Below, piece by piece: positions 1 through 64,000 of a DNA stretch of 64,000 bases. The position numbers and the translations under genes are program-made. The notes beneath the pieces were generated by a model. That model was given only the letters and a program-made list of their open reading frames with translations. It did not search any database and was not told where the DNA came from. Every line of letters starts with the position of its first letter. Positions within the stretch are counted from its first letter, which is position 1. This stretch comes from an uncultured Helicobacteraceae bacterium (GTDB taxonomy: Bacteria; Campylobacterota; Campylobacteria; Campylobacterales; Sulfurimonadaceae): positions 1 to 64,000 of the forward strand of contig CAMZLS010000011.1 of NCBI GenBank assembly GCA_947311765.1, read 5' to 3'.

Positions 1-24
1 AATTTCGTCACTAAGTTATTAAAT

Positions 25-99
25 GGCCCCTTCGTCTAGCGGTTAGGATCCATGGTTTTCATCCATGTTACAGGAGTTCAATTCTCCTAGGGGTCACCA
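25..99 (+). tRNA. tRNA-Glu (anticodon TTC)
   Basis: The cloverleaf can be folded by eye. The 7-bp acceptor stem pairs 25-31 with 89-95 and has one G-U pair. The anticodon arm is 51-55/63-67 with a 7-base loop whose positions 58-60 read TTC. The T arm is 72-76/84-88. The discriminator is A96 and the CCA end (97-99) is encoded in the DNA. It decodes GAA/GAG. It is probably the last member of a tRNA group lying left of the window, because little room for its own promoter is visible. Confidence 0.97.
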
Positions 100-214
100 C
101 TTTTACCTTCAAATCCCCTATTTACGACATTTCAAAAAGAAAAACAACTCAAAAACTCGAGTGTACCACAATTTTGCCACACACAGGAGTAATTAATAGG
201 TCCCTAATTATAAC

Positions 215-508
215 CTAGTTTCCGTACACTCCCATGCCGGCACCACCTTGTCTGCCTCTTCCTTGTCCCATTCCTCCAGCACCACGACCTGCTCCCATGC
301 CACTTCTATTTTTTTTACTTTGCATAAAAAGCTGCCTTTGTTGTGGTGTCATTGTCTGTATTCTTTTTTGCATCTCTGCTCTAAAATCTACCCTATCTTG
401 AACAGCGACTGTGCCTCTCATGCTTATGAGTTGCTCTGTCGTGTATCCTGTAAAATCCGCTGCCCAAATAACTGATGCTAAAAGTGCAACTGCAATAATC
501 TTTTTCAT
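215..508 (-). CDS. Small secreted DUF1104-type protein with Gly-rich tail
   Basis: This is a 97-residue protein. It has a clear signal peptide (residues 1-17, cleavage likely after WAA) and a short mature domain of the DUF1104 type known almost only from Campylobacterota: pattern DFTGYTTEQLI, then R...M..R...M. From about residue 69 a low-complexity tail is rich in Gly, Met and Arg. The start is supported by an AAGGAG-type site just upstream on the minus strand. It is likely periplasmic; no function is established for the family. It stands alone between the tRNA and the superoxide reductase gene. Confidence 0.75.
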   Translation of the reverse strand: MKKIIAVALLASVIWAADFTGYTTEQLISMRGTVAVQDRVDFRAEMQKRIQTMTPQQRQLFMQSKKNRSGMGAGRGAGGMGQGRGRQGGAGMGVYGN

Positions 509-693
509 CTCTAACTCCTTGTTCTAGTTTTGATAATAAAATTATTACATTGCAATGTTAACAGAGTATTAAAATTCTTAATATTTTTTAGTTAATATGA
601 TTTTTAAAAGTGTAGATTTTCCATTGATATTACGATTCGTTAAGCTAGTACGATTATGGGAATTTAGTATAAAATTTAAGAAAGTTCAAGTTT

Positions 694-723
694 AAAAAAG
701 CTCCTGCTTAGTGAAGCTTTTTT
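694..723 (-). terminator. Hairpin terminator after the superoxide reductase gene
   Basis: The inverted repeat AAAAAAGCT (694-702) / AGCTTTTTT (715-723) gives a hairpin with an A-run on one side and a T-run on the other. It lies 28 bases past the stop of the minus-strand superoxide reductase gene. It could work in both directions. Confidence 0.6.
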
Positions 724-750
724 ATACTCTTGAGTTGAATCATGTAGTTT

Positions 751-1176
751 TTATACATTAATTGAGGAGGTATAATTTCCATGTAGGTTGCATTTTGAGA
801 TTGCTGAGAGTTTTTTTACATTTGATAAGTTTACTTTAGTTGCTAAGTATCCCCTCGAAGTCTCGGGTTCTAGTGAAACACTTGAAACTTTTTTGCCATC
901 TGCATAAAGTTCTATTTCGTATATCCAATGATTTGCAGTGCTTGGGTGAATAATTCCTGCTTGACCAATATTTACTTCAACTGTTGTATAACCTTTGAGG
1001 TCTTTTGAGCCTAATTTTATCTCAGGAGAGTGTTTTAGCTCACCTTTTGTTGGATTTGCGGGGTCTTTTAATTTTACATCCATAGTGTTTACTACTAACT
1101 TCTCATCGTATGCGTTTGCTATCGTAGTGCTTAGTGCCGCAACTGCCGCAAACTTTAATGCTGTTCTTCTATTCAT
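751..1176 (-). CDS. Tat-exported superoxide reductase (class II SORL / neelaredoxin-like)
   Basis: The 141-residue protein begins with a twin-arginine-like leader (NRRTALKFAA, cleavage near residue 22). A single superoxide reductase domain follows. All iron-site ligands expected for the family can be placed: H49 (KHSP), H77 (IIHP), H83 (NHWI), C129 and H132 (CNLHG). There is no N-terminal desulforedoxin Cys4 domain, so it is the short one-iron form. It would reduce superoxide to hydrogen peroxide in the periplasm. A TAAGGAG site precedes the ATG. A Tat signal on this family is less usual than the cytoplasmic form. The following hcp gene, on the other strand, is also an iron protein tied to oxidative or nitrosative stress. 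Confidence 0.85.
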   Translation of the reverse strand: MNRRTALKFAAVAALSTTIANAYDEKLVVNTMDVKLKDPANPTKGELKHSPEIKLGSKDLKGYTTVEVNIGQAGIIHPSTANHWIYEIELYADGKKVSSVSLEPETSRGYLATKVNLSNVKKLSAISKCNLHGNYTSSINV

Positions 1177-1379
1177 AATTAGCTCCTTAAATTAGCTTTT
1201 TGTTCTTATGGATTGTAGCTTAAAATTTTTAATTTCTTTTTATAAAAAAGAGTTAGTTCTATTTCTGAAAATTATACTTGAGTGTTAAATTTTTACGCAA
1301 GCAAATAGCTGTGTATTGAATTATGTCCTCATCTTTTGTAGCAATCATCAGTTTTTGGAGTTTTTATTTTCAAAATAGA

Positions 1380-1393
1380 TTGATATATGTCAA
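1380..1393 (+). promoter_or_regulatory. CRP/FNR-family operator upstream of hcp
   Basis: The sequence TTGAT-ATAT-GTCAA is a near-perfect FNR/NNR-type dyad (half-sites TTGAT and GTCAA, 4-base spacer). Its centre is at 1386.5. A perfect -10 box, TATAAT, sits at 1416-1421, which predicts transcription start near 1428 and puts the dyad at about -41.5, the classical class II activator position. Hybrid cluster proteins are commonly controlled by such regulators in response to nitric oxide or low oxygen. The regulator itself is not in the window. Confidence 0.6.
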
Positions 1394-1415
1394 TTGATTA
1401 TTTTTTGAAATTAAT

Positions 1416-1421
1416 TATAAT
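1416..1421 (+). promoter_or_regulatory. -10 box of the hcp promoter
   Basis: This is a perfect TATAAT. Campylobacterota sigma-70 promoters often lack a strong -35, and here that position is taken by the FNR-type dyad. The predicted start of transcription near 1428 rules out the TTG codon at 1424 as translation start. Confidence 0.55.
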
Positions 1422-1453
1422 TCTTGAAATTTAAAACAATGAAGGAATTATCA

Positions 1454-2770
1454 GTGAGTATGTTTTGTTACCAATGTGAAATGAGTACGCCAGGTGGATG
1501 TGGAAGCACAGGAGCAGTAGTAGGAACTTGTGGAAAAGATGAGAATTTAGCACGATTGCAAGATTTAATGGTTTTTGGACTAAAGGGTTTAAGTTCTTAC
1601 CGTGAACATTTAAACGAATTGCGACCAAATGAAACCAAAAATATTGATGATGTAATGAGTGAAACACTCTATTTTACTTTGACTAATGTAAACTTTAATT
1701 TTGATGACCACATTAAACAGCTTATGAAAGTAGGAAGCGCAGGGATTGAAGTGATGGATAAGCTTTCAAATGCCCATACAGGAACTTTCGGCATTCCTAC
1801 TCCTGTGGTAGTTCCTCAAAATACCGTTGAGGGGAAAGCCATTTTGGTAAGTGGGCATAACCTAGATATGTTTGAAGCGTTGTTAAAAGCAACAGAGGGA
1901 AAAGGAATTAATGTCTATACGCATTCGGAGATGCTTCCTGCTCATGGTTATCCTGAGCTTAGGAAGTATGCACACCTCAAAGGAAATATAGGTAAGGCAT
2001 GGTTTGACCAAGTGGGACTTATGAAACAATTTAAAGGCACATTTGTGGTCAATACCAATTGTATTGTGCCTCCTAAAAAAGATGCTGAGTATATTGACCG
2101 AGTATTTACTTACAAAATAGTAGGGATAGAAGGTGCAACACCTATTGTGGATAATGATTTTACAGAACTTATTGAAAAAACCCTTGCCTGTGAAGATACT
2201 AATATGAGTGAGAACTTAACTTTAACAACAGGGCATCATTATAAAACTATCTTGACCCTTGCACCACAAATTTTGGAGGCGATTGCTTCTAAAAAAATAA
2301 GACAGTTTTTTGTCATTGCTGGATGTGATGCCCCTGGAAAAGCTGGAAACTATTATCGTGAAATGGCAGAACTTTTACCTAAAGATTGTGTGATTATCAC
2401 CTCTAGTTGTGGTAAATTTAGATTTAACGACATTGATTTTGGAGTGATTGAGGGAACAGATATTCCGCGTTACCTAGACCTAGGACAATGTAATGACTCT
2501 AATGGAGCTGTAGAGATTGCTAAAGCTATTTCTGGAGCATTAGATGTGCCTATCAATGACTTGCCTATCTCAATAGTTCTTTCGTGGATGGAGCAAAAAG
2601 CTGTAATTATCTTGCTTGGACTCTTTAGTCTAGGTATTAAAAACATCTATTTAGGTCCAAAACCACCACAATTTGTTAATGAAGATATCATGGCATTTTT
2701 AGCAGAAAATTTTAACTTACATTTAACAGGAAGTGCCGAAGAAGACTTGAAAGATTTATTGATAGTTTAG
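1454..2770 (+). CDS. hcp: Hydroxylamine reductase / hybrid cluster protein
   Basis: The 438-residue product is a hybrid cluster protein (prismane protein), which reduces hydroxylamine and, in later work on the family, nitric oxide. The N-terminus carries the Cys-rich cluster motif MFCYQCEM...GGCG...GTCGK. The hybrid Fe-S-O cluster region includes GHNLDMFE, NTNCIVPP, IAGCDAPGKAGNYYREM, SSCGKFRFND, QCNDSNGA and SWMEQKAV. At about 440 residues it is the short form, roughly 100 residues shorter than the E. coli type. The frame is open from a TTG at 1424, but that codon overlaps the predicted transcription start. GTG 1454 has GAAGGA 7-8 bases upstream, and ATG 1460 (MFCYQC) is the alternative. The protein is cytoplasmic and likely serves nitrosative stress defence. 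Confidence 0.93.
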   Translation: MSMFCYQCEMSTPGGCGSTGAVVGTCGKDENLARLQDLMVFGLKGLSSYREHLNELRPNETKNIDDVMSETLYFTLTNVNFNFDDHIKQLMKVGSAGIEVMDKLSNAHTGTFGIPTPVVVPQNTVEGKAILVSGHNLDMFEALLKATEGKGINVYTHSEMLPAHGYPELRKYAHLKGNIGKAWFDQVGLMKQFKGTFVVNTNCIVPPKKDAEYIDRVFTYKIVGIEGATPIVDNDFTELIEKTLACEDTNMSENLTLTTGHHYKTILTLAPQILEAIASKKIRQFFVIAGCDAPGKAGNYYREMAELLPKDCVIITSSCGKFRFNDIDFGVIEGTDIPRYLDLGQCNDSNGAVEIAKAISGALDVPINDLPISIVLSWMEQKAVIILLGLFSLGIKNIYLGPKPPQFVNEDIMAFLAENFNLHLTGSAEEDLKDLLIV

Positions 2771-2788
2771 ATCAAACACCCTCTTATG

Positions 2789-2834
2789 TAAGTGCCTGAG
2801 CGTAATAAATGTCATAATTTAATTCAGGCACTTA
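2789..2834. repeat. 11-bp perfect inverted repeat after hcp
   Basis: TAAGTGCCTGA at 2789-2799 is exactly complementary to TCAGGCACTTA at 2824-2834, with a 24-base loop. No T-run follows, so it is not a standard terminator. It could end hcp transcription with help, or be part of the decayed segment that follows. Confidence 0.5.
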
Positions 2835-2863
2835 TCTCAAATTTAGATGCAAAAATCACCTAA

Positions 2864-3004
2864 TCTTTCTTAGAAGACTTTAGTGTAAAAAAATTACACG
2901 CCATCCCGCTAGACTGTTTCACCGCTTGTGATGGAAAAATCTTAGATTTAAACCCATACGCTTTACACCCGTGGGGTTGTCTTGACTCCCAAGTAACAAA
3001 ATAA
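2864..3004 (+). pseudogene. Possible relic of a molybdopterin oxidoreductase N-terminus
   Basis: A 46-codon open frame without a start codon encodes a peptide containing IPLDCFTACDGK and later LHPWGCL, ended by TAATAA. The spacing of IPLDC..AC and a downstream HP..C resembles the Fe-S N-terminus of some bis-MGD oxidoreductases. The flanking sequence is broken by stops in all frames. I read it as a decayed gene fragment; the family assignment is tentative. No other gene is seen in 2771-3056. Confidence 0.35.
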
Positions 3005-3056
3005 TAACTACATCGCAGACAATTAATACGTTTCATAACTGCTATTTTACTTCATT

Positions 3057-3518
3057 ATGCTAAAATTCTCAAATGGATACTATCTCAATACACTTGATGA
3101 GAGTATCGTCTCCAAAGAGCAAAAGGAGCTTTTTAGGCTTTATGGATATTTAGACTCTATTAGTCATGATAGTGTTGTGGTTGTGCTTAATGACATGGAT
3201 AAAGTTTTTCATTTTAAGGCACTCTTTTCAAAAATACCACTTGCTTTAGAGAGTCAAGTTTTTATTGATAGTAAAAAAGCTTTTAAATGGTTGCAAAAAC
3301 ATCCAGTTAATATTTTGATTTTATATAAAGACCTTGATAAAATGAGCGCTAAAACTTTTTTACAGAAATTTAGAGAGAAGATAGGTTCTCGTGCTAAAGC
3401 AGTCTTGCTCGCTACGGGCGTGGCACCTGAGGGCTTTAATGCGGTGATGAGTGAATATATACGAGCAGGACTTTTTAAAGACGAATTAGAAAATTTATTA
3501 AAGGATAGCAATGGATAA
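3057..3518 (+). CDS. Hypothetical protein, receiver-like fold possible
   Basis: The protein has 153 residues, no signal peptide and no membrane segment. The pattern of hydrophobic strands (VVVVL, VFID, NILILY, AKAVLLA) alternating with helices resembles a degenerate CheY-like or Rossmann-like domain. There is no convincing phospho-acceptor Asp: the segment NILILYKDLD replaces the usual DLxMP. It overlaps the dUTPase gene by 8 bases, so the two are probably translated together. I do not recognise the family; the gene itself looks real. Confidence 0.65.
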   Translation: MLKFSNGYYLNTLDESIVSKEQKELFRLYGYLDSISHDSVVVVLNDMDKVFHFKALFSKIPLALESQVFIDSKKAFKWLQKHPVNILILYKDLDKMSAKTFLQKFREKIGSRAKAVLLATGVAPEGFNAVMSEYIRAGLFKDELENLLKDSNG

Positions 3519-4191
3519 AGTTTTAGCAATGTTGCAACTACAACAACAACTCAATGATGCAACAAATGGAGAAAATTGGGAAGAGGGCGTTACGAAAAAT
3601 GGCAAGACTATCAACTGGAAACGCTGTATCTATATGGAGTGTGCCGAGATGGTGGACTCTTTTGCGTGGAAACATTGGAAGAGTATAGATGCCGAGCCAG
3701 ACTTCGATAATCTTCAGATAGAAGTGGTCGATGTATGGCATTTTGTTATGTCTCTAGCACTTGAAACTTACAAAAAAAATATGTTAGGCGATATTGTTAT
3801 CCTAGCAGAGCAGATTGCGCAGATGGATAATTATGCTCTTTTATATGATAAGATTGATGATTTTGAATCAGAAAAACTTTTGATGATTCAGATAGAGTCG
3901 GTGATGCGTGATGCCTTAGAGATAAACCTAGGTATGACAAAACTGCTCTTTGACTTTTTTGAACTTGCGCGCATGAGTAAGCTTGATGTTCCGACCCTCT
4001 ACCGCCTTTATGTAGGAAAAAACATCCTCAACCAATTTCGCCAAGATAATGGCTACAAAGATGGCTCTTATATCAAAATATGGAATGGCGAAGAGGATAA
4101 TGTAGTGATGAAGCGTCTTTGGGAAGAGAATGGTGAACTTAAACCTGAGGCACTTTACAAGGCACTCCAAGAGAGATACAAAGCCTTATAG
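3511..4191 (+). CDS. dut: Dimeric (all-alpha) dUTPase
   Basis: The 226-residue protein hydrolyses dUTP to dUMP and pyrophosphate, keeping uracil out of DNA. It belongs to the all-alpha dimeric NTPase family typical of Campylobacter and Helicobacter relatives, not the trimeric beta family. The metal-binding helices are visible: ECAEMVDSF followed by WKHWK, and QIEVVDVWHFVMS. Further conserved parts are KNILNQFRQDNGY and KIWNGEEDN near the C-terminus. It overlaps the upstream hypothetical gene by 8 bases and is convergent with the lipid A acyltransferase gene. The enzyme is cytoplasmic. Confidence 0.92.
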   Translation: MDKVLAMLQLQQQLNDATNGENWEEGVTKNGKTINWKRCIYMECAEMVDSFAWKHWKSIDAEPDFDNLQIEVVDVWHFVMSLALETYKKNMLGDIVILAEQIAQMDNYALLYDKIDDFESEKLLMIQIESVMRDALEINLGMTKLLFDFFELARMSKLDVPTLYRLYVGKNILNQFRQDNGYKDGSYIKIWNGEEDNVVMKRLWEENGELKPEALYKALQERYKAL

Positions 4192-4232
4192 AGTTGTTTT
4201 TGAGTGCTTGTGATGATGGATCGGAGGATATT

Positions 4233-5120
4233 TTATAGTTTGTAAACCTCAGGATGCTCTGTTTTCCAGCGTCTATGACACCAAAACCAGAGTTTTGGAT
4301 GTTTTTTAATCATCTTCTCTAAGATGTCTGATTGTTTTTGTGTTGCTTCGAGTATATCTTGCTCGGCATTGTCGCTTTGCGCTACCTCTATAGGTTCATT
4401 AATCATTACTGTAAAATCTTTTTCACTCTCGCCAAGCATTAAAACAGGAATAATAAGCCCATTATATTTTCGTGCTAAAAATGCGGGTGCAGCACTTTGT
4501 CGGGCGCTTTTTCCAAAAAAGTTGATGCTGATACCATCGCGTTTGCTGGTGTTTTGATCTATCATCAGCATAATAGCTCGCTTGTTTTTTATCGCTTTGG
4601 TGAGCTGGCGCACTGCTCCTTTTTTTTCTGCCATAAGCATATTTTGTTGTGAGCGTGATTCAATAAGGTATCTGTCAAAATAGGGATTTGTAAATTTTTT
4701 ATAGATGGCAGTTGTTGGGGTGATAAGCGAGCTTACCGCAGCAGCACCTAATTCCCAGTTTCCAAAATGAGCAGAGACAAAGATGATAGGACGACCTGAT
4801 TGGAGGGCTTCATCGGTGATATGTTGATTGTGAATTTTGACAGATGCGGCAATCTCTCCTTTGCTAAGATAGCGGTTTTGCATCACTTGTAACATAGAAA
4901 GGAGAAGATTTTGATAGCAGTAGCGACTAATGGCTTGCTCTTTTTTCTCTCCAAGTTCGCTTCCTAGAGCAAAATGGAGATTTTGCAAGATAACTCTACG
5001 GTGTTTTGCATCAATTTTATAAGCAACATGTGCTAAAAAAATAAAAAAAGCGCGTCGCCATGAGTAGGGCAGTAGCATTAAAATAAATTCTAAAAATCTA
5101 TAAAAATAGTATAAAATCAT
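4233..5120 (-). CDS. lpxL: Lipid A biosynthesis lauroyl/acyl-transferase
   Basis: The 295-residue LpxL/HtrB-type enzyme adds a secondary acyl chain to lipid A at the inner face of the cytoplasmic membrane. An N-terminal hydrophobic anchor (residues about 5-30) precedes the catalytic HxxxxE motif in SAHFGNWELG. Other family blocks are IYKKFTNPYFD, MLMIDQNT and FFGKSA. The start overlaps the stop of waaC by 4 bases (ATGA), so the two envelope genes form one operon, expressed waaC then lpxL. The exact acyl donor and position cannot be read from the sequence. Confidence 0.9.
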   Translation of the reverse strand: MILYYFYRFLEFILMLLPYSWRRAFFIFLAHVAYKIDAKHRRVILQNLHFALGSELGEKKEQAISRYCYQNLLLSMLQVMQNRYLSKGEIAASVKIHNQHITDEALQSGRPIIFVSAHFGNWELGAAAVSSLITPTTAIYKKFTNPYFDRYLIESRSQQNMLMAEKKGAVRQLTKAIKNKRAIMLMIDQNTSKRDGISINFFGKSARQSAAPAFLARKYNGLIIPVLMLGESEKDFTVMINEPIEVAQSDNAEQDILEATQKQSDILEKMIKKHPKLWFWCHRRWKTEHPEVYKL

Positions 5121-6118
5121 AGAAGTTCCTTCACTTTTTGTGCAATGACATCAGGTGAGATGCAAGAGATGGAAAAATCATTTTTATCAATATGTCTTAG
5201 ATCTACAGTTGTATCTGATTCAAGTGCGATATTGATAGGAGTTTTATATATCATTCGACTATTTGTAGGACCAAAAAGAGTAACAGATGCTCTATTCATC
5301 GCCCAAGCTATATGGGTTGGACCTGTATCATTTCCAATAGTTAGCTCACAATGTCCAATAAAATTGATAAGTTGGGTTAAGTTTAATTTGGGTGCTACGC
5401 TTACATTATCGCAACGAGAAGCTATCCATTGGGCATTTTCATATTCAGTTTTGTTGCCCCAGATAAGATGAAAATGCTCTGATGAAGATGTACAAAGTGT
5501 TACGATTTGCTCTTTAGGATAGATTTTGCAAGCCCAAGAAGCACCTATAACGATAGCGATATTTTTCTTTACATGTAAGGATAATGGACGTGCTTGTAAA
5601 TTGAAAAGAGCTTTTTTATTTAAGATCTCATCATCATCAATACTAAACCCTAAGGCATCAGCAACAACACCGCAGTTACGATGGATAATATTTTCCTCAT
5701 AAGCGATGGCACTTGTCGAAGTATAAAAAAATGAGGCGAGACTCTCTCTTGTGCAGTGGCGATCAAAGCCATGAATATTTTTCCCAATAAAACGCGCTAC
5801 TACAGCTGATTTTATAAGTCCCTGCATATCGATAATACTATCAAAATTACCAAGTTTTTTTAAGTAAGATATGCTTTGTTTTAAAAGCTTAAAATTTTTC
5901 TCTTTTTTGATTCTTTTAAGAGGAACGATATGCACCTTATGAAGAAGAGGATGATTTTCTATTAGAGGAGCAAAAGCCTCTTCTGTAATCCACTCAATCT
6001 GAGCATCTGGGTAATGTTTTTTAATGAGTTGTAAAACTATAGTACTATTAACAATGTCGCCTAAGGCACTGAGTCTTATGAGCGCTATACGCTTGAATTT
6101 ACTTTGATTTATAGCCAT
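5117..6118 (-). CDS. waaC: Lipopolysaccharide heptosyltransferase I
   Basis: The 333-residue glycosyltransferase family 9 protein adds the first L-glycero-D-manno-heptose to the Kdo of the LPS inner core. The N-terminus IALIRLSALGDIVNS and the C-terminal nucleotide-sugar block GNDTGPTHIAWA...TLFGPTN are typical. It acts at the cytoplasmic membrane. It is translationally coupled to the downstream lipid A acyltransferase gene. One exact TTACATGTAA palindrome lies inside it at 5569. A stop codon on the same strand overlaps its ATG as TAATG, see the finding at 6118-6325. Confidence 0.92.
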   Translation of the reverse strand: MAINQSKFKRIALIRLSALGDIVNSTIVLQLIKKHYPDAQIEWITEEAFAPLIENHPLLHKVHIVPLKRIKKEKNFKLLKQSISYLKKLGNFDSIIDMQGLIKSAVVARFIGKNIHGFDRHCTRESLASFFYTSTSAIAYEENIIHRNCGVVADALGFSIDDDEILNKKALFNLQARPLSLHVKKNIAIVIGASWACKIYPKEQIVTLCTSSSEHFHLIWGNKTEYENAQWIASRCDNVSVAPKLNLTQLINFIGHCELTIGNDTGPTHIAWAMNRASVTLFGPTNSRMIYKTPINIALESDTTVDLRHIDKNDFSISCISPDVIAQKVKELL

Positions 6119-6214
6119 TAATCAACCAAGCATCCCGATTTTTTACTAGCATTGTACATCATATTGTTTTGTATGTCAAAATTATTTTTGTTGTAGATAA
6201 AACTAGCCTCATAA

Positions 6215-6325
6215 ATTGGTATCTCTTCGAAGATCGCTTTTATCTTCTCTTTGACAATTGTCACTATGCAAGACATTCTAGAAAAGATAGTCGGGCATGA
6301 AATCTCTGATGAGTTTGGGCGTTAA
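6215..6325 (+). pseudogene. Possible C-terminal-region fragment of a CorC/CNNM-type CBS protein
   Basis: A 36-codon open stretch ends in TAA directly next to the pstB stop. It encodes LTIVTMQDILEKIVGHEISDEFG. This resembles the conserved end of the second CBS domain of hemolysin-C/CorC-like proteins (pattern GIVTxEDxLEEIVGEIxDE). No start codon or preceding domains are present. I see it as a truncated remnant; an alternative 52-codon frame lies antisense to it. Confidence 0.35.
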
Positions 6326-7111
6326 TCACCCAAACTTACCAGTAATATACTCTTCTGTTAAACGCTCTTTAGGCGTAACAAATAACTCTTCTGTGATACC
6401 TAGCTCAATAAGCTCACCTAGATACATAAATCCTGTATAGTCGCTCACTCTAGCAGCTTGCTGCATGTTGTGCGTAACGATAATGATAGAGACTTTCTCT
6501 TTAAGTTCAATAACAAGTTTTTCAATGCCTTGTGTAGAGATGGGATCAAGTGCTGAGGTTGGCTCATCAAAAAGTAAAACCTCAGGCTCAACAGCGATAG
6601 CTCTAGCGATACAAAGGCGCTGTTGTTGTCCACCTGAGAGACCGTTTGCATCATGTTTAAGGCGAGAGCTTACCTCTTTCCAGATAGCTGCGTCTTGAAG
6701 AGCTTTTTCGACTCTGTCATTAAGCTCTGATCTATTTTTAATACCTTGCAGGCGTAAGCCATAAGCTACATTGTCATAGATGCTCATTGGAAAAGCTGTG
6801 GGTTTTTGAAAAATCATCCCAATACAAGTGCGAAGCTGAATTAAATCCTCTTTAGGCTCTAAAATATTACGTCCCTTAAATTCTATAAGACCTTCATATC
6901 TGTTTCCAGGATATAAATCATGCATGCGGTTAAAAGAGCGAAGCAGGGTGGTTTTTCCACAGCCAGAAGGTCCAATAAGCGCGGTGATAGAATTTTTAGC
7001 AATAGGCATACTAATCTCTTTTAAGCTAGGTTCTGTAGTGCCATTGTATGTAAATTGAAAATCTTTTACCTCAAGTGCTTTCTCGTGAGGGATATTTATT
7101 ATAGTTGCCAT
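6326..7111 (-). CDS. pstB: Phosphate ABC transporter ATP-binding protein
   Basis: The 261-residue cytoplasmic ATPase powers phosphate import through PstC/PstA. It shows Walker A GPSGCGKT, the signature LSGGQQQR, Walker [12 protein letters not shown] and the switch histidine in VTHNM. The frame stays open upstream to 7213, inside pstA, but the start is the ATG at 7111 (MATIINIP), which overlaps the pstA stop as TAATG. It is the last gene of phoU-pstC-pstA-pstB. Confidence 0.97.
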
Positions 7112-7953
7112 TATTTGCCTTTTCTTGTCATAATTAAGAGTCGCCCGATAATATTCAGACCTAAAATAAACATTGATAAAATAAATGCTGCTGCCCAACC
7201 GATATTTTGCCAATCTTCATAAGGACTTGTAGCGTAGTTATACATAGTTACAGTGAGTGATGCCATTGGCTCATTCAAATCTGTACTTAAAAAATTATCA
7301 TTAAATGAGGTAAAAAGCAAAGGAGCAGTTTCGCCTGCTACTCTAGCAATACCTAGTAAAATTCCTGTTAAAATACCTACTTTTGCGCCACGATATACGA
7401 TATTTATAATAACCTTGTATTTGGGAGCACCAAGCGCAAAAGCCGCTTCGCGTAAAGTTGAAGGAACGAGCTGAAGCATATCATCTGTTGTTCGCAAGAT
7501 GATAGGAATCATAATGATAGTAAGAGCAATAACACCCGCCCATCCACTAAAATGTCCCATAGGAATAACTACTACAGCATAGATAAAAGAGCCGATAACA
7601 ATACTAGGCGCGCTCATCATAATGTCAGAAATATCACGAATAATATTGGCTAGTTTTGATTGTTGTCCATATTCACTGAGATAAGTTCCTCCTAAGATAC
7701 CCAAAGGAACTCCAATAGCTGTTGCAGTTGAGATAATAATAAGCTGTCCAATAAGTGCATGTTTAAGACCACTCTCTTCATGGCCAGGAGGTGCGCCTTC
7801 AAAAGCAAAGATTTCCCAGTTAATAGCCGAAACACCATTTATAATAAGTATAGATAAAATCCACAAAAGAAAGGCTATTCCAATAAAAGCCGATAAAGTA
7901 GATAATATCATTACTATCTTATTTGTAAGCATACGCTTTTCTATGGCAGTCAT
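7111..7953 (-). CDS. pstA: Phosphate ABC transporter permease PstA
   Basis: The 280-residue inner-membrane permease has about six hydrophobic segments (for example residues 13-35, 72-95 and 257-277). The binding-protein-dependent transport motif (EAA loop) is [19 protein letters not shown]. It pairs with PstC to form the phosphate channel. Both ends use TAATG overlaps with its neighbours, so the operon is tightly coupled in translation. Confidence 0.95.
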
Positions 7954-8810
7954 TAGGCTCTCCTTGTCTTACGCAAAAAGTAAAATTTTGCGATAGAGAT
8001 GATAGTAAAGCTGATAAGAAGTAAGATAAAAGATAATTCAAAGAGACTTGAAAAATAAAGCTCAGTATCAGCTTCAGTAAACTCATTTGCTAGGGTTACA
8101 GGGATAGAAGTTGCAGGAGCTGTAATAGCTAAAGATATTTTATGAACATTACCCATAACAAAAGTGACTGCCATTGTCTCCCCAATAGCACGTCCTAAAG
8201 CTAAAATCATAGAGCCTATAATTCCTGCTTTAGCGTAAGGAATGATGATATCCTTAATCACATCCCATTTTGTCCCACCAAGGGCGTAAGCTGACTCTTT
8301 TAAGATATCTGGAGTTGTATCCATTGCGTCACGAGTTACTGCAGCCATAAAGGGTAAAATCATAATCGCCAAAACAATACCAGCAGTAAGCATCCCAATA
8401 CCCAAGCCCCCAAAGATATCGCGAATAATAGGAACAAAGTAAAAAAGCCCCCACATTCCATAAATAACCGAAGGGATAGCAGCGAGAAGCTCTATGGAGA
8501 CACCAATAGGAGATTTAAGCTTTTCTGGAGCGATTTCACTCAAGAAGATAGCCACTCCAATAGCAACAGGAACAGCAAGCACCATAGCCAAAAATGTGGA
8601 GATAACCGAACCCATGATAGCAGGGAGTGCCCCAAATTTTTCAAGGTTAGGTGCCCACTTAGTATCAGTTATAAAGTCAAATCCAAAAGCCTGCATTGAG
8701 TCTAAAGAGTTTTGAAATAAAACTGTAAATATCCATGCAACTATCAGTAGGACTGAGAAGGCAATGATACGAGTGGAGTGCTCAAATACCTTATCTATAA
8801 TATTACTCAT
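7953..8810 (-). CDS. pstC: Phosphate ABC transporter permease PstC
   Basis: The 285-residue permease has about six membrane segments. The EAA loop is KESAYALGGTKWDVIKDIIIPYAKAGI, and the family blocks AAIPSVIYGMWGLF and GRAIGETMAVTFVMGN are present. It overlaps pstA by TAATG and phoU by 8 bases. It acts in the inner membrane with PstA. Confidence 0.95.
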   Translation of the reverse strand: MSNIIDKVFEHSTRIIAFSVLLIVAWIFTVLFQNSLDSMQAFGFDFITDTKWAPNLEKFGALPAIMGSVISTFLAMVLAVPVAIGVAIFLSEIAPEKLKSPIGVSIELLAAIPSVIYGMWGLFYFVPIIRDIFGGLGIGMLTAGIVLAIMILPFMAAVTRDAMDTTPDILKESAYALGGTKWDVIKDIIIPYAKAGIIGSMILALGRAIGETMAVTFVMGNVHKISLAITAPATSIPVTLANEFTEADTELYFSSLFELSFILLLISFTIISIAKFYFLRKTRRA

Positions 8811-9474
8811 AAATCTTTATTTCTCCACCATTTTCAGCGTAAACCATTAGTTTTGCAACATTAACTGTGCGATCACAACAGCGCTCAAGCTTACGCAGGG
8901 TTCCTAGAACTTTAACATATTCCATAGAAAGATCTTCTCCTTTTGTAATCTGCTTTAAAATATCTTTCTCTAAAATATCAAACAGATCATCACTTTGACT
9001 CTCTTCTACCATAACTTTTCGGTACATATCTTCAACATCACAAGTATCAAGTCTCTCGAAACATTTTGCAATATAAGCTAAAGCATTAATGGTGCTTTTA
9101 TGCAATAGAATGATTGTTGAATCAAGTGCTTCAAGGTTGCTTTCGCCTCTGCAGTGATCTTGCATGCGTTTAGCATATTTTTTGACACCTACTCCAATGC
9201 GAACAAGTTCATTATTCATTTTTAGATAAGAGACTAGCATACGAAGTTCTTGTGCTTCTGGACCAAAAAGAGCGAAAGTTTTTATGATTTCGTTATCTAA
9301 TATATTTGCATTGACTTGGAGCTGAAGTAGCTCTTCTTTGATGCTATCAAATTTTTTATAATCTCTATTTCTGTAGGCATCGAGAGTGAGAGTAGATGTG
9401 TTTGTGATATCGTTTAAAGAGCTGATAATAGTATTTCGAATCTCTTTTATTTTATTTTCATAGTGTGGTAGCAT
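8803..9474 (-). CDS. phoU: Phosphate transport regulator PhoU
   Basis: The 223-residue all-helical protein has two PhoU repeats. Repeat 1 contains ALFGPEAQELRMLVSYLKMNNELVRIG, and repeat 2 contains KVLGTLRKLERCCDRTVNVAKLM. It represses phosphate uptake and two-component signalling when phosphate is sufficient, acting at the cytoplasmic face of PstB. Here it is the first gene of the pst operon, whereas in E. coli it is last. It is divergent from pstS across a 138-base control region. Confidence 0.9.
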   Translation of the reverse strand: MLPHYENKIKEIRNTIISSLNDITNTSTLTLDAYRNRDYKKFDSIKEELLQLQVNANILDNEIIKTFALFGPEAQELRMLVSYLKMNNELVRIGVGVKKYAKRMQDHCRGESNLEALDSTIILLHKSTINALAYIAKCFERLDTCDVEDMYRKVMVEESQSDDLFDILEKDILKQITKGEDLSMEYVKVLGTLRKLERCCDRTVNVAKLMVYAENGGEIKIYE

Positions 9475-9523
9475 TATCTTTTTAGCCTTTTTGAAAGATT
9501 TTTTAAAAGTTTAACTGTGAAAT

Positions 9524-9562
9524 GTTACAAATGGATTACTTGACTCGTAACCTTCTTGTTAC
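9524..9562. promoter_or_regulatory. Pho-box-like repeats between phoU and pstS
   Basis: Short repeats TGTTAC (9523-9528), GATTAC (9534-9539), CGTAAC (9546-9551) and TGTTAC (9557-9562) recur at about 11-base steps, one DNA turn. A -10-like TATTAT lies at 9573-9578, ahead of pstS. Phosphate response regulators bind pairs of half-sites with an 11-base period, so this is a reasonable candidate operator for both divergent transcripts. The motif itself differs from the E. coli Pho box. Confidence 0.4.
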
Positions 9563-9612
9563 TAAATTCTTTTATTATTACAGTATCAAACTTATTGGAG
9601 GACATCATAATT

Positions 9613-10617
9613 ATGTTCAAAAAAATCGTATTCACCTTTATATTCCTTTGTGTAATTGTTACTGCTTCACATGCAGGAGATAAACTTAACGGTGCTGGCG
9701 CATCATTTCCTGCACCCCTTTACTATGATTGGGCATATCAGTATCGTAAAGCAACGCATAATCGTGTTAACTATCAGTCAATTGGCTCAGGCGGTGGTAT
9801 TAAGCAGATAAGCAATCGTATTGTTGATTTTGGTGCTTCAGATAAGCCTTTGAAGAGTAAAAAACTTACTAAAACTCAATTGTTACAGTTTCCAGCTGCT
9901 ATTGGCTCTATTGTAGTTGCTTTTAATATTGCAGGTATTAAAGATGAAACACTAAAGCTTAAAAACAGTGTTGTAGCTGATATCTTTACAGGAAAAATTA
10001 CAAAATGGAATGACCCAGCTATTACAGTAGACAACAAGGGTATTAATCTTCCTGATGAAAAAATCATTGTTGTTCATCGTTCAGATGGATCGGGTACAAC
10101 ATATAATTTTTCTTATTACTTGGATGGAAGTTCACAAAATTGGAAAGAAAATTATGGTGTTGGTAAAACTATAGATTGGTCTGTAGGTATTGGAGGAAAA
10201 GGAAATGAAGGTGTTGCTAATCTTGTAAAACAGACTCCTTTTTCTATAGGCTATATAGAAAGTGCTTATAAAGATAAAAACCATCTCTCAGCAGCAGTTT
10301 TGCAAACAAAAAGTGGCAAGTGGGTAGTAGCAAATGAAGAGAATTTTAAAGCAGCGGCGAAATATGCTTCATGGACAAAAGAGGATAACTTTTATGCGAT
10401 GCTAGCATTACAACCAGGTGATACTTCTTACCCGATTGTTGCAGCAACTTTTATTCTTCTTCCGAAAGAGAAAGTGGCAACAAACAAAAAAGTCATCGCT
10501 TTTTATGATTATGCTTTTAAAAATGGTGATAAATCTGCTAAAAAGCTAGGCTATATCCCTCTCCCAGAAGCAACTAAAAATATGATTCGTGAGTATTGGG
10601 CTACGAATATAAAATAA
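9613..10617 (+). CDS. pstS: Periplasmic phosphate-binding protein PstS
   Basis: The 334-residue protein begins with a Sec signal (FKKIVFTFIFLCVIVTASHA). The mature N-terminus contains NGAGASFPAPLYYDW and SIGSGGGIKQI, and the phosphate-binding block is HRSDGSGTTYNFSYYL. It captures orthophosphate for PstCAB. The frame is open from 9556, but the ATG at 9613 is preceded by GGAGG and starts exactly at the signal peptide. It is transcribed away from phoU. Confidence 0.96.
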   Translation: MFKKIVFTFIFLCVIVTASHAGDKLNGAGASFPAPLYYDWAYQYRKATHNRVNYQSIGSGGGIKQISNRIVDFGASDKPLKSKKLTKTQLLQFPAAIGSIVVAFNIAGIKDETLKLKNSVVADIFTGKITKWNDPAITVDNKGINLPDEKIIVVHRSDGSGTTYNFSYYLDGSSQNWKENYGVGKTIDWSVGIGGKGNEGVANLVKQTPFSIGYIESAYKDKNHLSAAVLQTKSGKWVVANEENFKAAAKYASWTKEDNFYAMLALQPGDTSYPIVAATFILLPKEKVATNKKVIAFYDYAFKNGDKSAKKLGYIPLPEATKNMIREYWATNIK

Positions 10618-10628
10618 GTATCTCTATC

Positions 10629-10653
10629 CTTCGCAACAACTTCTGTTGCGAAG
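10629..10653 (+). terminator. Hairpin after pstS
   Basis: A perfect 10-bp stem (10629-10638 with 10644-10653) and a 5-base loop lie 12 bases after the pstS stop. It is not followed by a T-run, so it may stabilise the abundant pstS message as much as end it. Confidence 0.55.
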
Positions 10654-10734
10654 AAAACTCTATTCGTCATTAAACAAACCCAAAGTCACATTATGCCACT
10701 ATGATAAAATCCTTACATGTAAAGAAAAAAATAG

Positions 10735-11511
10735 ATGAATTATATAAAGATACTTGGCTCAAATGGAACAAAGTCTGTTGGTGAAGGAACAACCTGTATT
10801 CAAGTTTCAGAAACTATACTGATAGATGCAGGAAATATCATAAATTCTCTTGGTAGTGAGGCTAAGAAAATCGAACATATTTTTTTAACACATTCACATA
10901 TTGATCATATCGTAGATCTTCCTTCTTTGATAGATTTATATTACGCCGACCAATCACATACCTTACAAATTTATGCACTTCAAGAGACTATTGATACTCT
11001 TAAAAAACATATATTTAATTTTGAGATATATCCTGATTTTTCTCAGATTAATCTTCAAAACTCTCTTAGTAAAACTTTACAATTCAACACAGTTTCTTAT
11101 GGAGAGTCTTATAGTATAGATGATATTACCTTGATGCCCGTAGAGACAAATCATACAGTAAAAAGCTGTGGCTATCTTATGTCAAAAGCTAGCAAGAGTA
11201 TTTTATTTACTTCAGATACTTACATTAATGACACAATTTGGAATATTCTTAATAAAGATAATAATATCTCTACAGTGATTACTGAGATCTCTTTTCCTTC
11301 TTCTATGGGTGAGTTAGCGCGTATAAGTAAACATTATACTCCTAAAATTTTAAGCCAAGAGCTTAAGAAGCTTAGACGTAGCGATATAAGTATTTATCTA
11401 ATGCATTTAAAACCCAACTTTATAAAAGAGATGCTTATTGAAATTGAGAATTACTCTTTATTGCAAAATGGTGGAGATGTTCTTAATGAAGGTTACATTA
11501 TACAGTGGTAG
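10735..11511 (+). CDS. Metallo-beta-lactamase-fold hydrolase, class II cyclic-nucleotide phosphodiesterase-like
   Basis: The protein has 258 residues. The metal motif is THSHIDH (H53, H55, D57, H58); further ligands are likely the His in VETNHTVKS, the Asp in LFTSDTY and the His in LMHLKP. The first motif followed by IVDLPSLID resembles the signature of class II 3',5'-cyclic nucleotide phosphodiesterases (CpdP/PDE1 family). The substrate is not proven. There is no signal peptide. An exact TTACATGTAA palindrome lies at 10713, just upstream of the start. It stands alone between pstS and the PiT gene, and a phosphate-related role is possible but only by position. Confidence 0.75.
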   Translation: MNYIKILGSNGTKSVGEGTTCIQVSETILIDAGNIINSLGSEAKKIEHIFLTHSHIDHIVDLPSLIDLYYADQSHTLQIYALQETIDTLKKHIFNFEIYPDFSQINLQNSLSKTLQFNTVSYGESYSIDDITLMPVETNHTVKSCGYLMSKASKSILFTSDTYINDTIWNILNKDNNISTVITEISFPSSMGELARISKHYTPKILSQELKKLRRSDISIYLMHLKPNFIKEMLIEIENYSLLQNGGDVLNEGYIIQW

Positions 11512-11594
11512 AAATTTAATAAAATTCTCGTAACTTCTTAAGTCAAAAATGGCTAAAATTCCAAAATAAAAATTTCAATCCAAGGACAGATCTC

Positions 11595-13241
11595 ATGGAG
11601 ATACAAACATTTAAAAAAATGCAAAAGCAGGCTTTGAAATCAAGTCAACCCGACTTTATTAAAATAGGCTTTGCACTTTTTTTTATGGTAGCCGTTCTTG
11701 TTTATAGCTTTTTAAGTAATGGCGGTATTCCAAATAGTATGTTTTTGGCAGTAGCGGCACTTTTTGGTGCTTATATGGCGATGAATATCGGTGCAAATGA
11801 TGTAGCTAACAATGTCGGTCCCGCAGTTGGCTCAAAGGCTTTAACCCTTGGTGGTGCTATTGTTATTGCGGCTATTTTTGAAGCTAGCGGTGCCTTTATC
11901 GCTGGTGGAGAGGTCGTTAAAACTATTAAAAAAGGAATTATTGATATCTCTGCTTTTGGCGGAAATGCTGATCCATTTATTTGGGCAATGATGGCGGCAA
12001 TTTTAGCAGCAGCATTATGGTTAAACTTTGCTACTGCGGTAAAAGCTCCTGTTTCTACAACGCACTCTATTGTTGGTGGCGTAATGGGTGCTGGGATTGC
12101 TGCTGCTGGATTTAGTATCGTATCGTGGGGGACAATGGGTAAGATAGCTGCTTCTTGGGTTATCTCTCCTATTCTTGGTGGCGTAATTGCGGCACTTTTT
12201 CTTTTTTCCATTAAAAAAAGTATTATATTTCAAAAAGATAGGATAGCCTCAGCTAAGAAATATGTTCCGATTTTTATATCTGTAATGGCACTCTCTTTTG
12301 TAACATATTTAACACTTAAAGGTTTAAAAAAAATATGGCCTGATATTGTCTCGTTTATAAATGATTTTATGTTCTTTACGCTTCCTGTTACAAAAAAACC
12401 TAGCTTAGTAACAGCTCTAGTTTTTGGTCTCATTATTGCGGTTATTGTTTATGTATGGGCGAAAAAACAGATCAATAAAAATGCACACAAACTGGAAAAT
12501 TCACGCCATAGCGTCAATCAGCTTTTTACTATTCCCCTTATTTTTGCTGCAGCACTTTTAAGTTTTGCTCATGGTGCCAATGATGTTGCTAATGCCATTG
12601 GACCTCTTGCGGCTATCAATGATGCGGTGATTAATGGAGGTATCTCTTCAAAGGCCGAGATTCCTTTTTGGGTTATGGCAGTTGGTGCGATTGGCATCTC
12701 TATAGGTCTTGCCTTGTATGGTCCTAAGCTTATAAAAACCGTAGGAAGTGAAATTACTGAACTTGATCAGATGCGTGCTTTTTCTGTAGCGATGGCAGCA
12801 TCTATTACTGTTATTATTGCCTCTCAGTTGGGTCTGCCTGTAAGTTCTACGCATATCGCGGTTGGCGGAGTTTTTGGTGTTGGCTTTTTGCGTGAATACT
12901 TACATGTAAGCGATATTAAAACTGTGATAGAAGATGAAAAAGAGATTCTTCAAGATGAGAAAAAACTTCTTCGTGCACTTAATCATGAGCTTTTTGCTCT
13001 TGAGAAAAAAAGTGAAAAAGAAAAATCAGATTATCAACGCATAATTGAATTATATAAAATGATAGAAGACGAAGAGATAAAAATAAAAGAGGCAAAAAAG
13101 ATTATTAAAACGGCAGAAAAAGTAAAATATGTAAAACGTGACGCGGTGAAGAAAATTATTGCTGCTTGGGTTATCACTGTTCCTGCTGCTGCAATTTTAG
13201 CGGCCTTTTTATTTTATACTATCAAAGGTATTATGGTTTAA
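11595..13241 (+). CDS. PiT-family inorganic phosphate transporter
   Basis: The 548-residue inner-membrane carrier shows the two inverted repeats of the PiT family, each with the GANDVAN signature (residues 66-72 and about 326-332) and with VSTTHS / VSSTHI blocks. It imports phosphate (or metal phosphate) by ion symport with low affinity and so complements the Pst system next door. A charged, coiled-coil-like insert (about residues 440-520) precedes the last membrane helix. An ATG with AAGGACAG upstream is the start. The gene carries one TTACATGTAA at 12900. Confidence 0.92.
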   Translation: MEIQTFKKMQKQALKSSQPDFIKIGFALFFMVAVLVYSFLSNGGIPNSMFLAVAALFGAYMAMNIGANDVANNVGPAVGSKALTLGGAIVIAAIFEASGAFIAGGEVVKTIKKGIIDISAFGGNADPFIWAMMAAILAAALWLNFATAVKAPVSTTHSIVGGVMGAGIAAAGFSIVSWGTMGKIAASWVISPILGGVIAALFLFSIKKSIIFQKDRIASAKKYVPIFISVMALSFVTYLTLKGLKKIWPDIVSFINDFMFFTLPVTKKPSLVTALVFGLIIAVIVYVWAKKQINKNAHKLENSRHSVNQLFTIPLIFAAALLSFAHGANDVANAIGPLAAINDAVINGGISSKAEIPFWVMAVGAIGISIGLALYGPKLIKTVGSEITELDQMRAFSVAMAASITVIIASQLGLPVSSTHIAVGGVFGVGFLREYLHVSDIKTVIEDEKEILQDEKKLLRALNHELFALEKKSEKEKSDYQRIIELYKMIEDEEIKIKEAKKIIKTAEKVKYVKRDAVKKIIAAWVITVPAAAILAAFLFYTIKGIMV

Positions 13242-13249
13242 GTGGTGCC

Positions 13250-13279
13250 TACATGTAAAGAGATTTTCTTTACATGCAA
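13250..13279 (+). terminator. Hairpin built from two facing TTACATGTAA-like copies after the PiT gene
   Basis: A one-mismatch copy (CTACATGTAA, 13250-13259) faces another (TTACATGCAA, 13270-13279). Their extended arms TACATGTAAAGA and TCTTTACATGCA pair into a stem of about 12 bp. It begins 8 bases after the PiT stop codon and is the likely 3' end of that transcript. Confidence 0.5.
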
Positions 13280-13282
13280 GAG

Positions 13283-13351
13283 ATCGCTTCACATTCGTTC
13301 GCAATAGCAGCAAATAATAGTCATTGCGAGGAATTTAGTGACATGGCAACC
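13283..13351. repeat. Dispersed intergenic repeat, two facing copies
   Basis: The segment holds an incomplete minus-orientation copy (TCGCTTCACATTCG..., 13284-13303) followed by a plus-orientation copy (TCATTGCGAGGAATTTAGTG..., 13321-13351). The same family is found at 17602-17692, 34803-34864, 47124-47152 and 49947-49983. It is a short, imperfectly palindromic repeat of the CATTGCGAGG...GGCAAT type seen between genes in many bacteria. Confidence 0.7.
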
Positions 13352-13356
13352 TAGGT

Positions 13357-13899
13357 TTATTTTACACTTGCTTTAATAATCTTCTGCGTCTCAAGTGGAC
13401 GGTCTCCATCATTAGTTGCAATATTGTTAAGCTTTTGAACCGCATCCATCCCATCAATGACTTTGCCAAAAATAGTGTGATGTCCATTTAGCCACGGCGT
13501 TGGTGCTGTTGTGATGAAAAATTGACTTCCATTTGTGCTTGGACCTGCATTTGCCATAGCCAAGATACCCGCTTTATCAAAAGTCACACCAGGTTTAAAC
13601 TCATCTTTAAATGCTTTGCCCCAGATAGACTTTCCACCACGACCAGAACCCTGAGGGTCTCCCCCTTGTATCATAAAATCTTTGATAATTCTATGAAAAA
13701 TTAAACCATTGTAGTAAGCATTTTTGATGTGAGTTGTAAAGTTCTCAACAGCCAAAGGGGCGATATCATCATAGAGTTCAAAGGTGATAGGACCTTGTGT
13801 TGTTTCTAATACAACGATAGAGTGTTTAGGAGCTACTTCGGTAGTAGCTCCAGCAGATAGTGTCATTAAAAATGCAAATAGTAGTGCAAATATGCGCAT
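13357..13899 (-). CDS. Periplasmic cyclophilin-type peptidyl-prolyl isomerase
   Basis: The 180-residue protein has a signal peptide (RIFALLFAFLMTLSAGA) followed by a short bacterial cyclophilin domain. Catalytic-site blocks are visible: FHRIIKDFMIQGGDP, GILAMANAGPSTNGSQFFIT and WLNGHHTIFGKV. It speeds cis-trans isomerisation of X-Pro bonds in exported proteins. The frame is open to 13935, but the ATG at 13899 has an AAGGAGAG site and starts the signal peptide. It is divergent from the outer-membrane protein gene. Confidence 0.92.
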   Translation of the reverse strand: MRIFALLFAFLMTLSAGATTEVAPKHSIVVLETTQGPITFELYDDIAPLAVENFTTHIKNAYYNGLIFHRIIKDFMIQGGDPQGSGRGGKSIWGKAFKDEFKPGVTFDKAGILAMANAGPSTNGSQFFITTAPTPWLNGHHTIFGKVIDGMDAVQKLNNIATNDGDRPLETQKIIKASVK

Positions 13900-13947
13900 T
13901 GTCTCTCCTTTTTTAAATAGCGTGAAGTATATCAAAATTAGGAATAC

Positions 13948-13973
13948 AATTTGCTTTACATGTAAAGCAAATT
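13948..13973. repeat. 26-bp perfect palindrome centred on TTACATGTAA
   Basis: Positions 13948-13960 are exactly complementary to 13961-13973. The centre is an exact TTACATGTAA (13956-13965) extended outwards by TTTGC / GCAAA. It lies between the divergent cyclophilin and outer-membrane genes, 16 bases before the latter's start. As RNA it would form a hairpin with almost no loop; as DNA it is a strong dimer-binding site candidate. Confidence 0.85.
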
Positions 13974-13988
13974 ATTTTAAGGAAAAAA

Positions 13989-14471
13989 ATGAAAAGAATT
14001 ACACTTTTAGCAATGAGTATGGTTTTAAGTACAGCACTGAATGCAGATATTAAATCGTATATTGGTGCAGGATTGGGTTTTATGGCTACACCTGATACTT
14101 CGGGAGCAGAAAATGGTATGGGTATGACGCTTCAAGGAGGAGTGAGAGGTTTTATCACTGATATGCCAGAAACAGGGGCACGTTTTGAGTTAAATAAATC
14201 ATTGATGGGGCTTAATGATGGCGATGCTTTAACATTTGCAACCTACATCACTTATGATATAAATATTCCAAACTCACAGCTTGCTATTCGCCCAAAATTT
14301 GGTCTTATCATTCCGAATGCTTCTGATGATGTTAACTCTCGCGATATGACATTCTCTTCAGGAGTTAGCGGAATTTTTAGCTTAAATGAGCAGATTGATC
14401 TTTATGTTGATTATACTGTTTTAGGTGAATTTATTACAAATTATTCTATAGGAGCGGAATTTAAATTTTAG
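13989..14471 (+). CDS. Small outer-membrane beta-barrel protein
   Basis: The 160-residue protein has a signal peptide (KRITLLAMSMVLSTALNA) and a mature part of alternating amphipathic strands (YIGAGLGFMAT, TLQGGVRGFI, LAIRPKFGLI, IDLYVDYTVLG). It ends in Phe (GAEFKF), the usual C-terminal signature of Bam-inserted barrels. The size fits an 8-strand barrel. The function is unknown. AAGGA lies 7 bases before the ATG. Confidence 0.75.
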   Translation: MKRITLLAMSMVLSTALNADIKSYIGAGLGFMATPDTSGAENGMGMTLQGGVRGFITDMPETGARFELNKSLMGLNDGDALTFATYITYDINIPNSQLAIRPKFGLIIPNASDDVNSRDMTFSSGVSGIFSLNEQIDLYVDYTVLGEFITNYSIGAEFKF

Positions 14472-14495
14472 ATAAAGTTTTACGCTTTATCTAAA
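14467..14495. terminator. Bidirectional terminator between the outer-membrane gene and msrB
   Basis: An 11-bp perfect stem (14467-14477 with 14485-14495) and a 7-base loop overlap the stop codons of both convergent genes. Confidence 0.65.
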
Positions 14496-14872
14496 CTAAG
14501 GCAGACTGAATTTATGCAATATCGCAATCTGGTTGGTTGAGGGCCATCAGAAAAAACATGACCTAAATGAGCATCACAGGTATTGCATAAAACTTCAACG
14601 CGCTCCATGCCATAGCTTTGATCTCTGTATTCTCTAATAGCCTTTGTGTCAATAGCTTCATAATAACTAGGCCACCCTGTACCCGAGTCAAATTTAGCTT
14701 CAGAACTAAAAAGTGGAGAATCGCAGCAGATACATTTATAAATTCCTTCTTCTTTAGAATCATAAAACTCTCCAGTAAAAGGAGCCTCAGTGCCATGTTC
14801 TCTTGCTACATTAAAGGCTTGCGGTGAGAGTTGTTTGCGCCACTCTTGCTCTGTTTTGATAATTTTACTCAT
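14480..14872 (-). CDS. msrB: Peptide methionine-R-sulfoxide reductase
   Basis: The product (130 residues from the ATG at 14872, 133 from the ATG at 14881) reduces methionine-R-sulfoxide in proteins. The two zinc CxxC pairs are CICC and CNTC, the core is [14 protein letters not shown], and the catalytic Cys is in LRYCINSV. There is no signal peptide, so it is cytoplasmic. The start overlaps the end of the upstream helicase-like gene, suggesting co-translation. I prefer 14872 ([11 protein letters not shown]), but either ATG is possible. Confidence 0.93.
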
Positions 14873-16391
14873 TGAATTCATCCTCTAAGTCTGATGAGAT
14901 GAGATATAAGCTCTTAGAAGTTCGTCCTATCGCATGGCAGATATATTTTTCCTCTAAATGTGTCTCTTTTACGATAATCACATGCTCTCTTTGTAGATGA
15001 GAGAGTTCAGTAAATGTTGCAATAAGAATATGCTCGAAATCTTGGTTTAAAAGTCCTTCATCAGCTTTGTATATAAATGAAATATTGCCATAGTAACTAT
15101 TTATTTCATCTAAAAGTTTTAAGGCAAATTGTGAATGAGGTAGAACAATAAGAATACTGCTATGAGCTATGTCTTTAAGGTTTTCACGCAAAATTAACAT
15201 CACTTGCATAAAAGGATTTCCATGCATTAGATGAAAATTTTCATTTGTTATATTTTTAGGATTACTGCCATGAGAGCATAGTTGCAAAAAAGCACTTGGC
15301 ACACGAAATGAATGACTTAGGAGATAGTTTTTAGTGTCCGTATTGCTCTCTAGCGTGACTAAGCATAAGGTATTTTTAGCTTGTTGTTGTATTAGATAAC
15401 GAATAAATTCTTCATCTAAGAGATAGCTATCATCACAAAAAATAAGATCACAGGTCTGAAATTGATGTGAAAACATTTTTGGAGTAATTTTGGCAAAATT
15501 AAAAGATTCATTTTTGTAGAGTTTTTTATAATGTTGCGAAATAACTTGTTGAGGCGTTAAGATCCGTATAGAGAGCAGATCAATATCTATAATTGCATAT
15601 TCTATGATATCTAGGAGTTGTTTTTTAAGAAGGTCACATATTGCAAGTGTTGGCATTATGATAATAATTTTATATTCAGGGTGCATTAAGAGTTCAAAAA
15701 TTGACTTCAGTAAAATAAGTGTACTTTTACCTGTTCCGTACATACCGCTTAGTTTAGAAAAATTTGGTAGTTTATCTATAATAAAATTTTGTTGCTCTTG
15801 TGTGAGCAAGGCACTCTCATTATGTATATTGTCAGGTAAGATATTGAGATGGAAAAAAAGTGCGCCGAGTAAGGTATTTGCTGGAAGTGCTGTATCGAGT
15901 AATTCTAAGGCATTATGTAATTTTCTCTCAATATCTTCAGTCGTGTCATTGCAGAAAATAAGACGCTCCTGTGGCATAAGAGCATGAAAACTTGGATGAA
16001 GTTGCTCAAAATCTTCTTTGCTGAGATGCTCTAAGATTACAATATTTATTAGCGAGCAACCCTCTGTATGGAGTACTTCATTGAATTTTCTTTGAATAAA
16101 TTTATGAATTGAATCTATTTTAATATCTGTATGAGCTTTTTCATCTGGACTTGGAGATGAAACTGTAGCATTTTTCAGATCTTTCAACTCCCATGATACA
16201 TTATCAAAGAGGTATAATCCACGATGTGAATCAAAAAGAATAGAGACTATATTCTCTTTTTCATGACGATGAAAAATAGGAATTGATTCGTAAAAAGGGT
16301 ATTGGTGTAATGAGGCATACTCTTTTAGCGGAAGGTGTGAGCTTTTAGACTTTTGTTCTTGTTTGCTGGTAAAAAAATTTAAAAAACTCAT
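14865..16391 (-). CDS. P-loop protein resembling a superfamily I helicase
   Basis: The 508-residue protein has a poorly conserved N-terminal half (about 1-205), a P-loop in GMYGTGKST (about 220), a Walker B-like strand [13 protein letters not shown] and a C-terminal motif [15 protein letters not shown]. The last resembles motif VI of UvrD/Rep-type helicases (TRAxxxLYLV). The order fits a degenerate SF1A helicase of the type often joined to NERD-like nuclease regions. DNA or RNA unwinding is an inference. It is co-oriented with and overlaps msrB. Confidence 0.65.
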
Positions 16392-16450
16392 AAATATGAC
16401 CTAAATAGATTAATTTGGAGAGATTATATCGAAATTTTTATGAAAGAAAA

Positions 16451-16473
16451 TTGCCGTAGTTGAGATACGGCAA
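16451..16473 (-). terminator. Intrinsic terminator of the HU gene
   Basis: On the minus strand an 8-bp stem TTGCCGTA / TACGGCAA with a 7-base loop is followed by TTTTCTTT (16450-16443). It lies 10 bases after the HU stop codon. This is a textbook rho-independent terminator. Confidence 0.85.
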
Positions 16474-16482
16474 AAAAGAAGG

Positions 16483-16767
16483 TTATTTACCAGCTTCAAC
16501 GCGGTCTTTGAGACCTTTACCGGCTTTAAACTTAGGAACCATTTTGTCTCCAGTAGTATAAGTTTTAGTAGTACCAGGAACTGTACCGCTTTTACCTTTT
16601 TGAAGCGCCGCACTAAAGCCTCCAAAACCTACTAAAGACACATCTTCTCTAGCTACCAATGCTTCGATTATAGCTTCAGTGAATGCTTTGATTGCCGCCT
16701 CAGCTTCAGTTTTTGTTTTATAATCACCGTTTTTTTGAACTAACTCTACGAATTGCGCTTTATTCAT
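16483..16767 (-). CDS. hup: HU-family DNA-binding protein
   Basis: The 94-residue histone-like protein bends and compacts DNA. It begins MNKAQFVELV and has the beta-arm region VGFGGFSAAL...KTYTTGDKMVPKFKAGKGLKDRV. The frame stays open to 16824, but the homologous N-terminus starts at 16767. It has its own terminator. A hairpin-forming sequence (16815-16835, TAGAAAC-AAGC-GTTTCTA core) lies in the upstream region and may be regulatory. Confidence 0.93.
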   Translation of the reverse strand: MNKAQFVELVQKNGDYKTKTEAEAAIKAFTEAIIEALVAREDVSLVGFGGFSAALQKGKSGTVPGTTKTYTTGDKMVPKFKAGKGLKDRVEAGK

Positions 16768-16871
16768 TCGAATGCCCTTATCATTAAAAAGATATGTGTA
16801 CCATATTAGAATCCCTAGAAACAAGCGTTTCTAAGGATGCAATGGTTCAACTAGGCATACTTTATACTCAC

Positions 16872-17096
16872 TTAGCTTAAAAATTTCTTCTTTTTATGGC
16901 TTTTATAGTCAAAATGTCCTATTTTAGGCATTTTTACTCGGTTTTTAAGTGAAAATAGTGTTTTTTCATGTATTGAAAATAGGCTTGATTGCACATTGTA
17001 TTTTATTTTACTTAGAAGGTTTAGTTTTGTGTGTGATGATATTGATAAAAAAACTTCGTCTAATCCGATGCGTTCTTGTTCTGTTAAGCTATTCAC
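16872..17096 (-). CDS. Small hypothetical protein downstream of an HTH regulator
   Basis: The 74-residue protein has a helical N-terminal half (LTEQERIGLDEVFLSI) and a basic C-terminus (KSHKKKKFLS). It overlaps the preceding regulator gene by 4 bases (ATGA), which supports its being translated. There is no signal peptide or recognisable domain. It may act with the regulator; this is inference from position only. Confidence 0.55.
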   Translation of the reverse strand: MNSLTEQERIGLDEVFLSISSHTKLNLLSKIKYNVQSSLFSIHEKTLFSLKNRVKMPKIGHFDYKSHKKKKFLS

Positions 17097-17338
17097 TTTT
17101 GATTCCCTAGTCGATTGATTTTTCTAACTATTCTAATAACATCTTCATCATCCAGTTTGCCTAGTAATTGCATAACCGCTTTTGCTGCTTGTGGTTTTGC
17201 ATTACCTAGTTTCCAATCTTGATATGTACGCATAGAAATTCCCAAATCTTTAGCCATCTCTTTTTGAGAGATTTTACGACCATTATTTTGGGCCTCTACT
17301 GCATTATGAAGAATATTAAAAAGATCACTGAGTTCCAT
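17093..17338 (-). CDS. Cro/CI-type helix-turn-helix regulator
   Basis: The 81-residue protein has an HTH at about residues 22-45: KISQKEMAKDLGISMRTYQDWKLG, here cited by its key Q-K-E-M...S-M-R-T-Y...W pattern. It is a single-domain DNA-binding protein of the xenobiotic response element class. A TATACG-N6-CGTATA dyad 158 bases upstream (17496-17513) is a candidate binding site. It is coupled to the downstream 74-residue gene. Confidence 0.8.
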   Translation of the reverse strand: MELSDLFNILHNAVEAQNNGRKISQKEMAKDLGISMRTYQDWKLGNAKPQAAKAVMQLLGKLDDEDVIRIVRKINRLGNQK

Positions 17339-17569
17339 AAGGTGTATATTATTGTATTGAAGCTTATAGTAAGCAAAAAAATGTATAAAAAATATGAAAA
17401 AATGTATTTAATATTCAAATAAATAGATAAAATGTAAGATTAAATAGATTTAATATCTTTTAAAAATATCAAAATATAGTATTTAGTAGATATTATATAC
17501 GGAAAAACGTATAAAATAAAGATAAAAATTTTGCTTAAAAAATGAAAAGAGATAGTTATTCTAATTTTA

Positions 17570-17578
17570 GGGGGGGGG
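17570..17578. repeat. Poly-G tract (9 G)
   Basis: Nine consecutive G occur in a stretch that is otherwise strongly AT-rich. In Campylobacterota, G-tracts of 8 or more are typical slipped-strand phase-variation sites. This one lies about 230 bases upstream of the HTH regulator start and outside any gene. Confidence 0.85.
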
Positions 17579-17601
17579 TTAACTGAGAATGAGTATGAAA
17601 T

Positions 17602-17692
17602 TAGATTGCCATGTCACTGTGCTTCTCGCAATGACAGACAGGGTAAAATTTTTCATAGTGACCGTCATTGCGAACGAATGTGAAGTAATTTA
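17602..17692. repeat. Dispersed intergenic repeat, two facing copies
   Basis: A minus-orientation copy (AGATTGCCATGTCACTGTGC..., 17602-17636) faces a plus-orientation copy (GTCATTGCGAACGAATGTG..., 17663-17692). Both belong to the same family as 13283-13351. Confidence 0.75.
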
Positions 17693-17698
17693 GTGGTT

Positions 17699-18433
17699 TT
17701 ATTGTTTTTTAATGGTTAGGAGGTCGCTATAGTCATATTTTGAAAAGTCAAGACAAAATTCGCCATTATGTTGAATAATACGAACATCATGACCATAGCC
17801 AGAAGTAAAGCGTTTTTTGATAATTTTACGCTCTGGCGCGGCAACATCAAGAGTTTTAAGATATTTTTTAAGCTCTACAAGATGAGGTGTTTGCCAAGAA
17901 GCTTCTAAGACCTCTTCGCTCTCTTGCTCGATTTTATCATGAATATCTACTTCATGCACTGTTTGCGATATGTTTGTGAGCATTTTAGTGTTGATAAGCT
18001 CTAGGATAGTTTTGAGTTGTTCGTCTTTATTCATATATACTTTTTCGATACGATTGCGCTCATCAATAAGCATGCGCTCTTTGTCATCAATAAGTTTATC
18101 AATTTTAGCTTCAAGTTCTTTGATGCGAAGTTTTAATTGATGATTCTCTTTTTGATAAAGAGAGATAATGGTTCCGACAGTTGTCTTTTTGGGTCTTGGG
18201 GCAGGAGTTTTCACTTGAGGCTCTTGAGCGCTTTTTTTTGATACTTCAGCCTCAGCTTTTTTCTCTTCGTGAATTTCTCGTCTCACTTCACTTTCAAGCG
18301 AACTGCGAGGAATAATAATATATGTAACGCCATCTTCAATGATATAATTGAGACGTTTGTTTCGCATACGTGAGTGGATCATCTCTTTTGACATTTTGAA
18401 TCGTTGCGAATATTCTTCGATACTAAAACGCAT
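17699..18433 (-). CDS. Coiled-coil protein, DUF3972-like
   Basis: The 244-residue protein begins with a winged-HTH- or MerR-like segment (residues 1-50, MSKEMIHSRMRNKRL). A basic, Pro-rich linker follows, then a long coiled coil (about 88-150) starting TVGTIISLYQKENHQLKLRIKELEA, and a conserved C-terminal part. The TVGTIxSLxxK plus coiled-coil arrangement is reminiscent of DUF3972 proteins of Campylobacterota; the assignment is moderate. The function is unknown; the layout suggests a DNA-binding or structural protein. A large perfect inverted repeat lies immediately upstream of its Shine-Dalgarno site. Confidence 0.6.
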   Translation of the reverse strand: MRFSIEEYSQRFKMSKEMIHSRMRNKRLNYIIEDGVTYIIIPRSSLESEVRREIHEEKKAEAEVSKKSAQEPQVKTPAPRPKKTTVGTIISLYQKENHQLKLRIKELEAKIDKLIDDKERMLIDERNRIEKVYMNKDEQLKTILELINTKMLTNISQTVHEVDIHDKIEQESEEVLEASWQTPHLVELKKYLKTLDVAAPERKIIKKRFTSGYGHDVRIIQHNGEFCLDFSKYDYSDLLTIKKQ

Positions 18434-18449
18434 ACTCTCTCTCCTGTTT

Positions 18450-18519
18450 AGGAATTGAATTTAAATAACTAAGCATTCTATCATGTTATAATTAGCGTAG
18501 TTATTTAAATTCAATTCCT
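18450..18519. repeat. 22-bp perfect inverted repeat around a promoter
   Basis: Positions 18450-18471 are the exact reverse complement of 18498-18519, starting AGGAATTGAATTTAAAT. The 26-base spacer holds a plus-strand TATAAT (18487-18492). The repeat sits between divergent genes, directly before the Shine-Dalgarno site of the minus-strand gene. A shortened relative is found at 48052-48080. Confidence 0.85.
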
Positions 18520-18659
18520 TAGTCTAATAGCAGTGTAGTCTTTTTTTGTTGAAAAATGGATGAAAGAGAGTAAAATAGCTAAGTTAAGATTGAGATATAC
18601 TAGCTAAGTAAAAAATTATGCTATTATTTAGAGTATAAACCTTATTTTGGAGGCGAGCT

Positions 18660-18992
18660 ATGAGTGGAAATGAACATACACTCTTGAAAATATGTGAATA
18701 TGGAATCAATGCCAATACAATAGAACTTGAATCTCACATAAGAAAAAATTATTCACAGTATGAAGAACTTTTAACTGCCCTAGAGAGTCTGAAAAATATT
18801 TTGGATCACAGTGATTTTTATCTCTCACTACAGAGTGAACGAGATATGATAAAAATCAAAAATGATATGATCGATGATGAAGAGTACATGGTAGTAGATT
18901 CACGCATTGTGGATTGGATAAATGAGTACAACATTGATACAGAAGAGGGCTTAGAAGAGATTTGTATTTTAGGTTTTAGAAAAGAGGATTGA
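18660..18992 (+). CDS. Hypothetical protein upstream of the pilus cluster
   Basis: The 110-residue acidic, helical protein has no signal peptide or membrane segment and I know no domain for it. GGAGG lies 8 bases before the ATG. Two direct TAGCTAAGT copies (18576-18584, 18601-18609) lie upstream and may be operator sites. It ends 3 bases before the next gene, so it likely leads the msh-like operon; a regulatory role is possible but not shown. Confidence 0.65.
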   Translation: MSGNEHTLLKICEYGINANTIELESHIRKNYSQYEELLTALESLKNILDHSDFYLSLQSERDMIKIKNDMIDDEEYMVVDSRIVDWINEYNIDTEEGLEEICILGFRKED

Positions 18993-18995
18993 TTA

Positions 18996-21900
18996 TTGAG
19001 CCCATATTATGCAATAGAAAACTTTAGAAAGAATCTTTTGTCTTTATTTATACTCTTTTTAATTTTCATTATATCATCTTCGACAGCGTTAGCAACATCC
19101 ATAATTAAGGCTGAATATCGTTTCGATGAATGTTCTTATGATGGCACTATTGGAGAGGTGGAAGATAGTATAATTGGCGATAATAATGGAACACTTAGCG
19201 GAGCTATTAGTATTAGTGCAACTTCTAAAGTCTGCAATAGTGCTGAGTTTAACGGGGGTGCTATCGATATTGATAATCTTGATGTTAATACAAGCACAGG
19301 TGCTAAAACGACAGTCTCTTTTTGGATGTTTTGGGATGGAACAAATAGCGTAATGCCTTTTGGTTGGCGTATGCATGACTTATGGTTTTACGATGGAAGC
19401 TTTGGTTTCAATAGCGCTTCGGGGGATATCTATGGTATCAGTTCTACTGGACTTGCTAACAGTTGGCACCATGTCAGCGCAATTTTCACAAACGGTGATG
19501 TTCACTCAGATAAGCTCTACATAGACGGAGTTGAACAAAACCTCACACAAAGAAGAAACAATCCAAATAATTCAAGAGCAGTCGTACAAAGTAGCGCTCG
19601 TATCGGAGGCTGGCTCTATAATAACGGCTACCGTTTTAGCGGAAATATAGATGAACTCCATATCCACAAAGGAGAGCTAGATAGTGCAGGTGTAAATCAG
19701 ATTATGAATGCAACGCACAGCTGTAAGTGCCCTTTAGCCGTAGGAGAGTGGAATTTAGATGAGTGTTTCTGGAATGGCACAAATGATGAAGTAGAAGATA
19801 GCAGTACAAATGGCTATCATGGAACAGCACAACATGGAGCTACAACGCAAAAAAGTGCTGATGCTGGTGGCGGTACATGTAATGTTGGTGTTTTTTCAGA
19901 CAACTATGTTTCTCTGGCAAGTTTTCCACACTTAACTGCTTCACGAAGTATCTTGGCATGGTTTAAATCAACAAACCGCAGTGAAAGTGGACAGCGTATC
20001 TTTGCAGATGACGAAAATAATAATAACGGTTCGTATGCTCTAAGTGTCGGTGATGGCGGTGCAGGAAGAGTACGTTTTTATATTAGAGGCTTAAGCGCGA
20101 CATCATTAGATAGTGGCGCAGTTGTTCAAAACAATACTTGGTATTTTGTCGCAGCGACTTTTAATGCGGACAGTATGCAAAAACGTTTAGTCGTTTATGA
20201 TGCAAACGGTGCTATTTTAAGTGATGTTAATGCTAGTGTAAGTGGAGCTATAGGCACACAAACAGGAACAGCGAGTATTGGAGGTGAAACAGACAGCGGT
20301 GAAGTCAATTACCGTTTTAGCGGAAATATAGATGAAGTAAAAGTCTATGATACAGCCTTAAATGATTCACAAATTCAAGTACTTATGAGTACGAGCCACC
20401 CTTGTGGTTGCGCAGAAGTGATTGCAAATTATCGTTTTGATGAGTGTGGTTGGCATGGGAGTGTTGGTGAGGTAAGAGATGAAATTTTAGGTGATAATAA
20501 TGGCACCCGTACAGATGCCAATGTCAATACTTCTGGTACAGAGGCAAAAATCTGTAAAAGTGCACAGTTTGCAGGTGGGGCAGTTGATATTCATAATCTT
20601 GCGGTAGATACAGATGATGGTGCTAAAAACTCTGTGGCTTTTTGGATGTACTGGGATGGAACAAATAGTGTAATGCCTTTTGGTTGGCGTATGCATGACT
20701 TATGGTTTAGAGATGGAAGCTTTGGTTTTAACAGTGCTTCAAGCGATATTTATGGAATAAGTTCTGCTGGCTTAGAGAATGGTTGGCACCATATAGCAGC
20801 AATATTTACTAATAAACATCTTACAGATAACGAGCTGTACGTTGATGGCGTGAAGCAGACTTTGACTCAGAGAAGATATTCTCCAAATAATTCAAGAGCA
20901 GTAGTGCAGAGTGATGCTCGTATTGGAGGATGGCTTTACAATAATAGCTACCGTTTTAGAGGTTACTTGGATGAATTTTACATTTATAGAGGTGTCCTTA
21001 AAAGTCCTCAAATTCAACTTTTGATAAATGAAACGCACCCTTGTGGATGTATAAGTTCGGTTACTAATTTCAAATTTGACGCATGGGACAGTTTCAGGAG
21101 TATCAACGACAGAAATATCTCTACAAAAATAAGCGCGCAAGATTTTAATCTTCTACTTGCATCACTTAATGAAACAGATGATGACTTTCAAGAGTTTAAC
21201 GGCACACTCTGCACGCAGATAGTAGATGTCAAACACGCAAATACTCCAAAGACCCCTTGGGTAAAAACAGTTTTTACAGATACAAACACCTCTTTTGTAG
21301 CCTATCGTGTGTACTCTGCACTAGAAGAGGCGAGAGTTTTGATAAAATGGCAAAAAGATAGTGATGTTACATGTAACGCAATGATAGAAGATAACTCTAC
21401 GCTCTCTAGTGATGCTTTTGCTATTCGTCCTAATGGCTTTACATGTAAGATAGATTTGGGAACTCTTATTGCTGAGAAGTCCTATCCTTTAAGGCTTACT
21501 GCTACACAATTTGCATCTACTTCACCAACTCCTGATTATAATACTTCCAATGTTATCATAAGTTCCAATCGCTATATGAACAACAGCGAAAAAAATGATT
21601 CACTCTTAGGTACTTTTTCTATGACAAATGTTTTGCCATTTCAAGATGGAAACTCCTCTTCTAGTGGTACTGTAAGTTTTAGTGATGTGGGCATTATTGG
21701 GATAGATATTAACGATAGCACTTGGGCAAATGTGGATAGTGATGATACACTCTTAAGAGATAGAGTAGTTCACTCTGAATGCAATCGTACTTTTGGAGCA
21801 GATCATTTTGATGTGACTCTCACAACACCGCAGGTGCAAAACAGTGCAACAAACTTTACCTACCTCTCTAATGATTTAAATATAAGTGCATCGGTCAAAA

Positions 21901-22805
21901 ATCTTGCTCTAACACTAGAAGCAAGAGGAGCAAATGGAGCTTTGCTTCAAAACTACAAGGTACCACAATCTCATTTCTTTGCAAAAAATGTTGATATCAC
22001 GCCTCTTGTGAAGCTTCCTGATTCACCTTCTGCAAGTGCAGTAAGTATAGATAATCCAGTAGCTCAGACAGATGCACTGCTAGATTTTAAAGAGGGAAGC
22101 GTAGATATCAATTACACAAATGTCCGTTTTAATTACCCAAGAAGCTTTAAAGAACCACAAAATCCATTTGTGATTCAAGGAACAGATACAAACTTTTCTG
22201 TAGAAGTTCATGAAAGTGCCAATAGTGATGTAAATGGCTCTGCTTCTACTCCAGCAAGTGCTAGCGCTACATTTTATTTCGGCAGACTTCACCCAAAAGA
22301 TGTAAAAACAAGTAATGACCCTGCTCAAACAAGTATAGAGATAGAGGTATATGATAAAAATGGAGGCAATTTTGTCAATAATTTTAGACAAAATTCACTC
22401 TATTGGTATCGAAATAAAAACCATACTAGTAGCAGTGAGGGAAATGTAACTGCTATAGAAGCCACACAAACAATGAGCCTCACAAATCCATCTGACTTTA
22501 CTCTCCCCACAAGTGATATTTCGAGTCCAAATAGCGGTGTAGTTGATGTAAATATTGCTAAACATACAGGGCGTTATTTCTTACATGTAAAGACCCAATC
22601 ATGGCTCTGGTATGCACCTGAAGGTTTTGGAAATGCTTATGATGATAGTGTAAATTCGCAATGCATAGAGCATCCATGCTTGAGTTATACAGCTAAAAAT
22701 ATTGTACTCAATCGTGACATATCAAGCGGAACTTTTAATGGAAGTGACCTAACCCCTAAATCACGTGGAGACTATATTAAGAAAGGGATTAAGGTATTTC
22801 GATAA
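18996..22805 (+). CDS. Large MshQ-like surface protein with three LamG domains
   Basis: The 1269-residue protein starts with TTG (AGAGG 8 bases upstream, 3 bases after the previous stop) and has a hydrophobic export signal at about 15-33. Three laminin-G/concanavalin-like domains follow (about 36-245, 246-472, 473-690), each with WHH(V/I) or TWYFVAA strands and ending in a Cys-rich junction (HSCKC, HPCGC). The C-terminal 580 residues match the MshQ/DUF6701 pattern (FAIRPNGFTC, FYFGRLHP, NSLYWYRNK). It probably forms a pilus-associated adhesin at the cell surface. LamG1 and LamG3 are near-identical at DNA level. Four TTACATGTAA-type palindromes lie in it, three of them exact. Confidence 0.8.
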   Translation: MSPYYAIENFRKNLLSLFILFLIFIISSSTALATSIIKAEYRFDECSYDGTIGEVEDSIIGDNNGTLSGAISISATSKVCNSAEFNGGAIDIDNLDVNTSTGAKTTVSFWMFWDGTNSVMPFGWRMHDLWFYDGSFGFNSASGDIYGISSTGLANSWHHVSAIFTNGDVHSDKLYIDGVEQNLTQRRNNPNNSRAVVQSSARIGGWLYNNGYRFSGNIDELHIHKGELDSAGVNQIMNATHSCKCPLAVGEWNLDECFWNGTNDEVEDSSTNGYHGTAQHGATTQKSADAGGGTCNVGVFSDNYVSLASFPHLTASRSILAWFKSTNRSESGQRIFADDENNNNGSYALSVGDGGAGRVRFYIRGLSATSLDSGAVVQNNTWYFVAATFNADSMQKRLVVYDANGAILSDVNASVSGAIGTQTGTASIGGETDSGEVNYRFSGNIDEVKVYDTALNDSQIQVLMSTSHPCGCAEVIANYRFDECGWHGSVGEVRDEILGDNNGTRTDANVNTSGTEAKICKSAQFAGGAVDIHNLAVDTDDGAKNSVAFWMYWDGTNSVMPFGWRMHDLWFRDGSFGFNSASSDIYGISSAGLENGWHHIAAIFTNKHLTDNELYVDGVKQTLTQRRYSPNNSRAVVQSDARIGGWLYNNSYRFRGYLDEFYIYRGVLKSPQIQLLINETHPCGCISSVTNFKFDAWDSFRSINDRNISTKISAQDFNLLLASLNETDDDFQEFNGTLCTQIVDVKHANTPKTPWVKTVFTDTNTSFVAYRVYSALEEARVLIKWQKDSDVTCNAMIEDNSTLSSDAFAIRPNGFTCKIDLGTLIAEKSYPLRLTATQFASTSPTPDYNTSNVIISSNRYMNNSEKNDSLLGTFSMTNVLPFQDGNSSSSGTVSFSDVGIIGIDINDSTWANVDSDDTLLRDRVVHSECNRTFGADHFDVTLTTPQVQNSATNFTYLSNDLNISASVKNLALTLEARGANGALLQNYKVPQSHFFAKNVDITPLVKLPDSPSASAVSIDNPVAQTDALLDFKEGSVDINYTNVRFNYPRSFKEPQNPFVIQGTDTNFSVEVHESANSDVNGSASTPASASATFYFGRLHPKDVKTSNDPAQTSIEIEVYDKNGGNFVNNFRQNSLYWYRNKNHTSSSEGNVTAIEATQTMSLTNPSDFTLPTSDISSPNSGVVDVNIAKHTGRYFLHVKTQSWLWYAPEGFGNAYDDSVNSQCIEHPCLSYTAKNIVLNRDISSGTFNGSDLTPKSRGDYIKKGIKVFR

Positions 22806-23365
22806 TGCGTAGAGCAATAACACTGATAGAGCTTATCTTTTCTATGATGATAATTGCGATTGTTTTTACGGTTGTGCCAAAAATAATCTTTGCTTCAAAC
22901 AAATCTTTGCAAGTAAGCATGAAAGAAGATGCTCTTTTTAATGCAGTGACTCTTGTAGGAAATATCGCAAAATTACCTTGGGATGAAAATACTATACTAA
23001 CAAATGGTGGCATCTTAGATGCTGGAGGTCTTACATGTAATAATGGCTATAGAAAAGGGGGCTTTAAAGGGTCTCGTAACTGCCTTGATAATGATGGCTC
23101 TGCTTCTTGGGATGTCTCAGGAGTTATGGGTTTAGAAGATGCTTTTTATAATGATGTAGATGATTATAATGGCGATTCTCAATCCACTTTAGGTGGACGA
23201 ACAGCGTATGAGCTTAATACTTCAGTAGTACAAAATGGCGATATTAAAACTATCATTGTGAGTGTGAGTACAAGCGATAAGCGTCTTGGCACTCATTTTA
23301 AATCAAGTTTTTTTTATGATTCTGCAAACTTGGGTCATATACAGATAAATAAACGGATATGGTAA
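22805..23365 (+). CDS. Prepilin-like protein (minor pilin) 1
   Basis: The 186-residue protein has a class III leader: short RRA, then ITLIELIFSMMIIAIVF, with the key Glu5 of mature pilins. The residue before the cleavage point would be Ala, not Gly. A globular domain follows with Cys pairs (GGLTCNNGY, SRNCLDND). It overlaps the previous stop by 1 base and the next gene by 7 bases. It likely belongs to the initiating or minor pilin set of the MSHA-type system (positions of mshD/mshO). Confidence 0.8.
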   Translation: MRRAITLIELIFSMMIIAIVFTVVPKIIFASNKSLQVSMKEDALFNAVTLVGNIAKLPWDENTILTNGGILDAGGLTCNNGYRKGGFKGSRNCLDNDGSASWDVSGVMGLEDAFYNDVDDYNGDSQSTLGGRTAYELNTSVVQNGDIKTIIVSVSTSDKRLGTHFKSSFFYDSANLGHIQINKRIW

Positions 23366-24240
23366 TGAGAGCAGGATTTACACTTTTAGAGATGATTTTT
23401 GTAGTTGTTATCTCTGGTATCTTATCTATAGGAAGTTTTAAAGCTTTCTCTGCACTCTATGTTCGTTCTGCAAAAGCCAAAGCAGTAACAGACCTCTCTT
23501 TGCAATCACAACTTGTTCTTGATCGGTTGAGTGTTCTTCTCTATAATCGTATTCCAAATAGCGTGATAGGCTATGACGGTAGCGACTGCGACCCAATCGA
23601 AGAGCTTAATGGCAATAATGTCGTTCTTGAATGGCTAGGCTTGGCGGATGATGCACTTTTGCAAGGATTTTATGATGGCTTTGTAGATATGAATGCAAGC
23701 TCTTCACCAGTATTGAGCACACCAAATATCTCAACTAGCATAAACCCTACAAATATGAATCTTATTTTTGCGGGTTCTTTTGATGATGGCTCTGAAGATA
23801 TTGCTGCGTGTAGCGGTGCTTTTGGTTGGCACGGAGGAGGAAGTAGTTTAAGTTATGGCTTTAGTATCCCTAGTGCCAATCATATACGCTTTAATGCGGG
23901 TGATGTTCCTAGCGTTATTTATGAAAAGTATTATCTTGCAGATGGTGCTTACGCAGTAACAAGAGGTGAGGATATTACAGATATCTCTAATTGCGGTCTC
24001 AATGAGAGTGATTTTAAAAATTTTAATACAACACTTTTTCTTTTTTATGAATACTATCCTTACAAGGGAGAGACATACTGCGGTGATGGCGGTAGTGGAA
24101 AAGTTGTTGTCTTAGCTGAAGATGTGAGTGGTTTTAGGGCTTCGTATGTTAATGATACTATCGTTTTAAGTATAGATATGAATCGTAGTATTCGTGGCTC
24201 TAAAGCGGTGCATATAAGCAAACAAAAGGCTGTGTTTTGA
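23359..24240 (+). CDS. Prepilin-like protein (minor pilin) 2, MshO/GspJ-like
   Basis: The 293-residue protein has the leader MVMRAG followed by FTLLEMIFVVVISGIL, a canonical Gly-Phe cleavage site with Glu5. A long globular region has several Cys (GSDCDP, AACSGAF, SNCGL, TYCGD) that may form disulfides in the periplasm. The size fits the larger GspJ/MshO minor pilins. The stop overlaps the next TTG start. Confidence 0.82.
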   Translation: MVMRAGFTLLEMIFVVVISGILSIGSFKAFSALYVRSAKAKAVTDLSLQSQLVLDRLSVLLYNRIPNSVIGYDGSDCDPIEELNGNNVVLEWLGLADDALLQGFYDGFVDMNASSSPVLSTPNISTSINPTNMNLIFAGSFDDGSEDIAACSGAFGWHGGGSSLSYGFSIPSANHIRFNAGDVPSVIYEKYYLADGAYAVTRGEDITDISNCGLNESDFKNFNTTLFLFYEYYPYKGETYCGDGGSGKVVVLAEDVSGFRASYVNDTIVLSIDMNRSIRGSKAVHISKQKAVF

Positions 24241-24683
24241 GGCGTTTAGGAGTAGGTATTTGGCAGGCTATGATGATGATTATTCTTGTAAGTGGGATGA
24301 TGATTGTTGTGATGAAGTATGCTTCTATCTCTGCTAAGCGTGTAGGAGATACCTATATTCGAGAACAGGCACAACTCTATCTTGATAGTGTAGTTGAACG
24401 CACACTTCTCGCTATTAGTGATCAAAATAGAAGCAATACAGGATGTCTTTCATCTTTTGAACATAGTGTTTCAAAAAGAGGTACACAATACTCCGCACAT
24501 GTAGATATCACTCGTTATTATCTTCTAGCTGGAAGTCCTGATATCGCTTATTGTGGTGCTCTTAGTGCTCCTATTGAGAGTGAAGAGACGCATGGTATGG
24601 CGATATTACATGTAGAGGTAAATGCTACTATAGATAATGAACTTCGCGTACGCATCTTAAAAAGGACACTGCAACGACCATGA
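24237..24683 (+). CDS. Minor pilin-like membrane protein, MshP/PilX-like
   Basis: The 148-residue protein starts with TTG, overlapping the previous TGA as TTGA. It has one N-terminal membrane segment (about 8-28, IWQAMMMIILVSGMMIVVM) and lacks the FTLIE cleavage motif, as MshP/PilX-type proteins often do. The periplasmic part has two Cys. The position after the MshO-like gene fits mshP. It carries a one-mismatch palindrome at 24606. Confidence 0.7.
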   Translation: MRRLGVGIWQAMMMIILVSGMMIVVMKYASISAKRVGDTYIREQAQLYLDSVVERTLLAISDQNRSNTGCLSSFEHSVSKRGTQYSAHVDITRYYLLAGSPDIAYCGALSAPIESEETHGMAILHVEVNATIDNELRVRILKRTLQRP

Positions 24684-25147
24684 AAAAAGCATTTTCACTT
24701 TTAGAACTTATCTTTGTTATTGTTATTATAGGTATTATGGCAGCTCTTGGAGCTGGTTCTATAAAGACAAATCATCTCTTAAACGATAGTCACTATATTT
24801 TAGGAAAAATTCGTGAAGCACAGTACAAGGGCATAGGTTTTGAGCATCGAAATTTTGATGGAACATTTATCGCAAACACTCAAGGATGTGTGACATTGAC
24901 ACCTGCTTTTCTTGATGGAAATGCGTCAAAAGCAGAGGCAAAATATAGCTTACATGTAAATATAGATCATAGCTCCTTAACTACAGACACGCTCTGTTTT
25001 GATACAAAAGGACGACCACACGATGGAAATTTTGCGCAAAACACTCTAATAATGGAACAAAAAGTGCTTAATTTGACATATAATACTAAAAGTACAACAA
25101 TTACTATAGAACCACTCTCGGGCTATGCTATAATAAAGTACAATTAA
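24680..25147 (+). CDS. Prepilin-like protein (minor pilin) 3, GspH/MshD-like
   Basis: The 155-residue protein has the leader MKKA, then FSLLELIFVIVIIGIMAALGAG with Glu5; the residue before cleavage is Ala. The globular domain has a Cys pair (TQGCVTL, DTLCFD). It overlaps the previous gene by 4 bases (ATGA). It is a minor pilin or pseudopilin for the MSHA-type machine. The exact TTACATGTAA at 24950 encodes Leu-His-Val here. Confidence 0.8.
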   Translation: MKKAFSLLELIFVIVIIGIMAALGAGSIKTNHLLNDSHYILGKIREAQYKGIGFEHRNFDGTFIANTQGCVTLTPAFLDGNASKAEAKYSLHVNIDHSSLTTDTLCFDTKGRPHDGNFAQNTLIMEQKVLNLTYNTKSTTITIEPLSGYAIIKYN

Positions 25148-25156
25148 AATGGTTGG

Positions 25157-26641
25157 ATGCGTATGATTCAAGATAAAATTCTTTTTGTAGCTCATGATGG
25201 GACTTACTTACTTTTTGATGGTAGCAATTTCTCTCCTATAGAAGCTAAAAAATCTAAAAATTATTATTGTGGTGGTGTCGTTTCTGCTCCGCTTTTGCGC
25301 CATTATGGGATGCGAGTTTCTGAAAATATCTCCCCTGAAAAATTAGAAATTCAAGCCGAAATGAGCATGTACGAAGAGGCTGGACTCGACCCTGATATCG
25401 ATTTTAAGATTGCCTCAATTTCTATCGCTTTAGAAGATTCTAGCGAGCAGTTTGTAGAGTCTTATGCTATTGAAAATTCAGTTTTAACAGAGATTTTCTC
25501 AAAAAATATCTCTAAACTTGGACATCTTGACTTTATTCTCCCCTCATTTTTAAAATACGATGCTCTCTACGCTTATGAAAAAATAGAACGAAAAAATGAT
25601 CTCTTTATCTATTTTGGAGAAGATGAAGCCTACGCTGTTATGTATAAAGATTCTCACTATATCTCAACACGCACAATAACTACCTTGAATGAACTTGCGC
25701 AAAAATTAGGCGTGGAACTCTCTGTTGTAAAAACACTCCTAAGCTCCAAAGGTGTAGAAAACGAGAACTACTCTGCTGATGAATTTTTAAAGATGCACAC
25801 TATCCAAGAGGAGCTTTCAAAAATTGTCGAGCGAGTAGCTCATGCTATTGGGCATAAGCGTGGTGTTTTTGGTTTTGACAGTGTGGATAGATTTTTTCTT
25901 GATTTTGAGGGTCAAGATATCCCAGGTTTTTTAGAACTTTTTAACAATTACGGGTTTGAAAATTCACAGCATTCGCCTTTGAGAGTTTTTGATGCGATAG
26001 AGCCTCAAAGATATAGTGATGCTTTGAGTGCCTTGTATATTTTAGGATTAGTGCAAGAAAAATATACGAGTGCAAACCTGACTATATTTGAGCGTCGCCC
26101 TGTTTTTTATAAGACGCACTCTGGAGTTTTTTTTATCGTTTTAGCTATGGCTCTTGTAGCTGCTTTGGCATATCCCGTGTATGGAACCTATCAGTTGTCC
26201 TTGTTAGAAAAAGAGCGCTTTATGTTAGATGAAAAAGTCCAAGTGATGACTGCGCTCACTAAAAAACTACAAAAGAAGCTCAAAGAAGTTCGACTTGAGA
26301 AAAAATATGCCGAGGAGCAAAGAGATACTATTATAGCTACAATCGCTAGTTATGATGAACTTATAGATACTCTTAGAGAGCAAAAACAAGATAAAAAAGC
26401 GCGCCAGTTGATGATGCAAGATGTAAACACTGCTATGGCAAAATACAAGCTCTCTTCACAAAATCTTGATCAAAATGGCTCTCAAAGAATGCAAGTTCAT
26501 ATCATCAGCGAGTATCAAAAACGCGATGATATTGCGAAGTTTATGAAAGACCTTATCGCTTTAGGGTACTTACATGTAAGCACGAGAGAGATTAAGCGTA
26601 AAGAGAATATTTATGAAAGTATTATAGAGATTCGTCCATGA
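25157..26641 (+). CDS. MshI/PilM-PilN-like assembly platform protein
   Basis: The 494-residue protein has an N-terminal cytoplasmic half (1-320) of PilM/actin-like character, one membrane segment at about 325-347 (GVFFIVLAMALVAALAYPVYG), a coiled coil (350-420) and a small periplasmic PilN-like domain. PilM and PilN functions thus appear fused, as expected for MshI. It would link the secretin side to the ATPase. Position and downstream order (J, K, L, M, N, E, G) support the call. The start may be the second ATG (MIQDK). It overlaps the next gene by ATGA. Confidence 0.72.
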   Translation: MRMIQDKILFVAHDGTYLLFDGSNFSPIEAKKSKNYYCGGVVSAPLLRHYGMRVSENISPEKLEIQAEMSMYEEAGLDPDIDFKIASISIALEDSSEQFVESYAIENSVLTEIFSKNISKLGHLDFILPSFLKYDALYAYEKIERKNDLFIYFGEDEAYAVMYKDSHYISTRTITTLNELAQKLGVELSVVKTLLSSKGVENENYSADEFLKMHTIQEELSKIVERVAHAIGHKRGVFGFDSVDRFFLDFEGQDIPGFLELFNNYGFENSQHSPLRVFDAIEPQRYSDALSALYILGLVQEKYTSANLTIFERRPVFYKTHSGVFFIVLAMALVAALAYPVYGTYQLSLLEKERFMLDEKVQVMTALTKKLQKKLKEVRLEKKYAEEQRDTIIATIASYDELIDTLREQKQDKKARQLMMQDVNTAMAKYKLSSQNLDQNGSQRMQVHIISEYQKRDDIAKFMKDLIALGYLHVSTREIKRKENIYESIIEIRP

Positions 26642-27261
26642 ATGAACAGATACAAGAGTTAGAATTACAATTAGAAGCGATGAGCAAAGCTAAGCGCTGG
26701 ATGGTTTATGGTGTCATTATATTAGCTGCAATTTATATGAGTTTTGTTCTGTATAGTGAAGAGCTTTATAATGAGATAGAGATTACCCAAGAGAAGATAG
26801 CCTCACTTGAATCAAAACTGTTTAAAAACTCTAACCATTCTTTAGAAAAAGCGATACTAAGAGCAAAAAAAGGTATCTTAGTTGTAGAAGATGAGATAAA
26901 TAATCTCCACTTTAAAAAGCAATTTCTTCAAACAAAACTGCAAAGTATCGACTTTATCTCTTATGATGAGATGGGTTCAGCGCAGATTTTAGATGATATT
27001 TTACGAAACTCTGTTGCACAGCATATCAATCTTGAGTCAATTCAAAAAACACCCATAGAGTCGCAAAGTAAAAGCCTTGTTCAGCAAAAAAGTCATATTT
27101 TGATTAATGGTGAGGGGAGTTTAGGCTCTATCATCTCCTTGCAGCATTTCATAGAAAATCTTAATGCACTTTTGAGTTCAGAATCTTTACATGTAAGCAT
27201 AGATGAGAACAATGCAACCTATTTTGAGCTCAAGCTTATACACTATGGAGTGGAATTATGA
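26638..27261 (+). CDS. MshJ/PilO-like inner-membrane protein
   Basis: The 207-residue protein has one membrane segment (about 20-38, WMVYGVIILAAIYMSFVLY), a coiled coil (45-95) and a C-terminal alpha/beta domain, the PilO/GspM plan. It overlaps both neighbours by ATGA. It likely partners with the MshI-like protein in the periplasmic alignment complex. Confidence 0.7.
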   Translation: MNEQIQELELQLEAMSKAKRWMVYGVIILAAIYMSFVLYSEELYNEIEITQEKIASLESKLFKNSNHSLEKAILRAKKGILVVEDEINNLHFKKQFLQTKLQSIDFISYDEMGSAQILDDILRNSVAQHINLESIQKTPIESQSKSLVQQKSHILINGEGSLGSIISLQHFIENLNALLSSESLHVSIDENNATYFELKLIHYGVEL

Positions 27262-27659
27262 GACTTTTTTTTATAAGTATCTTTCTGGTTTGTGTAGTTT
27301 TTGCTGCTAATGATGTCCATGAGATTGCAAAAAAAATTGATGCCCTTGGCAGCGATGATACTCTCAGCGATAAGGTAACTTACAAGGTTTACGATCCTTT
27401 CAAGCGTGCAAAACCTCTTCTTGCAAAAAAAACAATAAAGCAAAAAGTTATAAAGCCCAAACCTATCAAAGTGCAAACCATTTTAAATGAGCAAGCTTTC
27501 ATAGATGGAAAGTGGCTTCAAAAAGGCTCAATAGTGCATGGATATAAAATTACAGCAATAAAGAAAAACATAGTTGTTTTGCGTCATAATAAAAAAGAGA
27601 TATTTGTTCCACTCTATCAGGGAAAAAATTTTCTCAAAGCTAAGGAGATAATCCAATGA
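27258..27659 (+). CDS. MshK/PilP-like periplasmic protein
   Basis: The 133-residue protein has a signal peptide (FFISIFLVCVVFAA), a basic linker with YDPFKRAKPLL and a C-terminal small beta domain. Its pattern (GSIVHGYKITAIKKNIVVLRHNKKEIFVPL) is like the HR domain of PilP/GspC, which binds the secretin. It overlaps the neighbours by ATGA. Its place before the secretin gene fits mshK (and ctsR of Campylobacter). Confidence 0.68.
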   Translation: MRLFFISIFLVCVVFAANDVHEIAKKIDALGSDDTLSDKVTYKVYDPFKRAKPLLAKKTIKQKVIKPKPIKVQTILNEQAFIDGKWLQKGSIVHGYKITAIKKNIVVLRHNKKEIFVPLYQGKNFLKAKEIIQ

Positions 27660-29197
27660 GATATCTATTTATATTAGTCAGTGTATTCATCTTGGCCTTA
27701 CATGTAAATGCGAAGGAGTGTAGCGATACACTCTTCTCTTTTGATATAGGTGAGAGTGAGGGTAGCGTCAAGATTATAGATATTGTAGAAAACTTAGCCC
27801 ATGAGTGTGATTTTTCTGTCGTTATTGTAGATAAAGAGGCGCATAGTGTTCTTGATAGAGAACTTTTTTTGGTGCATATTGCAGATTACTCTTTGGAGAA
27901 TATTTTCAACTTTCTTTTTACGCAAAACAATATGTTTTATAAGTATGATAAAGAGAAGAAAGTACTCAAACTCTCTTACATAGAGACACACTCTTTTATT
28001 ATTGATTATGTTAATCTTAGCGAGCAGACAACTGAATCAGTAAAAACTATCACTGTTGGTGCGCATCAAAGTGGTAATAACAGAAATGGTGGCATGAATG
28101 GTGTTGGTGCTGGCATGAGTGGAGGCTCTAGTGGTGGATTAACGGGCAACAATAACCAACAGCAAGCTTCAAACTCAGACCAAACCATAATTAAATCAAA
28201 TACAAGTTTTGAGTTTTGGGATAAATTAACAGGCGAAATAGATAGCCTACTTTCTCGCGATGAGGATTATATTCAAATTCAGAGTCGCTCTATTATCAAC
28301 CGTGAAGCTGGGATTGTGACCATCACAGGTACAAAATCTCAAATAGAACGTGTCAATAAATACCTCAATCACTTAAAATCGCGTCTTCACAAACAGGTGA
28401 TGTTAGAGACGAAAATTTTTGAACTTCGCTATAAAGATCGCAATAGTACAGGGGTTGATTGGTCTAAGTTTCAGATGCGCCTTGGTGGAAAATTTGGTAA
28501 CTCTATCTCAGGAGACCAATACGGCTCTTTTAATGCGCCAAGCTACTCTTTTAATTATCAATTTTCTATGGATGGACTTATTGATTTTTTAAATCGTTAT
28601 GGAAATGTTGATGTCCTCTCAACTCCAAAGATTTTAACTCTCAACAATCAACCTGCCGTGATAAATGTAGGTAATCAGATAAATTATCGCTATGAAAGTG
28701 GCAGTGTGAGTGCTACAAATGTAGGTTCATCAACAACCAATACTTATGTGATGAGCTCCGTATTTATCGGCTTAACCTTAAATATCGTTCCAGAGATAAC
28801 AGATGATGGTTTTATAATCTTACGCATCAATCCAGTAGTGAGTGAACAGCTTAACCAAGATGAAGGACTTGACTTAAGCACCCAAAGCACCACGGGAGAA
28901 GATGGAGTAAGAACTATGCCTCCCGATATCAAGATAAAACAACTCTCTTCTATCGTCAAAGCAAAAGATGGAAGTCGTGTTGTTATTGGCGGTTTAATCT
29001 CCTCTCGTAAGTTTAAAGAGAATTCCTCTGTACCTCTGCTTGGTTCTATCCCTCTTATAGGTGGACTCTTTAAACATACTGGAGTTGAGACAGAACGAGT
29101 TGAACTTATTATTGTGGTGACTCCTAAGATTGTAAAAAACAGTGAATTTCTCTCTATAGATTCTGCTGAAAAATATCTTTTTGGTGAGATAGAATGA
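27656..29197 (+). CDS. mshL: Secretin (outer-membrane pore) of the MSHA-type system
   Basis: The 513-residue protein has a signal peptide (1-19). N-terminal secretin/TonB short domains follow (about 25-120) and a Gly/Asn/Gln-rich linker (about 128-165). The secretin domain shows VMLETKIFELRY, GLTLNIVPEI and VVIGGLISS...VPLLGSIPLIGGLF near the C-terminus. It forms the multimeric outer-membrane channel through which the pilus or DNA passes. The order matches mshL, and ctsD of Campylobacter is the related transformation secretin. An exact palindrome at 27698 lies inside the signal-peptide coding region. Confidence 0.93.
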   Translation: MRYLFILVSVFILALHVNAKECSDTLFSFDIGESEGSVKIIDIVENLAHECDFSVVIVDKEAHSVLDRELFLVHIADYSLENIFNFLFTQNNMFYKYDKEKKVLKLSYIETHSFIIDYVNLSEQTTESVKTITVGAHQSGNNRNGGMNGVGAGMSGGSSGGLTGNNNQQQASNSDQTIIKSNTSFEFWDKLTGEIDSLLSRDEDYIQIQSRSIINREAGIVTITGTKSQIERVNKYLNHLKSRLHKQVMLETKIFELRYKDRNSTGVDWSKFQMRLGGKFGNSISGDQYGSFNAPSYSFNYQFSMDGLIDFLNRYGNVDVLSTPKILTLNNQPAVINVGNQINYRYESGSVSATNVGSSTTNTYVMSSVFIGLTLNIVPEITDDGFIILRINPVVSEQLNQDEGLDLSTQSTTGEDGVRTMPPDIKIKQLSSIVKAKDGSRVVIGGLISSRKFKENSSVPLLGSIPLIGGLFKHTGVETERVELIIVVTPKIVKNSEFLSIDSAEKYLFGEIE

Positions 29198-29985
29198 GTA
29201 GTTTTGAGGAGGCGTCCAAAGTTTTTGAAAGTAGTTTTGAAAAAGATGACTATTTTGAAAGTATCAGCGCAGAGTTTGCGAAAAATACGCTGCTAAAAAT
29301 CATACGAAACAAAGAGGTATCTCTCACTTTTCTTTTAGGAGACCCAGGGGTTGGTAAAACCTATATGCTTCATCTTATCAAAGAGGAGCTTTTTGCAACA
29401 CATAAAGTTCTTATAAGCTCAGAACCTTTCTCAAGTCCAGAATCTTTTTTACAATTTCTTTTGAGTGATGTAGTCAATAGCTCTCATCTCTGCTTAAGTG
29501 AGCTCAAAGAGCGAGCAGTAACACTTTATAAAGAGAGTGAGCATGTTATTCTTATAGATGAAGCACAACTTTTGAGTGAAAATGTTTTAGAATATATCCG
29601 TGTTCTTTCAGATACAAAAGTTTTTAATTTTGTTCTCTCTATGCACAAACAAGAGGGCGAAGCGATTGTAAAAAAACCACACTTTGCATCACGAGATCAT
29701 CGTGTTGTTACTATGGGACTCTTGGAGTCAGGGGAATTGAAACATTTTCTTGAATCACAACTTTTACGCCATAATCTTGGCAATTTAGCTGAACTTTTTA
29801 AAGAAAAAGAGCTCCATCGTATAGAGAGTTATAGCGCAGGAAATTTCAGAATGCTTAAGCAGATGCTAAAAACCATCTTCGCTTTAATGGATTATGCAAA
29901 AATAAATGCTCTTAAGGCGTATGTCAAACCAAATGAGTGCATAGTGAGTATGGCAGCTATAGATTTAGGGTGTATAGATGCATAA
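29194..29985 (+). CDS. AAA ATPase, MshM/ExeA/CtsP-like
   Basis: The 263-residue cytoplasmic ATPase has Walker A LLGDPGVGKTYML (about residues 46-58) and Walker B HVILIDEAQLL, then an AAA sensor region. ExeA-type ATPases help secretin assembly; the position after the secretin gene matches mshM, and CtsP is the comparable Campylobacter transformation protein. It lacks the peptidoglycan-binding domain of ExeA. The start overlaps the secretin stop by 4 bases, and the end overlaps the next gene by 8 bases. Confidence 0.85.
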   Translation: MSSFEEASKVFESSFEKDDYFESISAEFAKNTLLKIIRNKEVSLTFLLGDPGVGKTYMLHLIKEELFATHKVLISSEPFSSPESFLQFLLSDVVNSSHLCLSELKERAVTLYKESEHVILIDEAQLLSENVLEYIRVLSDTKVFNFVLSMHKQEGEAIVKKPHFASRDHRVVTMGLLESGELKHFLESQLLRHNLGNLAELFKEKELHRIESYSAGNFRMLKQMLKTIFALMDYAKINALKAYVKPNECIVSMAAIDLGCIDA

Positions 29986-30775
29986 TGATTTTGAATCACT
30001 TCTAAAACGATGCAAGGCATATAAGCGTAAAAAAATGCTTCAAAAGATAGGCGTGCTAGCTCTTTTGCTTATAACTATTGGTGCGGGTTTTTGGTTTTAT
30101 GAATTTGGTGGATTTTTGAAGCCCTTAAATCCTAAGAGTACATCCTCATCTCTTACATTACATGTAAAGGAAAAAAGTTCTGTAATTCCAGTGAAAAAAA
30201 TCGAAAAAAAAATGCTTCCTAAAAAAGAGACTCTTGTCAAAAAAGAGATTCCTATCAAAAAAGAGAATCTTGCTCCCAAGCCAATCCGCAAAGATGTAGG
30301 CTATGAAATCACTATCGATGAAAGTTATCTCTTGAAGAGAGCTGAAAAAAAATCACCAAAAGAGACAAAAAAACAGATAAAAGTTCCCGCTAAAAAAATT
30401 ATTATTCCTAGAGAAAAAAAATCACCAAAAGTGAAAAAGAAAAAACATACAAATAGTACTTTTACAATGAGCACGAAGAAACTTGTAAGTACGAAAGACC
30501 TCCTTTTACAGTATAAAAAAGAGCCACAATACGATTTGGCACTCAAAATATCACAGACCTATTTTGATGAGAAGAAATTTTCAAAATCTTCACTCTGGGC
30601 TAAAAAAGCCAATATGCTTAACAGAGAGTCTGATATAGCGTGGATTATGTATGCAAAATCAGAATATGCGCGAGGCAACAAAGACCAAGCCAAAGAGATA
30701 CTCCAACTCTATCTTGGAAACAGAAATTCAAAAAAAGCTGAAATGTTATTGATGACATGGAATCAAGGAGAGTAG
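29978..30775 (+). CDS. MshN-like TPR protein with Lys-rich stalk
   Basis: The 265-residue protein has one membrane segment (about 22-40), a long periplasmic Lys/Pro-rich stretch (about 55-165) and C-terminal TPR-like helices (about 172-262, YKKEPQYDLALKISQTYFDEKKF...). The layout equals MshN. The exact palindrome at 30158 encodes Leu-His-Val. It is likely a scaffold between inner-membrane platform and secretin. Confidence 0.7.
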   Translation: MHNDFESLLKRCKAYKRKKMLQKIGVLALLLITIGAGFWFYEFGGFLKPLNPKSTSSSLTLHVKEKSSVIPVKKIEKKMLPKKETLVKKEIPIKKENLAPKPIRKDVGYEITIDESYLLKRAEKKSPKETKKQIKVPAKKIIIPREKKSPKVKKKKHTNSTFTMSTKKLVSTKDLLLQYKKEPQYDLALKISQTYFDEKKFSKSSLWAKKANMLNRESDIAWIMYAKSEYARGNKDQAKEILQLYLGNRNSKKAEMLLMTWNQGE

Positions 30776-31327
30776 ATGCGATATATTATAAGCTTGTTTG
30801 TACTAATGGCTTTTGTATGTGCTAGTGAATTTACAGAGTTTAGTAAATTGTATAAGCAAGACAGTTATGAATCGTATAAAAAAGCGTGTCAGATAGGAAA
30901 GCACCTTTTTTCTAAAAATGAGAAAGATGAAAAACTGCTCACTATTATAGGAATGGCGTGTTTAAAAGCAGATTATATTGATACCCTTGGGATGATTCAA
31001 AGTCGTTTAATTTTTACTCAACAAGCACGCCAAAGTGCGACTATCTTTAGTTCTGTTTTACTACAAAAACGCCTGCTTATCCAGTTTTTACAAGATGATG
31101 CAGATATCTCTACTTTAGCCTTGCCAGTTATCAATCACCCAATTTGTAAATCTTTTGTAAGACTTCGTGATGGTAACTTCACGCTAGAGAGTTCAAAGCC
31201 AAAATGTGTCAGTTTTAGTGATGCGGGGCTTAAATATACACTCTATATCGACTATACAAAAAAAGAGAAAATGGCAATAGATATCCATCATAAAGATGGC
31301 ACAATAGAAAAACATAGGTATCGATAA
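30776..31327 (+). CDS. Periplasmic protein of unknown function in the msh cluster
   Basis: The 183-residue protein has a signal peptide (RYIISLFVLMAFVCA). The helical first half looks TPR-like (YKKACQIGKHLFSKNEKDEKLLTIIGMACLKADYID), and a small beta-rich end follows. It has no counterpart in the Vibrio msh order, where mshE follows mshN directly. It overlaps the ATPase gene by TAATG, so it is part of the operon. Confidence 0.7.
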   Translation: MRYIISLFVLMAFVCASEFTEFSKLYKQDSYESYKKACQIGKHLFSKNEKDEKLLTIIGMACLKADYIDTLGMIQSRLIFTQQARQSATIFSSVLLQKRLLIQFLQDDADISTLALPVINHPICKSFVRLRDGNFTLESSKPKCVSFSDAGLKYTLYIDYTKKEKMAIDIHHKDGTIEKHRYR

Positions 31328-32997
31328 TGATAAAGAAAAATGTACGCTTAGGTGACTTGCTTGTAGAAAAAGGACTTATCACAAATGATGAGTTGATGCA
31401 TGCGCTTTCACTTCAAAAAGAGTCAAATTTTACAAAAAAATTAGGTGAAGTACTTATCCAAGAGGGGTATGTTACTTACAAAGAGATAGCCCTAGAGCTC
31501 TCTGCGCAATTAGGTATTGAGTTTATTGATATTTATGGGGTAGAGTTAGATTTTAAGCTTATTGGAAAATATCCTACTACTGCTTTGGAGAATGCAGAAG
31601 CGATACCTATAAAAGAAGATGATGAATATATCTACATAGCAACCTCAAATCCTCTTAATTATGATGCATTAGAAGCGCTAGAGCGTATAGTTATCACTAA
31701 ACCTGTAAAATTATTTCTCGCGCTTGATGAAGATGTACGCAATATTTTTCAGCGTATAGATATTATCCAAAATACAAAAGCGATTGCAGCAGAAGTAAAA
31801 CGCGAAATCTCCGAAGATGGCTATAAGAGCGATAGTGATGAGAGTGCTGTTATGAAGCTTATTGGGCTTATTATCCAAGATGCTATTGTGAGAAATGCGA
31901 GTGATATTCATATAGAACCAGATGCGCATGAAGTCTCTGTAAGATGTCGCGTAGATGGTCTCTTGCATGAGATCTTTGTTTTTGATTTAGTGATTTACAA
32001 TGCGCTAGCTTCGCGTATAAAAATCTTAGGAAATCTTGATATATCAGAGCGTAGAAAAGCGCAAGATGGACGTTTTGAGATGGAGATAAAGAATGGAGTG
32101 TATGATTTTCGTCTCTCTACAACACCAACACTTTTTGGTGAGTCAATTGTTATGCGTATCCTTGATCAGCAGAAGATTTTACTCAAACTCAATGACCTTG
32201 GTTTAGCAGATGAAAATCTTGCAAACTTTGAATCTATTATCAAATCTCCTTTTGGAATTATTCTCATTACTGGTCCAACGGGAAGTGGTAAAACAACGAC
32301 TCTTTACGCTGCACTTAACGAAATCAAAAGCCTTGCAAATAAGGTCTTAACAGTTGAAGACCCAATAGAGTATCAACTTCCTCTTGTGCAACAAGTTCAA
32401 GTAAATGAAAAGGTAGGTTTTAGCTTTGCCAATGCCTTGAAATCTTTTCTAAGACAAGACCCTGATATTATCATGGTGGGGGAGATTCGTGATATTGAGA
32501 CACTCAACGCTGCTGCTCAAGCCTCTTTAACAGGGCATTTAGTTTTTTCCACGCTCCATACAAACGATGCTCCTAGTGCTATCAGCCGTATGGTGCAGAT
32601 GGGTTTAGAACCGTACTTAATCGCAGATTCACTCTTAGCTGTTGTGGCACAGCGTCTTGTACGAAAGAATTGCATTCACTGTACACAGGAGTATAAACCT
32701 CACCAAAGCCTTTTAAGACAAGTCCGAGAATACCTCCCTGAAAATCCTGTTTTTCACAAAGGAAAAGGGTGTCCCAAATGTAATATGACAGGCTATAGTG
32801 GACGGATTATGATAGTAGAGATTTTACAGATTAACAATAAAATTTCCCAAGCAATTTCCAATAATGCTAATAAATTTGAAATCGCAACTCTAGCCCAAGA
32901 GGAGGGCTTTTTTACGCCAATGTTGCATGATGGATTGACAAAAGTACTAGCAGGACTTATACCACTTGAGGAGGTCTTGCGTGTAACACGCGGGTAG
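31327..32997 (+). CDS. mshE: Pilus assembly / secretion ATPase (GspE family)
   Basis: The 556-residue hexameric traffic ATPase has GspE N-domains (1-165) and a catalytic core: Walker A GPTGSGKTTTLY, an Asp box around TVEDPIEYQL, Walker B IIMVGEIRD and a His box STLHTND. It also has a C-terminal zinc site CIHC...GCPKC. It powers pilin addition at the cytoplasmic face. The zinc motif favours an assembly (PilB/GspE) rather than retraction ATPase. No separate retraction ATPase is seen in the window. Confidence 0.93.
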   Translation: MIKKNVRLGDLLVEKGLITNDELMHALSLQKESNFTKKLGEVLIQEGYVTYKEIALELSAQLGIEFIDIYGVELDFKLIGKYPTTALENAEAIPIKEDDEYIYIATSNPLNYDALEALERIVITKPVKLFLALDEDVRNIFQRIDIIQNTKAIAAEVKREISEDGYKSDSDESAVMKLIGLIIQDAIVRNASDIHIEPDAHEVSVRCRVDGLLHEIFVFDLVIYNALASRIKILGNLDISERRKAQDGRFEMEIKNGVYDFRLSTTPTLFGESIVMRILDQQKILLKLNDLGLADENLANFESIIKSPFGIILITGPTGSGKTTTLYAALNEIKSLANKVLTVEDPIEYQLPLVQQVQVNEKVGFSFANALKSFLRQDPDIIMVGEIRDIETLNAAAQASLTGHLVFSTLHTNDAPSAISRMVQMGLEPYLIADSLLAVVAQRLVRKNCIHCTQEYKPHQSLLRQVREYLPENPVFHKGKGCPKCNMTGYSGRIMIVEILQINNKISQAISNNANKFEIATLAQEEGFFTPMLHDGLTKVLAGLIPLEEVLRVTRG

Positions 32998-33000
32998 AGT

Positions 33001-34242
33001 ATGAAGTTTTTTGATGTAGAGTATCGCCGAGGAGGGCACAAAAAGCATACTATCGTAGAAGCAGATAACCGCCTTGATGCTATGAAAAAATTTCAACATC
33101 TCGAACTAGGCGTTGCTGTAAAATACAAAGAGATAGCAGAACCCTTGAGCCTTAAAATTCAAAAGCTTCAAGAGAAATACAACTCTCCCATAAAAAACAA
33201 GCGTGCAAATATCGAAAATTATGTTGCGCTACTGCGACAACTAGCTGTTATGCTCGACGCGGGGATGCCGATAAATATCTGTTTAGATGAGGTAGTTCAA
33301 GCGACAGAAGATACAATGCTCGTTGCTATTATGAAATCTATTCGTGATGATATTGAAGGAGGGCAGAGTTTTACTGAATCTGTAAGACCTTTTTCTCAGC
33401 AGCTAGGTAATCTTTCCATTTCTATGATATATCTAGGAGAACAGACAGGAGCGCTCTCTGAATCTATACACAAACTCTCTGAAATTCTTCAAACTATTCA
33501 TGATAACCGTGTAAAACTTAAAAAAGCAACACGCTATCCTATGATGACGATAATGGCTATGGTTATCGCTTTTAGCGTGGTTATTACCTTTGTTGTGCCT
33601 CAATTTAAAGATATTTTTGAAAGCAGTAGTGCAGAACTTCCTTTTCCAACACGACTTCTTTTATGGATAGAGCATGCCATGACTTATTATGGACCTTATA
33701 TCATTGTAGCAGCGGCTATAATGCTTGGTATTTATCTTTATATATATAATCGTAATGAAAAGGTAGCACTTTTATCGGATAAAATTTTACTAAAGATTTA
33801 TATTGTGGGGCAGGTGACACATTATGCGATGATGGGGCGTTTTGTCTATATCTTCAATGTCTTAATTCATGCAGGAATTCCTATTGTTGATGCTTTAAAA
33901 GCAGCAGTTGGTGTGGTGCAAAATCGTTATATGAAGCAGCAGTTTGGACTTATTATTGAATCTATTGAAGAGGGTAAATCACTTCATGAAGGTTTTGAAG
34001 AGTCTGGAATGTTTGAGCGTATGATTTTGCAGATGCTTAAAGCTGGTGAAGATTCAGGAGCATTAAATACGATGTTAGAGAAGATAACAAACTATTATAA
34101 TGCAAAATATGATAATATTATAGATAATGTATCATCCATGATAGAGCCTATCTTAATTGCCGCTATTGCAGGATTTGTTCTTGTCTTAGCCTTGGGTATC
34201 TTTTTACCGATGTGGTCTATGGCTGATGCTATGGGAATGTAG
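33001..34242 (+). CDS. mshG: Inner-membrane platform protein (GspF family)
   Basis: The 413-residue protein has two T2SF domains (about 70-195 and 270-395) and three membrane helices (about 180-202, 228-250, 378-400). GQSFTESV, LGEQTGALSESI and KAGEDSGALNTMLEKI are typical. It transmits ATPase motion to pilin assembly. It is the last gene in the classical run and is followed by two very small open frames. Confidence 0.93.
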   Translation: MKFFDVEYRRGGHKKHTIVEADNRLDAMKKFQHLELGVAVKYKEIAEPLSLKIQKLQEKYNSPIKNKRANIENYVALLRQLAVMLDAGMPINICLDEVVQATEDTMLVAIMKSIRDDIEGGQSFTESVRPFSQQLGNLSISMIYLGEQTGALSESIHKLSEILQTIHDNRVKLKKATRYPMMTIMAMVIAFSVVITFVVPQFKDIFESSSAELPFPTRLLLWIEHAMTYYGPYIIVAAAIMLGIYLYIYNRNEKVALLSDKILLKIYIVGQVTHYAMMGRFVYIFNVLIHAGIPIVDALKAAVGVVQNRYMKQQFGLIIESIEEGKSLHEGFEESGMFERMILQMLKAGEDSGALNTMLEKITNYYNAKYDNIIDNVSSMIEPILIAAIAGFVLVLALGIFLPMWSMADAMGM

Positions 34243-34250
34243 GATAAAAC

Positions 34251-34346
34251 ATGGAACACGAAGCAGGAACAGTTACTATCGCAGTCATATCAGCTCTAAT
34301 ACTAGGCTTTGGCATGTGGATAATTCATAAAATAAATGAGATTTAA
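34251..34346 (+). CDS. 31-residue single-helix membrane peptide
   Basis: This short frame, MEHEAGTVT then a 20-residue hydrophobic helix (IAVISALILGFGMWIIHK), follows mshG by 8 bases with GTAGGAT upstream. It ends just before the lipoprotein start. It is like many small pilus-cluster membrane peptides, but nothing proves expression. Confidence 0.5.
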   Translation: MEHEAGTVTIAVISALILGFGMWIIHKINEI

Positions 34347-34347
34347 A

Positions 34348-34788
34348 ATGATAAAAAAAACACTTTTACCTTTACTGATTACCGCTTCTTTTTTTGTAGG
34401 TTGTGGCAATGAAATTCGTCCTGATGCTTATATAAATGTAGGCTCAATGCTACTTACAAAAGATAATGTAGCACACTCGCGCATTACCTTGCAAAAAGAT
34501 CAATTAGGAACTATAACATTTTCACGAGAGCGATTTAAGTATAGTTCTAAATTTGTCTCATTGAGTGGAACATGGGAAAGTGAGCTTATAGCTTCTGTAA
34601 CATCTGAGGGTGATGATATTACCGTAATTAGTAGTATTACATATACAGGTGATGATGATAGTGAATACAGTACATATTTTATCTCAAATAATAGCGTTGA
34701 ACTCAGCATAGGAGATACTTTTATCTTAACAGGAGATCAGATTTTAAGTGGGAAGGTAGTAAAAATAGAGCGTAGTAATATATACTAA
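34348..34788 (+). CDS. Lipoprotein of unknown function at the end of the msh cluster
   Basis: The 146-residue protein has a lipoprotein signal, ITASFFVGC with Cys as the lipidated residue. The mature part is beta-rich with no known domain. The ATG at 34348 starts the signal peptide; an in-frame ATG at 34336 would add four residues. It may be a pilotin-like or surface component, but this is position-based inference. Confidence 0.65.
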   Translation: MIKKTLLPLLITASFFVGCGNEIRPDAYINVGSMLLTKDNVAHSRITLQKDQLGTITFSRERFKYSSKFVSLSGTWESELIASVTSEGDDITVISSITYTGDDDSEYSTYFISNNSVELSIGDTFILTGDQILSGKVVKIERSNIY

Positions 34789-34802
34789 ATCTATCGAAAA
34801 GT

Positions 34803-34864
34803 TATCGCGAGGGGCACAATCAAAAAAACTAGTCATTGCGAGGAGCACAGAGACGCGGCAATCT
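34803..34864. repeat. Dispersed intergenic repeat, one and a half copies
   Basis: A partial copy (TATCGCGAGGGGCAC, 34803-34817) precedes a full copy starting GTCATTGCGAGGAGCACAG (34832-34864). They lie between the convergent lipoprotein and pilin genes. Confidence 0.75.
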
Positions 34865-35315
34865 AATTAAGCGCAAAAGTCCCTTGCTGATTATCATAAA
34901 CCCAATGTTTTCCAATACAAGGCTTCCCAGCCTTACATGTAGAAACTCCATTCGTCCCAGAAGCAGGACCTGTATAGTTGTTTCCACTCACAGACCAATC
35001 AATTGGAGCATTTTTAAGGATGCCTCCAAGAGGGCTAGCGGCATTTCCTAGTGTTGTTGGATAGCCATCACTATTTAAGTCACTAGAAGCCATAGACCCT
35101 CCGCAAGTAAAACTTCCTTCATTGATAATCCACTCGCCATGACACGCATCAATAGCCACTTGCACAGAAGCAGCAGTTGAAAGTTCAGCAGATATTTTGG
35201 CATTACCACTCAAGCCAGTAAACTTAGGAATGGCAAAAGAGGCAAGAACCCCAATAATAACGATTACAAAAATCAGTTCTATAAGGGTAAAAGCAGGGCG
35301 AAAACTATGATGCAT
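34863..35315 (-). CDS. Type IV pilin, MshA-like
   Basis: The 150-residue protein has the leader MHHSFRPA, then FTLIELIFVIVIIGVLASFAIPKF with Glu5. The residue before the cut is Ala instead of the usual Gly. The globular domain has two Cys pairs (DACHGE, SFTCGG, STCKAG, KPCIG). The size fits a major or near-major pilin. It lies on the opposite strand to the assembly genes, 5 bases after the other pilin gene. Confidence 0.85.
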   Translation of the reverse strand: MHHSFRPAFTLIELIFVIVIIGVLASFAIPKFTGLSGNAKISAELSTAASVQVAIDACHGEWIINEGSFTCGGSMASSDLNSDGYPTTLGNAASPLGGILKNAPIDWSVSGNNYTGPASGTNGVSTCKAGKPCIGKHWVYDNQQGTFALN

Positions 35316-35320
35316 TGAGT

Positions 35321-35797
35321 TTAAAATCTAAAGTCAAATACTGTTGTGTTTCTATCATTTACAAAAACCATACCTATTTGATTTGTTAATGATTTTTGAA
35401 CATCAGCTTTTTTTGATCCAGTAATTGCGGTATAAATTTCCACAACACCACTGCCATCATATCGAAAATCCATATTACCTTGTCCATTTGATAGGTAATA
35501 TATATATCTATTTGCACCTAAATCACGCCAACCTTTTCCATTAATCGCCCAAGTAATCGGTTTAACATTGATAAAATCCGCTAAAACAATTTCAGCATTT
35601 GTTTTACCATTTAAATCCGTTTCGTTAAGATAAGTTGCTCTTCCCGTCTCATTTAGTGCAGCATATGGTTTTATCATATTACTTATTTCTGCATTCGTCT
35701 TTAAATTATTAAACTTAGGAATAGCCGTAGCCGCCAACACACCAATTATCACAATCACAAAGATAAGCTCTATAAGAGTAAATCCACTTTTTTTCAT
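35321..35797 (-). CDS. Type IV pilin
   Basis: The 158-residue protein has the canonical leader MKKSG, then FTLIELIFVIVIIGVLAATAIPKF with Glu5. The globular domain has no Cys and ends TTVFDFRF. It has its own Shine-Dalgarno (AAGGAG) and is the first gene of the two-pilin unit. Its N-terminal 30 residues are nearly identical to those of the neighbouring pilin. Confidence 0.87.
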   Translation of the reverse strand: MKKSGFTLIELIFVIVIIGVLAATAIPKFNNLKTNAEISNMIKPYAALNETGRATYLNETDLNGKTNAEIVLADFINVKPITWAINGKGWRDLGANRYIYYLSNGQGNMDFRYDGSGVVEIYTAITGSKKADVQKSLTNQIGMVFVNDRNTTVFDFRF

Positions 35798-35865
35798 TAT
35801 ATACTCCTTGCATATTTATTTCTTTAAGTATAGTTAAAAAACCACATCTATGTAAAGTATATCGG

Positions 35866-36207
35866 TTATTTTTTTGATATATTTAGCTGATATATATCAT
35901 TTATACTCGAAATCTCCGCATTTTTCATAAAATAAGTGTGTAAAAGATGGTTTAAACGGTTCTGGTTAAAACGCCAATAATGCTCTGCATCAAACTCTTT
36001 ATGCTCTTTCATAGCAGTAAAAAGTTCTTCATTGCTCATAGATGGCTTCGTGATAGATGCAAGCATTATAGCTTCAAGTTCAGCAATAGAGTTCTCATTT
36101 GTATCATCATCTGCCAAAACCTTGTTTGGTAAAAAAACATAAATCTTCCACATCGATATGATTAAGGCGATGATAAACAGTATCATCATTATCGTGCCTA
36201 TATCCAT
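35866..36207 (-). CDS. Small membrane-anchored hypothetical protein
   Basis: The 113-residue protein has one N-terminal membrane helix (about 4-22, GTIMMILFIIALIISMWKIYVF) and a soluble helical remainder containing KEFDAEHYWRFNQNRLNHLLHTYF. I know no domain for it. A palindrome (36217-36226) lies just upstream, between it and cmoA. Confidence 0.6.
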   Translation of the reverse strand: MDIGTIMMILFIIALIISMWKIYVFLPNKVLADDDTNENSIAELEAIMLASITKPSMSNEELFTAMKEHKEFDAEHYWRFNQNRLNHLLHTYFMKNAEISSINDIYQLNISKK

Positions 36208-36246
36208 TTTATTCCTTTACATGTAAGTATAGTGTACAATATATTT

Positions 36247-36954
36247 ATGAAAGATAAAGTATTTGAAACACCAATAGAAAAACAGTTTGAATTTGACGCA
36301 GATGTAGCGGCCGTCTTTGATGATATGCTAGAGCGCTCTGTTCCTTTTTATAAAACTTCTCAAGCCATGAGCAAGGCTTTGGCTCTCAAGTACCTTGGAA
36401 AAAATGCAAGGATTTACGATTTGGGCTGCTCTACAGCGAGTCTTCTTTTAGATATTGAGAGAGATTTAGACCAAGAGGTAGAGCTTATAGGCTTAGATAA
36501 TGCAGAAGCTATGTTGGTGCAAGCACAGAAGAAGTTAGAAGTTTTTAACTCCAAGATAGAGCTAGTCCATGGGGATATCTTAGAGTATGAGTATAAAGAG
36601 TGTGATGTGATGATCTCAAACTATACACTCCAGTTTATACGCCCACTCATACGAGAAACCTTAGTGCAAAAAATTTCTGAAGCCTTACATGTAGAGGGTG
36701 CTTTTATCTTTAGTGAAAAGGTGATAAGTGAGGACAAAAAGCTTAATAAAGAGCTTATAGATATCTACTATGGCTTCAAAAAAGAGCAAGGCTACAGCAC
36801 CTACGAAATCATGCAAAAACGTGAAGCCTTAGAAAATGTCCTTGTCCCTTACAGTGAAGCAGAAAATATCGAGATGGCAAAACGAAATGGATTTTCCCAC
36901 TGTGAGGTAGTTTTTCGCTGGGCGAATTTTGCTACTTTTATCGCGATAAAGTAG
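36247..36954 (+). CDS. cmoA: Carboxy-S-adenosyl-L-methionine synthase
   Basis: The 235-residue SAM-dependent enzyme converts SAM and prephenate to carboxy-SAM for the cmo5U modification of tRNA wobble uridines. Visible are the SAM-binding strand IYDLGCSTAS, IGLDNAEAML, the YTLQF(I) block and the family motif PFYKTSQAM. The start is the ATG at 36247 (MKDKVFETP); a GTG at 36232 is in frame but less likely. CmoB is not in the window. The exact palindrome at 36217 lies upstream and a one-mismatch copy at 36685 inside. Confidence 0.9.
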   Translation: MKDKVFETPIEKQFEFDADVAAVFDDMLERSVPFYKTSQAMSKALALKYLGKNARIYDLGCSTASLLLDIERDLDQEVELIGLDNAEAMLVQAQKKLEVFNSKIELVHGDILEYEYKECDVMISNYTLQFIRPLIRETLVQKISEALHVEGAFIFSEKVISEDKKLNKELIDIYYGFKKEQGYSTYEIMQKREALENVLVPYSEAENIEMAKRNGFSHCEVVFRWANFATFIAIK

Positions 36955-36955
36955 A

Positions 36956-37162
36956 TTACCAAACTTTTTGAGAGCTACGCTCTGGCTTAGGCTCTTGGGA
37001 ATGAAAGTCGATTAAATTCTCATCGCAATCTTTATGATAATACCCCTGAAGGTCATAATATTCATGGCATGAATTATAGTAACGTTCACTAATGCCATGT
37101 TTATTGACACAGCCACTAAAAAGCGAAAGAGTGATGATAAGAGTAAGTATTACATGTAACAT
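36956..37162 (-). CDS. Small lipoprotein
   Basis: The 68-residue protein has a lipoprotein signal (LTLIITLSLFSGC). The mature region is rich in Tyr and His. It is convergent with cmoA, with one base between the stops. An exact TTACATGTAA at 37150 directly follows the start codon and encodes its second to fourth residues, Leu-His-Val. The function is unknown. Confidence 0.6.
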   Translation of the reverse strand: MLHVILTLIITLSLFSGCVNKHGISERYYNSCHEYYDLQGYYHKDCDENLIDFHSQEPKPERSSQKVW

Positions 37163-37268
37163 CTTGCAATTGTAGCCAAAGAAGCTGTTTATTTGCTAAT
37201 GGTATAATTAGAGTCTTAGATTAAATATCAGAAAACTCAAGTGCATAATTTGGGTTAAAGGAGAGCAG

Positions 37269-39557
37269 ATGCTTGATTATATGGTGTCGATACTTGCGGC
37301 TATCTTAGCTTCTCATGTTAGCCCAGAACAATTAGCGGTGGATAAAATTATTGCATATGCACAAAGTAGTACTAATTCTGCTCCTACTGTAATTGATTAT
37401 CATAATGCAGGTATTTTGGATGTTACTGCAGATAATTTATCAGAGATGAATTATCTTGTGGACTCTTTAGAGGGGAGTGATGTTGACAGTGAAGCAGAAC
37501 GTTTGGCATTGGTACCACTCTTAACGCTTGAGTTAGTTCCTTTAGAAGATATAGAAAAAGTGGAGTATTTTGCGCCATTTAGTGTCGCATCAGAGATTGT
37601 ATATGGTGGTTCTCAAAAGGTTCACTACTATGTTGAGAGTAACACAAGTGAGCATATAGAGCTCAATGTAACAGATGCAGGGGTGATAAATATCGCAGCA
37701 CTTAATTTGGCAAGTTCTACTGGGGAGAGTAGGGTAAATCTTATCGCTTTTACAAATTCTCAGGCACAAAGTAGGAATTTTATTTTCCATGTAAGTCCTG
37801 CAACTTTTACAGAATTTAGCCCTTTGGCATTTACAATGATAAGTGATGAAGTTTGGGACGAGACTGCGGTACGAAAAGTATTGAATACATTTGCTTATGG
37901 TGGTCATGCGAGTGACATTCAGATAAAAACATGGGCAGACATGCTTCCTCGTTATGCAATTGTACAGATGCTGACTTTTGATGCACACAATAACTATCTC
38001 TCACCAATACAAAATATATTGCCACAGACAAGTTCACTAGAGACGCTTGCTCGCTTTTGGAGCAGTGATGATGCCAACAACACACTTAATTCAGAGTATC
38101 GTTCCTACTTTGATATAGATTCATGGAGTGCTCCATCAAACGCTTGGATGCTTGGAGTAATGATGCGAGGACTCAATCCGTTTTTGAGTCGTGTAGGACT
38201 TTTTGAGAGTAACTATCATATGTCTATAAACCAGCGTGCAGGCATCTATCCTCTACCTATCCTTCACCATTATGACAATATTGTTGCCAAATTAGCACAG
38301 AATCTCTCTTATGAAAAAGTTTTAGCACAGGGAGCAAAAAATGCAGCTGTTGCTTATCAGTATGGACACAATTACAACACTTTTGAAGATGGAATTTTTC
38401 GTGGAAATGAGGATTTCGCAAGAGAGTATCATCAACTCTTTTTTGGAATCTTAGGTGAATATGATCACTCTTATCATGAATTAACCGCAATTCCAAATAC
38501 AGCACGTGCTCTTACAGATATGCAAGCGTATTGGAGAAGTGAGGCAGAGGGAGGTCCTGATAGCGAAATAGTTTTTGGTACTCAAAAACATTACAGTGGT
38601 GATTTGGATATTTTAAAGCATACTATTAGCGGTGCTGATGCAAGTGCGAAGATTGATGCTATCGCCTCAGTGGCGATAAATCATCAAGAGAGTTTAGATA
38701 ATCTGCCTATTATGATTATTCAGCACTTTGCAGATGACAATCTCTCTAGCCAAAAGATTGAGACTATTCAAGAGAGTTGGGCGCAGATGAATCAAAAATC
38801 TCTGCTTCCATTTTTGTGGGCGTATAGTGTTTCAAGTGAGTTTCATAATCCAACACGCTATAAGTATGCAAGCTCTATAGAGCGTATTATGCGTATTGAA
38901 AATCTTATGATTGTTGATAATGATGAACATAAGTATATGCTTGATTATCCAGGGTGGGAACTAGAAGAGGAAGGGATTCGTGTTTTTGCTCCAATTCATG
39001 ATGTTTTTGGGCATCAGACAGGATTGGAAGCCTCTGATAATGCCAATATTTTCCAAATTAATTATAACTTAAGCACCAGAAGACCATGGACATATACAAA
39101 GAGTTATTATTGTGAACAAGATGAAAATTATGAGTGTAAATATCAAGATGATAACGGTGTAGATATAGGGCTTTGGGAGAAGAATTGGAAAGATAAAATT
39201 CCAGCAGATTCAGAGGGAAAATATAAGGTAGAGGATGTGGCATTATGGCTTTGGAATCACTTTATTGGTGATGGTGCAAAGCATTATGGTGTCTTAGAGA
39301 GAGCTCATATCATAGCCTTATTAAATGGAAAAGATTTGGCATTATTCTTAGATGAGAATGATCCTTTGCGAGTCTATACGGAAGCTGAATTAGAGAGTGA
39401 CAATGCCATTTTGTCTCTACTACATGATGCCTCTATTGCTCTTATGGATTTAGACAGTAGTGATATAGAACTAAGGCGTGATGCTGATTCTCGAGTTGGT
39501 TTAGCTATCGCTTTTATCGTAACAACACCATATATATACCTAGAAGAGGGAAGATAA
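37269..39557 (+). CDS. DUF1800-family protein
   Basis: The 762-residue protein has a cadherin-like or Ig-like N-terminal part (about 95-180) and a DUF1800 domain (about 195-760), with the N-terminal helix pattern TAVRKVLNTFAYG and conserved WxxHF-type segment (LWLWNHFIGDG). It is paired by a TAATG overlap with a DUF1501 protein, the usual partner of DUF1800. Export is likely, though the N-terminal hydrophobic stretch is weak. The molecular function of the pair is not established. Confidence 0.78.
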   Translation: MLDYMVSILAAILASHVSPEQLAVDKIIAYAQSSTNSAPTVIDYHNAGILDVTADNLSEMNYLVDSLEGSDVDSEAERLALVPLLTLELVPLEDIEKVEYFAPFSVASEIVYGGSQKVHYYVESNTSEHIELNVTDAGVINIAALNLASSTGESRVNLIAFTNSQAQSRNFIFHVSPATFTEFSPLAFTMISDEVWDETAVRKVLNTFAYGGHASDIQIKTWADMLPRYAIVQMLTFDAHNNYLSPIQNILPQTSSLETLARFWSSDDANNTLNSEYRSYFDIDSWSAPSNAWMLGVMMRGLNPFLSRVGLFESNYHMSINQRAGIYPLPILHHYDNIVAKLAQNLSYEKVLAQGAKNAAVAYQYGHNYNTFEDGIFRGNEDFAREYHQLFFGILGEYDHSYHELTAIPNTARALTDMQAYWRSEAEGGPDSEIVFGTQKHYSGDLDILKHTISGADASAKIDAIASVAINHQESLDNLPIMIIQHFADDNLSSQKIETIQESWAQMNQKSLLPFLWAYSVSSEFHNPTRYKYASSIERIMRIENLMIVDNDEHKYMLDYPGWELEEEGIRVFAPIHDVFGHQTGLEASDNANIFQINYNLSTRRPWTYTKSYYCEQDENYECKYQDDNGVDIGLWEKNWKDKIPADSEGKYKVEDVALWLWNHFIGDGAKHYGVLERAHIIALLNGKDLALFLDENDPLRVYTEAELESDNAILSLLHDASIALMDLDSSDIELRRDADSRVGLAIAFIVTTPYIYLEEGR

Positions 39558-40966
39558 TGAAACGCCGTGATTTTATAAAACTCTCAGCATTTACAGCCTT
39601 AGCTTTAGTAAGCTTTTCTGAGAATGTATATGCTTCAGAAGTTATTCCTAAAACAGTGATAAATATTAGTCTTGATGGTGGGCCAGATTTTCGCCATCTT
39701 ATTGTTCCTGCTTTTAGTAGTGAAGAGGGTAGCTATGGTTTGGAATACGCGAAGACGAGAGCTTCTATTTTTGATGTAGCAATGACAAATGAAGCACTTC
39801 AAGCTAATTTTGATGATCATTATGATGCTATTAATATTAGTGGTGTGGATTGTGGTATTTTAAAATCTTGTGAATGGCTTAAAGATGAGATTAATGCGCA
39901 AAATGTAGCGATCATAAACAATGCTATCGCTTCAACAAACAGGGACCATCATCATTCAATCCTTATTTTAGAGAGTGGTTCTCTCTTGACAGGTTCACAT
40001 GATGTGGAAGTGAGTGGATGGTTAGGGCGTGGCGCAAAAGCTTTAAATGCACATGTTGTCTCTGTAAGTAGTGGAGTACGCCTTGTCTGCAATGGTCCTC
40101 ACGCTACTGATGCAAAAGCACATGATAATAGCGTGGTTATCTCCAATACGCATAGCCGAAATGCAGGTCTATACAACTATGATACTCAAGCTGATTTAGA
40201 TAGTGGCTCTTCTGGATACAAGTATAATGAAAGGGCAATATTGAGTCGCTCTTTGAGCAGCTATTATAGTGCTAAAAGGGATCTTATAGATCAGGGAAGT
40301 CCTTATGAAAAGTTTATGAAACATGAGGAGAAGCTTCGCCTTTTTGGAGATCAGCTTAAAGCACGTCTTGATACAGTAGCTTTGCCTCAAAGTATAATTA
40401 ATCTTTATGAGGGAGAGAATACTTTAAGCTCAAAATATTTTGGCAGACAAATTCGTAGCCTTTATGATAGTTTTGCAAGCCAAGATATTTTAAGTATGCG
40501 TTATGCAAGTTTAGAATATACAGGCTGGGACTCTCACAAGCATCAACGTGCGCAGATAGAAGCAAAATATAGTGATATGTTCGGAGCAGCTAAAGGTCTA
40601 GCAACACTCCAGAGTGAGCTTGAATTATTAAATAGTGGAATCAATGATGGCAGCGTGATTATAATTAGTGGTGAGTTTGGTCGCCAGCTCAAAAGTAACG
40701 GTGATAATGGAACAGACCACGGTAGAGGAAACAGTGTTCTAGTTATCGGGAAAAAAATAAACGGTGGCTTTTATGGAGATCCTTTTCCTTCAGATGAGAT
40801 TGACAAATTAAGTGTAAAAAATGAAGATATAACAGGAAAAACCTCTATCTTTCAAATTTATGCAAGAGTTTTAGAGTGGCAAGAAGCAGGATTAGGAGAG
40901 AGTGTTTTTGACTTAAGCGCTCAAGCAATAGAAGATGGAGTTGATTTTTCTAATCTTTTAAGTTGA
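39557..40966 (+). CDS. DUF1501-family Tat-exported protein
   Basis: The 469-residue protein has a twin-arginine leader (MKRRDFIKLSAFTALALV). It shows the alkaline-phosphatase/sulfatase-like DUF1501 pattern: LDGGPDFRHL near the start, TNRDHHHS, GWDSHKHQ, ISGEFGRQLKSN and the metal-type GTDHGRGN. The export route through Tat suggests it folds with a cofactor or metal in the cytoplasm. It is coupled in translation to the DUF1800 gene. Confidence 0.85.
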   Translation: MKRRDFIKLSAFTALALVSFSENVYASEVIPKTVINISLDGGPDFRHLIVPAFSSEEGSYGLEYAKTRASIFDVAMTNEALQANFDDHYDAINISGVDCGILKSCEWLKDEINAQNVAIINNAIASTNRDHHHSILILESGSLLTGSHDVEVSGWLGRGAKALNAHVVSVSSGVRLVCNGPHATDAKAHDNSVVISNTHSRNAGLYNYDTQADLDSGSSGYKYNERAILSRSLSSYYSAKRDLIDQGSPYEKFMKHEEKLRLFGDQLKARLDTVALPQSIINLYEGENTLSSKYFGRQIRSLYDSFASQDILSMRYASLEYTGWDSHKHQRAQIEAKYSDMFGAAKGLATLQSELELLNSGINDGSVIIISGEFGRQLKSNGDNGTDHGRGNSVLVIGKKINGGFYGDPFPSDEIDKLSVKNEDITGKTSIFQIYARVLEWQEAGLGESVFDLSAQAIEDGVDFSNLLS

Positions 40967-40972
40967 GCTTAT

Positions 40973-41620
40973 TTATCGCGCTTTAAAGCTCTCTTTTGTT
41001 TTACAAAACTCCCTCAAAAAGCACTCATTTTCACACTTGGGATTTTTAGCAGTACAGATATAGCGTCCAAAAAGTACCATGCCTTGATGAAGTTGATGGA
41101 GGTTTGTTTTGAACTTTCTTACCAAAGTTGCTTCTGTTTTGAGAGCAGTCTCATCATCACTTAAACCCAAGCGGTGTGCTACGCGAAACACATGTGTATC
41201 AACCGCCATTAAATTAGCCCCTGTGTATTCTATCATCACAACATGCGCTGTTTTTTGTCCAACGCCTGCTAGGGTGATAAGGTCTTTTTCATTTTGGGGA
41301 ATCTCACCATCATAAACATCAACAACCCTCTGTGCCATAAGTATAATATTTTTGGCTTTATTGTTGAAAAATGAACAGCTGTTTATGATTTTTTTGACAT
41401 CATTAATATCTGCTTTTGCAAGTGCATAGACATCGGGATATTTTTCAAAAAGTGTAGGTGTTAGCATATTGACGCGTTTATCAGTGCATTGTGCCGAGAG
41501 AGCAACAGCAACGACTAGTTCATAAATATTTTTATAAGTGAGTTCAGTAACAGCTTTGTCGTATCGTGAAACAAAAGCTACTTTTATAGCTTCTATCTCT
41601 TTTTTTGTTGCTTTTTTCAT
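40973..41620 (-). CDS. nth: Endonuclease III
   Basis: The 215-residue base-excision repair glycosylase/AP lyase acts on oxidised pyrimidines. The helix-hairpin-helix LAGVGQKTAH holds the catalytic Lys; the catalytic Asp is in MAVDTHVFRV. The C-terminal Fe-S cluster Cys spacing is C-x6-C-x3-C-x5-C, with one more residue than the usual x2 in the middle. It is convergent with the DUF1501 gene. In Campylobacter the same gene lies next to peb4 and fba. Confidence 0.94.
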   Translation of the reverse strand: MKKATKKEIEAIKVAFVSRYDKAVTELTYKNIYELVVAVALSAQCTDKRVNMLTPTLFEKYPDVYALAKADINDVKKIINSCSFFNNKAKNIILMAQRVVDVYDGEIPQNEKDLITLAGVGQKTAHVVMIEYTGANLMAVDTHVFRVAHRLGLSDDETALKTEATLVRKFKTNLHQLHQGMVLFGRYICTAKNPKCENECFLREFCKTKESFKAR

Positions 41621-41692
41621 AAAAGCATTTTAACATTAAAGCTCTTATGCTACAATTGGTAATCAATAATCAATTAAAGATGAGGATTACTA

Positions 41693-43195
41693 GTGTGGTT
41701 GCTAAAATGGATTGAGAATATTATCAGCGCAGAACCAGAAGTAGAGGCTCGCCAAAGCATAGATAAAGAGTTTTACTTTAAATTACTCGATCTTAACTGT
41801 GACGCTATCGTCTTTTATAGTGATGATGCTGGTTGTGTGGGCGCAAATAAGCAGTTCCTTTCCCTTTTTCATTTTAATTCTTTAGATGACTTTTTAGATA
41901 AACATAAAACATTAAGAGCTCTTTTTAGTGATGAAGATGACATTATCACTGCTGAAGATGATAGATATTGGCTTGATTATATTTTGCAGATGTATCCTAA
42001 TGGCTATGGAGTCCGCTTTTTAGATAGCGATGAGCATATTATCCATATACAGATTTTTGTGAAAACTATAGTCCATAATAAGAAAAAACTCTACTATATC
42101 ACTTTAAAAGAGGCTAAAGAGTTACAGCAGATACAGTCTCATCTCGTGGCTACGGAAAATACGAAAAAGAATTTTCTCTCTAGTGTTGGTATGCAGTTTA
42201 GAACGCCAATGCAGGGTATTCTTGGGTTTGTGAAGATGTTAGAGCGTACTATGCTTGACAGCACACAAAAAGCTTATCTTTCTCAAGTATCCATTGCCGC
42301 ACAAGAGCTCACGGTAAATCTTGAAACACTTCTTGATACAGCAGAGATGGAAGTCTCTCCAAGTTCAAACAGCAGTGATAGTTTTCATCCCTTTATTGAA
42401 ATAGATACGCTTATAAACTCTTTTGTACAGAAGGCAAAAGAGCATCAAGTTAAGATTTATAGTGATATTGATGTAAGTTTACCAAAAACACTTCAAGGTG
42501 ATAGTAAAAAAATAAAACAGCTCCTTGTTTATCTCTTAAAATATGCCTTGGAAATTGCTTATAAGGATGCAGATATTATCTTTTCTATGCAAAAGAGTGA
42601 GAAGAGCCATCTTGATAATATAGTTCTTGAATGTTTTATGGCTATTAGTAACACTATTGCTGATCCTGCTCGTGATGATTTAAGCATTATTCGTAAACTG
42701 ATCTCTCTTTTAGGTGGTGAACTTTTCATTACATGTAAGGATGGAAATTCTGCTGAGCTCTCTTTTGTTATCTCTTTGGATTCTCGTGACGAACCTGAGC
42801 TTATGATAGATAAAAAAGTGCAAGCATATTCTGTTTTAGTTGCAGAGGATAACCGTATCAATCAAAATTTGATGCGCTTAATGCTCCAAGAGTATGGATT
42901 ACATGTAAGTGTTGCTGATAACGGACAAGATGCTATAGATAAAGTAAAGCAAGAGAGTTTTGATCTTATATTTATGGATATAGATATGCCTGTGAAAAAT
43001 GGTATAGTAGCAACAAAAGAGATAAAAGAGTATCAAAAAGAGTCCTCTGTACCCATTGTGGCTTTAACAGCCTTAGCCATGCAAGGTGATAGGGAACGTC
43101 TGCTTAATGAAGGTTTAGATGACTATATAGCAAAACCTCTCAGACGAGAGATGCTTGTATATATACTCAACAAATACTTAGATATAGGAGCATAA
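41693..43195 (+). CDS. Histidine-less pseudokinase with C-terminal receiver domain
   Basis: The 500-residue protein starts with GTG (GAGG 8 bases upstream). A PAS-like sensor (about 25-140) is followed by a dimerisation helix that reads FLSSVGMQFRTPMQG, where the usual SHE(F/I)RTP has Met at the phospho-acceptor His (M167). The ATPase region (about 230-370) also lacks clear N and G boxes. The C-terminal receiver (about 380-495) is intact: VAEDN, FMDIDMP and TALA, Lys in AKPL. It likely receives phosphate from a partner, probably the next gene's kinase 3 bases downstream. It is cytoplasmic. Confidence 0.85.
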   Translation: MWLLKWIENIISAEPEVEARQSIDKEFYFKLLDLNCDAIVFYSDDAGCVGANKQFLSLFHFNSLDDFLDKHKTLRALFSDEDDIITAEDDRYWLDYILQMYPNGYGVRFLDSDEHIIHIQIFVKTIVHNKKKLYYITLKEAKELQQIQSHLVATENTKKNFLSSVGMQFRTPMQGILGFVKMLERTMLDSTQKAYLSQVSIAAQELTVNLETLLDTAEMEVSPSSNSSDSFHPFIEIDTLINSFVQKAKEHQVKIYSDIDVSLPKTLQGDSKKIKQLLVYLLKYALEIAYKDADIIFSMQKSEKSHLDNIVLECFMAISNTIADPARDDLSIIRKLISLLGGELFITCKDGNSAELSFVISLDSRDEPELMIDKKVQAYSVLVAEDNRINQNLMRLMLQEYGLHVSVADNGQDAIDKVKQESFDLIFMDIDMPVKNGIVATKEIKEYQKESSVPIVALTALAMQGDRERLLNEGLDDYIAKPLRREMLVYILNKYLDIGA

Positions 43196-43198
43196 AAG

Positions 43199-45136
43199 AT
43201 GCACTACACAACAAAATTTCAAAAATCTACAAAAACTCACTTTTCACTACTGCTCTCTTTCTCAAATCTTGAGAAAAATCCGCTTATATATCTAAATGAA
43301 TATGAGAGAATAGTGGCTTGTAACAGTGCAACTTTAGAGCTTTATGGAGTGAAAAATCTCGAAGAACTCTTAAATAAAACTACGCAACTCAATGATAGTT
43401 TTGTGGATGAAAAGCCCTATTTTCACTCTAAAACTGAGGGTTGGTGCGAGAAAGTTTGTGCCCTTGGTGAGCAGAAAGTAAAGATAAATCTACCACAAAC
43501 AGCGCTCAAAATATACACCTTAGAGATGGAACATAACCGTATAGATGGATACTCTTATTTTATTGCTGTTTTGCGAGATACTACAATTTTAGATAGAGCA
43601 AAACAGGCACAACACTATTTTGAGTCATTTAAACAGAAGTTTCTTCATAGTATTTCACATGAGTTTCGTACACCTATAAATGCGATTGTTGGTTACTCTG
43701 ACTTACTTGAAAATACGGCTCTAAACCAAGAGCAAAATGAATATCTAGGTATGATAGAAAAAAGCACCTCTTCCATGATGCAAAATGTAGCAAATTTATT
43801 GCAATTGATGGAGCTAGAAAGCGGTCTTATAAAGCTTAGTTTAAAAGAGTATAACCCTCTCAAAGAGTTTGAGCAGATAGCAGAAAATTTTGCTGATTAT
43901 GCGAATGCTAAAGATATTCAGTTGATGATGCTTATTGATCCACATCTTCCAAAATTACTTATGGGTGATAAGATGAAGATTAAGACGGTAGTCTCAAGTT
44001 TAATAGATAATGCACTTAAATTTACCCCAGAAGGTGGTAATGTTTATGTGGAGATTAAACTACGATCACATAAGAATAAAAATGCAGAGATAGAATTTGT
44101 TGTTAATGATACGGGGCCTGGTATATCTGATAATCGCGTGAGAACTTTGTTGCGTCCCTTTGCTTCTGCTTGGGAAAATCGTGAGCGTGGGATAAATGGT
44201 TTAGGCATAGGACTAAGTCTTTCTCACAAACTATTAGCATTGATGGATTCAAAATTAAAGTTAAATAGTGAGATTAATAAGGGAAGCCGTTTTTCATTTA
44301 CAATAAGAAACTCTATTGTTCAAGAGGGCTCTTTCGAATTTGTAGTAGGAAGCTCTTGCGCAATCTGGGCAGAAGATCCTCGCACTGCGGTTCAGGCAAA
44401 ATTATTGCGTAATTATTTTGATCTTTTTGATGTGAAATCTATTGAGATTGATGGTCTGGCAACTCCAGTATTGAAAGATGTTGATATCTTGTTTATTGTC
44501 ACTGATCGTATTACTCCTAGGCGTATAGCAACACTGAGAAGTTCTTTTGCAAAATTGAAACTTGTGCCTGTTTTTAGAGAGAGTGATAGAGAAAAATTTG
44601 ATGAGCATTGTGATGATTTTGATGCAACTATAAGTTTTCCTCTTTTACCACTGAGTCTTCATCGTACGCTCGCAGTTCTTTGGGGAAAAATGCCAAAAGA
44701 GTATATTTATTCGAGAATGAAAAAATCTTCTGATAAAGAATTCCATGATGTGAAAATCTTGGTTGCAGAAGATAATAGTATCAACCTTAAACTTCTTGAA
44801 ACTATCCTAACACAAGAAAATTATAAAGTCGTTACTGCTAAAAATGGTCAAATTGCGGTTGATCATTATCTCAAAGAAGAGTTTGACATAGTCTTGATGG
44901 ATATTGATATGCCAATTATGGATGGTGTCACTGCTAACCGCCTTATCAAAGAGGTCAATAAATTTGATAAACGACCATTTACGCCAGCTATAGCCTTAAC
45001 AGCACATGCACTCTCTGGTGATGAAGAGCGTATTATGAAAGCAGGACTTGATGGACACATTCCAAAACCAATCAATAAAGAGTATCTGCTTGAAACAATT
45101 GAGCGTTTTTTACAAATGAAGCGAAAAAAGATCTAA
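43199..45136 (+). CDS. Hybrid sensor histidine kinase
   Basis: The 645-residue protein has a PAS-like domain (about 25-135) and HisKA with H154 in SISHEFRTP. The HATPase_c has N box SLIDNALKFTPEGG, G1 NDTGPGIS and G2 GLGIGLSL. A degenerate receiver (about 385-505) and an intact receiver (about 520-640, VAEDN, LMDIDMP, KPI) follow. No membrane segment is visible, so it senses a cytoplasmic signal. It forms a unit with the upstream pseudokinase-receiver, and phosphorelay between the two is likely. No output DNA-binding protein is adjacent. Confidence 0.9.
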   Translation: MHYTTKFQKSTKTHFSLLLSFSNLEKNPLIYLNEYERIVACNSATLELYGVKNLEELLNKTTQLNDSFVDEKPYFHSKTEGWCEKVCALGEQKVKINLPQTALKIYTLEMEHNRIDGYSYFIAVLRDTTILDRAKQAQHYFESFKQKFLHSISHEFRTPINAIVGYSDLLENTALNQEQNEYLGMIEKSTSSMMQNVANLLQLMELESGLIKLSLKEYNPLKEFEQIAENFADYANAKDIQLMMLIDPHLPKLLMGDKMKIKTVVSSLIDNALKFTPEGGNVYVEIKLRSHKNKNAEIEFVVNDTGPGISDNRVRTLLRPFASAWENRERGINGLGIGLSLSHKLLALMDSKLKLNSEINKGSRFSFTIRNSIVQEGSFEFVVGSSCAIWAEDPRTAVQAKLLRNYFDLFDVKSIEIDGLATPVLKDVDILFIVTDRITPRRIATLRSSFAKLKLVPVFRESDREKFDEHCDDFDATISFPLLPLSLHRTLAVLWGKMPKEYIYSRMKKSSDKEFHDVKILVAEDNSINLKLLETILTQENYKVVTAKNGQIAVDHYLKEEFDIVLMDIDMPIMDGVTANRLIKEVNKFDKRPFTPAIALTAHALSGDEERIMKAGLDGHIPKPINKEYLLETIERFLQMKRKKI

Positions 45137-45209
45137 AACTTCGCTTTGTTAGTTATCTGTTTGATATAGCCATTTATAATTCGTCCACTTAAACTTTACA
45201 AGGATTATA

Positions 45210-46049
45210 ATGAACTTAGTTTTAAAATCTTTTGCAGCAGCTGCTGTTATCACATCTGTAGCTTTTGGCTCAACTATCGTTACTGTAAATGGTACAAATA
45301 TTGACTCAGAAGAGGTGAACCGTGTACTTATGGAAGGAACACAAGGTCGCTTCTCTACACTTCCTGCAGAACAACAAAAAGAGTTGCGTACTCGTATTAT
45401 TGATGGTATGGTCTCTCAAGAGTTGATTTATGCAGATGCTAAAAAAAGTGGCATTATGGATAGTCCAAAGTATAAAAAAGAGATGGCAATGATTATGTCT
45501 CGCGTTGAAAAGCAACTTGTTGGTAAGGTATGGCAAGAAGAGCAGTCAGCAAAAATCACTGTTACTGAAAAAGAGAAAAAAGATTATTATAAAAATAATA
45601 AAGCTGAATTTGTAGAGAAAGAGAAAGCACATGCGCGTCATATCTTGCTTAAAGATGAAGATAAAGCAAAAGCTATCATCGCACGTTTAAGCAATCTTAG
45701 TGGTGATAAACTCAAAGAGAAATTTATCGAAATTGCAAAAGCAGAATCAACAGGACCTAGCGCACCAAAGGGCGGTGATTTAGGATATTTCGCTCCTGGT
45801 CAGATGGTGCCTTCATTTAATGATGCAGTATTTAGTATGAAAAAAGGAACTATCACTAAAACACCAGTGAAGAGCCAATTTGGATACCATATCATCTATC
45901 TTGAAGATAAAAAAGCGGGTAAAACTTTGAGTTATGATGAGGTAGCAACTTTTCTTGATCAGCGTCTTAAGGCACAAAAATTTGAAACATATTTGAAAAA
46001 CAAGATGCAAGAGTTGAAAAAAACTGCAAAGATTAACTACGCTAAGTAA
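45210..46049 (+). CDS. Periplasmic peptidyl-prolyl isomerase, PpiC/SurA type (Peb4-like)
   Basis: The 279-residue protein has a signal peptide (KSFAAAAVITSVAFG), a helical chaperone domain (about 25-130) and a parvulin domain (about 135-235: KAHARHILLKDEDKA, GGDLGYFAPGQMVPSFNDAVFSM and GYHIIYLEDK), then a helical tail. It matches Campylobacter Peb4/Cbf2, a SurA-like outer-membrane protein chaperone. Its place between nth and fba supports this. Confidence 0.9.
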   Translation: MNLVLKSFAAAAVITSVAFGSTIVTVNGTNIDSEEVNRVLMEGTQGRFSTLPAEQQKELRTRIIDGMVSQELIYADAKKSGIMDSPKYKKEMAMIMSRVEKQLVGKVWQEEQSAKITVTEKEKKDYYKNNKAEFVEKEKAHARHILLKDEDKAKAIIARLSNLSGDKLKEKFIEIAKAESTGPSAPKGGDLGYFAPGQMVPSFNDAVFSMKKGTITKTPVKSQFGYHIIYLEDKKAGKTLSYDEVATFLDQRLKAQKFETYLKNKMQELKKTAKINYAK

Positions 46050-46053
46050 TATC

Positions 46054-46929
46054 TTGCTTCCTTCTTCTGTTACGAAACTCTCTTTTCGTGGCAGAGATTT
46101 TTATATCAAACGAGATGAGTTGCTTCATTATGAACTCAGTGGCAATAAATTTCGTAAACTCTATGCACTTATTCAGGCTCCCTCTTCGCAATACTCTAAA
46201 ATAATCTCTTATGGTGGCACGCAATCAAATGCAATGCTTGCTATCGCTTATCTAGCCAATATAAAAGGCTGGAAATTTGATTATTATTCAAAACCCATAG
46301 CCTTACATGTAAAGAATAATCCACAGGGCAATTATAAAAAAGCACTTGGCTTAGGGATGAATAGTATCGAAGTTGCTCATAATGAATTTGAAAAGATAGT
46401 TTCAGGACTTTTTTTACATGTAAACGCTCATGAAGTTTTAATTGCTCAAGGTGGTGCAGATAAGATAGCGCAAAAGGGTATTTCTGTTTTGGCAGATGAA
46501 ATTTGTCTCTGGCAAGAAGAAAAAAAGATTGAAAAATTACATATCATCACCCCCTCAGGAACAGGAACGACAGCCTATTATCTTGCAAAATGTATGCCTA
46601 CTTATAAGATTATAACGACTCCAGTTGTAGGAGAGAGCGAATACTTGCGCACAGAGATGAAAGCCTTAGGTGAGATTTCTGAAAACTTACATGTAATCAA
46701 TACAGAAAAAAAATATCGCTTCGCTAAACCTTATAAAGAGTATTATCAAATATATCAAGAACTTAAAGAGAGTGGTGTAGAATTTGACCTTCTTTATGCG
46801 CCAAAAATGTGGCTTGCATTTTTAGAAAATATCGAGCAGTTTGATGGAGATTTTCTTTATGTTCATAGCGGAGGTGTAAGTGGAAATGAGACGATGTTGC
46901 AACGCTATAAATTTAAAGGGATGAGATGA
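46054..46929 (+). CDS. PLP-dependent ACC deaminase / D-cysteine desulfhydrase family enzyme
   Basis: The 291-residue fold-type II PLP enzyme has its cofactor Lys in ELSGNKFRKL, followed by SYGGTQSNAM, ITPSGTGTTAYYL (phosphate loop) and a C-terminal HSGG. The substrate (ACC, D-cysteine or other) cannot be read from the sequence. It starts with TTG 4 bases after the Peb4-like gene stop and overlaps the next gene by ATGA. It is unusual in carrying three exact TTACATGTAA palindromes (46303, 46414, 46687), all encoding Leu-His-Val. Confidence 0.82.
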   Translation: MLPSSVTKLSFRGRDFYIKRDELLHYELSGNKFRKLYALIQAPSSQYSKIISYGGTQSNAMLAIAYLANIKGWKFDYYSKPIALHVKNNPQGNYKKALGLGMNSIEVAHNEFEKIVSGLFLHVNAHEVLIAQGGADKIAQKGISVLADEICLWQEEKKIEKLHIITPSGTGTTAYYLAKCMPTYKIITTPVVGESEYLRTEMKALGEISENLHVINTEKKYRFAKPYKEYYQIYQELKESGVEFDLLYAPKMWLAFLENIEQFDGDFLYVHSGGVSGNETMLQRYKFKGMR

Positions 46930-47126
46930 ATACAAAACAAGAAAAAAAGATAAAAAGAGTTCTTTTTCTCTTGGCAACCGCGCCTTTTGTATCGGGATTT
47001 ATTACTGCGATGATAGTATTTACAGATCCTAGTTTTATGATGATGATAGGTTTGTCTGGAATGTTGGGTTTGTGGATGATCGCTACTGTGGCTTCATATA
47101 AGGCGATTAAAGGTTTGCTTTTTTGA
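46926..47126 (+). CDS. Small two-helix membrane protein
   Basis: The 66-residue protein has two membrane helices (about 12-31 and 37-57) and a basic N-terminus. It overlaps the PLP enzyme gene by ATGA. I know no family for it. Confidence 0.6.
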   Translation: MNTKQEKKIKRVLFLLATAPFVSGFITAMIVFTDPSFMMMIGLSGMLGLWMIATVASYKAIKGLLF

Positions 47127-47152
47127 TTGCTTCACATTCGTTCTCGATGACA
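47124..47152 (-). repeat. Dispersed intergenic repeat, partial copy
   Basis: The stretch GATTGCTTCACATTCGTTCT...GATGACA belongs to the family described at 13283-13351. It starts at the stop codon of the small membrane protein. Confidence 0.65.
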
Positions 47153-47185
47153 GTTGTAGCAAATCCTATTCGCTTGCAATCTTTG

Positions 47186-48004
47186 TCAATTGCTTTCAAG
47201 CCATTTTTTTGCTTCATTCCAGCTTTCATTGTAATCACTGCGCGAAAGATTGTAGCTTTGTAAAAGCAGGTCTTGAAAAGAGTCATTATTTATCATTTCA
47301 CCTTGCAGTGAGATACTGCTTTTGACTGATTGCATCATCGTTGCCTCTTTTCGTAAACTTTCATCTATTAATATCGGTTCATCACTAAACTCTATAAGAT
47401 CAGTTAATTGAGAGTCAAATTTCCAATGGCGTAGCATTGAAGCACTTATGAAAGATGATGTATATCCAGAACACTCTTTTTCTGCGATATCAAGTGATAT
47501 TCCTATCTCTATCTTCTCTTGCATAAGCTGAGTATTATTTTTTTTAATAATTATCTGACTGAGGATAAGCTTTCCAAAATCTGATAGAAAAATGGCAGAG
47601 GGAAGGAGCTTTTTATGACGGTATTGAACTTTTTTACTCCAATGTGACATCATAACAAGCTGTGCATTTGCACGATGATAGAAGTCTGTTTCATTCATTG
47701 TATAGGGAGATAAGTCAAATGTAAAAAGTGTTTTTGTAGCTTCAATAAAAGCAAGGGCTACAACAATCTCTTCACCCAATAACATAATAGCTTGGTGTAT
47801 ATCAGAGACATGATTTTTTAGTGGAAATGCTGATGAGTTAAGATATTTTAAAACTTTTACACTTAAGTTTGGGTCAGTTTTGATAACATCAACGACTTCA
47901 GATGTCTTGTACTCGTTTTGAGCACGAACAGCATTCAGCTTAATGATACTATCAGGCAGAGGAGGTAGAGATTCAATAAAATTCAATATCTCTTGATTCA
48001 TCAC
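47186..48004 (-). CDS. HDOD-domain signalling protein
   Basis: The 272-residue protein has an HDOD domain (about 10-205): LPPLPDSIIKL, IKTDPNLSVKVLKYLNSSAF, IHQAIMLLGEEIVVALAF. HDOD proteins lack the catalytic HD of phosphodiesterases and act in signalling. The start is ATGATG at 48004/48001; a minus-strand TATAAT-type box (48032-48037) is upstream. It is divergent from an EAL protein gene, which suggests a shared signalling role. Confidence 0.85.
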   Translation of the reverse strand: MMNQEILNFIESLPPLPDSIIKLNAVRAQNEYKTSEVVDVIKTDPNLSVKVLKYLNSSAFPLKNHVSDIHQAIMLLGEEIVVALAFIEATKTLFTFDLSPYTMNETDFYHRANAQLVMMSHWSKKVQYRHKKLLPSAIFLSDFGKLILSQIIIKKNNTQLMQEKIEIGISLDIAEKECSGYTSSFISASMLRHWKFDSQLTDLIEFSDEPILIDESLRKEATMMQSVKSSISLQGEMINNDSFQDLLLQSYNLSRSDYNESWNEAKKWLESN

Positions 48005-48051
48005 AAAAAACCTTTATAAAAAATTTAAACAATTATATCTAAATCGACATA

Positions 48052-48080
48052 AGGAATTGAATTGTTTAAATCAAATTCCT
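48052..48080. repeat. Palindromic element related to 18450-18519
   Basis: It begins AGGAATTGAATT and ends TTTAAATCAAATTCCT, matching the outer parts of the 22-bp inverted repeat at 18450-18519 with the centre removed. As there, one end directly abuts a Shine-Dalgarno site (AAGGAG 48081-48086). Confidence 0.6.
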
Positions 48081-48091
48081 AAGGAGTCATT

Positions 48092-48154
48092 ATGAAACAC
48101 ATAAGTAAAACAGATGCTTCTCAAAGCTATCTTGCACTTTACAACTATCTTTGA
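48092..48154 (+). CDS. 20-residue leader peptide or gene remnant
   Basis: A perfect AAGGAG lies 5 bases before an ATG that opens 20 codons (beginning MKHISKTDAS, ending in a Tyr/Leu-rich stretch) and a TGA, 18 bases before the EAL gene start. It could be a translated leader or the remnant of a mobile-element gene. Confidence 0.35.
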   Translation: MKHISKTDASQSYLALYNYL

Positions 48155-48172
48155 TATAGGTATACTATCACT

Positions 48173-49984
48173 ATGAATAGATATTCAATAATCAAGAAAA
48201 TTAGACGTTCACTAGCAAATAAGATTATCTTTATTGCTGTTTTGAATACCATTGTTTTGATGTGTGTTGTTGTTTATGCATATCTAAAAGTTGTCGAAAC
48301 TACAAAAATTTCACATGTAATGGCTATAAGTGAAATTACATCTATTCAGTCACAAAATCCAAGAAAGTTAAATAACTCACAAGAATTTAAAAATCTCCAT
48401 AAAAAATATGAAAACAATCTTAATAAATATTATCAATTCAGTCTCTATATTGTTGTACTATCTGTTCTTGCTTTAATAATTTTTATATTTTATGTAAAAC
48501 ACCTCTTGTATCCACTTAAGATTCTACGCAAATCATTTTTAAACAACTCGTTAGTGAAAAAAAAGCACCTTTGTTATAATACTAGATTGGATGAAATTGG
48601 TCTCATATTTTCTGCTTTTAGTGCCATGCAGATACGCACCTTAAAGTATTCACAAGAGCAAGAAAATATACATGAAAATTTGGCTAGAAAAGTGGATGAG
48701 AAGACAGAAGAGCTTCGCCACCAACTCTATTTTGATAGACTTACTAATCTTCCTAATCGTGAAGCACTTATACAATCTATCAATAAAATACAAAAGGGTG
48801 TCTTACTGATTATAAATATTGATGATTTTAAAGAGATTAATGATTTTTTTGGTCACCGAGCAGGGGATAGACTCTTGATTAAATTTTCTAATAGACTTAA
48901 AACTTACCTTGATAAGTATTCAAATTTGAGATTGTACCGATTAAATAGTGATGAGTTTTCTATACTTTTAGATATTGATATTCCTCTTAAAGAGCTAGAA
49001 ATACACGCAATAAAACTTATAAAAAATATCGAAAAAATGCATTTTCTTTTAGAAGAGCAAGAGGTACGAATACGCGTGAGCATAGGAGCAACACTCCAGA
49101 TGGATAGTGCTTTTGAAAAAGCAAATATGGCACTTAAAAAAGCGAGACAAAAAAAGAAATCTTATCTTTTATATGATGAAAAGTACTCCATCAGACAAGA
49201 GTATAAAGAAAATCTTGATTGGGCAACAAAAATTAAAAATGCAATAACATATAAGAGTATTATTCCTTTTTATCAGCCTATTTTTGATAATAATTCAGGA
49301 AAAATTGTTAGTTATGAATGCCTAATGCGTCTAAAAGAGAGAGACGGTACAATAATAAAACCTGTGAAATTTTTAGAAATTGCTAAAAAAACACGACTTT
49401 ATCCTGAGCTTACAAAAATAATGATTCAAAAAAGTTGTCAGCATTTTTCCACACTTTCAACATCATTTTCTATTAACCTCTCATTTAAAGATATGACAAA
49501 TTTAGAAATCACTACATATATACAAGAACAGATAAGACACTACAAGGTAGAAGATAGAATAATCTTTGAAATATTAGAGTCTGAAGGTATAGAAAATTAT
49601 GAAGAAATTGCTAGCTTTATTCATAAGATGCATGGCATGGGATGTAAAATAGCTATTGATGATTTTGGATCAGGTTACTCTAACTACGAGCATCTACTTA
49701 AACTTCATGTTGATTTTATCAAGATTGACGGTTCTTTGATTAAAAATATAGATAGTGATGCCAATGCAAGAATTATTGTGCAGACAATCTTGGACTTTGC
49801 AAGAAAGCTCCAGATTAAAACGGTGGCAGAATTTGTTCATAACCAAGCTATCTTAAATCATATAAAAGAGCTTGAAATCGATCGCTCTCAAGGATTTTTT
49901 CTTGGAGAACCGAAAGAAGATACTCTTGAATTAAGTACCCCTAATGATAGTCACTGCGAGGAACGCAGTGACATGGCAATTTAA
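48173..49984 (+). CDS. Membrane GGDEF-EAL protein, likely c-di-GMP phosphodiesterase
   Basis: The 603-residue protein has two membrane helices (about 17-40 and 84-106) around a short periplasmic part. A GGDEF-type domain (about 180-335) follows whose signature is degenerate (RLNSDEFS in place of GGDEF). An EAL domain (about 355-585) keeps the key residues: YECLMR, SINLSF, FEILESE, IDDFGSGYSN, FIKIDGS, TVAEFV, QGFFLGEP. It should degrade c-di-GMP and not make it. The last 13 residues (591-603) are encoded by a dispersed repeat. It is divergent from the HDOD gene. Confidence 0.87.
   Translation: MNRYSIIKKIRRSLANKIIFIAVLNTIVLMCVVVYAYLKVVETTKISHVMAISEITSIQSQNPRKLNNSQEFKNLHKKYENNLNKYYQFSLYIVVLSVLALIIFIFYVKHLLYPLKILRKSFLNNSLVKKKHLCYNTRLDEIGLIFSAFSAMQIRTLKYSQEQENIHENLARKVDEKTEELRHQLYFDRLTNLPNREALIQSINKIQKGVLLIINIDDFKEINDFFGHRAGDRLLIKFSNRLKTYLDKYSNLRLYRLNSDEFSILLDIDIPLKELEIHAIKLIKNIEKMHFLLEEQEVRIRVSIGATLQMDSAFEKANMALKKARQKKKSYLLYDEKYSIRQEYKENLDWATKIKNAITYKSIIPFYQPIFDNNSGKIVSYECLMRLKERDGTIIKPVKFLEIAKKTRLYPELTKIMIQKSCQHFSTLSTSFSINLSFKDMTNLEITTYIQEQIRHYKVEDRIIFEILESEGIENYEEIASFIHKMHGMGCKIAIDDFGSGYSNYEHLLKLHVDFIKIDGSLIKNIDSDANARIIVQTILDFARKLQIKTVAEFVHNQAILNHIKELEIDRSQGFFLGEPKEDTLELSTPNDSHCEERSDMAI
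49947..49983 (+). repeat. Dispersed repeat running into the EAL gene end
   Basis: A full copy (AGTCACTGCGAGGAACGCAG...GGCAAT) provides the last codons, read as SHCEERSDMAI, and the stop region of the EAL gene. Confidence 0.8.
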
Positions 49985-49991
49985 TTTTTAT

Positions 49992-51074
49992 TTAGTTTCT
50001 ATCAAGCGCATTCAGATCTGTAAATGCTTCGCTAACACGCTTTACAAGACCTTCTTGTCCAGCGCGTAGCCATTTTCGTGGATCATAGTACTTTTTATTT
50101 GGTTTATCATCGCCCTCGGGGTTTCCGATTTGAGCTTGAAGATAATCTAAATACTCCTCTACAAAACCTTTGACACCATTCCAAGTAGCCCACTGCGTAT
50201 CAGTATCGATATTCATCTTGATAACACCATAGCTAATACCCTCACGAATCTCTTCAAGAGTTGAACCAGACCCACCATGGAAAACAAAGTTTACAGGTTT
50301 GTCACTTTCAGTAGAGAAATTTTTTGCTATAAATTTTTGAGAATTATCTAAAATACTTGGTGTTAAGACAACATTTCCAGGCTTATAGACACCATGAACA
50401 TTTCCAAATGAAGCGGCTATTGTGAAATGAGGACTGATTTTTGAAAGTTCTTCATACGCATACGAAACTTCTTCAGGTTGTGTATAGAGTAGGGCGTTAT
50501 CGACATTTGTATTATCAACACCGTCTTCTTCTCCGCCTGTAACACCAAGTTCGATTTCGATACTCATATCAATCTTAGCCATACGCTCTAAATAATTTTT
50601 ACATGTACCGACATTTTCTTCCATAGGCTCTTCTGAGAGGTCAAGCATATGAGAGCTAAAAAGTGGTTTTCCATAGGCTTCATAAAACTCTTCTCCAGCA
50701 TCAAGAAGAGCATCAATCCAAGGTAAAAGCTTGCGTGCAGCGTGGTCTGTGTGTAAGATAACAGGGATTCCATAAAGCTCTGCCATCTGATGCACATGCA
50801 TCGCTCCAGCAATTGCACCAGCGATAGCAGCTTGTTTGTCTTCATTGCTCAAGCCTTTGCCTGCATAAAAAGATGCGCCTCCATTTGAAAATTGGATAAT
50901 GACAGGAGAATTAACATTCTTGGCCGCTTCTAGTACACCATTAATGGAGTCGGTATTGACAACATTGACAGCAGGTAGTGCAAATCCAGCCTCTTTAGCT
51001 GCTGTATATACTTTAAAAACATCTTCACCTGATAAAACACCTGGGTTTACTAAATCTAAAATTTTCTGTGACAT
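49992..51074 (-). CDS. fba: Fructose-bisphosphate aldolase, class II
   Basis: The 360-residue zinc-dependent aldolase of glycolysis/gluconeogenesis has zinc ligands in ILHTDHAARK and later HG blocks. SSHMLDLSEEPMEENV, VFHGGSGSTLEEI and the C-terminal YDPRKWLRAGQEG are typical of the class IIa form. It is cytoplasmic. It is divergent from the M23 peptidase. In Campylobacter it follows peb4 directly; here seven open frames separate them. A one-mismatch palindrome is at 50599. Confidence 0.96.
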   Translation of the reverse strand: MSQKILDLVNPGVLSGEDVFKVYTAAKEAGFALPAVNVVNTDSINGVLEAAKNVNSPVIIQFSNGGASFYAGKGLSNEDKQAAIAGAIAGAMHVHQMAELYGIPVILHTDHAARKLLPWIDALLDAGEEFYEAYGKPLFSSHMLDLSEEPMEENVGTCKNYLERMAKIDMSIEIELGVTGGEEDGVDNTNVDNALLYTQPEEVSYAYEELSKISPHFTIAASFGNVHGVYKPGNVVLTPSILDNSQKFIAKNFSTESDKPVNFVFHGGSGSTLEEIREGISYGVIKMNIDTDTQWATWNGVKGFVEEYLDYLQAQIGNPEGDDKPNKKYYDPRKWLRAGQEGLVKRVSEAFTDLNALDRN

Positions 51075-51150
51075 GGCTCATCCCCTTGATTATAATAATG
51101 TCATTATAAGATTTTTGCTATTATGTTTTGTTGAACTCAAGGGAGCTTGC

Positions 51151-52476
51151 ATTAAACTTTTTATTCTATTTTTTTTCTTACATGTAACACTTTTTGCAAA
51201 CCCATTTGCTACGGTTTATGCTGAATTAGCCAAAGAGCTTGCGCAAAAGCAAAAAGATAGCGAAATTTTAGAGACTATTGATGATTTTGAGCATAAAGAT
51301 GAGCTGCAAAATTTCAAAATTTGTGTTGATGATGCCTTTAAAATAGGCTTTAATCTTGAAAAAAAGAGAGAATATCTCCAATCTTTGCGCCATTGTGAGG
51401 CTCTATATGAAAAAATCCACTATTGCCACTCTAAAGCAATTCGTAAAAGTATAGCTAGAGATGATTATGAAAAATTTACACAACTTTTAAGTGTGGGTTT
51501 AGCAAAAAACAGTTCACTTGAAAAAGAAGTTTTAGCCTATTATCAAAAAAATCGTAAGCGAAAAAAAGTCGCCTATGGTGAAAATATGATAGAAGACGCT
51601 TCTATGGAGAAAGAGAGTCGTCGTATATATGTGCAGGAGTACTCAAAGTATGAAGAGTATATCGCGGTTTTAGCCAAAAAAGAAGCTGATAAAATTCGCA
51701 AGATGACAGCACCATCAAAGCGCAGAAATGTTCTTGTCAGTACACAAAAAACTTCTAATGGCTATGACTTTATAGCTGAAAATTTTAATGCCTTTAGAGT
51801 TACAGTGACGCTAAATCTTACAAATATGCACAATATCATAGTAGATAAAAAACTTCCTTACTCTTTTGAGCTCCCAGCTAAAAGTCTTCAAAAAGTCTTA
51901 CATGTAAGCATAAGAGACTCTCGTAAAAGTATGAAATTTAAGTCACATTTTTCTTGGATTATGGGTTCTGCTTGGGCAAAACATAGTGATGTGCTCTATC
52001 GTTTTCCTTTTGCAAAAGGTGCTAAAATCTATGTTTCTCAAGGTTTTAATGGAAAGACTTCACATCGTGGAAAAAATGCCATAGATTTTGCGGTCAAGAT
52101 AGGTACACCAATTTATGCATCGCGTGGAGGAGAGGTAGTCTCACTTCAAGAGTCTAATAGTCGTGGAAAATTTGATAAAAGTTATAGTAAGTATGCAAAC
52201 TATCTTATCATTGAGCACGCTGATAAAACACTAGCAAAATATTATCATCTTAAAAAAGATGGAGTTGTGCCTCTTGTAGGGCAAACAGTGAGAGCAGGGG
52301 AATTGATAGCATATTCTGGAAATACTGGCTATACAAGTGGAGCTCATCTGCATTTTAGTGTCTCAATGGTGAACCCATATAATATGAGACGCTCCAAAAC
52401 TATTGCTATACATTTTGTAAATGGAGGAAAAATGACATCTGCACCTAAAAAAGGAGATATAATTACGGTAAAATAA
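51151..52476 (+). CDS. M23-family metallopeptidase, probable ATT start
   Basis: The 441-residue protein has a signal peptide (KLFILFFFLHVTLFA), a helical region (about 20-180), a beta domain and a C-terminal LytM domain. Zinc motifs are HRGKNAID and AHLHFSV, with YANYLIIEH between. It cleaves peptidoglycan cross-links in the periplasm, or regulates such enzymes. No ATG/GTG/TTG stands at the signal peptide, but an ATT at 51151 has AAGGGAG 5 bases upstream. In-frame alternatives are TTG 51115 and ATG 51073, which would add hydrophobic or fba-overlapping residues. The palindrome at 51178 codes Leu-His-Val within the signal peptide. Confidence 0.8.
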   Translation: MKLFILFFFLHVTLFANPFATVYAELAKELAQKQKDSEILETIDDFEHKDELQNFKICVDDAFKIGFNLEKKREYLQSLRHCEALYEKIHYCHSKAIRKSIARDDYEKFTQLLSVGLAKNSSLEKEVLAYYQKNRKRKKVAYGENMIEDASMEKESRRIYVQEYSKYEEYIAVLAKKEADKIRKMTAPSKRRNVLVSTQKTSNGYDFIAENFNAFRVTVTLNLTNMHNIIVDKKLPYSFELPAKSLQKVLHVSIRDSRKSMKFKSHFSWIMGSAWAKHSDVLYRFPFAKGAKIYVSQGFNGKTSHRGKNAIDFAVKIGTPIYASRGGEVVSLQESNSRGKFDKSYSKYANYLIIEHADKTLAKYYHLKKDGVVPLVGQTVRAGELIAYSGNTGYTSGAHLHFSVSMVNPYNMRRSKTIAIHFVNGGKMTSAPKKGDIITVK

Positions 52477-52496
52477 TTAAGGGCATCTTTAGAAAT

Positions 52497-52799
52497 CTAA
52501 CTCTTTACATGTAAAGCAATCCAGTGTGCATCAGTAGAAGTTGAGAGAACTCGATGACGTTGATGAGCTTTTATAAGAAGATAGTCCCCAGTAGTAAGCG
52601 TTTTTATATGAGTTTCAAATTCAATTTGAGCCTCACCTTTTGCTAAAAATACCCACTCGATTTCTGCTTGCTCGTACCATTGCCCATTATGAAAAGTATT
52701 TGATTGTATATGTTCGATTTTGAGATTTTTACTTTCAAAAAGAGTACTAAATGTTTCGTTTCCTATGCTTGGAGTGTCTTTGCTATTAAAAATATTCAT
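52497..52799 (-). CDS. Small cupin-domain protein
   Basis: The 100-residue single-domain beta-barrel has the pattern WYEQAEIEWVFLAKGEAQIEFE...LTTGDYLLIKAHQRHRV, a cupin motif pair with only some of the metal His. There is no signal peptide. The ATG at 52799 is preferred over an in-frame ATG at 52811. The palindrome at 52505 codes the C-terminal LHV. The substrate is unknown. Confidence 0.75.
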   Translation of the reverse strand: MNIFNSKDTPSIGNETFSTLFESKNLKIEHIQSNTFHNGQWYEQAEIEWVFLAKGEAQIEFETHIKTLTTGDYLLIKAHQRHRVLSTSTDAHWIALHVKS

Positions 52800-52840
52800 T
52801 ATTTGCCTCAATTATTATTTTATAAATGCTATGATAGCGC

Positions 52841-53350
52841 ATGAAAAATATTATACTAATTGGTTTTATGGGTGTAGGTAAAGGCAGTACCGCTAGAGAG
52901 ATTGTAAAGCAGTCTGAAATAGTTGCTATTGATACGGATGATATCATTGAAAGCATGGAAAATCGTCGTATTAAAAAGATTTTTGAGTATGAAGGTGAAG
53001 AGTATTTTCGTGATCTTGAAAAACAGGTTTCAATTTGGTTGGAAAAAAATGTAAGCAATACGCTTATCTCAACAGGCGGAGGATTCTACAAGGTTTCTAA
53101 TTTAAATAAAATAGGAAAAGTTGTCTTGCTTCACTCCTCTTTTGATGGTATTTATAAGCGTATTGTAAATCATCCTCAAGCAGAAAAAAAGTTGAGAAAA
53201 CGTCCCTTATTTCAAGAGATAAATAAGGCAAAAGAACTTTATAAGCTTCGGCTTCCAGAGTATAAAAAAGTCGCAGATATAATTATTGATGTAGAAAATA
53301 AAAGTGTTGAGAAAGTAGCTGCAGAAATTTTAAAAAAGGTAAAAAAATGA
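52841..53350 (+). CDS. aroK: Shikimate kinase
   Basis: The 169-residue P-loop kinase phosphorylates shikimate in aromatic amino acid synthesis. Visible are the P-loop GFMGVGKGS (GKG instead of the usual GKS), DTDDIIE, FRDLE and the STGGGF shikimate-binding loop, then the RPLF lid. It overlaps the thioredoxin-like gene by ATGA and is divergent from the cupin gene. It is cytoplasmic. Confidence 0.92.
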   Translation: MKNIILIGFMGVGKGSTAREIVKQSEIVAIDTDDIIESMENRRIKKIFEYEGEEYFRDLEKQVSIWLEKNVSNTLISTGGGFYKVSNLNKIGKVVLLHSSFDGIYKRIVNHPQAEKKLRKRPLFQEINKAKELYKLRLPEYKKVADIIIDVENKSVEKVAAEILKKVKK

Positions 53351-53766
53351 TAAAAAAATTCTTTCTTAGTTTAATGTTTTTAAGTGTAGTTGCATCAGCT
53401 TCTTCTGTTCAATGGGAAAAAGATTTAGAGAGTGCAATTGCAAAAGCTAAAAAATTACACAAACCAGTTATGCTTGTTGTTAATAGAGATGGATGTGGTT
53501 GGTGCGAGCGTTTTCGTGCAGGAACACTTAGTGATCCCGAGGTGGTAAAAAAATTAAATAATGATTTTGTCAGTTTTGAAGGGTACACAAACCGTGGTAG
53601 CATTCCAGAAGAACTCTTTACAGACGGAACCCCAGGAACATGGTTTTTAAAAGAGGGTGAACCAATGTATCAGCCGATGTTGGGTGCACAGCCAGTTCCA
53701 TATTTTCTTGAAGCGCTTGATATTATCGTAGATGAGTTTCAAGAAAATAATCAAACTAAAAAGTAA
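53347..53766 (+). CDS. Periplasmic thioredoxin-like protein
   Basis: The 139-residue protein has a signal peptide (KFFLSLMFLSVVASASS) and a thioredoxin fold with active site CGWC (NRDGCGWCERF), then GTPGTWFL with the cis-Pro region. It is probably a disulfide reductant in the periplasm, of the DUF255/SoxW-like kind. It overlaps aroK by 4 bases. Partner proteins are not evident. Confidence 0.85.
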   Translation: MIKKFFLSLMFLSVVASASSVQWEKDLESAIAKAKKLHKPVMLVVNRDGCGWCERFRAGTLSDPEVVKKLNNDFVSFEGYTNRGSIPEELFTDGTPGTWFLKEGEPMYQPMLGAQPVPYFLEALDIIVDEFQENNQTKK

Positions 53767-53809
53767 TTGACTATAATTGCACTAATATTACATGTAAGGA
53801 TTTAGACGC

Positions 53810-55099
53810 ATGATTTTTGTACACACTAAAGATGAGAAATTTTCAGAAAAATTTAGCGAATTATTAGAGCGTGCTAAGGTAGATATAGAACAAGTATCTG
53901 GCATTGTTAGCGGTATTATCAGTGAGATTAAGAGTGAGAAGAATTCTGCACTCAAGCGCCATATAGCAAAATTTGATAACTGGGAACCTCAAGAAGATAG
54001 TGATTTAAAAATTGATACTGCTTTAATGAAAGAGGCTTATGAGAATCTTGATGAGAAGCTTAAATCGGCACTGCATCTCGCTTATGATCGTATTCGGATT
54101 TATCATGAAAAACAGTTGCCAAAATCTTGGTTTAATACAGAAGATAATGGCACTATTTTAGGTCAAAAAGTAACTCCTGTTGATAGCGCAGGGCTTTATA
54201 TACCAGGTGGAAAAGCAGCCTATCCGAGTTCGCTCTTGATGAATGTGATTCCTGCGCAAGTTGCTGGAGTTGAAAAGATTGTTGTGACGACACCAACACC
54301 AGAAAATGAGCCAAACGCCTTGCTCTTGGCAGCTTGTCATTTGTGTGGTGTTACTGAAGTATATAAGGTAGGTGGAGCGAGTGCTATCGCTGCCATGGCA
54401 TATGGCACACAAAGTATTCCAAAAGTAGATGTGATAACAGGACCAGGTAATATTTTTGTAGCAACAGCGAAAAAAATGGTTTTTGGTGAAGTTAATATAG
54501 ACATGATTGCAGGACCAAGTGAGATAGGTGTTTTAGCAGATGAGAGTGCTGATGCCCACCATTTAGCGATAGATATGCTTTCTCAGGCTGAACATGATGA
54601 GATGGCAAGTTCGATTTTAGTAACTCCATCGCTTTCTCTTGCTAAAGAGGTAGAAAAAGAGATTGAACTTTGGTTGCAAAAATTGCCACGCGAGGAGATA
54701 GCTCGAAAGTCTATTCAAAAGCGTGGAGCTATCATAGTCACTAATGATATGGATGAAGCCTTAAGTTTAATGAATGAGATTGCACCAGAGCACCTTGAGG
54801 TTGTTACTCAAAATCCCTGGGAGCTACTGCCTAGTATAAAACATGCTGGAGCAATTTTTTTAGGGCGAAATACACCAGAAGCAATAGGTGATTATGTGGC
54901 AGGACCTAACCATACCTTGCCTACGGGTGGAACTGCTAAGTTTTATTCACCACTTGGTGTTGAAAACTTTATGAAAAAATCTTCTATTATAGCTTTTTCT
55001 CAAAAAGGGATAAATGAGATAGGTGAGTCTTGTGCTATTTTGGCAAACACAGAAGGCTTAACAGCACATGAGCAGTCGGTGAGAGTGCGTTTAAAATAA
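53810..55099 (+). CDS. hisD: Histidinol dehydrogenase
   Basis: The 429-residue zinc enzyme catalyses the last two steps of histidine synthesis (histidinol to histidine). Conserved blocks are PVDSAGLYIPGGKAAYPS, VITGPGNIFVATAKKMVFG, IDMIAGPSEIGVLAD, SQAEHDEMAS, APEHLE and GDYVAGPNHTLPTGG. No other his genes are nearby. It has a palindrome (53788) just before the start and a strong terminator after the stop. Confidence 0.96.
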   Translation: MIFVHTKDEKFSEKFSELLERAKVDIEQVSGIVSGIISEIKSEKNSALKRHIAKFDNWEPQEDSDLKIDTALMKEAYENLDEKLKSALHLAYDRIRIYHEKQLPKSWFNTEDNGTILGQKVTPVDSAGLYIPGGKAAYPSSLLMNVIPAQVAGVEKIVVTTPTPENEPNALLLAACHLCGVTEVYKVGGASAIAAMAYGTQSIPKVDVITGPGNIFVATAKKMVFGEVNIDMIAGPSEIGVLADESADAHHLAIDMLSQAEHDEMASSILVTPSLSLAKEVEKEIELWLQKLPREEIARKSIQKRGAIIVTNDMDEALSLMNEIAPEHLEVVTQNPWELLPSIKHAGAIFLGRNTPEAIGDYVAGPNHTLPTGGTAKFYSPLGVENFMKKSSIIAFSQKGINEIGESCAILANTEGLTAHEQSVRVRLK

Positions 55100-55113
55100 G
55101 CTCAATTTATCTT

Positions 55114-55149
55114 AGTTATAAAAGAAAAATACAATTTTCTTTTATAACT
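55114..55149 (+). terminator. Intrinsic terminator of hisD
   Basis: A 15-bp perfect stem (55114-55128 with 55135-55149) and a 6-base loop are followed by TTTTTCTTCTTT. It starts 15 bases after the hisD stop. Confidence 0.9.
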
Positions 55150-55193
55150 TTTTCTTCTTTTATAATATACTTTCTAATTTTACACAAGTGATA

Positions 55194-55211
55194 CATTTTG
55201 TGACAAAAATG
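55194..55211. promoter_or_regulatory. Candidate operator ahead of the molybdoenzyme operon
   Basis: The dyad CATTTTG-TGA-CAAAAATG lies in the 247-base gap between hisD and the molybdoenzyme operon. It resembles a CRP/FNR-type site only loosely. No gene is seen in this gap. Confidence 0.3.
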
Positions 55212-55346
55212 TAATTATTTTTACTTTCAGTTAATAGAGTTTCAGATAGCATAGGCACAGCTAAGATGTTGTAAAAAGTACGTTAATAACGGTAATTTTT
55301 GATAATTATAACTCTAAGTTATAATAAACTATGAAGGAGAGAGTAT

Positions 55347-55985
55347 ATGCAGTTAGGTTTTCTGGTTGATTTGCACCTATGTATGGGTTGCAAAGGTTGT
55401 GAGATAGCATGTAAAGTGGAAAATGAAGTGCCACTAAGTACATGGAGACTTCGTGTTAAGTATGTAGATGTAGGGGTGTTTCCAGAAACAAAGCGGACGT
55501 TCACACCACTGCGTTGTAATCATTGTGAAAATGCGCCATGTGAGCGTATTTGCCCAGTTAGTGCCTTGCACTATTTAGATAACGGAATTGTTAATATTGA
55601 CAAAGAGCGTTGTATCGGTTGTGCGGGTTGTGTTATGGCATGTCCTTATGGAGCAATTTATATTGATCCAGAAACGCAAACTGCTGATAAGTGTACGTAT
55701 TGTGCCCATCGTGTTGCATCATCAATGATGCCTGCTTGTGTTGTTGCTTGTCCTGTTGAAGCAAATATTTTTGGTGATTTGGATGATCCTATTTCAAATA
55801 TTTCAAAATATATTCAGAGTAATAGCGATGTGCAAGTGCGCAAGCCTGAAAAAGGGACAAATCCTCACCATTACTATGTTGGTGGCGGTAATGTTCAGTT
55901 GAACCCTTTAGCATCTGAACGTGTAGAAGGTTATTCACTTTTTAATAAGCTGACTACTAAAATGCCAGTAGGAGGACACCACTAA
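55347..55985 (+). CDS. Ferredoxin-like Fe-S electron-transfer subunit (DmsB/PsrB/NrfC type)
   Basis: The 212-residue protein has the 16-Cys pattern for four [4Fe-4S] clusters: CMGCKGCEIACK, CNHCENAPCERICP, CIGCAGCVMACP and CTYCAHR...ACVVACP. It carries electrons between the NrfD-like membrane subunit and the catalytic subunit. There is no signal peptide; it would be exported by hitch-hiking with the Tat-bearing catalytic subunit. GGAGAG lies 6-8 bases before the ATG. It is the first gene of the operon and overlaps the next as TAATG. Confidence 0.93.
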   Translation: MQLGFLVDLHLCMGCKGCEIACKVENEVPLSTWRLRVKYVDVGVFPETKRTFTPLRCNHCENAPCERICPVSALHYLDNGIVNIDKERCIGCAGCVMACPYGAIYIDPETQTADKCTYCAHRVASSMMPACVVACPVEANIFGDLDDPISNISKYIQSNSDVQVRKPEKGTNPHHYYVGGGNVQLNPLASERVEGYSLFNKLTTKMPVGGHH

Positions 55986-56899
55986 TGGTACATGAAACAC
56001 TCGCAGCGACGCATGCAGTCGTAACTTTAGATGTAGGTCTCCCAGGTATTGTTTGGCCATGGTTAGTAACGATAAATATGTGGGCAAAAAGTATCGGTAC
56101 AGGTGTTATTTTTATGCTTTTTTACCTTTTGAAAAATTATCCGTCAGAGTCTGGGAATCTTAGGTTTCCAACAACGGTAGTAGCGATTGTATTTATCCAT
56201 ATATTCTTGTTATTTACCTTGGCAGACTTACATCAACCACTGAGAATGTGGCATATATTTTTCTATCCTCACTGGACTTCAGCTATTACTGTAGGTGCAT
56301 GGATGGCTACAATATTTGTAGGTCTTCTTTTTGCTTTAGCATTTTTTAGTGCAGAGTATGGAAAAATCTTGAAAAAGAATGATGCAGCTTTTGATAAGCT
56401 TCTTTTTTGGACAGTTTTACTTGCAATTCCTGTAACACTTTATACTGCAGCCTTAATGTCTCAAGCAACCGCTCGTGAATTGTGGCAGATGCCAACAGAG
56501 ACAGCGCAAATGATGCTTGCGGCTCTTCTTGCAGGATCAGCAACTATGATTTTACTTGGTAAAAATCTTTCATATGAAGCAAAAAGTTCATTGGGTGTTA
56601 TTCTTGGTTTAAGTGCTTTAGCTGCATTTATTATTTATCAATCAGAGTTGGTTTTTGGCCCAATGAAAGCCGAAGAAGTAGGCGCCGTATTAGAATATAT
56701 TAAGGGCAATGGTGAATACGCAACAATGTTTTGGATAGGACAATTTGTGGCATACCTTCTCCCAATTTTACTCATTACGCTGAGTCGTGTTGGTAGATCT
56801 GAGAGTATTTTACAGCTTGCTGCCATTCTAGCGCTAGTAGGCTTATGGATTGTAAAACATGTATGGTTGATTATTCCTCAACTGTTACCTATGAGTTAA
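55985..56899 (+). CDS. NrfD/PsrC-family quinone-reactive membrane anchor
   Basis: The 304-residue protein has about eight or nine membrane helices. The block LFTLADLHQPLRMWHIFFYPHWTSAITVG is typical of NrfD/PsrC. It anchors the complex and exchanges electrons with the quinone pool. The direction (reductase or dehydrogenase) is not decided by the sequence. Confidence 0.9.
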   Translation: MVHETLAATHAVVTLDVGLPGIVWPWLVTINMWAKSIGTGVIFMLFYLLKNYPSESGNLRFPTTVVAIVFIHIFLLFTLADLHQPLRMWHIFFYPHWTSAITVGAWMATIFVGLLFALAFFSAEYGKILKKNDAAFDKLLFWTVLLAIPVTLYTAALMSQATARELWQMPTETAQMMLAALLAGSATMILLGKNLSYEAKSSLGVILGLSALAAFIIYQSELVFGPMKAEEVGAVLEYIKGNGEYATMFWIGQFVAYLLPILLITLSRVGRSESILQLAAILALVGLWIVKHVWLIIPQLLPMS

Positions 56900-56911
56900 G
56901 AAAGGGTTTTG

Positions 56912-59900
56912 ATGTATTTAGAAAGTAGAAGATCATTTATGAAAGGCGCGGCATTTACCGTTGCCGGCGTCGCTATTGCAAAGGGTGTATTTACTGCTGA
57001 CGCAATTGCAGAGTCAGTAAGTGAAAGTAAATTCACTAATACACCAGACTCTCTTTCATTCTATCCGCCTCTTGAGCAGTGGGATGATTTTAAAGAGTTA
57101 GACGGTGACGACTGGAAGCGTGGTGGTATAGACCGTAAAGGTGTCCGTAGTGAAGAAAATCCTGATGGTATTGAAGTGAATGATTACACTATCGTACCAA
57201 CAGCATGTTCAAATTGTGAAGCTTCATGTGGCTTAACAGCGTGGATTGATAAAAAAACTTTTACAGTTAAAAAGTATATGGGAAATCCTCTTCATCCAGG
57301 ATCTCGTGGTCGTAACTGTGCAAAAGGGTATGCAACACAATCACAAATGTATGATCCAGATCGTTTAGCATTTCCAATTAAGCGTGCTCCAGGTTCAGCT
57401 CGTGGTGAAGGGAAGTGGATTCGTACTACCTGGGATGAAGCGATGACAACCATTGGTAAAAAAATGGGTGATACACTTCGCGAAGGTGATGAACTGTCTA
57501 AAAAATCTGTTATGTTTCATGTTGGTCGTCCAAATGAAAATGGATTTACAGGAAAAGTATGGCATACACTAGGAAGTGATGCATTTAATTCGCATACTAA
57601 TATCTGTTCTGCAGGTGGTCGTACTTCTACTATTCAATGGGCAAATGATGACCGTAGCTCTCCAGACTGGGCAAATGCTAAGTTGGTATTTTTAAACTCT
57701 TCTCATGCGGCAGATGCAGGACACTATTTTCAACAATCGGCTTCATTTATTGCTGATGCTCGTAAAAAGGGTGCAAAACTTGTGGTTATGGATCCTCGTA
57801 TGTCAAATTCTGCTGGTATGGCAGACCTTTGGATTGCAGCGTGGCCAGGAACTGAAGCGGCTATCTACCTCTATTTAACCAATAGAATTTTACAAGAAGG
57901 TAGGGTAGATAAAAACTTTGTTCGCCGTTGGATGAACTGGGAAGTTATGATGAAAAATGAGAAATATCTCAATTTCATGGTAGAGAAAGGTTATATCTCT
58001 AAAGTTCCTCAAAAGAGAGATTTTGAATCATTTATAGCAATGATAACTGAACTTTATTCATCTTATACACTAGAATATACAGTGAAAGAGACGCATGTAC
58101 CTGCTCATAAATTAGAGCAGCTTTATGATATGTTCATCTGGGCTGGTGATTCTATATCATCATACTTCTGGCGTGCAGCTGCTGCTGGCAACCGTGGTGG
58201 TTGGATGAGTGGGCGTGCTGGGTATCTTCCTATTGCATTGCGTGGTTCTATTGGTACTGTTGGTGGTACATTCTTTCATCATTGGCATGTAATCTCTGTT
58301 GCTGGTAAGGGTGGAAGCTCTACTGTTGGACAAGGAAAGCGTGGTTCTGATATTCCTAAAGTTGATGTGTGGAATGAACTTGCATGGCCACCTGAATGGC
58401 CTCTTTCAACATACGAGATGTCCTTTTTACTCCCTCACCTCTTAACTGATACCCAGTGGCAAGAGAAATGGATTAAGCGCGGACTCAATGTGCCTCAAAA
58501 ATTGGCAGTATGGATTCCACGTATGTATAATCCTGTGTGGATTAATCCAGATGGTTTTAGATGGTTAGAGGTTCTTAAAGATGAGAAAAAAATGGAACTC
58601 ACCTTTAATCTTTCACCAACTTGGTCTGAAACAAACTGGCATGTTGATTATGTTCTTCCTGTTGGCCTTGCTGGTGAGCGTCATGACCAACACTCAGAAG
58701 CGACAAGACCAGCACGTTGGACATCATTCCGTCAACCTGTTATGCGTGTTGCACTAGAAAAAGCAGGATGGAGACCAAATAATCCAAACCGTGCTACTCT
58801 TGAAGCACATATTAAAGCGGGTCTTGGTGAAGTGTGGGAAGAGAATGAGTTTTGGTTTGATATGTGTGTGAACTATATTGACTCTGATGGTTCTTTAGGG
58901 GTTAAAAAGATGTGGGAATCAAAACGCCACCCTGGTAAGCCTGTTACTATTGCTGAGTGGTATGACGCAGCATTTGGTGATAACTTACCAAATCTTTACA
59001 AAACTGCTACATCTGACTCACGCTATAAAAATTCTGAGTATCCTGTATATGAATATATGCGTGATCATGGTGCATGGATGGAAGAAAACAATATCTATAG
59101 CGCACAAGAGCGTGGCGTTAAATTTGATGGACGCAATCTTGTATCTCATGGCCACAAATATCCTAAGCATGATCTTAGCATGGATAGTGATACAGGTGTT
59201 ATTTATGCAAAAGATCATCATAATGGTTGGAAGTATAAAGATGATAAAAAACCAGTTGCTATTGAAGTAGATGGTAAAATGATGGAAGGTTTTGCAACCT
59301 TAGATAAAAAACTTGATTTCTTTTCAGAATGGTTTGCACAAGAGTGGAAATGGCCAGAATACGCTATCCCATTCTATCCTCGAACAGATGAAGAGAAGAA
59401 GAGAATGCCACATATCGTGTCACATGTTAATCACAGTTACATGAAAGAAGAGAACTCATATGCACTTAATACAGTTTTCCGTCTTCCATATAATATCCAC
59501 ACACGCTCAGGTAATTCTAAGCATTTGATGGAGATTTCACAAAATCATGACCCTGTATGGATCTCTACAAAAGATGCACAGCGCCAAAATTTCAAACGTG
59601 GTGATGCAATTCGTGTGCGTATTGTTGATAGTGTTTCTGGCTTAGAAAGTGGTTATTTTGTAGCAATGGCTATTCCTACTGAGGGAATCTTGCCAGGTAC
59701 ATTAGCTTGTTCACATCATGGTGGACGCTGGAAACTTAAAAATGCTATTAGTATTCCTAATGGCGTAAGTGATGGTAAGGTTAATGGTACTATCGCTCCA
59801 AGAGATATGAATGATAAAGATTTTATGAACGAATCACCTAGAAATGTTGGTCAAGAGGGTGCTCAAATTAAAATCGAAGATTATGATGGCATCTCTGGTA

Positions 59901-60325
59901 ATAACAGCTTTGGTATTCCAACTGCTGAAATTCAGATGGATGGAAAAGAAGGCAAGTTTACTTACATTGAGGGACTTAAACCTTTCCACTCAAAACGTTT
60001 TGCTGAGTACAATAAAGATAGTGATAATATCTGGTGGGATGGACTTAGTGGTTCATGGCAAAATGCTGTAGCCGCAACACACCCAGACCCAATATCAGGT
60101 ATGCACTGTTGGCACCAAAAAGTCATCTTAGAGCCTGCTCAAAAAGGTGATAAAATTGGTGATATCCAAGTAAACTATGATAATAACTTCAAAGTGTATC
60201 AAGCTTGGAGGGATGAATTAACGCGTCCTTTAGATGGCGACTCTGAATTCCGTCGTCCTCCACATATCAAACGTCCATGGGTTCCGCTTTCAGAAAAAGC
60301 GTACCGTGTTGATATCAGAGATTAA
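56912..60325 (+). CDS. Tat-exported molybdopterin (bis-MGD) oxidoreductase catalytic subunit
   Basis: The 1137-residue protein has a twin-arginine leader (ESRRSFMKGAAFTVAG). A [4Fe-4S] site has Cys 99, 102, 106 and 136 (CSNCEASCGL...RNCAKG), and the probable Mo ligand is Cys232 in TNICSAGGRT. Molybdopterin-binding regions follow to the C-terminal domain (HTRSGNSKHLMEIS...WISTKDAQ). With a B-type Fe-S and NrfD-like subunit it is a periplasmic sulfur- or oxyanion-type enzyme. Sulfite dehydrogenase (SoeA), polysulfide/thiosulfate, tetrathionate and arsenate reductases are the candidate families. The large size is nearest to the TtrA/SoeA range. Start: ATG 56912, not the TTG at 56909. Confidence 0.9.
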   Translation: MYLESRRSFMKGAAFTVAGVAIAKGVFTADAIAESVSESKFTNTPDSLSFYPPLEQWDDFKELDGDDWKRGGIDRKGVRSEENPDGIEVNDYTIVPTACSNCEASCGLTAWIDKKTFTVKKYMGNPLHPGSRGRNCAKGYATQSQMYDPDRLAFPIKRAPGSARGEGKWIRTTWDEAMTTIGKKMGDTLREGDELSKKSVMFHVGRPNENGFTGKVWHTLGSDAFNSHTNICSAGGRTSTIQWANDDRSSPDWANAKLVFLNSSHAADAGHYFQQSASFIADARKKGAKLVVMDPRMSNSAGMADLWIAAWPGTEAAIYLYLTNRILQEGRVDKNFVRRWMNWEVMMKNEKYLNFMVEKGYISKVPQKRDFESFIAMITELYSSYTLEYTVKETHVPAHKLEQLYDMFIWAGDSISSYFWRAAAAGNRGGWMSGRAGYLPIALRGSIGTVGGTFFHHWHVISVAGKGGSSTVGQGKRGSDIPKVDVWNELAWPPEWPLSTYEMSFLLPHLLTDTQWQEKWIKRGLNVPQKLAVWIPRMYNPVWINPDGFRWLEVLKDEKKMELTFNLSPTWSETNWHVDYVLPVGLAGERHDQHSEATRPARWTSFRQPVMRVALEKAGWRPNNPNRATLEAHIKAGLGEVWEENEFWFDMCVNYIDSDGSLGVKKMWESKRHPGKPVTIAEWYDAAFGDNLPNLYKTATSDSRYKNSEYPVYEYMRDHGAWMEENNIYSAQERGVKFDGRNLVSHGHKYPKHDLSMDSDTGVIYAKDHHNGWKYKDDKKPVAIEVDGKMMEGFATLDKKLDFFSEWFAQEWKWPEYAIPFYPRTDEEKKRMPHIVSHVNHSYMKEENSYALNTVFRLPYNIHTRSGNSKHLMEISQNHDPVWISTKDAQRQNFKRGDAIRVRIVDSVSGLESGYFVAMAIPTEGILPGTLACSHHGGRWKLKNAISIPNGVSDGKVNGTIAPRDMNDKDFMNESPRNVGQEGAQIKIEDYDGISGNNSFGIPTAEIQMDGKEGKFTYIEGLKPFHSKRFAEYNKDSDNIWWDGLSGSWQNAVAATHPDPISGMHCWHQKVILEPAQKGDKIGDIQVNYDNNFKVYQAWRDELTRPLDGDSEFRRPPHIKRPWVPLSEKAYRVDIRD

Positions 60326-60338
60326 TTCACTTACTAAA

Positions 60339-60361
60339 CAAGCAGGTTTTCAGCCTGCTTG
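60339..60361 (+). terminator. Hairpin between the catalytic subunit and chaperone genes
   Basis: An 8-bp stem CAAGCAGG / CCTGCTTG with a 7-base loop starts 14 bases after the catalytic gene stop. No T-run follows, so it may set relative expression (attenuation or mRNA processing) and not end the operon. Confidence 0.5.
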
Positions 60362-60402
60362 GTTACAATCATAAATCACATAAATTTAGGACATAATACA
60401 TT

Positions 60403-61023
60403 ATGCAAAACTTACAAGCACGTAGCAATATTTACGCACTTCTTTCTAGAATATTAATACAAGAACTCGATACTGAGATGCTTCAAACCATCAAAGATGA
60501 TGAGACAATTCTTGATTTTCTACCAAATCTGAAAAACTGGGAAGCTCTTAATATTTTAGAAAATAGTGTTCTTTTAGAAGAACATCTTAATCCTGATTTT
60601 ATTAATATATCTATTTTACATCTTATCCCTTATGAAACTTTTTATGTCAGAGATGATCAGATGATTGAGACAGGTGGTGCAAATCCCGTGACTGATACTT
60701 ATAGTGCTTATAACTTTATGGTTGATTTTGCAGAGGCGCGTGTTGTCTCAACTGATCATATAGGTGTAGAGTTGGAATTTATGCATCATCTTTGTGAGGC
60801 ACAGATAAAAGCAGAAGAAGATAATGATGCTGAGGCAGCATATGAGCTAAAAACTGTTCAAAAAGACTTTTTAAACAAGCATCTATTGCAGTGGGCACCG
60901 ATGTATCTCCTAAATGTCAAGTATGAGTCGCGCACGCCACTCTATGCGGATACTGCAGATATGGCGATAGAGTTTCTTCTCTCAGATAATGAGTATCTTA
61001 GCAGTGGCACTTCTTTAGAATAA
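60403..61023 (+). CDS. TorD/DmsD-family molybdoenzyme chaperone
   Basis: The 206-residue helical protein has the family signature: PYETFYVR, DHIGVELEFMHHL and FLNKHLLQWAP. Such chaperones guide cofactor insertion and hold the Tat leader of the partner enzyme, here clearly the catalytic subunit upstream. It is cytoplasmic. It overlaps the next gene by TAATG. Confidence 0.9.
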   Translation: MQNLQARSNIYALLSRILIQELDTEMLQTIKDDETILDFLPNLKNWEALNILENSVLLEEHLNPDFINISILHLIPYETFYVRDDQMIETGGANPVTDTYSAYNFMVDFAEARVVSTDHIGVELEFMHHLCEAQIKAEEDNDAEAAYELKTVQKDFLNKHLLQWAPMYLLNVKYESRTPLYADTADMAIEFLLSDNEYLSSGTSLE

Positions 61024-62135
61024 TGGCAGGTTTGACTCTTGATGCAGGAAAATGTGTTCGTGCTTTAAGTAAATTTAGCACCTGCGATAGTTGTTTGAGT
61101 GCTTGTCCTACACCTGCAATCGCTATTGAGAGTGAAAAGCTTCCTGCTATCAATCTCTCTTTATGTGTTGGATGTGGCGCTTGTGTTGGTGTTTGTCCTA
61201 CAGAAGCTTTAGAGTTAGATGATTTTACTATTTCTAATTTCTTTTTTGAGTTTGCTTCAAAGAGTGAAACTTTAGTCTCTTGCCGTAAAAATGTACCATG
61301 TTTGAGTCTCTTACATGTAGAGTACATTATCGCACTTAGTTCGCTTAAAAATGGCATTATATTTGATATGGGACATTGTGAAGGATGTGAAATTGCTTCA
61401 TCATGTAAGCCGCTTATTGAAGCACATGTTGAAGAGGCTAATTATGTTTTAGAAGCAACACAGCAAGAAGCGCGTGTTGTCATGAAAAATGTCTCTTTTG
61501 AAAATAGTGATGAAACTGAGGATAATGAAAACAATCGTCGCTCCTTCTTTAAGGCAATCAACTTAGAAAATGTAGCAGATGCTAAAGCACAGTTTGAACG
61601 CTCCGTAGAAATCGCGACAGATGATTTTGTAGAAAATTTCTTATCATCAGCGCAGATTGCTACCTTGCGAGAAAAAGAGCTTGGTGACAAGCGTAAGCTT
61701 CTTTTTACTGCATTAAAAAGAGTGCAAAAACCTTCGCAGTACCATGTTGTCGAGGGTGAATCTCTTAGTTTTACTTCTCAAAAGATTTTTAATAAAGAGA
61801 CTTGTACAGCATGTCAAATGTGTTATCGTATCTGCCCTACAGGTGCACTTAGCTCAGATTTAAGAAACTCAAAGATAGACTTTGATCCTTTTATGTGTAT
61901 AAAGTGTCATCTCTGTCATGATGTCTGTGAACCTCATTCGCTAACACTTTCAAGTTCATATAATCTTAAAGAGTTGTTTGAGCCATCAGTGCAGAGATTA
62001 GTTGCGTTTAATGTACGAAATTGTCATGAATGTGGTGGAATTTTTACTTCACTTAAAGGTGAGAAAATCTGTAGGCGTTGTACAATAGAAGAGGAAGAAG
62101 CAAGAGAATTATGGGGAATAGAAGATGATGAATAG
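61023..62135 (+). CDS. Multi-cluster ferredoxin-like protein with zinc-ribbon-like end
   Basis: The 370-residue cytoplasmic protein has two N-terminal ferredoxin motifs (CDSCLSACP, CVGCGACVGVCP), a middle Cys group (SCRKNVPC, CEGCEIASSC) and two further motifs (CTACQMCYRICP, CIKCHLCHDVCE). It ends in CHECGG...ICRRC, zinc-ribbon-like. It partly resembles NapF-type maturation ferredoxins. It may donate electrons or clusters during assembly of the molybdoenzyme. It overlaps both neighbours. Confidence 0.8.
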   Translation: MAGLTLDAGKCVRALSKFSTCDSCLSACPTPAIAIESEKLPAINLSLCVGCGACVGVCPTEALELDDFTISNFFFEFASKSETLVSCRKNVPCLSLLHVEYIIALSSLKNGIIFDMGHCEGCEIASSCKPLIEAHVEEANYVLEATQQEARVVMKNVSFENSDETEDNENNRRSFFKAINLENVADAKAQFERSVEIATDDFVENFLSSAQIATLREKELGDKRKLLFTALKRVQKPSQYHVVEGESLSFTSQKIFNKETCTACQMCYRICPTGALSSDLRNSKIDFDPFMCIKCHLCHDVCEPHSLTLSSSYNLKELFEPSVQRLVAFNVRNCHECGGIFTSLKGEKICRRCTIEEEEARELWGIEDDE

Positions 62136-62895
62136 TGCTAATACGATAGGTAATGCAACAAAACTGTATGGTTTTATTTCAGAGTATGCACAGCAAAATA
62201 GAATGAGCGTAAGTTTGAATCGTCTCTTTAAGGCTGATGGTATAAATATGATGATGATTCCGATGAATATTCGAGAAGATGATTTTTTCTTTACACTAAG
62301 CAATATGAAAAAATCTCATGTTAATGGAGCAATGATTGCTCAAGAGTATCGCCAAAATGTTATAGAGCTTTTAGATGAGAGCAGTGATTTTGTGAGAAAA
62401 ACTGGATTTTGTGATTTTGTAAGGGTGGATAATGCTCTATTGAAGCCATTAAGGATTACTCCAATCGCTATCAAAGAGAAGCTTAGAGCCTTACATGTAA
62501 AGAGAGTTGCTATTATCGGTACAACACCTTTGGCTTACGCCCTAGCTTTAGATCTTAGAGAGTGTAAATGTGCTTTTTTTGACCCATATATAGAAGAGTT
62601 AATGAAACTAAGTGAGTCTGTTGGTGTAGAGATAGACATTAACCGTATATCTGATGATATGAGTATAGATTTGTCATCTTTTGATATCCTCATTAATGCC
62701 TCTGACTTAGAAGATTTTTCTATGATTAAAGCATTTCCAGCTTGTGTGATAAGCTTACATGTAAACGATACAACAAATTTAAAATCTCTCACGCAAGCCT
62801 CTTGTCTTGAGTATATAGACTATGAGATGATGCTAGAAGATTTAAGTAAGACAGCCTACGCAATAATTACTAAGGAGTATAAAAATGAATACTGA
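62125..62895 (+). CDS. Shikimate-dehydrogenase-like protein in the molybdoenzyme operon
   Basis: The 256-residue protein has an N-terminal domain similar in plan to the substrate domain of AroE (ADGINMMMIPMNIREDDF...NGAMIAQEYRQNVIELLDE). A Rossmann-like half follows (VKRVAIIGTTPLAYALALDL). The AroE catalytic Lys of NVTxPxK is not preserved (GAMIAQEYR) and the nucleotide loop is degenerate. So it is probably not an active shikimate dehydrogenase; it may bind a related ligand or act in assembly. Two exact palindromes (62491, 62755) lie in it. It overlaps both neighbours by 11 bases. Confidence 0.6.
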   Translation: MMNSANTIGNATKLYGFISEYAQQNRMSVSLNRLFKADGINMMMIPMNIREDDFFFTLSNMKKSHVNGAMIAQEYRQNVIELLDESSDFVRKTGFCDFVRVDNALLKPLRITPIAIKEKLRALHVKRVAIIGTTPLAYALALDLRECKCAFFDPYIEELMKLSESVGVEIDINRISDDMSIDLSSFDILINASDLEDFSMIKAFPACVISLHVNDTTNLKSLTQASCLEYIDYEMMLEDLSKTAYAIITKEYKNEY

Positions 62896-63394
62896 TGATA
62901 TTTCAGACTTAAAAGCTGAATTTGATAAATTTGTACGCGAAGAGTGCAATATAGACCCTGAACAACAAAATGAACATGAAAATCAAGATTTAGGTGATCC
63001 AGCTGATGAGGAGCCAGTTCCTGGTTTTGTGGATGACTTGACAGATAAGTTACTTGCACCTTCTAAATGCGGTGTCTATCTCTCTCGTTTAGATATTAAG
63101 CGTGTGGCAGAAGCTATCGATGAGTCTTTACCAATTAAAGAGCGTAAAAAGATGGTGAAGATGATGTTTCGCCATACAACAAAGAGAGAGTATCTCAGAG
63201 ATGCCTTTGATGAATTTTCACGACATATGAATGGACGCGTTTTGATTTATCAAGAGTTAAGTGAGGCATTTCCTGCATCTGCGTATATTTTTGATGCCAA
63301 TATTGCTAAAGTGAAGAAAACTCAGAAGTTATTTGATCAAATAGTAAATGACTACGAAGAGATAGAGCCCACTTCAGACCCAATGATGATATAA
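62885..63394 (+). CDS. Hypothetical protein of the molybdoenzyme operon
   Basis: The 169-residue soluble protein has an acidic, disordered-looking N-terminus (about 20-55) and a helical C-terminal part (RLDIKRVAEAIDESLPIKERKKMVKMMFRH...). I know no domain for it. The 11-base overlap with the AroE-like gene ties it to the operon. Confidence 0.65.
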   Translation: MNTDDISDLKAEFDKFVREECNIDPEQQNEHENQDLGDPADEEPVPGFVDDLTDKLLAPSKCGVYLSRLDIKRVAEAIDESLPIKERKKMVKMMFRHTTKREYLRDAFDEFSRHMNGRVLIYQELSEAFPASAYIFDANIAKVKKTQKLFDQIVNDYEEIEPTSDPMMI

Positions 63395-63422
63395 AAAGTG
63401 TAGATTTAGCACTGCATCTTAA

Positions 63423-64000
63423 ATGAGTTCGTTTACTTTTGAATATCCTTATCTATTATTGTTACTTATACCACTACTGTGGTGTCTCTTTACATGTAAG
63501 GAGAAAATACAGTGGCAATATTTTGTGCATTTGCAACTTTTTTCCCCTAAAAAACCATGGCTGAAATTAGAATGCTTGCTTAAAATCATCACTCTTGTGG
63601 CTTTGCTTGGCGCTCTTGCCTCTCCTGTTTTATTTGATAATGCGCATCCTGATAGACGTCATGGTGTGGATATTGTTCTTTCGCTTGATGGTAGTGGTTC
63701 GATGAGTGCTTCTGGCTTTGATGCCAAAAGTCGTCAAAGTCGTTTTGAGGCGGTTCAAGAGATTGCTCAGGAGTTCATCTTGAAGCGTGTCAATGATAAT
63801 ATCGGGGTAGTTCTTTTTGGAGACTATGCTTTTATTGCTTCACCTGTGACATATGAAAAAGAGATTGTAGCAGAAATGATTTCTTATCTTTCTCACGGTA
63901 TGGCAGGGCAAAATACGGCTATAGGTGAAGGTATTTTAATGGGACTTCGTGCCTTAAAAAATTCAAAAGCCAAAGAGCAGATTATTATCTTACTCAGTGA
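63423..64000 (+). CDS. von Willebrand factor A protein, BatA-like (truncated by window end)
   Basis: The frame runs from ATG 63423 off the right edge (192 complete codons). Two N-terminal membrane helices (about 10-25 and 55-75) precede a vWA domain whose MIDAS motif is DGSGS in VLSLDGSGSMS. The arrangement is that of BatA/BatB membrane proteins, which often lie with MoxR ATPases in stress or metal-cofactor clusters. The palindrome at 63490 falls in the first membrane-helix region, encoding FTCK. Confidence 0.85.
   Translation, partial: MSSFTFEYPYLLLLLIPLLWCLFTCKEKIQWQYFVHLQLFSPKKPWLKLECLLKIITLVALLGALASPVLFDNAHPDRRHGVDIVLSLDGSGSMSASGFDAKSRQSRFEAVQEIAQEFILKRVNDNIGVVLFGDYAFIASPVTYEKEIVAEMISYLSHGMAGQNTAIGEGILMGLRALKNSKAKEQIIILLS

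Follow-up and report, generated by a model that had tools for sequence, protein, structure and literature searches.

Why should a single short palindrome recur throughout the chromosome of a bacterium related to Sulfurimonas? The window, the whole stretch of 64,000 nucleotides analysed here from an uncultured Helicobacteraceae bacterium, holds 27 exact copies of TTACATGTAA, all lying within 5569-63499 as originally predicted (the first at 5569, the last at 63490-63499). Dinucleotide shuffling gives an expectation of 0.11, and none of 100 shuffles of the window reached 27. Under order-2 and order-3 Markov models, 54 occurrences (both strands counted) compare with 0.23-0.27 expected, and TTACATGTAA is the sole 8- to 10-mer of such excess in the window. 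The original prediction had proposed a genome-wide count as a check and put the excess at roughly 100-fold; the 1.98-Mb genome contains 866 copies, about 240-fold over chance, and none of the reversed word used as a control, so the excess stands but the figure was too low. Chance or base composition as the source is ruled out by the shuffles, the Markov models and the reversed-word count. The exact copies in the window are:

Site 1: 5569..5578, strand., glycosyltransferase-like ORF 5117-6118
Site 2: 10713..10722, strand., intergenic, upstream of ORF 10735
Site 3: 12900..12909, strand., phosphate-permease-like ORF 11595-13241
Site 4: 13956..13965, strand., intergenic, ORFs 13357-13935 / 13989-14471
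Site 5: 21367..21376, strand., ORF 18996-22805
Site 6: 21439..21448, strand., ORF 18996-22805
Site 7: 22581..22590, strand., ORF 18996-22805
Site 8: 23031..23040, strand., pilin-like ORF 22805-23365
Site 9: 24950..24959, strand., pilin-like ORF 24680-25147
Site 10: 26570..26579, strand., ORF 25157-26641
Site 11: 27187..27196, strand., ORF 26638-27261
Site 12: 27698..27707, strand., secretin-like ORF 27656-29197
Site 13: 30158..30167, strand., ORF 29978-30775
Site 14: 36217..36226, strand., just upstream of ORF 36232-36954
Site 15: 37150..37159, strand., intergenic, upstream of ORF 37269
Site 16: 42729..42738, strand., histidine-kinase-like ORF 41693-43195
Site 17: 42899..42908, strand., histidine-kinase-like ORF 41693-43195
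Site 18: 46303..46312, strand., PLP-enzyme ORF 46054-46929
Site 19: 46414..46423, strand., PLP-enzyme ORF 46054-46929
Site 20: 46687..46696, strand., PLP-enzyme ORF 46054-46929
Site 21: 51178..51187, strand., peptidase-like ORF 50899-52476
Site 22: 51898..51907, strand., peptidase-like ORF 50899-52476
Site 23: 52505..52514, strand., between ORF ending 52476 and ORF starting 52841
Site 24: 53788..53797, strand., just upstream of histidinol-dehydrogenase-like ORF 53810-55099
Site 25: 62491..62500, strand., ORF 62125-62895
Site 26: 62755..62764, strand., ORF 62125-62895
Site 27: 63490..63499, strand., downstream of ORF 62885-63394

The core variants in the window are:

13249..13258, strand., CTACATGTAA, outermost base changed
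19873..19882, strand., GTACATGTAA
24606..24615, strand., TTACATGTAG
34933..34942, strand., TTACATGTAG
36685..36694, strand., TTACATGTAG
50599..50608, strand., TTACATGTAC
61311..61320, strand., TTACATGTAG

The word has the core TACATGTA with graded outer positions, and its extended consensus is about CTTTACATGTAAAG. Among one-off variants, enrichment is confined to changes of the outermost base (CTACATGTAA, 16 observed vs 0.67 expected), and inner-position variants occur at or below expectation. The 22 coding sites in the window read as Leu-His-Val (17/22) or Thr-Cys-Lys/Asn (5/22), the contexts named in the original prediction, and the three copies noted there in one PLP-enzyme gene are found. 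Between G199 and G055, motif-bearing species at 80% DNA identity, 57 of 64 sites are exactly shared against 18-24% for the control, the comparison between relatives that had been proposed as a further check, and G110, of the same genus and divergence and without the cognate methyltransferase, shares none (0/37 and 0/48). Within the sites, 104 of 108 synonymous codons are identical (96%, against 65.8 or 61% expected), and constraint thus acts on the DNA, as had been supposed; a protein motif as the cause is excluded by this freezing together with the three reading contexts.

Among 399 genomes of the order, TTACATGTAA is abundant in two families only: the Sulfurospirillaceae, one genome of which was identified as S. 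diekertiae, and the family to which the window belongs, with Sulfurimonas as the nearest named relative. The word is associated with a gene for a D12-class (N6-adenine) methyltransferase, which in the window's genome (G000) lies outside the window at G000:C148:22661-23644; its neighbours are recO and a glutamate-synthase-like gene on one flank and, on the other, a signalling gene. This enzyme is an orphan, no restriction gene adjoining it in the neighbourhoods of G000, G001, G005, G055, G199 and G220. With an enriched genome defined by an at least 3-fold excess of the motif, 40 of 44 genomes carrying the gene are enriched and 13 of 36 without it (Fisher p=2e-7, uncorrected for phylogeny), which backs the link to methylation put forward originally. 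The association is found inside genus g37 (p=2e-4) and is not significant inside genus g2 (p=0.3), both likewise uncorrected. Near the methyltransferase gene, two of three alignable sites are common to G000 and G001.

The 13 motif-rich genomes without a detectable intact enzyme still hold many TACATGTA copies, e.g., 1201 in G210, 1124 in G122 and 611 in G156. One such enriched genome, G290, retains a 93-aa methyltransferase remnant, a sequence trace by which a recent enzyme loss is supported for this genome only, and searches of other enriched genomes at E-values up to 10 returned only weak, doubtful fragments. Short and doubtful remnant matches were seen in G323, G266 and G289. Four enzyme-bearing genomes (G003, G019, G347, G071) show no motif enrichment. 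The methyltransferase tree contains deep resident clades with 20-65-fold motif enrichment and a shallow clade that mixes both families at 0.5- to 35-fold, a pattern suggesting that the enzyme moved laterally and the motif then built up. Sequence matching found no solved structure resembling the enzyme; distant phage homologues carry the annotation 'ulcer associated adenine specific DNA methyltransferase', i.e., the hpyIM type of H. pylori with target CATG (PMC4450513). The palindromic target of this enzyme (M.HpyI) fits the centre of TTACATGTAA, a likeness drawn via the annotation name of the distant phage homologues; hpyIM adjoins the restriction gene iceA1 in some strains, whereas the D12 enzyme has no such neighbour in the six genomes examined.

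Taken together, TTACATGTAA is an independent counterpart of cyanobacterial HIP1 among the sulfur-bacterial relatives of Sulfurimonas and Sulfurospirillum. It is not HIP1 itself, as the word differs from GCGATCGC, and the original prediction was right both in drawing the analogy and in knowing of no described element of this sequence, for no description was found in the literature consulted. Like HIP1 and the alternate HIPs (Elhai 2015, PMC4390886), it is a perfect short palindrome far above Markov expectation genome-wide, dispersed at about 0.2-0.8 per kb through coding and non-coding DNA without common flanks, with one dominant word per genome, absence from some lineages, one-off variants mostly at the outermost base, and an association with a solitary methyltransferase, here with 13 enriched genomes lacking a detectable intact gene. 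Unlike HIP1, it belongs to another phylum, is an AT-rich 10-bp word with a CATG core, goes with a D12 adenine methyltransferase related to CATG (hpyIM-like) enzymes, lies in a phased A/T context, and occurs in hosts that lack MutL and show signs of lateral enzyme transfer.

In Haemophilus and Neisseria, uptake-sequence drive spreads a word and restores its lost copies. The USS of Pasteurellaceae and DUS of Neisseria resemble TTACATGTAA in copy number, dispersal, strong site conservation, a bias towards permissive positions, scarcity on new DNA and lineage-specific variants, and USS also in A/T-rich flanks; high conservation of uptake sequences and their rarity in newly arrived DNA are documented (PMC2397512), and A/T-rich flanks are known from Pasteurellaceae (PMC1626085). 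Here too, recently acquired DNA is poor in sites, with plasmids carrying 4 vs 17.8 expected, 2 vs 22.3 and 10 vs 22.3, and strain-specific blocks having about half the site density in G220 and G055, though not a lowered one in G199. TTACATGTAA differs from USS/DUS in being a perfect palindrome that is linked to a methyltransferase and has symmetric phased flanks to +/-65 bp. In the same phylum, methylation of RAATTY by the solitary adenine methyltransferase CtsM is described as needed for efficient transformation of Campylobacter jejuni, methylated self DNA being the better substrate (cited in PMC8627207). RAATTY itself is a 6-mer that occurs very often (28,482 sites in C. coli), not a long word that has accumulated. 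ComEC, the sole transformation component searched, is present in 27/27 genomes, and competence gene presence was therefore discarded as a discriminator.

The reading favoured here, at a probability of about 0.45, is that TTACATGTAA is a HIP-type palindrome written and maintained together with the orphan D12 methyltransferase, its mark being read by the host, most likely by the transformation machinery. The most likely use is that of a methyl-marked self-DNA uptake signal. The D12 enzyme would methylate the CATG-centred core; its gain would start the accumulation of sites and its loss their decay. A conserved host system, most likely natural transformation, would read the mark, and marked self DNA would be preferentially taken up and recombined, as with uptake-sequence drive and CtsM, so that the word spreads and lost copies are repaired. 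More tentatively, a laterally mobile solitary methyltransferase may rewrite whole chromosomes: once it has entered a new species, more than 1000 methyl-marked 10-bp palindromes would accumulate and then be held site by site, because the mark is read by the machinery of DNA uptake or of chromosome wrapping. Such a self-DNA vocabulary coupled to methylation would be one that has so far gone undescribed.

The main rival, distinctly less probable, replaces uptake with wrapping: the palindrome would be the dyad of a protein-DNA complex in which a long stretch of DNA is wrapped, formed by a nucleoid protein or at a preferred gyrase/topoisomerase site, and selection for chromosome architecture would keep the sites, with binding tuned by methylation. 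The sites are indeed the centres of A/T tracts: A/T content rises and falls every 11.25 bp, phased on the dyad and symmetric to at least +/-65 bp. The amplitude is 0.065, control words of similar composition giving 0.001 +/- 0.004, and phasing is positive in 13/13 sequence sets, coding and intergenic alike; composition- or periodicity-matched words are flat and were rejected as its source. To our knowledge, such a context has not been reported for HIP1. This symmetry outreaches the flanks of known uptake sequences and could point to a wrapping protein, as could the conservation of sites one by one. Gyrase sites of E. coli likewise have a motif that is symmetric over 130 bp and whose flanks vary in GC with a 10.75-bp period (PMC6379681), but this motif lacks a fixed core of 10 bp. 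Furthermore, the phasing fades smoothly and is still present beyond +/-70 bp, and part of it may thus be general 11-bp genomic periodicity. Gyrase and nucleoid proteins are also general, whereas the word is lineage-specific and tracks a laterally moving methyltransferase, and neither irregular spacing nor depletion on plasmids fits architecture well.

It seems improbable that the word is a neutral by-product, made and kept by methylation-dependent repair or mutation bias. The methyltransferase link, the outer-base bias of one-off variants and the lack of shared sites in enzyme-free G110 resemble the HIP1 case, for which G-meC-directed mismatch repair was proposed (Elhai 2015, PMC4390886). However, MutL was absent in 18/18 genomes searched (control searches were positive in 11/14, and a MutS_I domain is present in 15/18), so MutS/MutL-directed repair is not available and the HIP1 model does not suit these hosts. 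A 10-bp word would also need biased repair at each position, and keeping 57/64 sites at 80% identity demands near-perfect correction.

A lineage-specific global transcription factor is a far weaker candidate. The dimer-like palindrome, its graded outer positions and some intergenic enrichment would suit a binding site, but 58-81% of the sites are intragenic, at every gene position and in both orientations, the number of intergenic sites follows the length of the spacers for each of the four gene orientations, and the total of 866-1500 sites per genome also speaks against it. No promoter or gene-orientation preference was found, which rules out a regulator of divergent promoters. Spacing is near random (CV 1.09, variance/mean 1.2-1.3) and slightly even in Sulfurospirillum; such dispersal, together with the missing preferences, speaks against the sites being a segregation signal or the targets of a classical regulator. 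The original prediction had described the word as sparse in conserved blocks; the three long gaps exist, but copies lying 2.2 kb apart on average should leave about two gaps of 5.5 kb or more by chance, and the depletion reading is not supported. Finally, a repeat or mobile element that dispersed recently, for which only copy number speaks, can be set aside, since the long shared flanks that the original prediction would have taken as refutation are missing (any two copies agree at 36/80 positions at best, mean 22.6) and the copies sit in coding frames as ordinary codons, conserved at orthologous positions.

Why one palindrome fills some bacterial genomes has been unsolved since the discovery of HIP1. 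This second, independent case opens the question to experiment and speaks against mismatch repair: the candidate enzyme has been gained and lost naturally over dozens of species, MutL is missing, close relatives differ in whether they have the word, and one host, Sulfurospirillum diekertiae, is in culture. The phased A/T context offers a structural handle. If the uptake reading is true, it would tie DNA methylation to partner choice in transformation. Two other words were considered along the way. G071, whose methyltransferase branch is long, has an excess of TCATGA of about 2-fold, too weak for an alternate HIP, and an apparent second dispersed word in G003, CCTGTGTT, is actually one 27-unit tandem repeat.

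The palindrome TTACATGTAA occurs 27 times in the window, every copy lying where the original prediction had placed it, compared with 0.11 copies from shuffled sequence, and no other 8- to 10-mer of the window is comparable. With up to one mismatch allowed, the 27 exact copies are joined by 12 others (39 matches), seven of which keep the core TACATGTA intact and have the outermost base altered. Across the window's genome (1.98 Mb, 148 contigs), 866 copies are found, compared with none of the same word read backwards. No flanking sequence is common to the copies, of the kind that a recent repeat family would share. The proposed avoidance of conserved blocks did not hold up, as the gaps in the window are those produced by random spacing.

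The site extends beyond its ten bases. One-base variants are tolerated at the outermost position only (CTACATGTAA, 16 copies against 0.67 expected), while inner variants are at chance level or lower, the second base being a mild exception. Just outside them there is a strong preference for C or T at -1 and for C at -2, and the extended consensus is approximately CTTTACATGTAAAG. Around the sites, A/T content oscillates with a period of 11.25 bp and a phase set by the dyad, extending at least 65 bp to each side and weakening farther out. In Sulfurospirillum-type genomes, the amplitude is 0.065 compared with 0.001 ± 0.004 for words of the same periodic composition. It is equal for coding and intergenic sites, and the oscillation is positive in all 13 sequence sets from both families of bearers, i.e., genomes rich in the word. 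The sites thus sit in the middle of helically phased DNA, which would lend itself to bending or wrapping.

Site conservation was compared in 200-kb stretches of genomes. Between the motif-bearing species G199 and G055, 20% of aligned bases differ; even so, 57 of the 64 sites that could be aligned are the same in both, compared with 18-24% for control decamers. Among codons wholly within sites and with unchanged amino acid, 104 of 108 are identical, whereas 66 would be predicted from these codons at other places (for GTA, 21 of 23 against 34% predicted). Since codons inside sites stay identical beyond prediction, the constraint acts on the DNA word rather than on a protein motif, as had been proposed. 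In G110, a relative of the same genus and distance without the methyltransferase described below, none of 37 and none of 48 orthologous positions carried the word, compared with 10-13% for the control.

In a survey of 399 genomes of the order, high counts are confined to two families, within which they range from 0 to 1500 per genome; genomes outside carry 0-11 copies, similar to the control. One family is the window's own, and the best named matches of a window protein are Sulfurimonas-type genomes (~81% amino-acid identity). The other is assigned to Sulfurospirillaceae because the second contig of G055 matches plasmid pSDCE1 of Sulfurospirillum diekertiae ACSDCE without a difference across the 20 kb compared; a named Sulfurospirillum contig has 8 copies in 15.5 kb. 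One bearer holds 1061 copies of this AT-rich word despite 54% G+C in the stretch sampled. The flank around TACATGTA depends on lineage, being that of TTACATGTAA in most, CTACATGTAG in G336 and G290, and highly varied around ACATGT in G208. A literature search found no description of TTACATGTAA in these bacteria.

The METHYLTRANSFERASE of bearer genomes is a D12-class adenine methyltransferase of 320-340 amino acids (Pfam PF02086) with the motifs FAGxG and DPPYN. In genus g5, as in the window's genome and a congener of it, the enzyme's gene adjoins recO, with a glutamate-synthase-like gene close by; in Sulfurospirillum genomes it adjoins a CheY-like gene. No adjoining restriction gene was found in these neighbourhoods. 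At G208:C1 and G359:C1, a gene for an Eco57I-like methyltransferase/restriction protein adjoins it. Distant phage homologues are annotated as 'ulcer-associated' methyltransferase, which is the hpyIM type of H. pylori. That type targets CATG (PMC4450513), a specificity that fits the palindrome's centre and offers a lead to the candidate target of the D12 enzyme. The gene of the window's genome (sample L154, 5656-6672) itself contains three copies of TTACATGTAA, those of G001, G005 and G022 two each, and that of the S. diekertiae plasmid four of TACATGTA; Sulfurospirillum chromosomal genes contain none. Self-regulation through such copies is possible.

For the 80 genomes compared from the two families, TACATGTA was in excess by 3-fold or more in 40 of the 44 that carry the D12 gene and in 13 of the 36 that lack it (Fisher and Mann-Whitney, each p = 2e-7, treating genomes as independent and ignoring phylogeny). 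The association recurs inside genus g37 (p = 2e-4, phylogeny likewise ignored) and is not significant inside genus g2. In the enzyme tree, deep clades are family-specific and show 20- to 65-fold excess; a single shallow clade intermixes both families, and excess there is 0.5- to 35-fold. Because of this mixing, the gene appears to have been transferred laterally between the families. In the simplest reading of the tree, the enzyme would have arrived first and the word built up later, and bearers that lack the enzyme would have lost its gene recently. Among enriched enzyme-less genomes, a remnant is clear only in G290, other matches being short and doubtful. No trace was found in the strong bearers G122, G210 and G156, where a different enzyme with this specificity, or some other driver, may be at work.

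The putative methyl mark could plausibly be read in two ways, by DNA uptake or by wrapping. Uptake is placed first because it would explain how one laterally acquired gene rewrites a genome. The word would then be a signal for the uptake machinery, and it is as abundant, dispersed and conserved, and as rare on new DNA, as uptake sequences are (PMC2397512; PMC1626085). ComEC was present in all 27 genomes searched, plasmids are depleted (observed against expected: 4 and 17.8, 2 and 22.3, 10 and 22.3), and strain-specific blocks have about half the density in two of three genomes. A precedent, cited in PMC8627207, is CtsM, a solitary methyltransferase marking Campylobacter jejuni DNA for transformation. 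Wrapping, plausible in second place, would make the site the centre of a gyrase-like protein-DNA complex, and the flanks, being symmetric and phased, are similar to the gyrase motif, which spans 130 bp and has a periodicity of 10.75 bp (PMC6379681). Mismatch repair, which in the HIP1 model requires MutS and MutL (PMC4390886), fits poorly as the cause, since MutL is absent from all 18 genomes tested in both families, while control searches gave matches. A MutS_I domain occurs in 15 of the 18, in a protein of ~1000 amino acids, a MutS without MutL. Separately, the ORF list of the window includes a block of prepilin-, secretin-, GspE/PilB- and PilC-like genes (22805-34242), which probably encodes a type IV pilus or a type II secretion system such as those that serve DNA uptake or adhesion.

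The suggested likeness to HIP1 is borne out in that the word behaves as a highly iterated palindrome in most descriptive respects. However, it differs in word, phylum, enzyme and repair background and is thus not HIP1. In 2018, Xu and colleagues reportedly found HIP1 sites to be conserved and subject to selection, and the present case agrees on site conservation. It adds natural gain and loss of a candidate enzyme and a structural context. The likeness to uptake sequences lies in distribution and conservation, known here at the sequence level.

Other words also deviate from expectation. GATC is strongly avoided in the window (1-64000; 194 against 538 expected), as are AGATCT, TGATCA and GTATAC, and the same avoidance is seen in several relatives (samples of G208, G290 and G071); it looks as if restriction pressure acted at GATC-type sites. 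Non-palindromic words of the type CTCTTTTG / CCTCTTTG, together with their complements, exceed expectation 3- to 7-fold in many relatives (samples of G003, G029, G110, G336, G016 and G005). G003 also carries a tandem repeat of ~27 copies of the 9-bp unit TGCCTGTGT / TTTCCTGTG (L178, 13585-13830). In G071, which has a divergent methyltransferase relative and lacks TACATGTA, TCATGA is 2-fold and ATCATGAT 3.5-fold above expectation (L100, L161-L165), and these may represent a weak alternate word.
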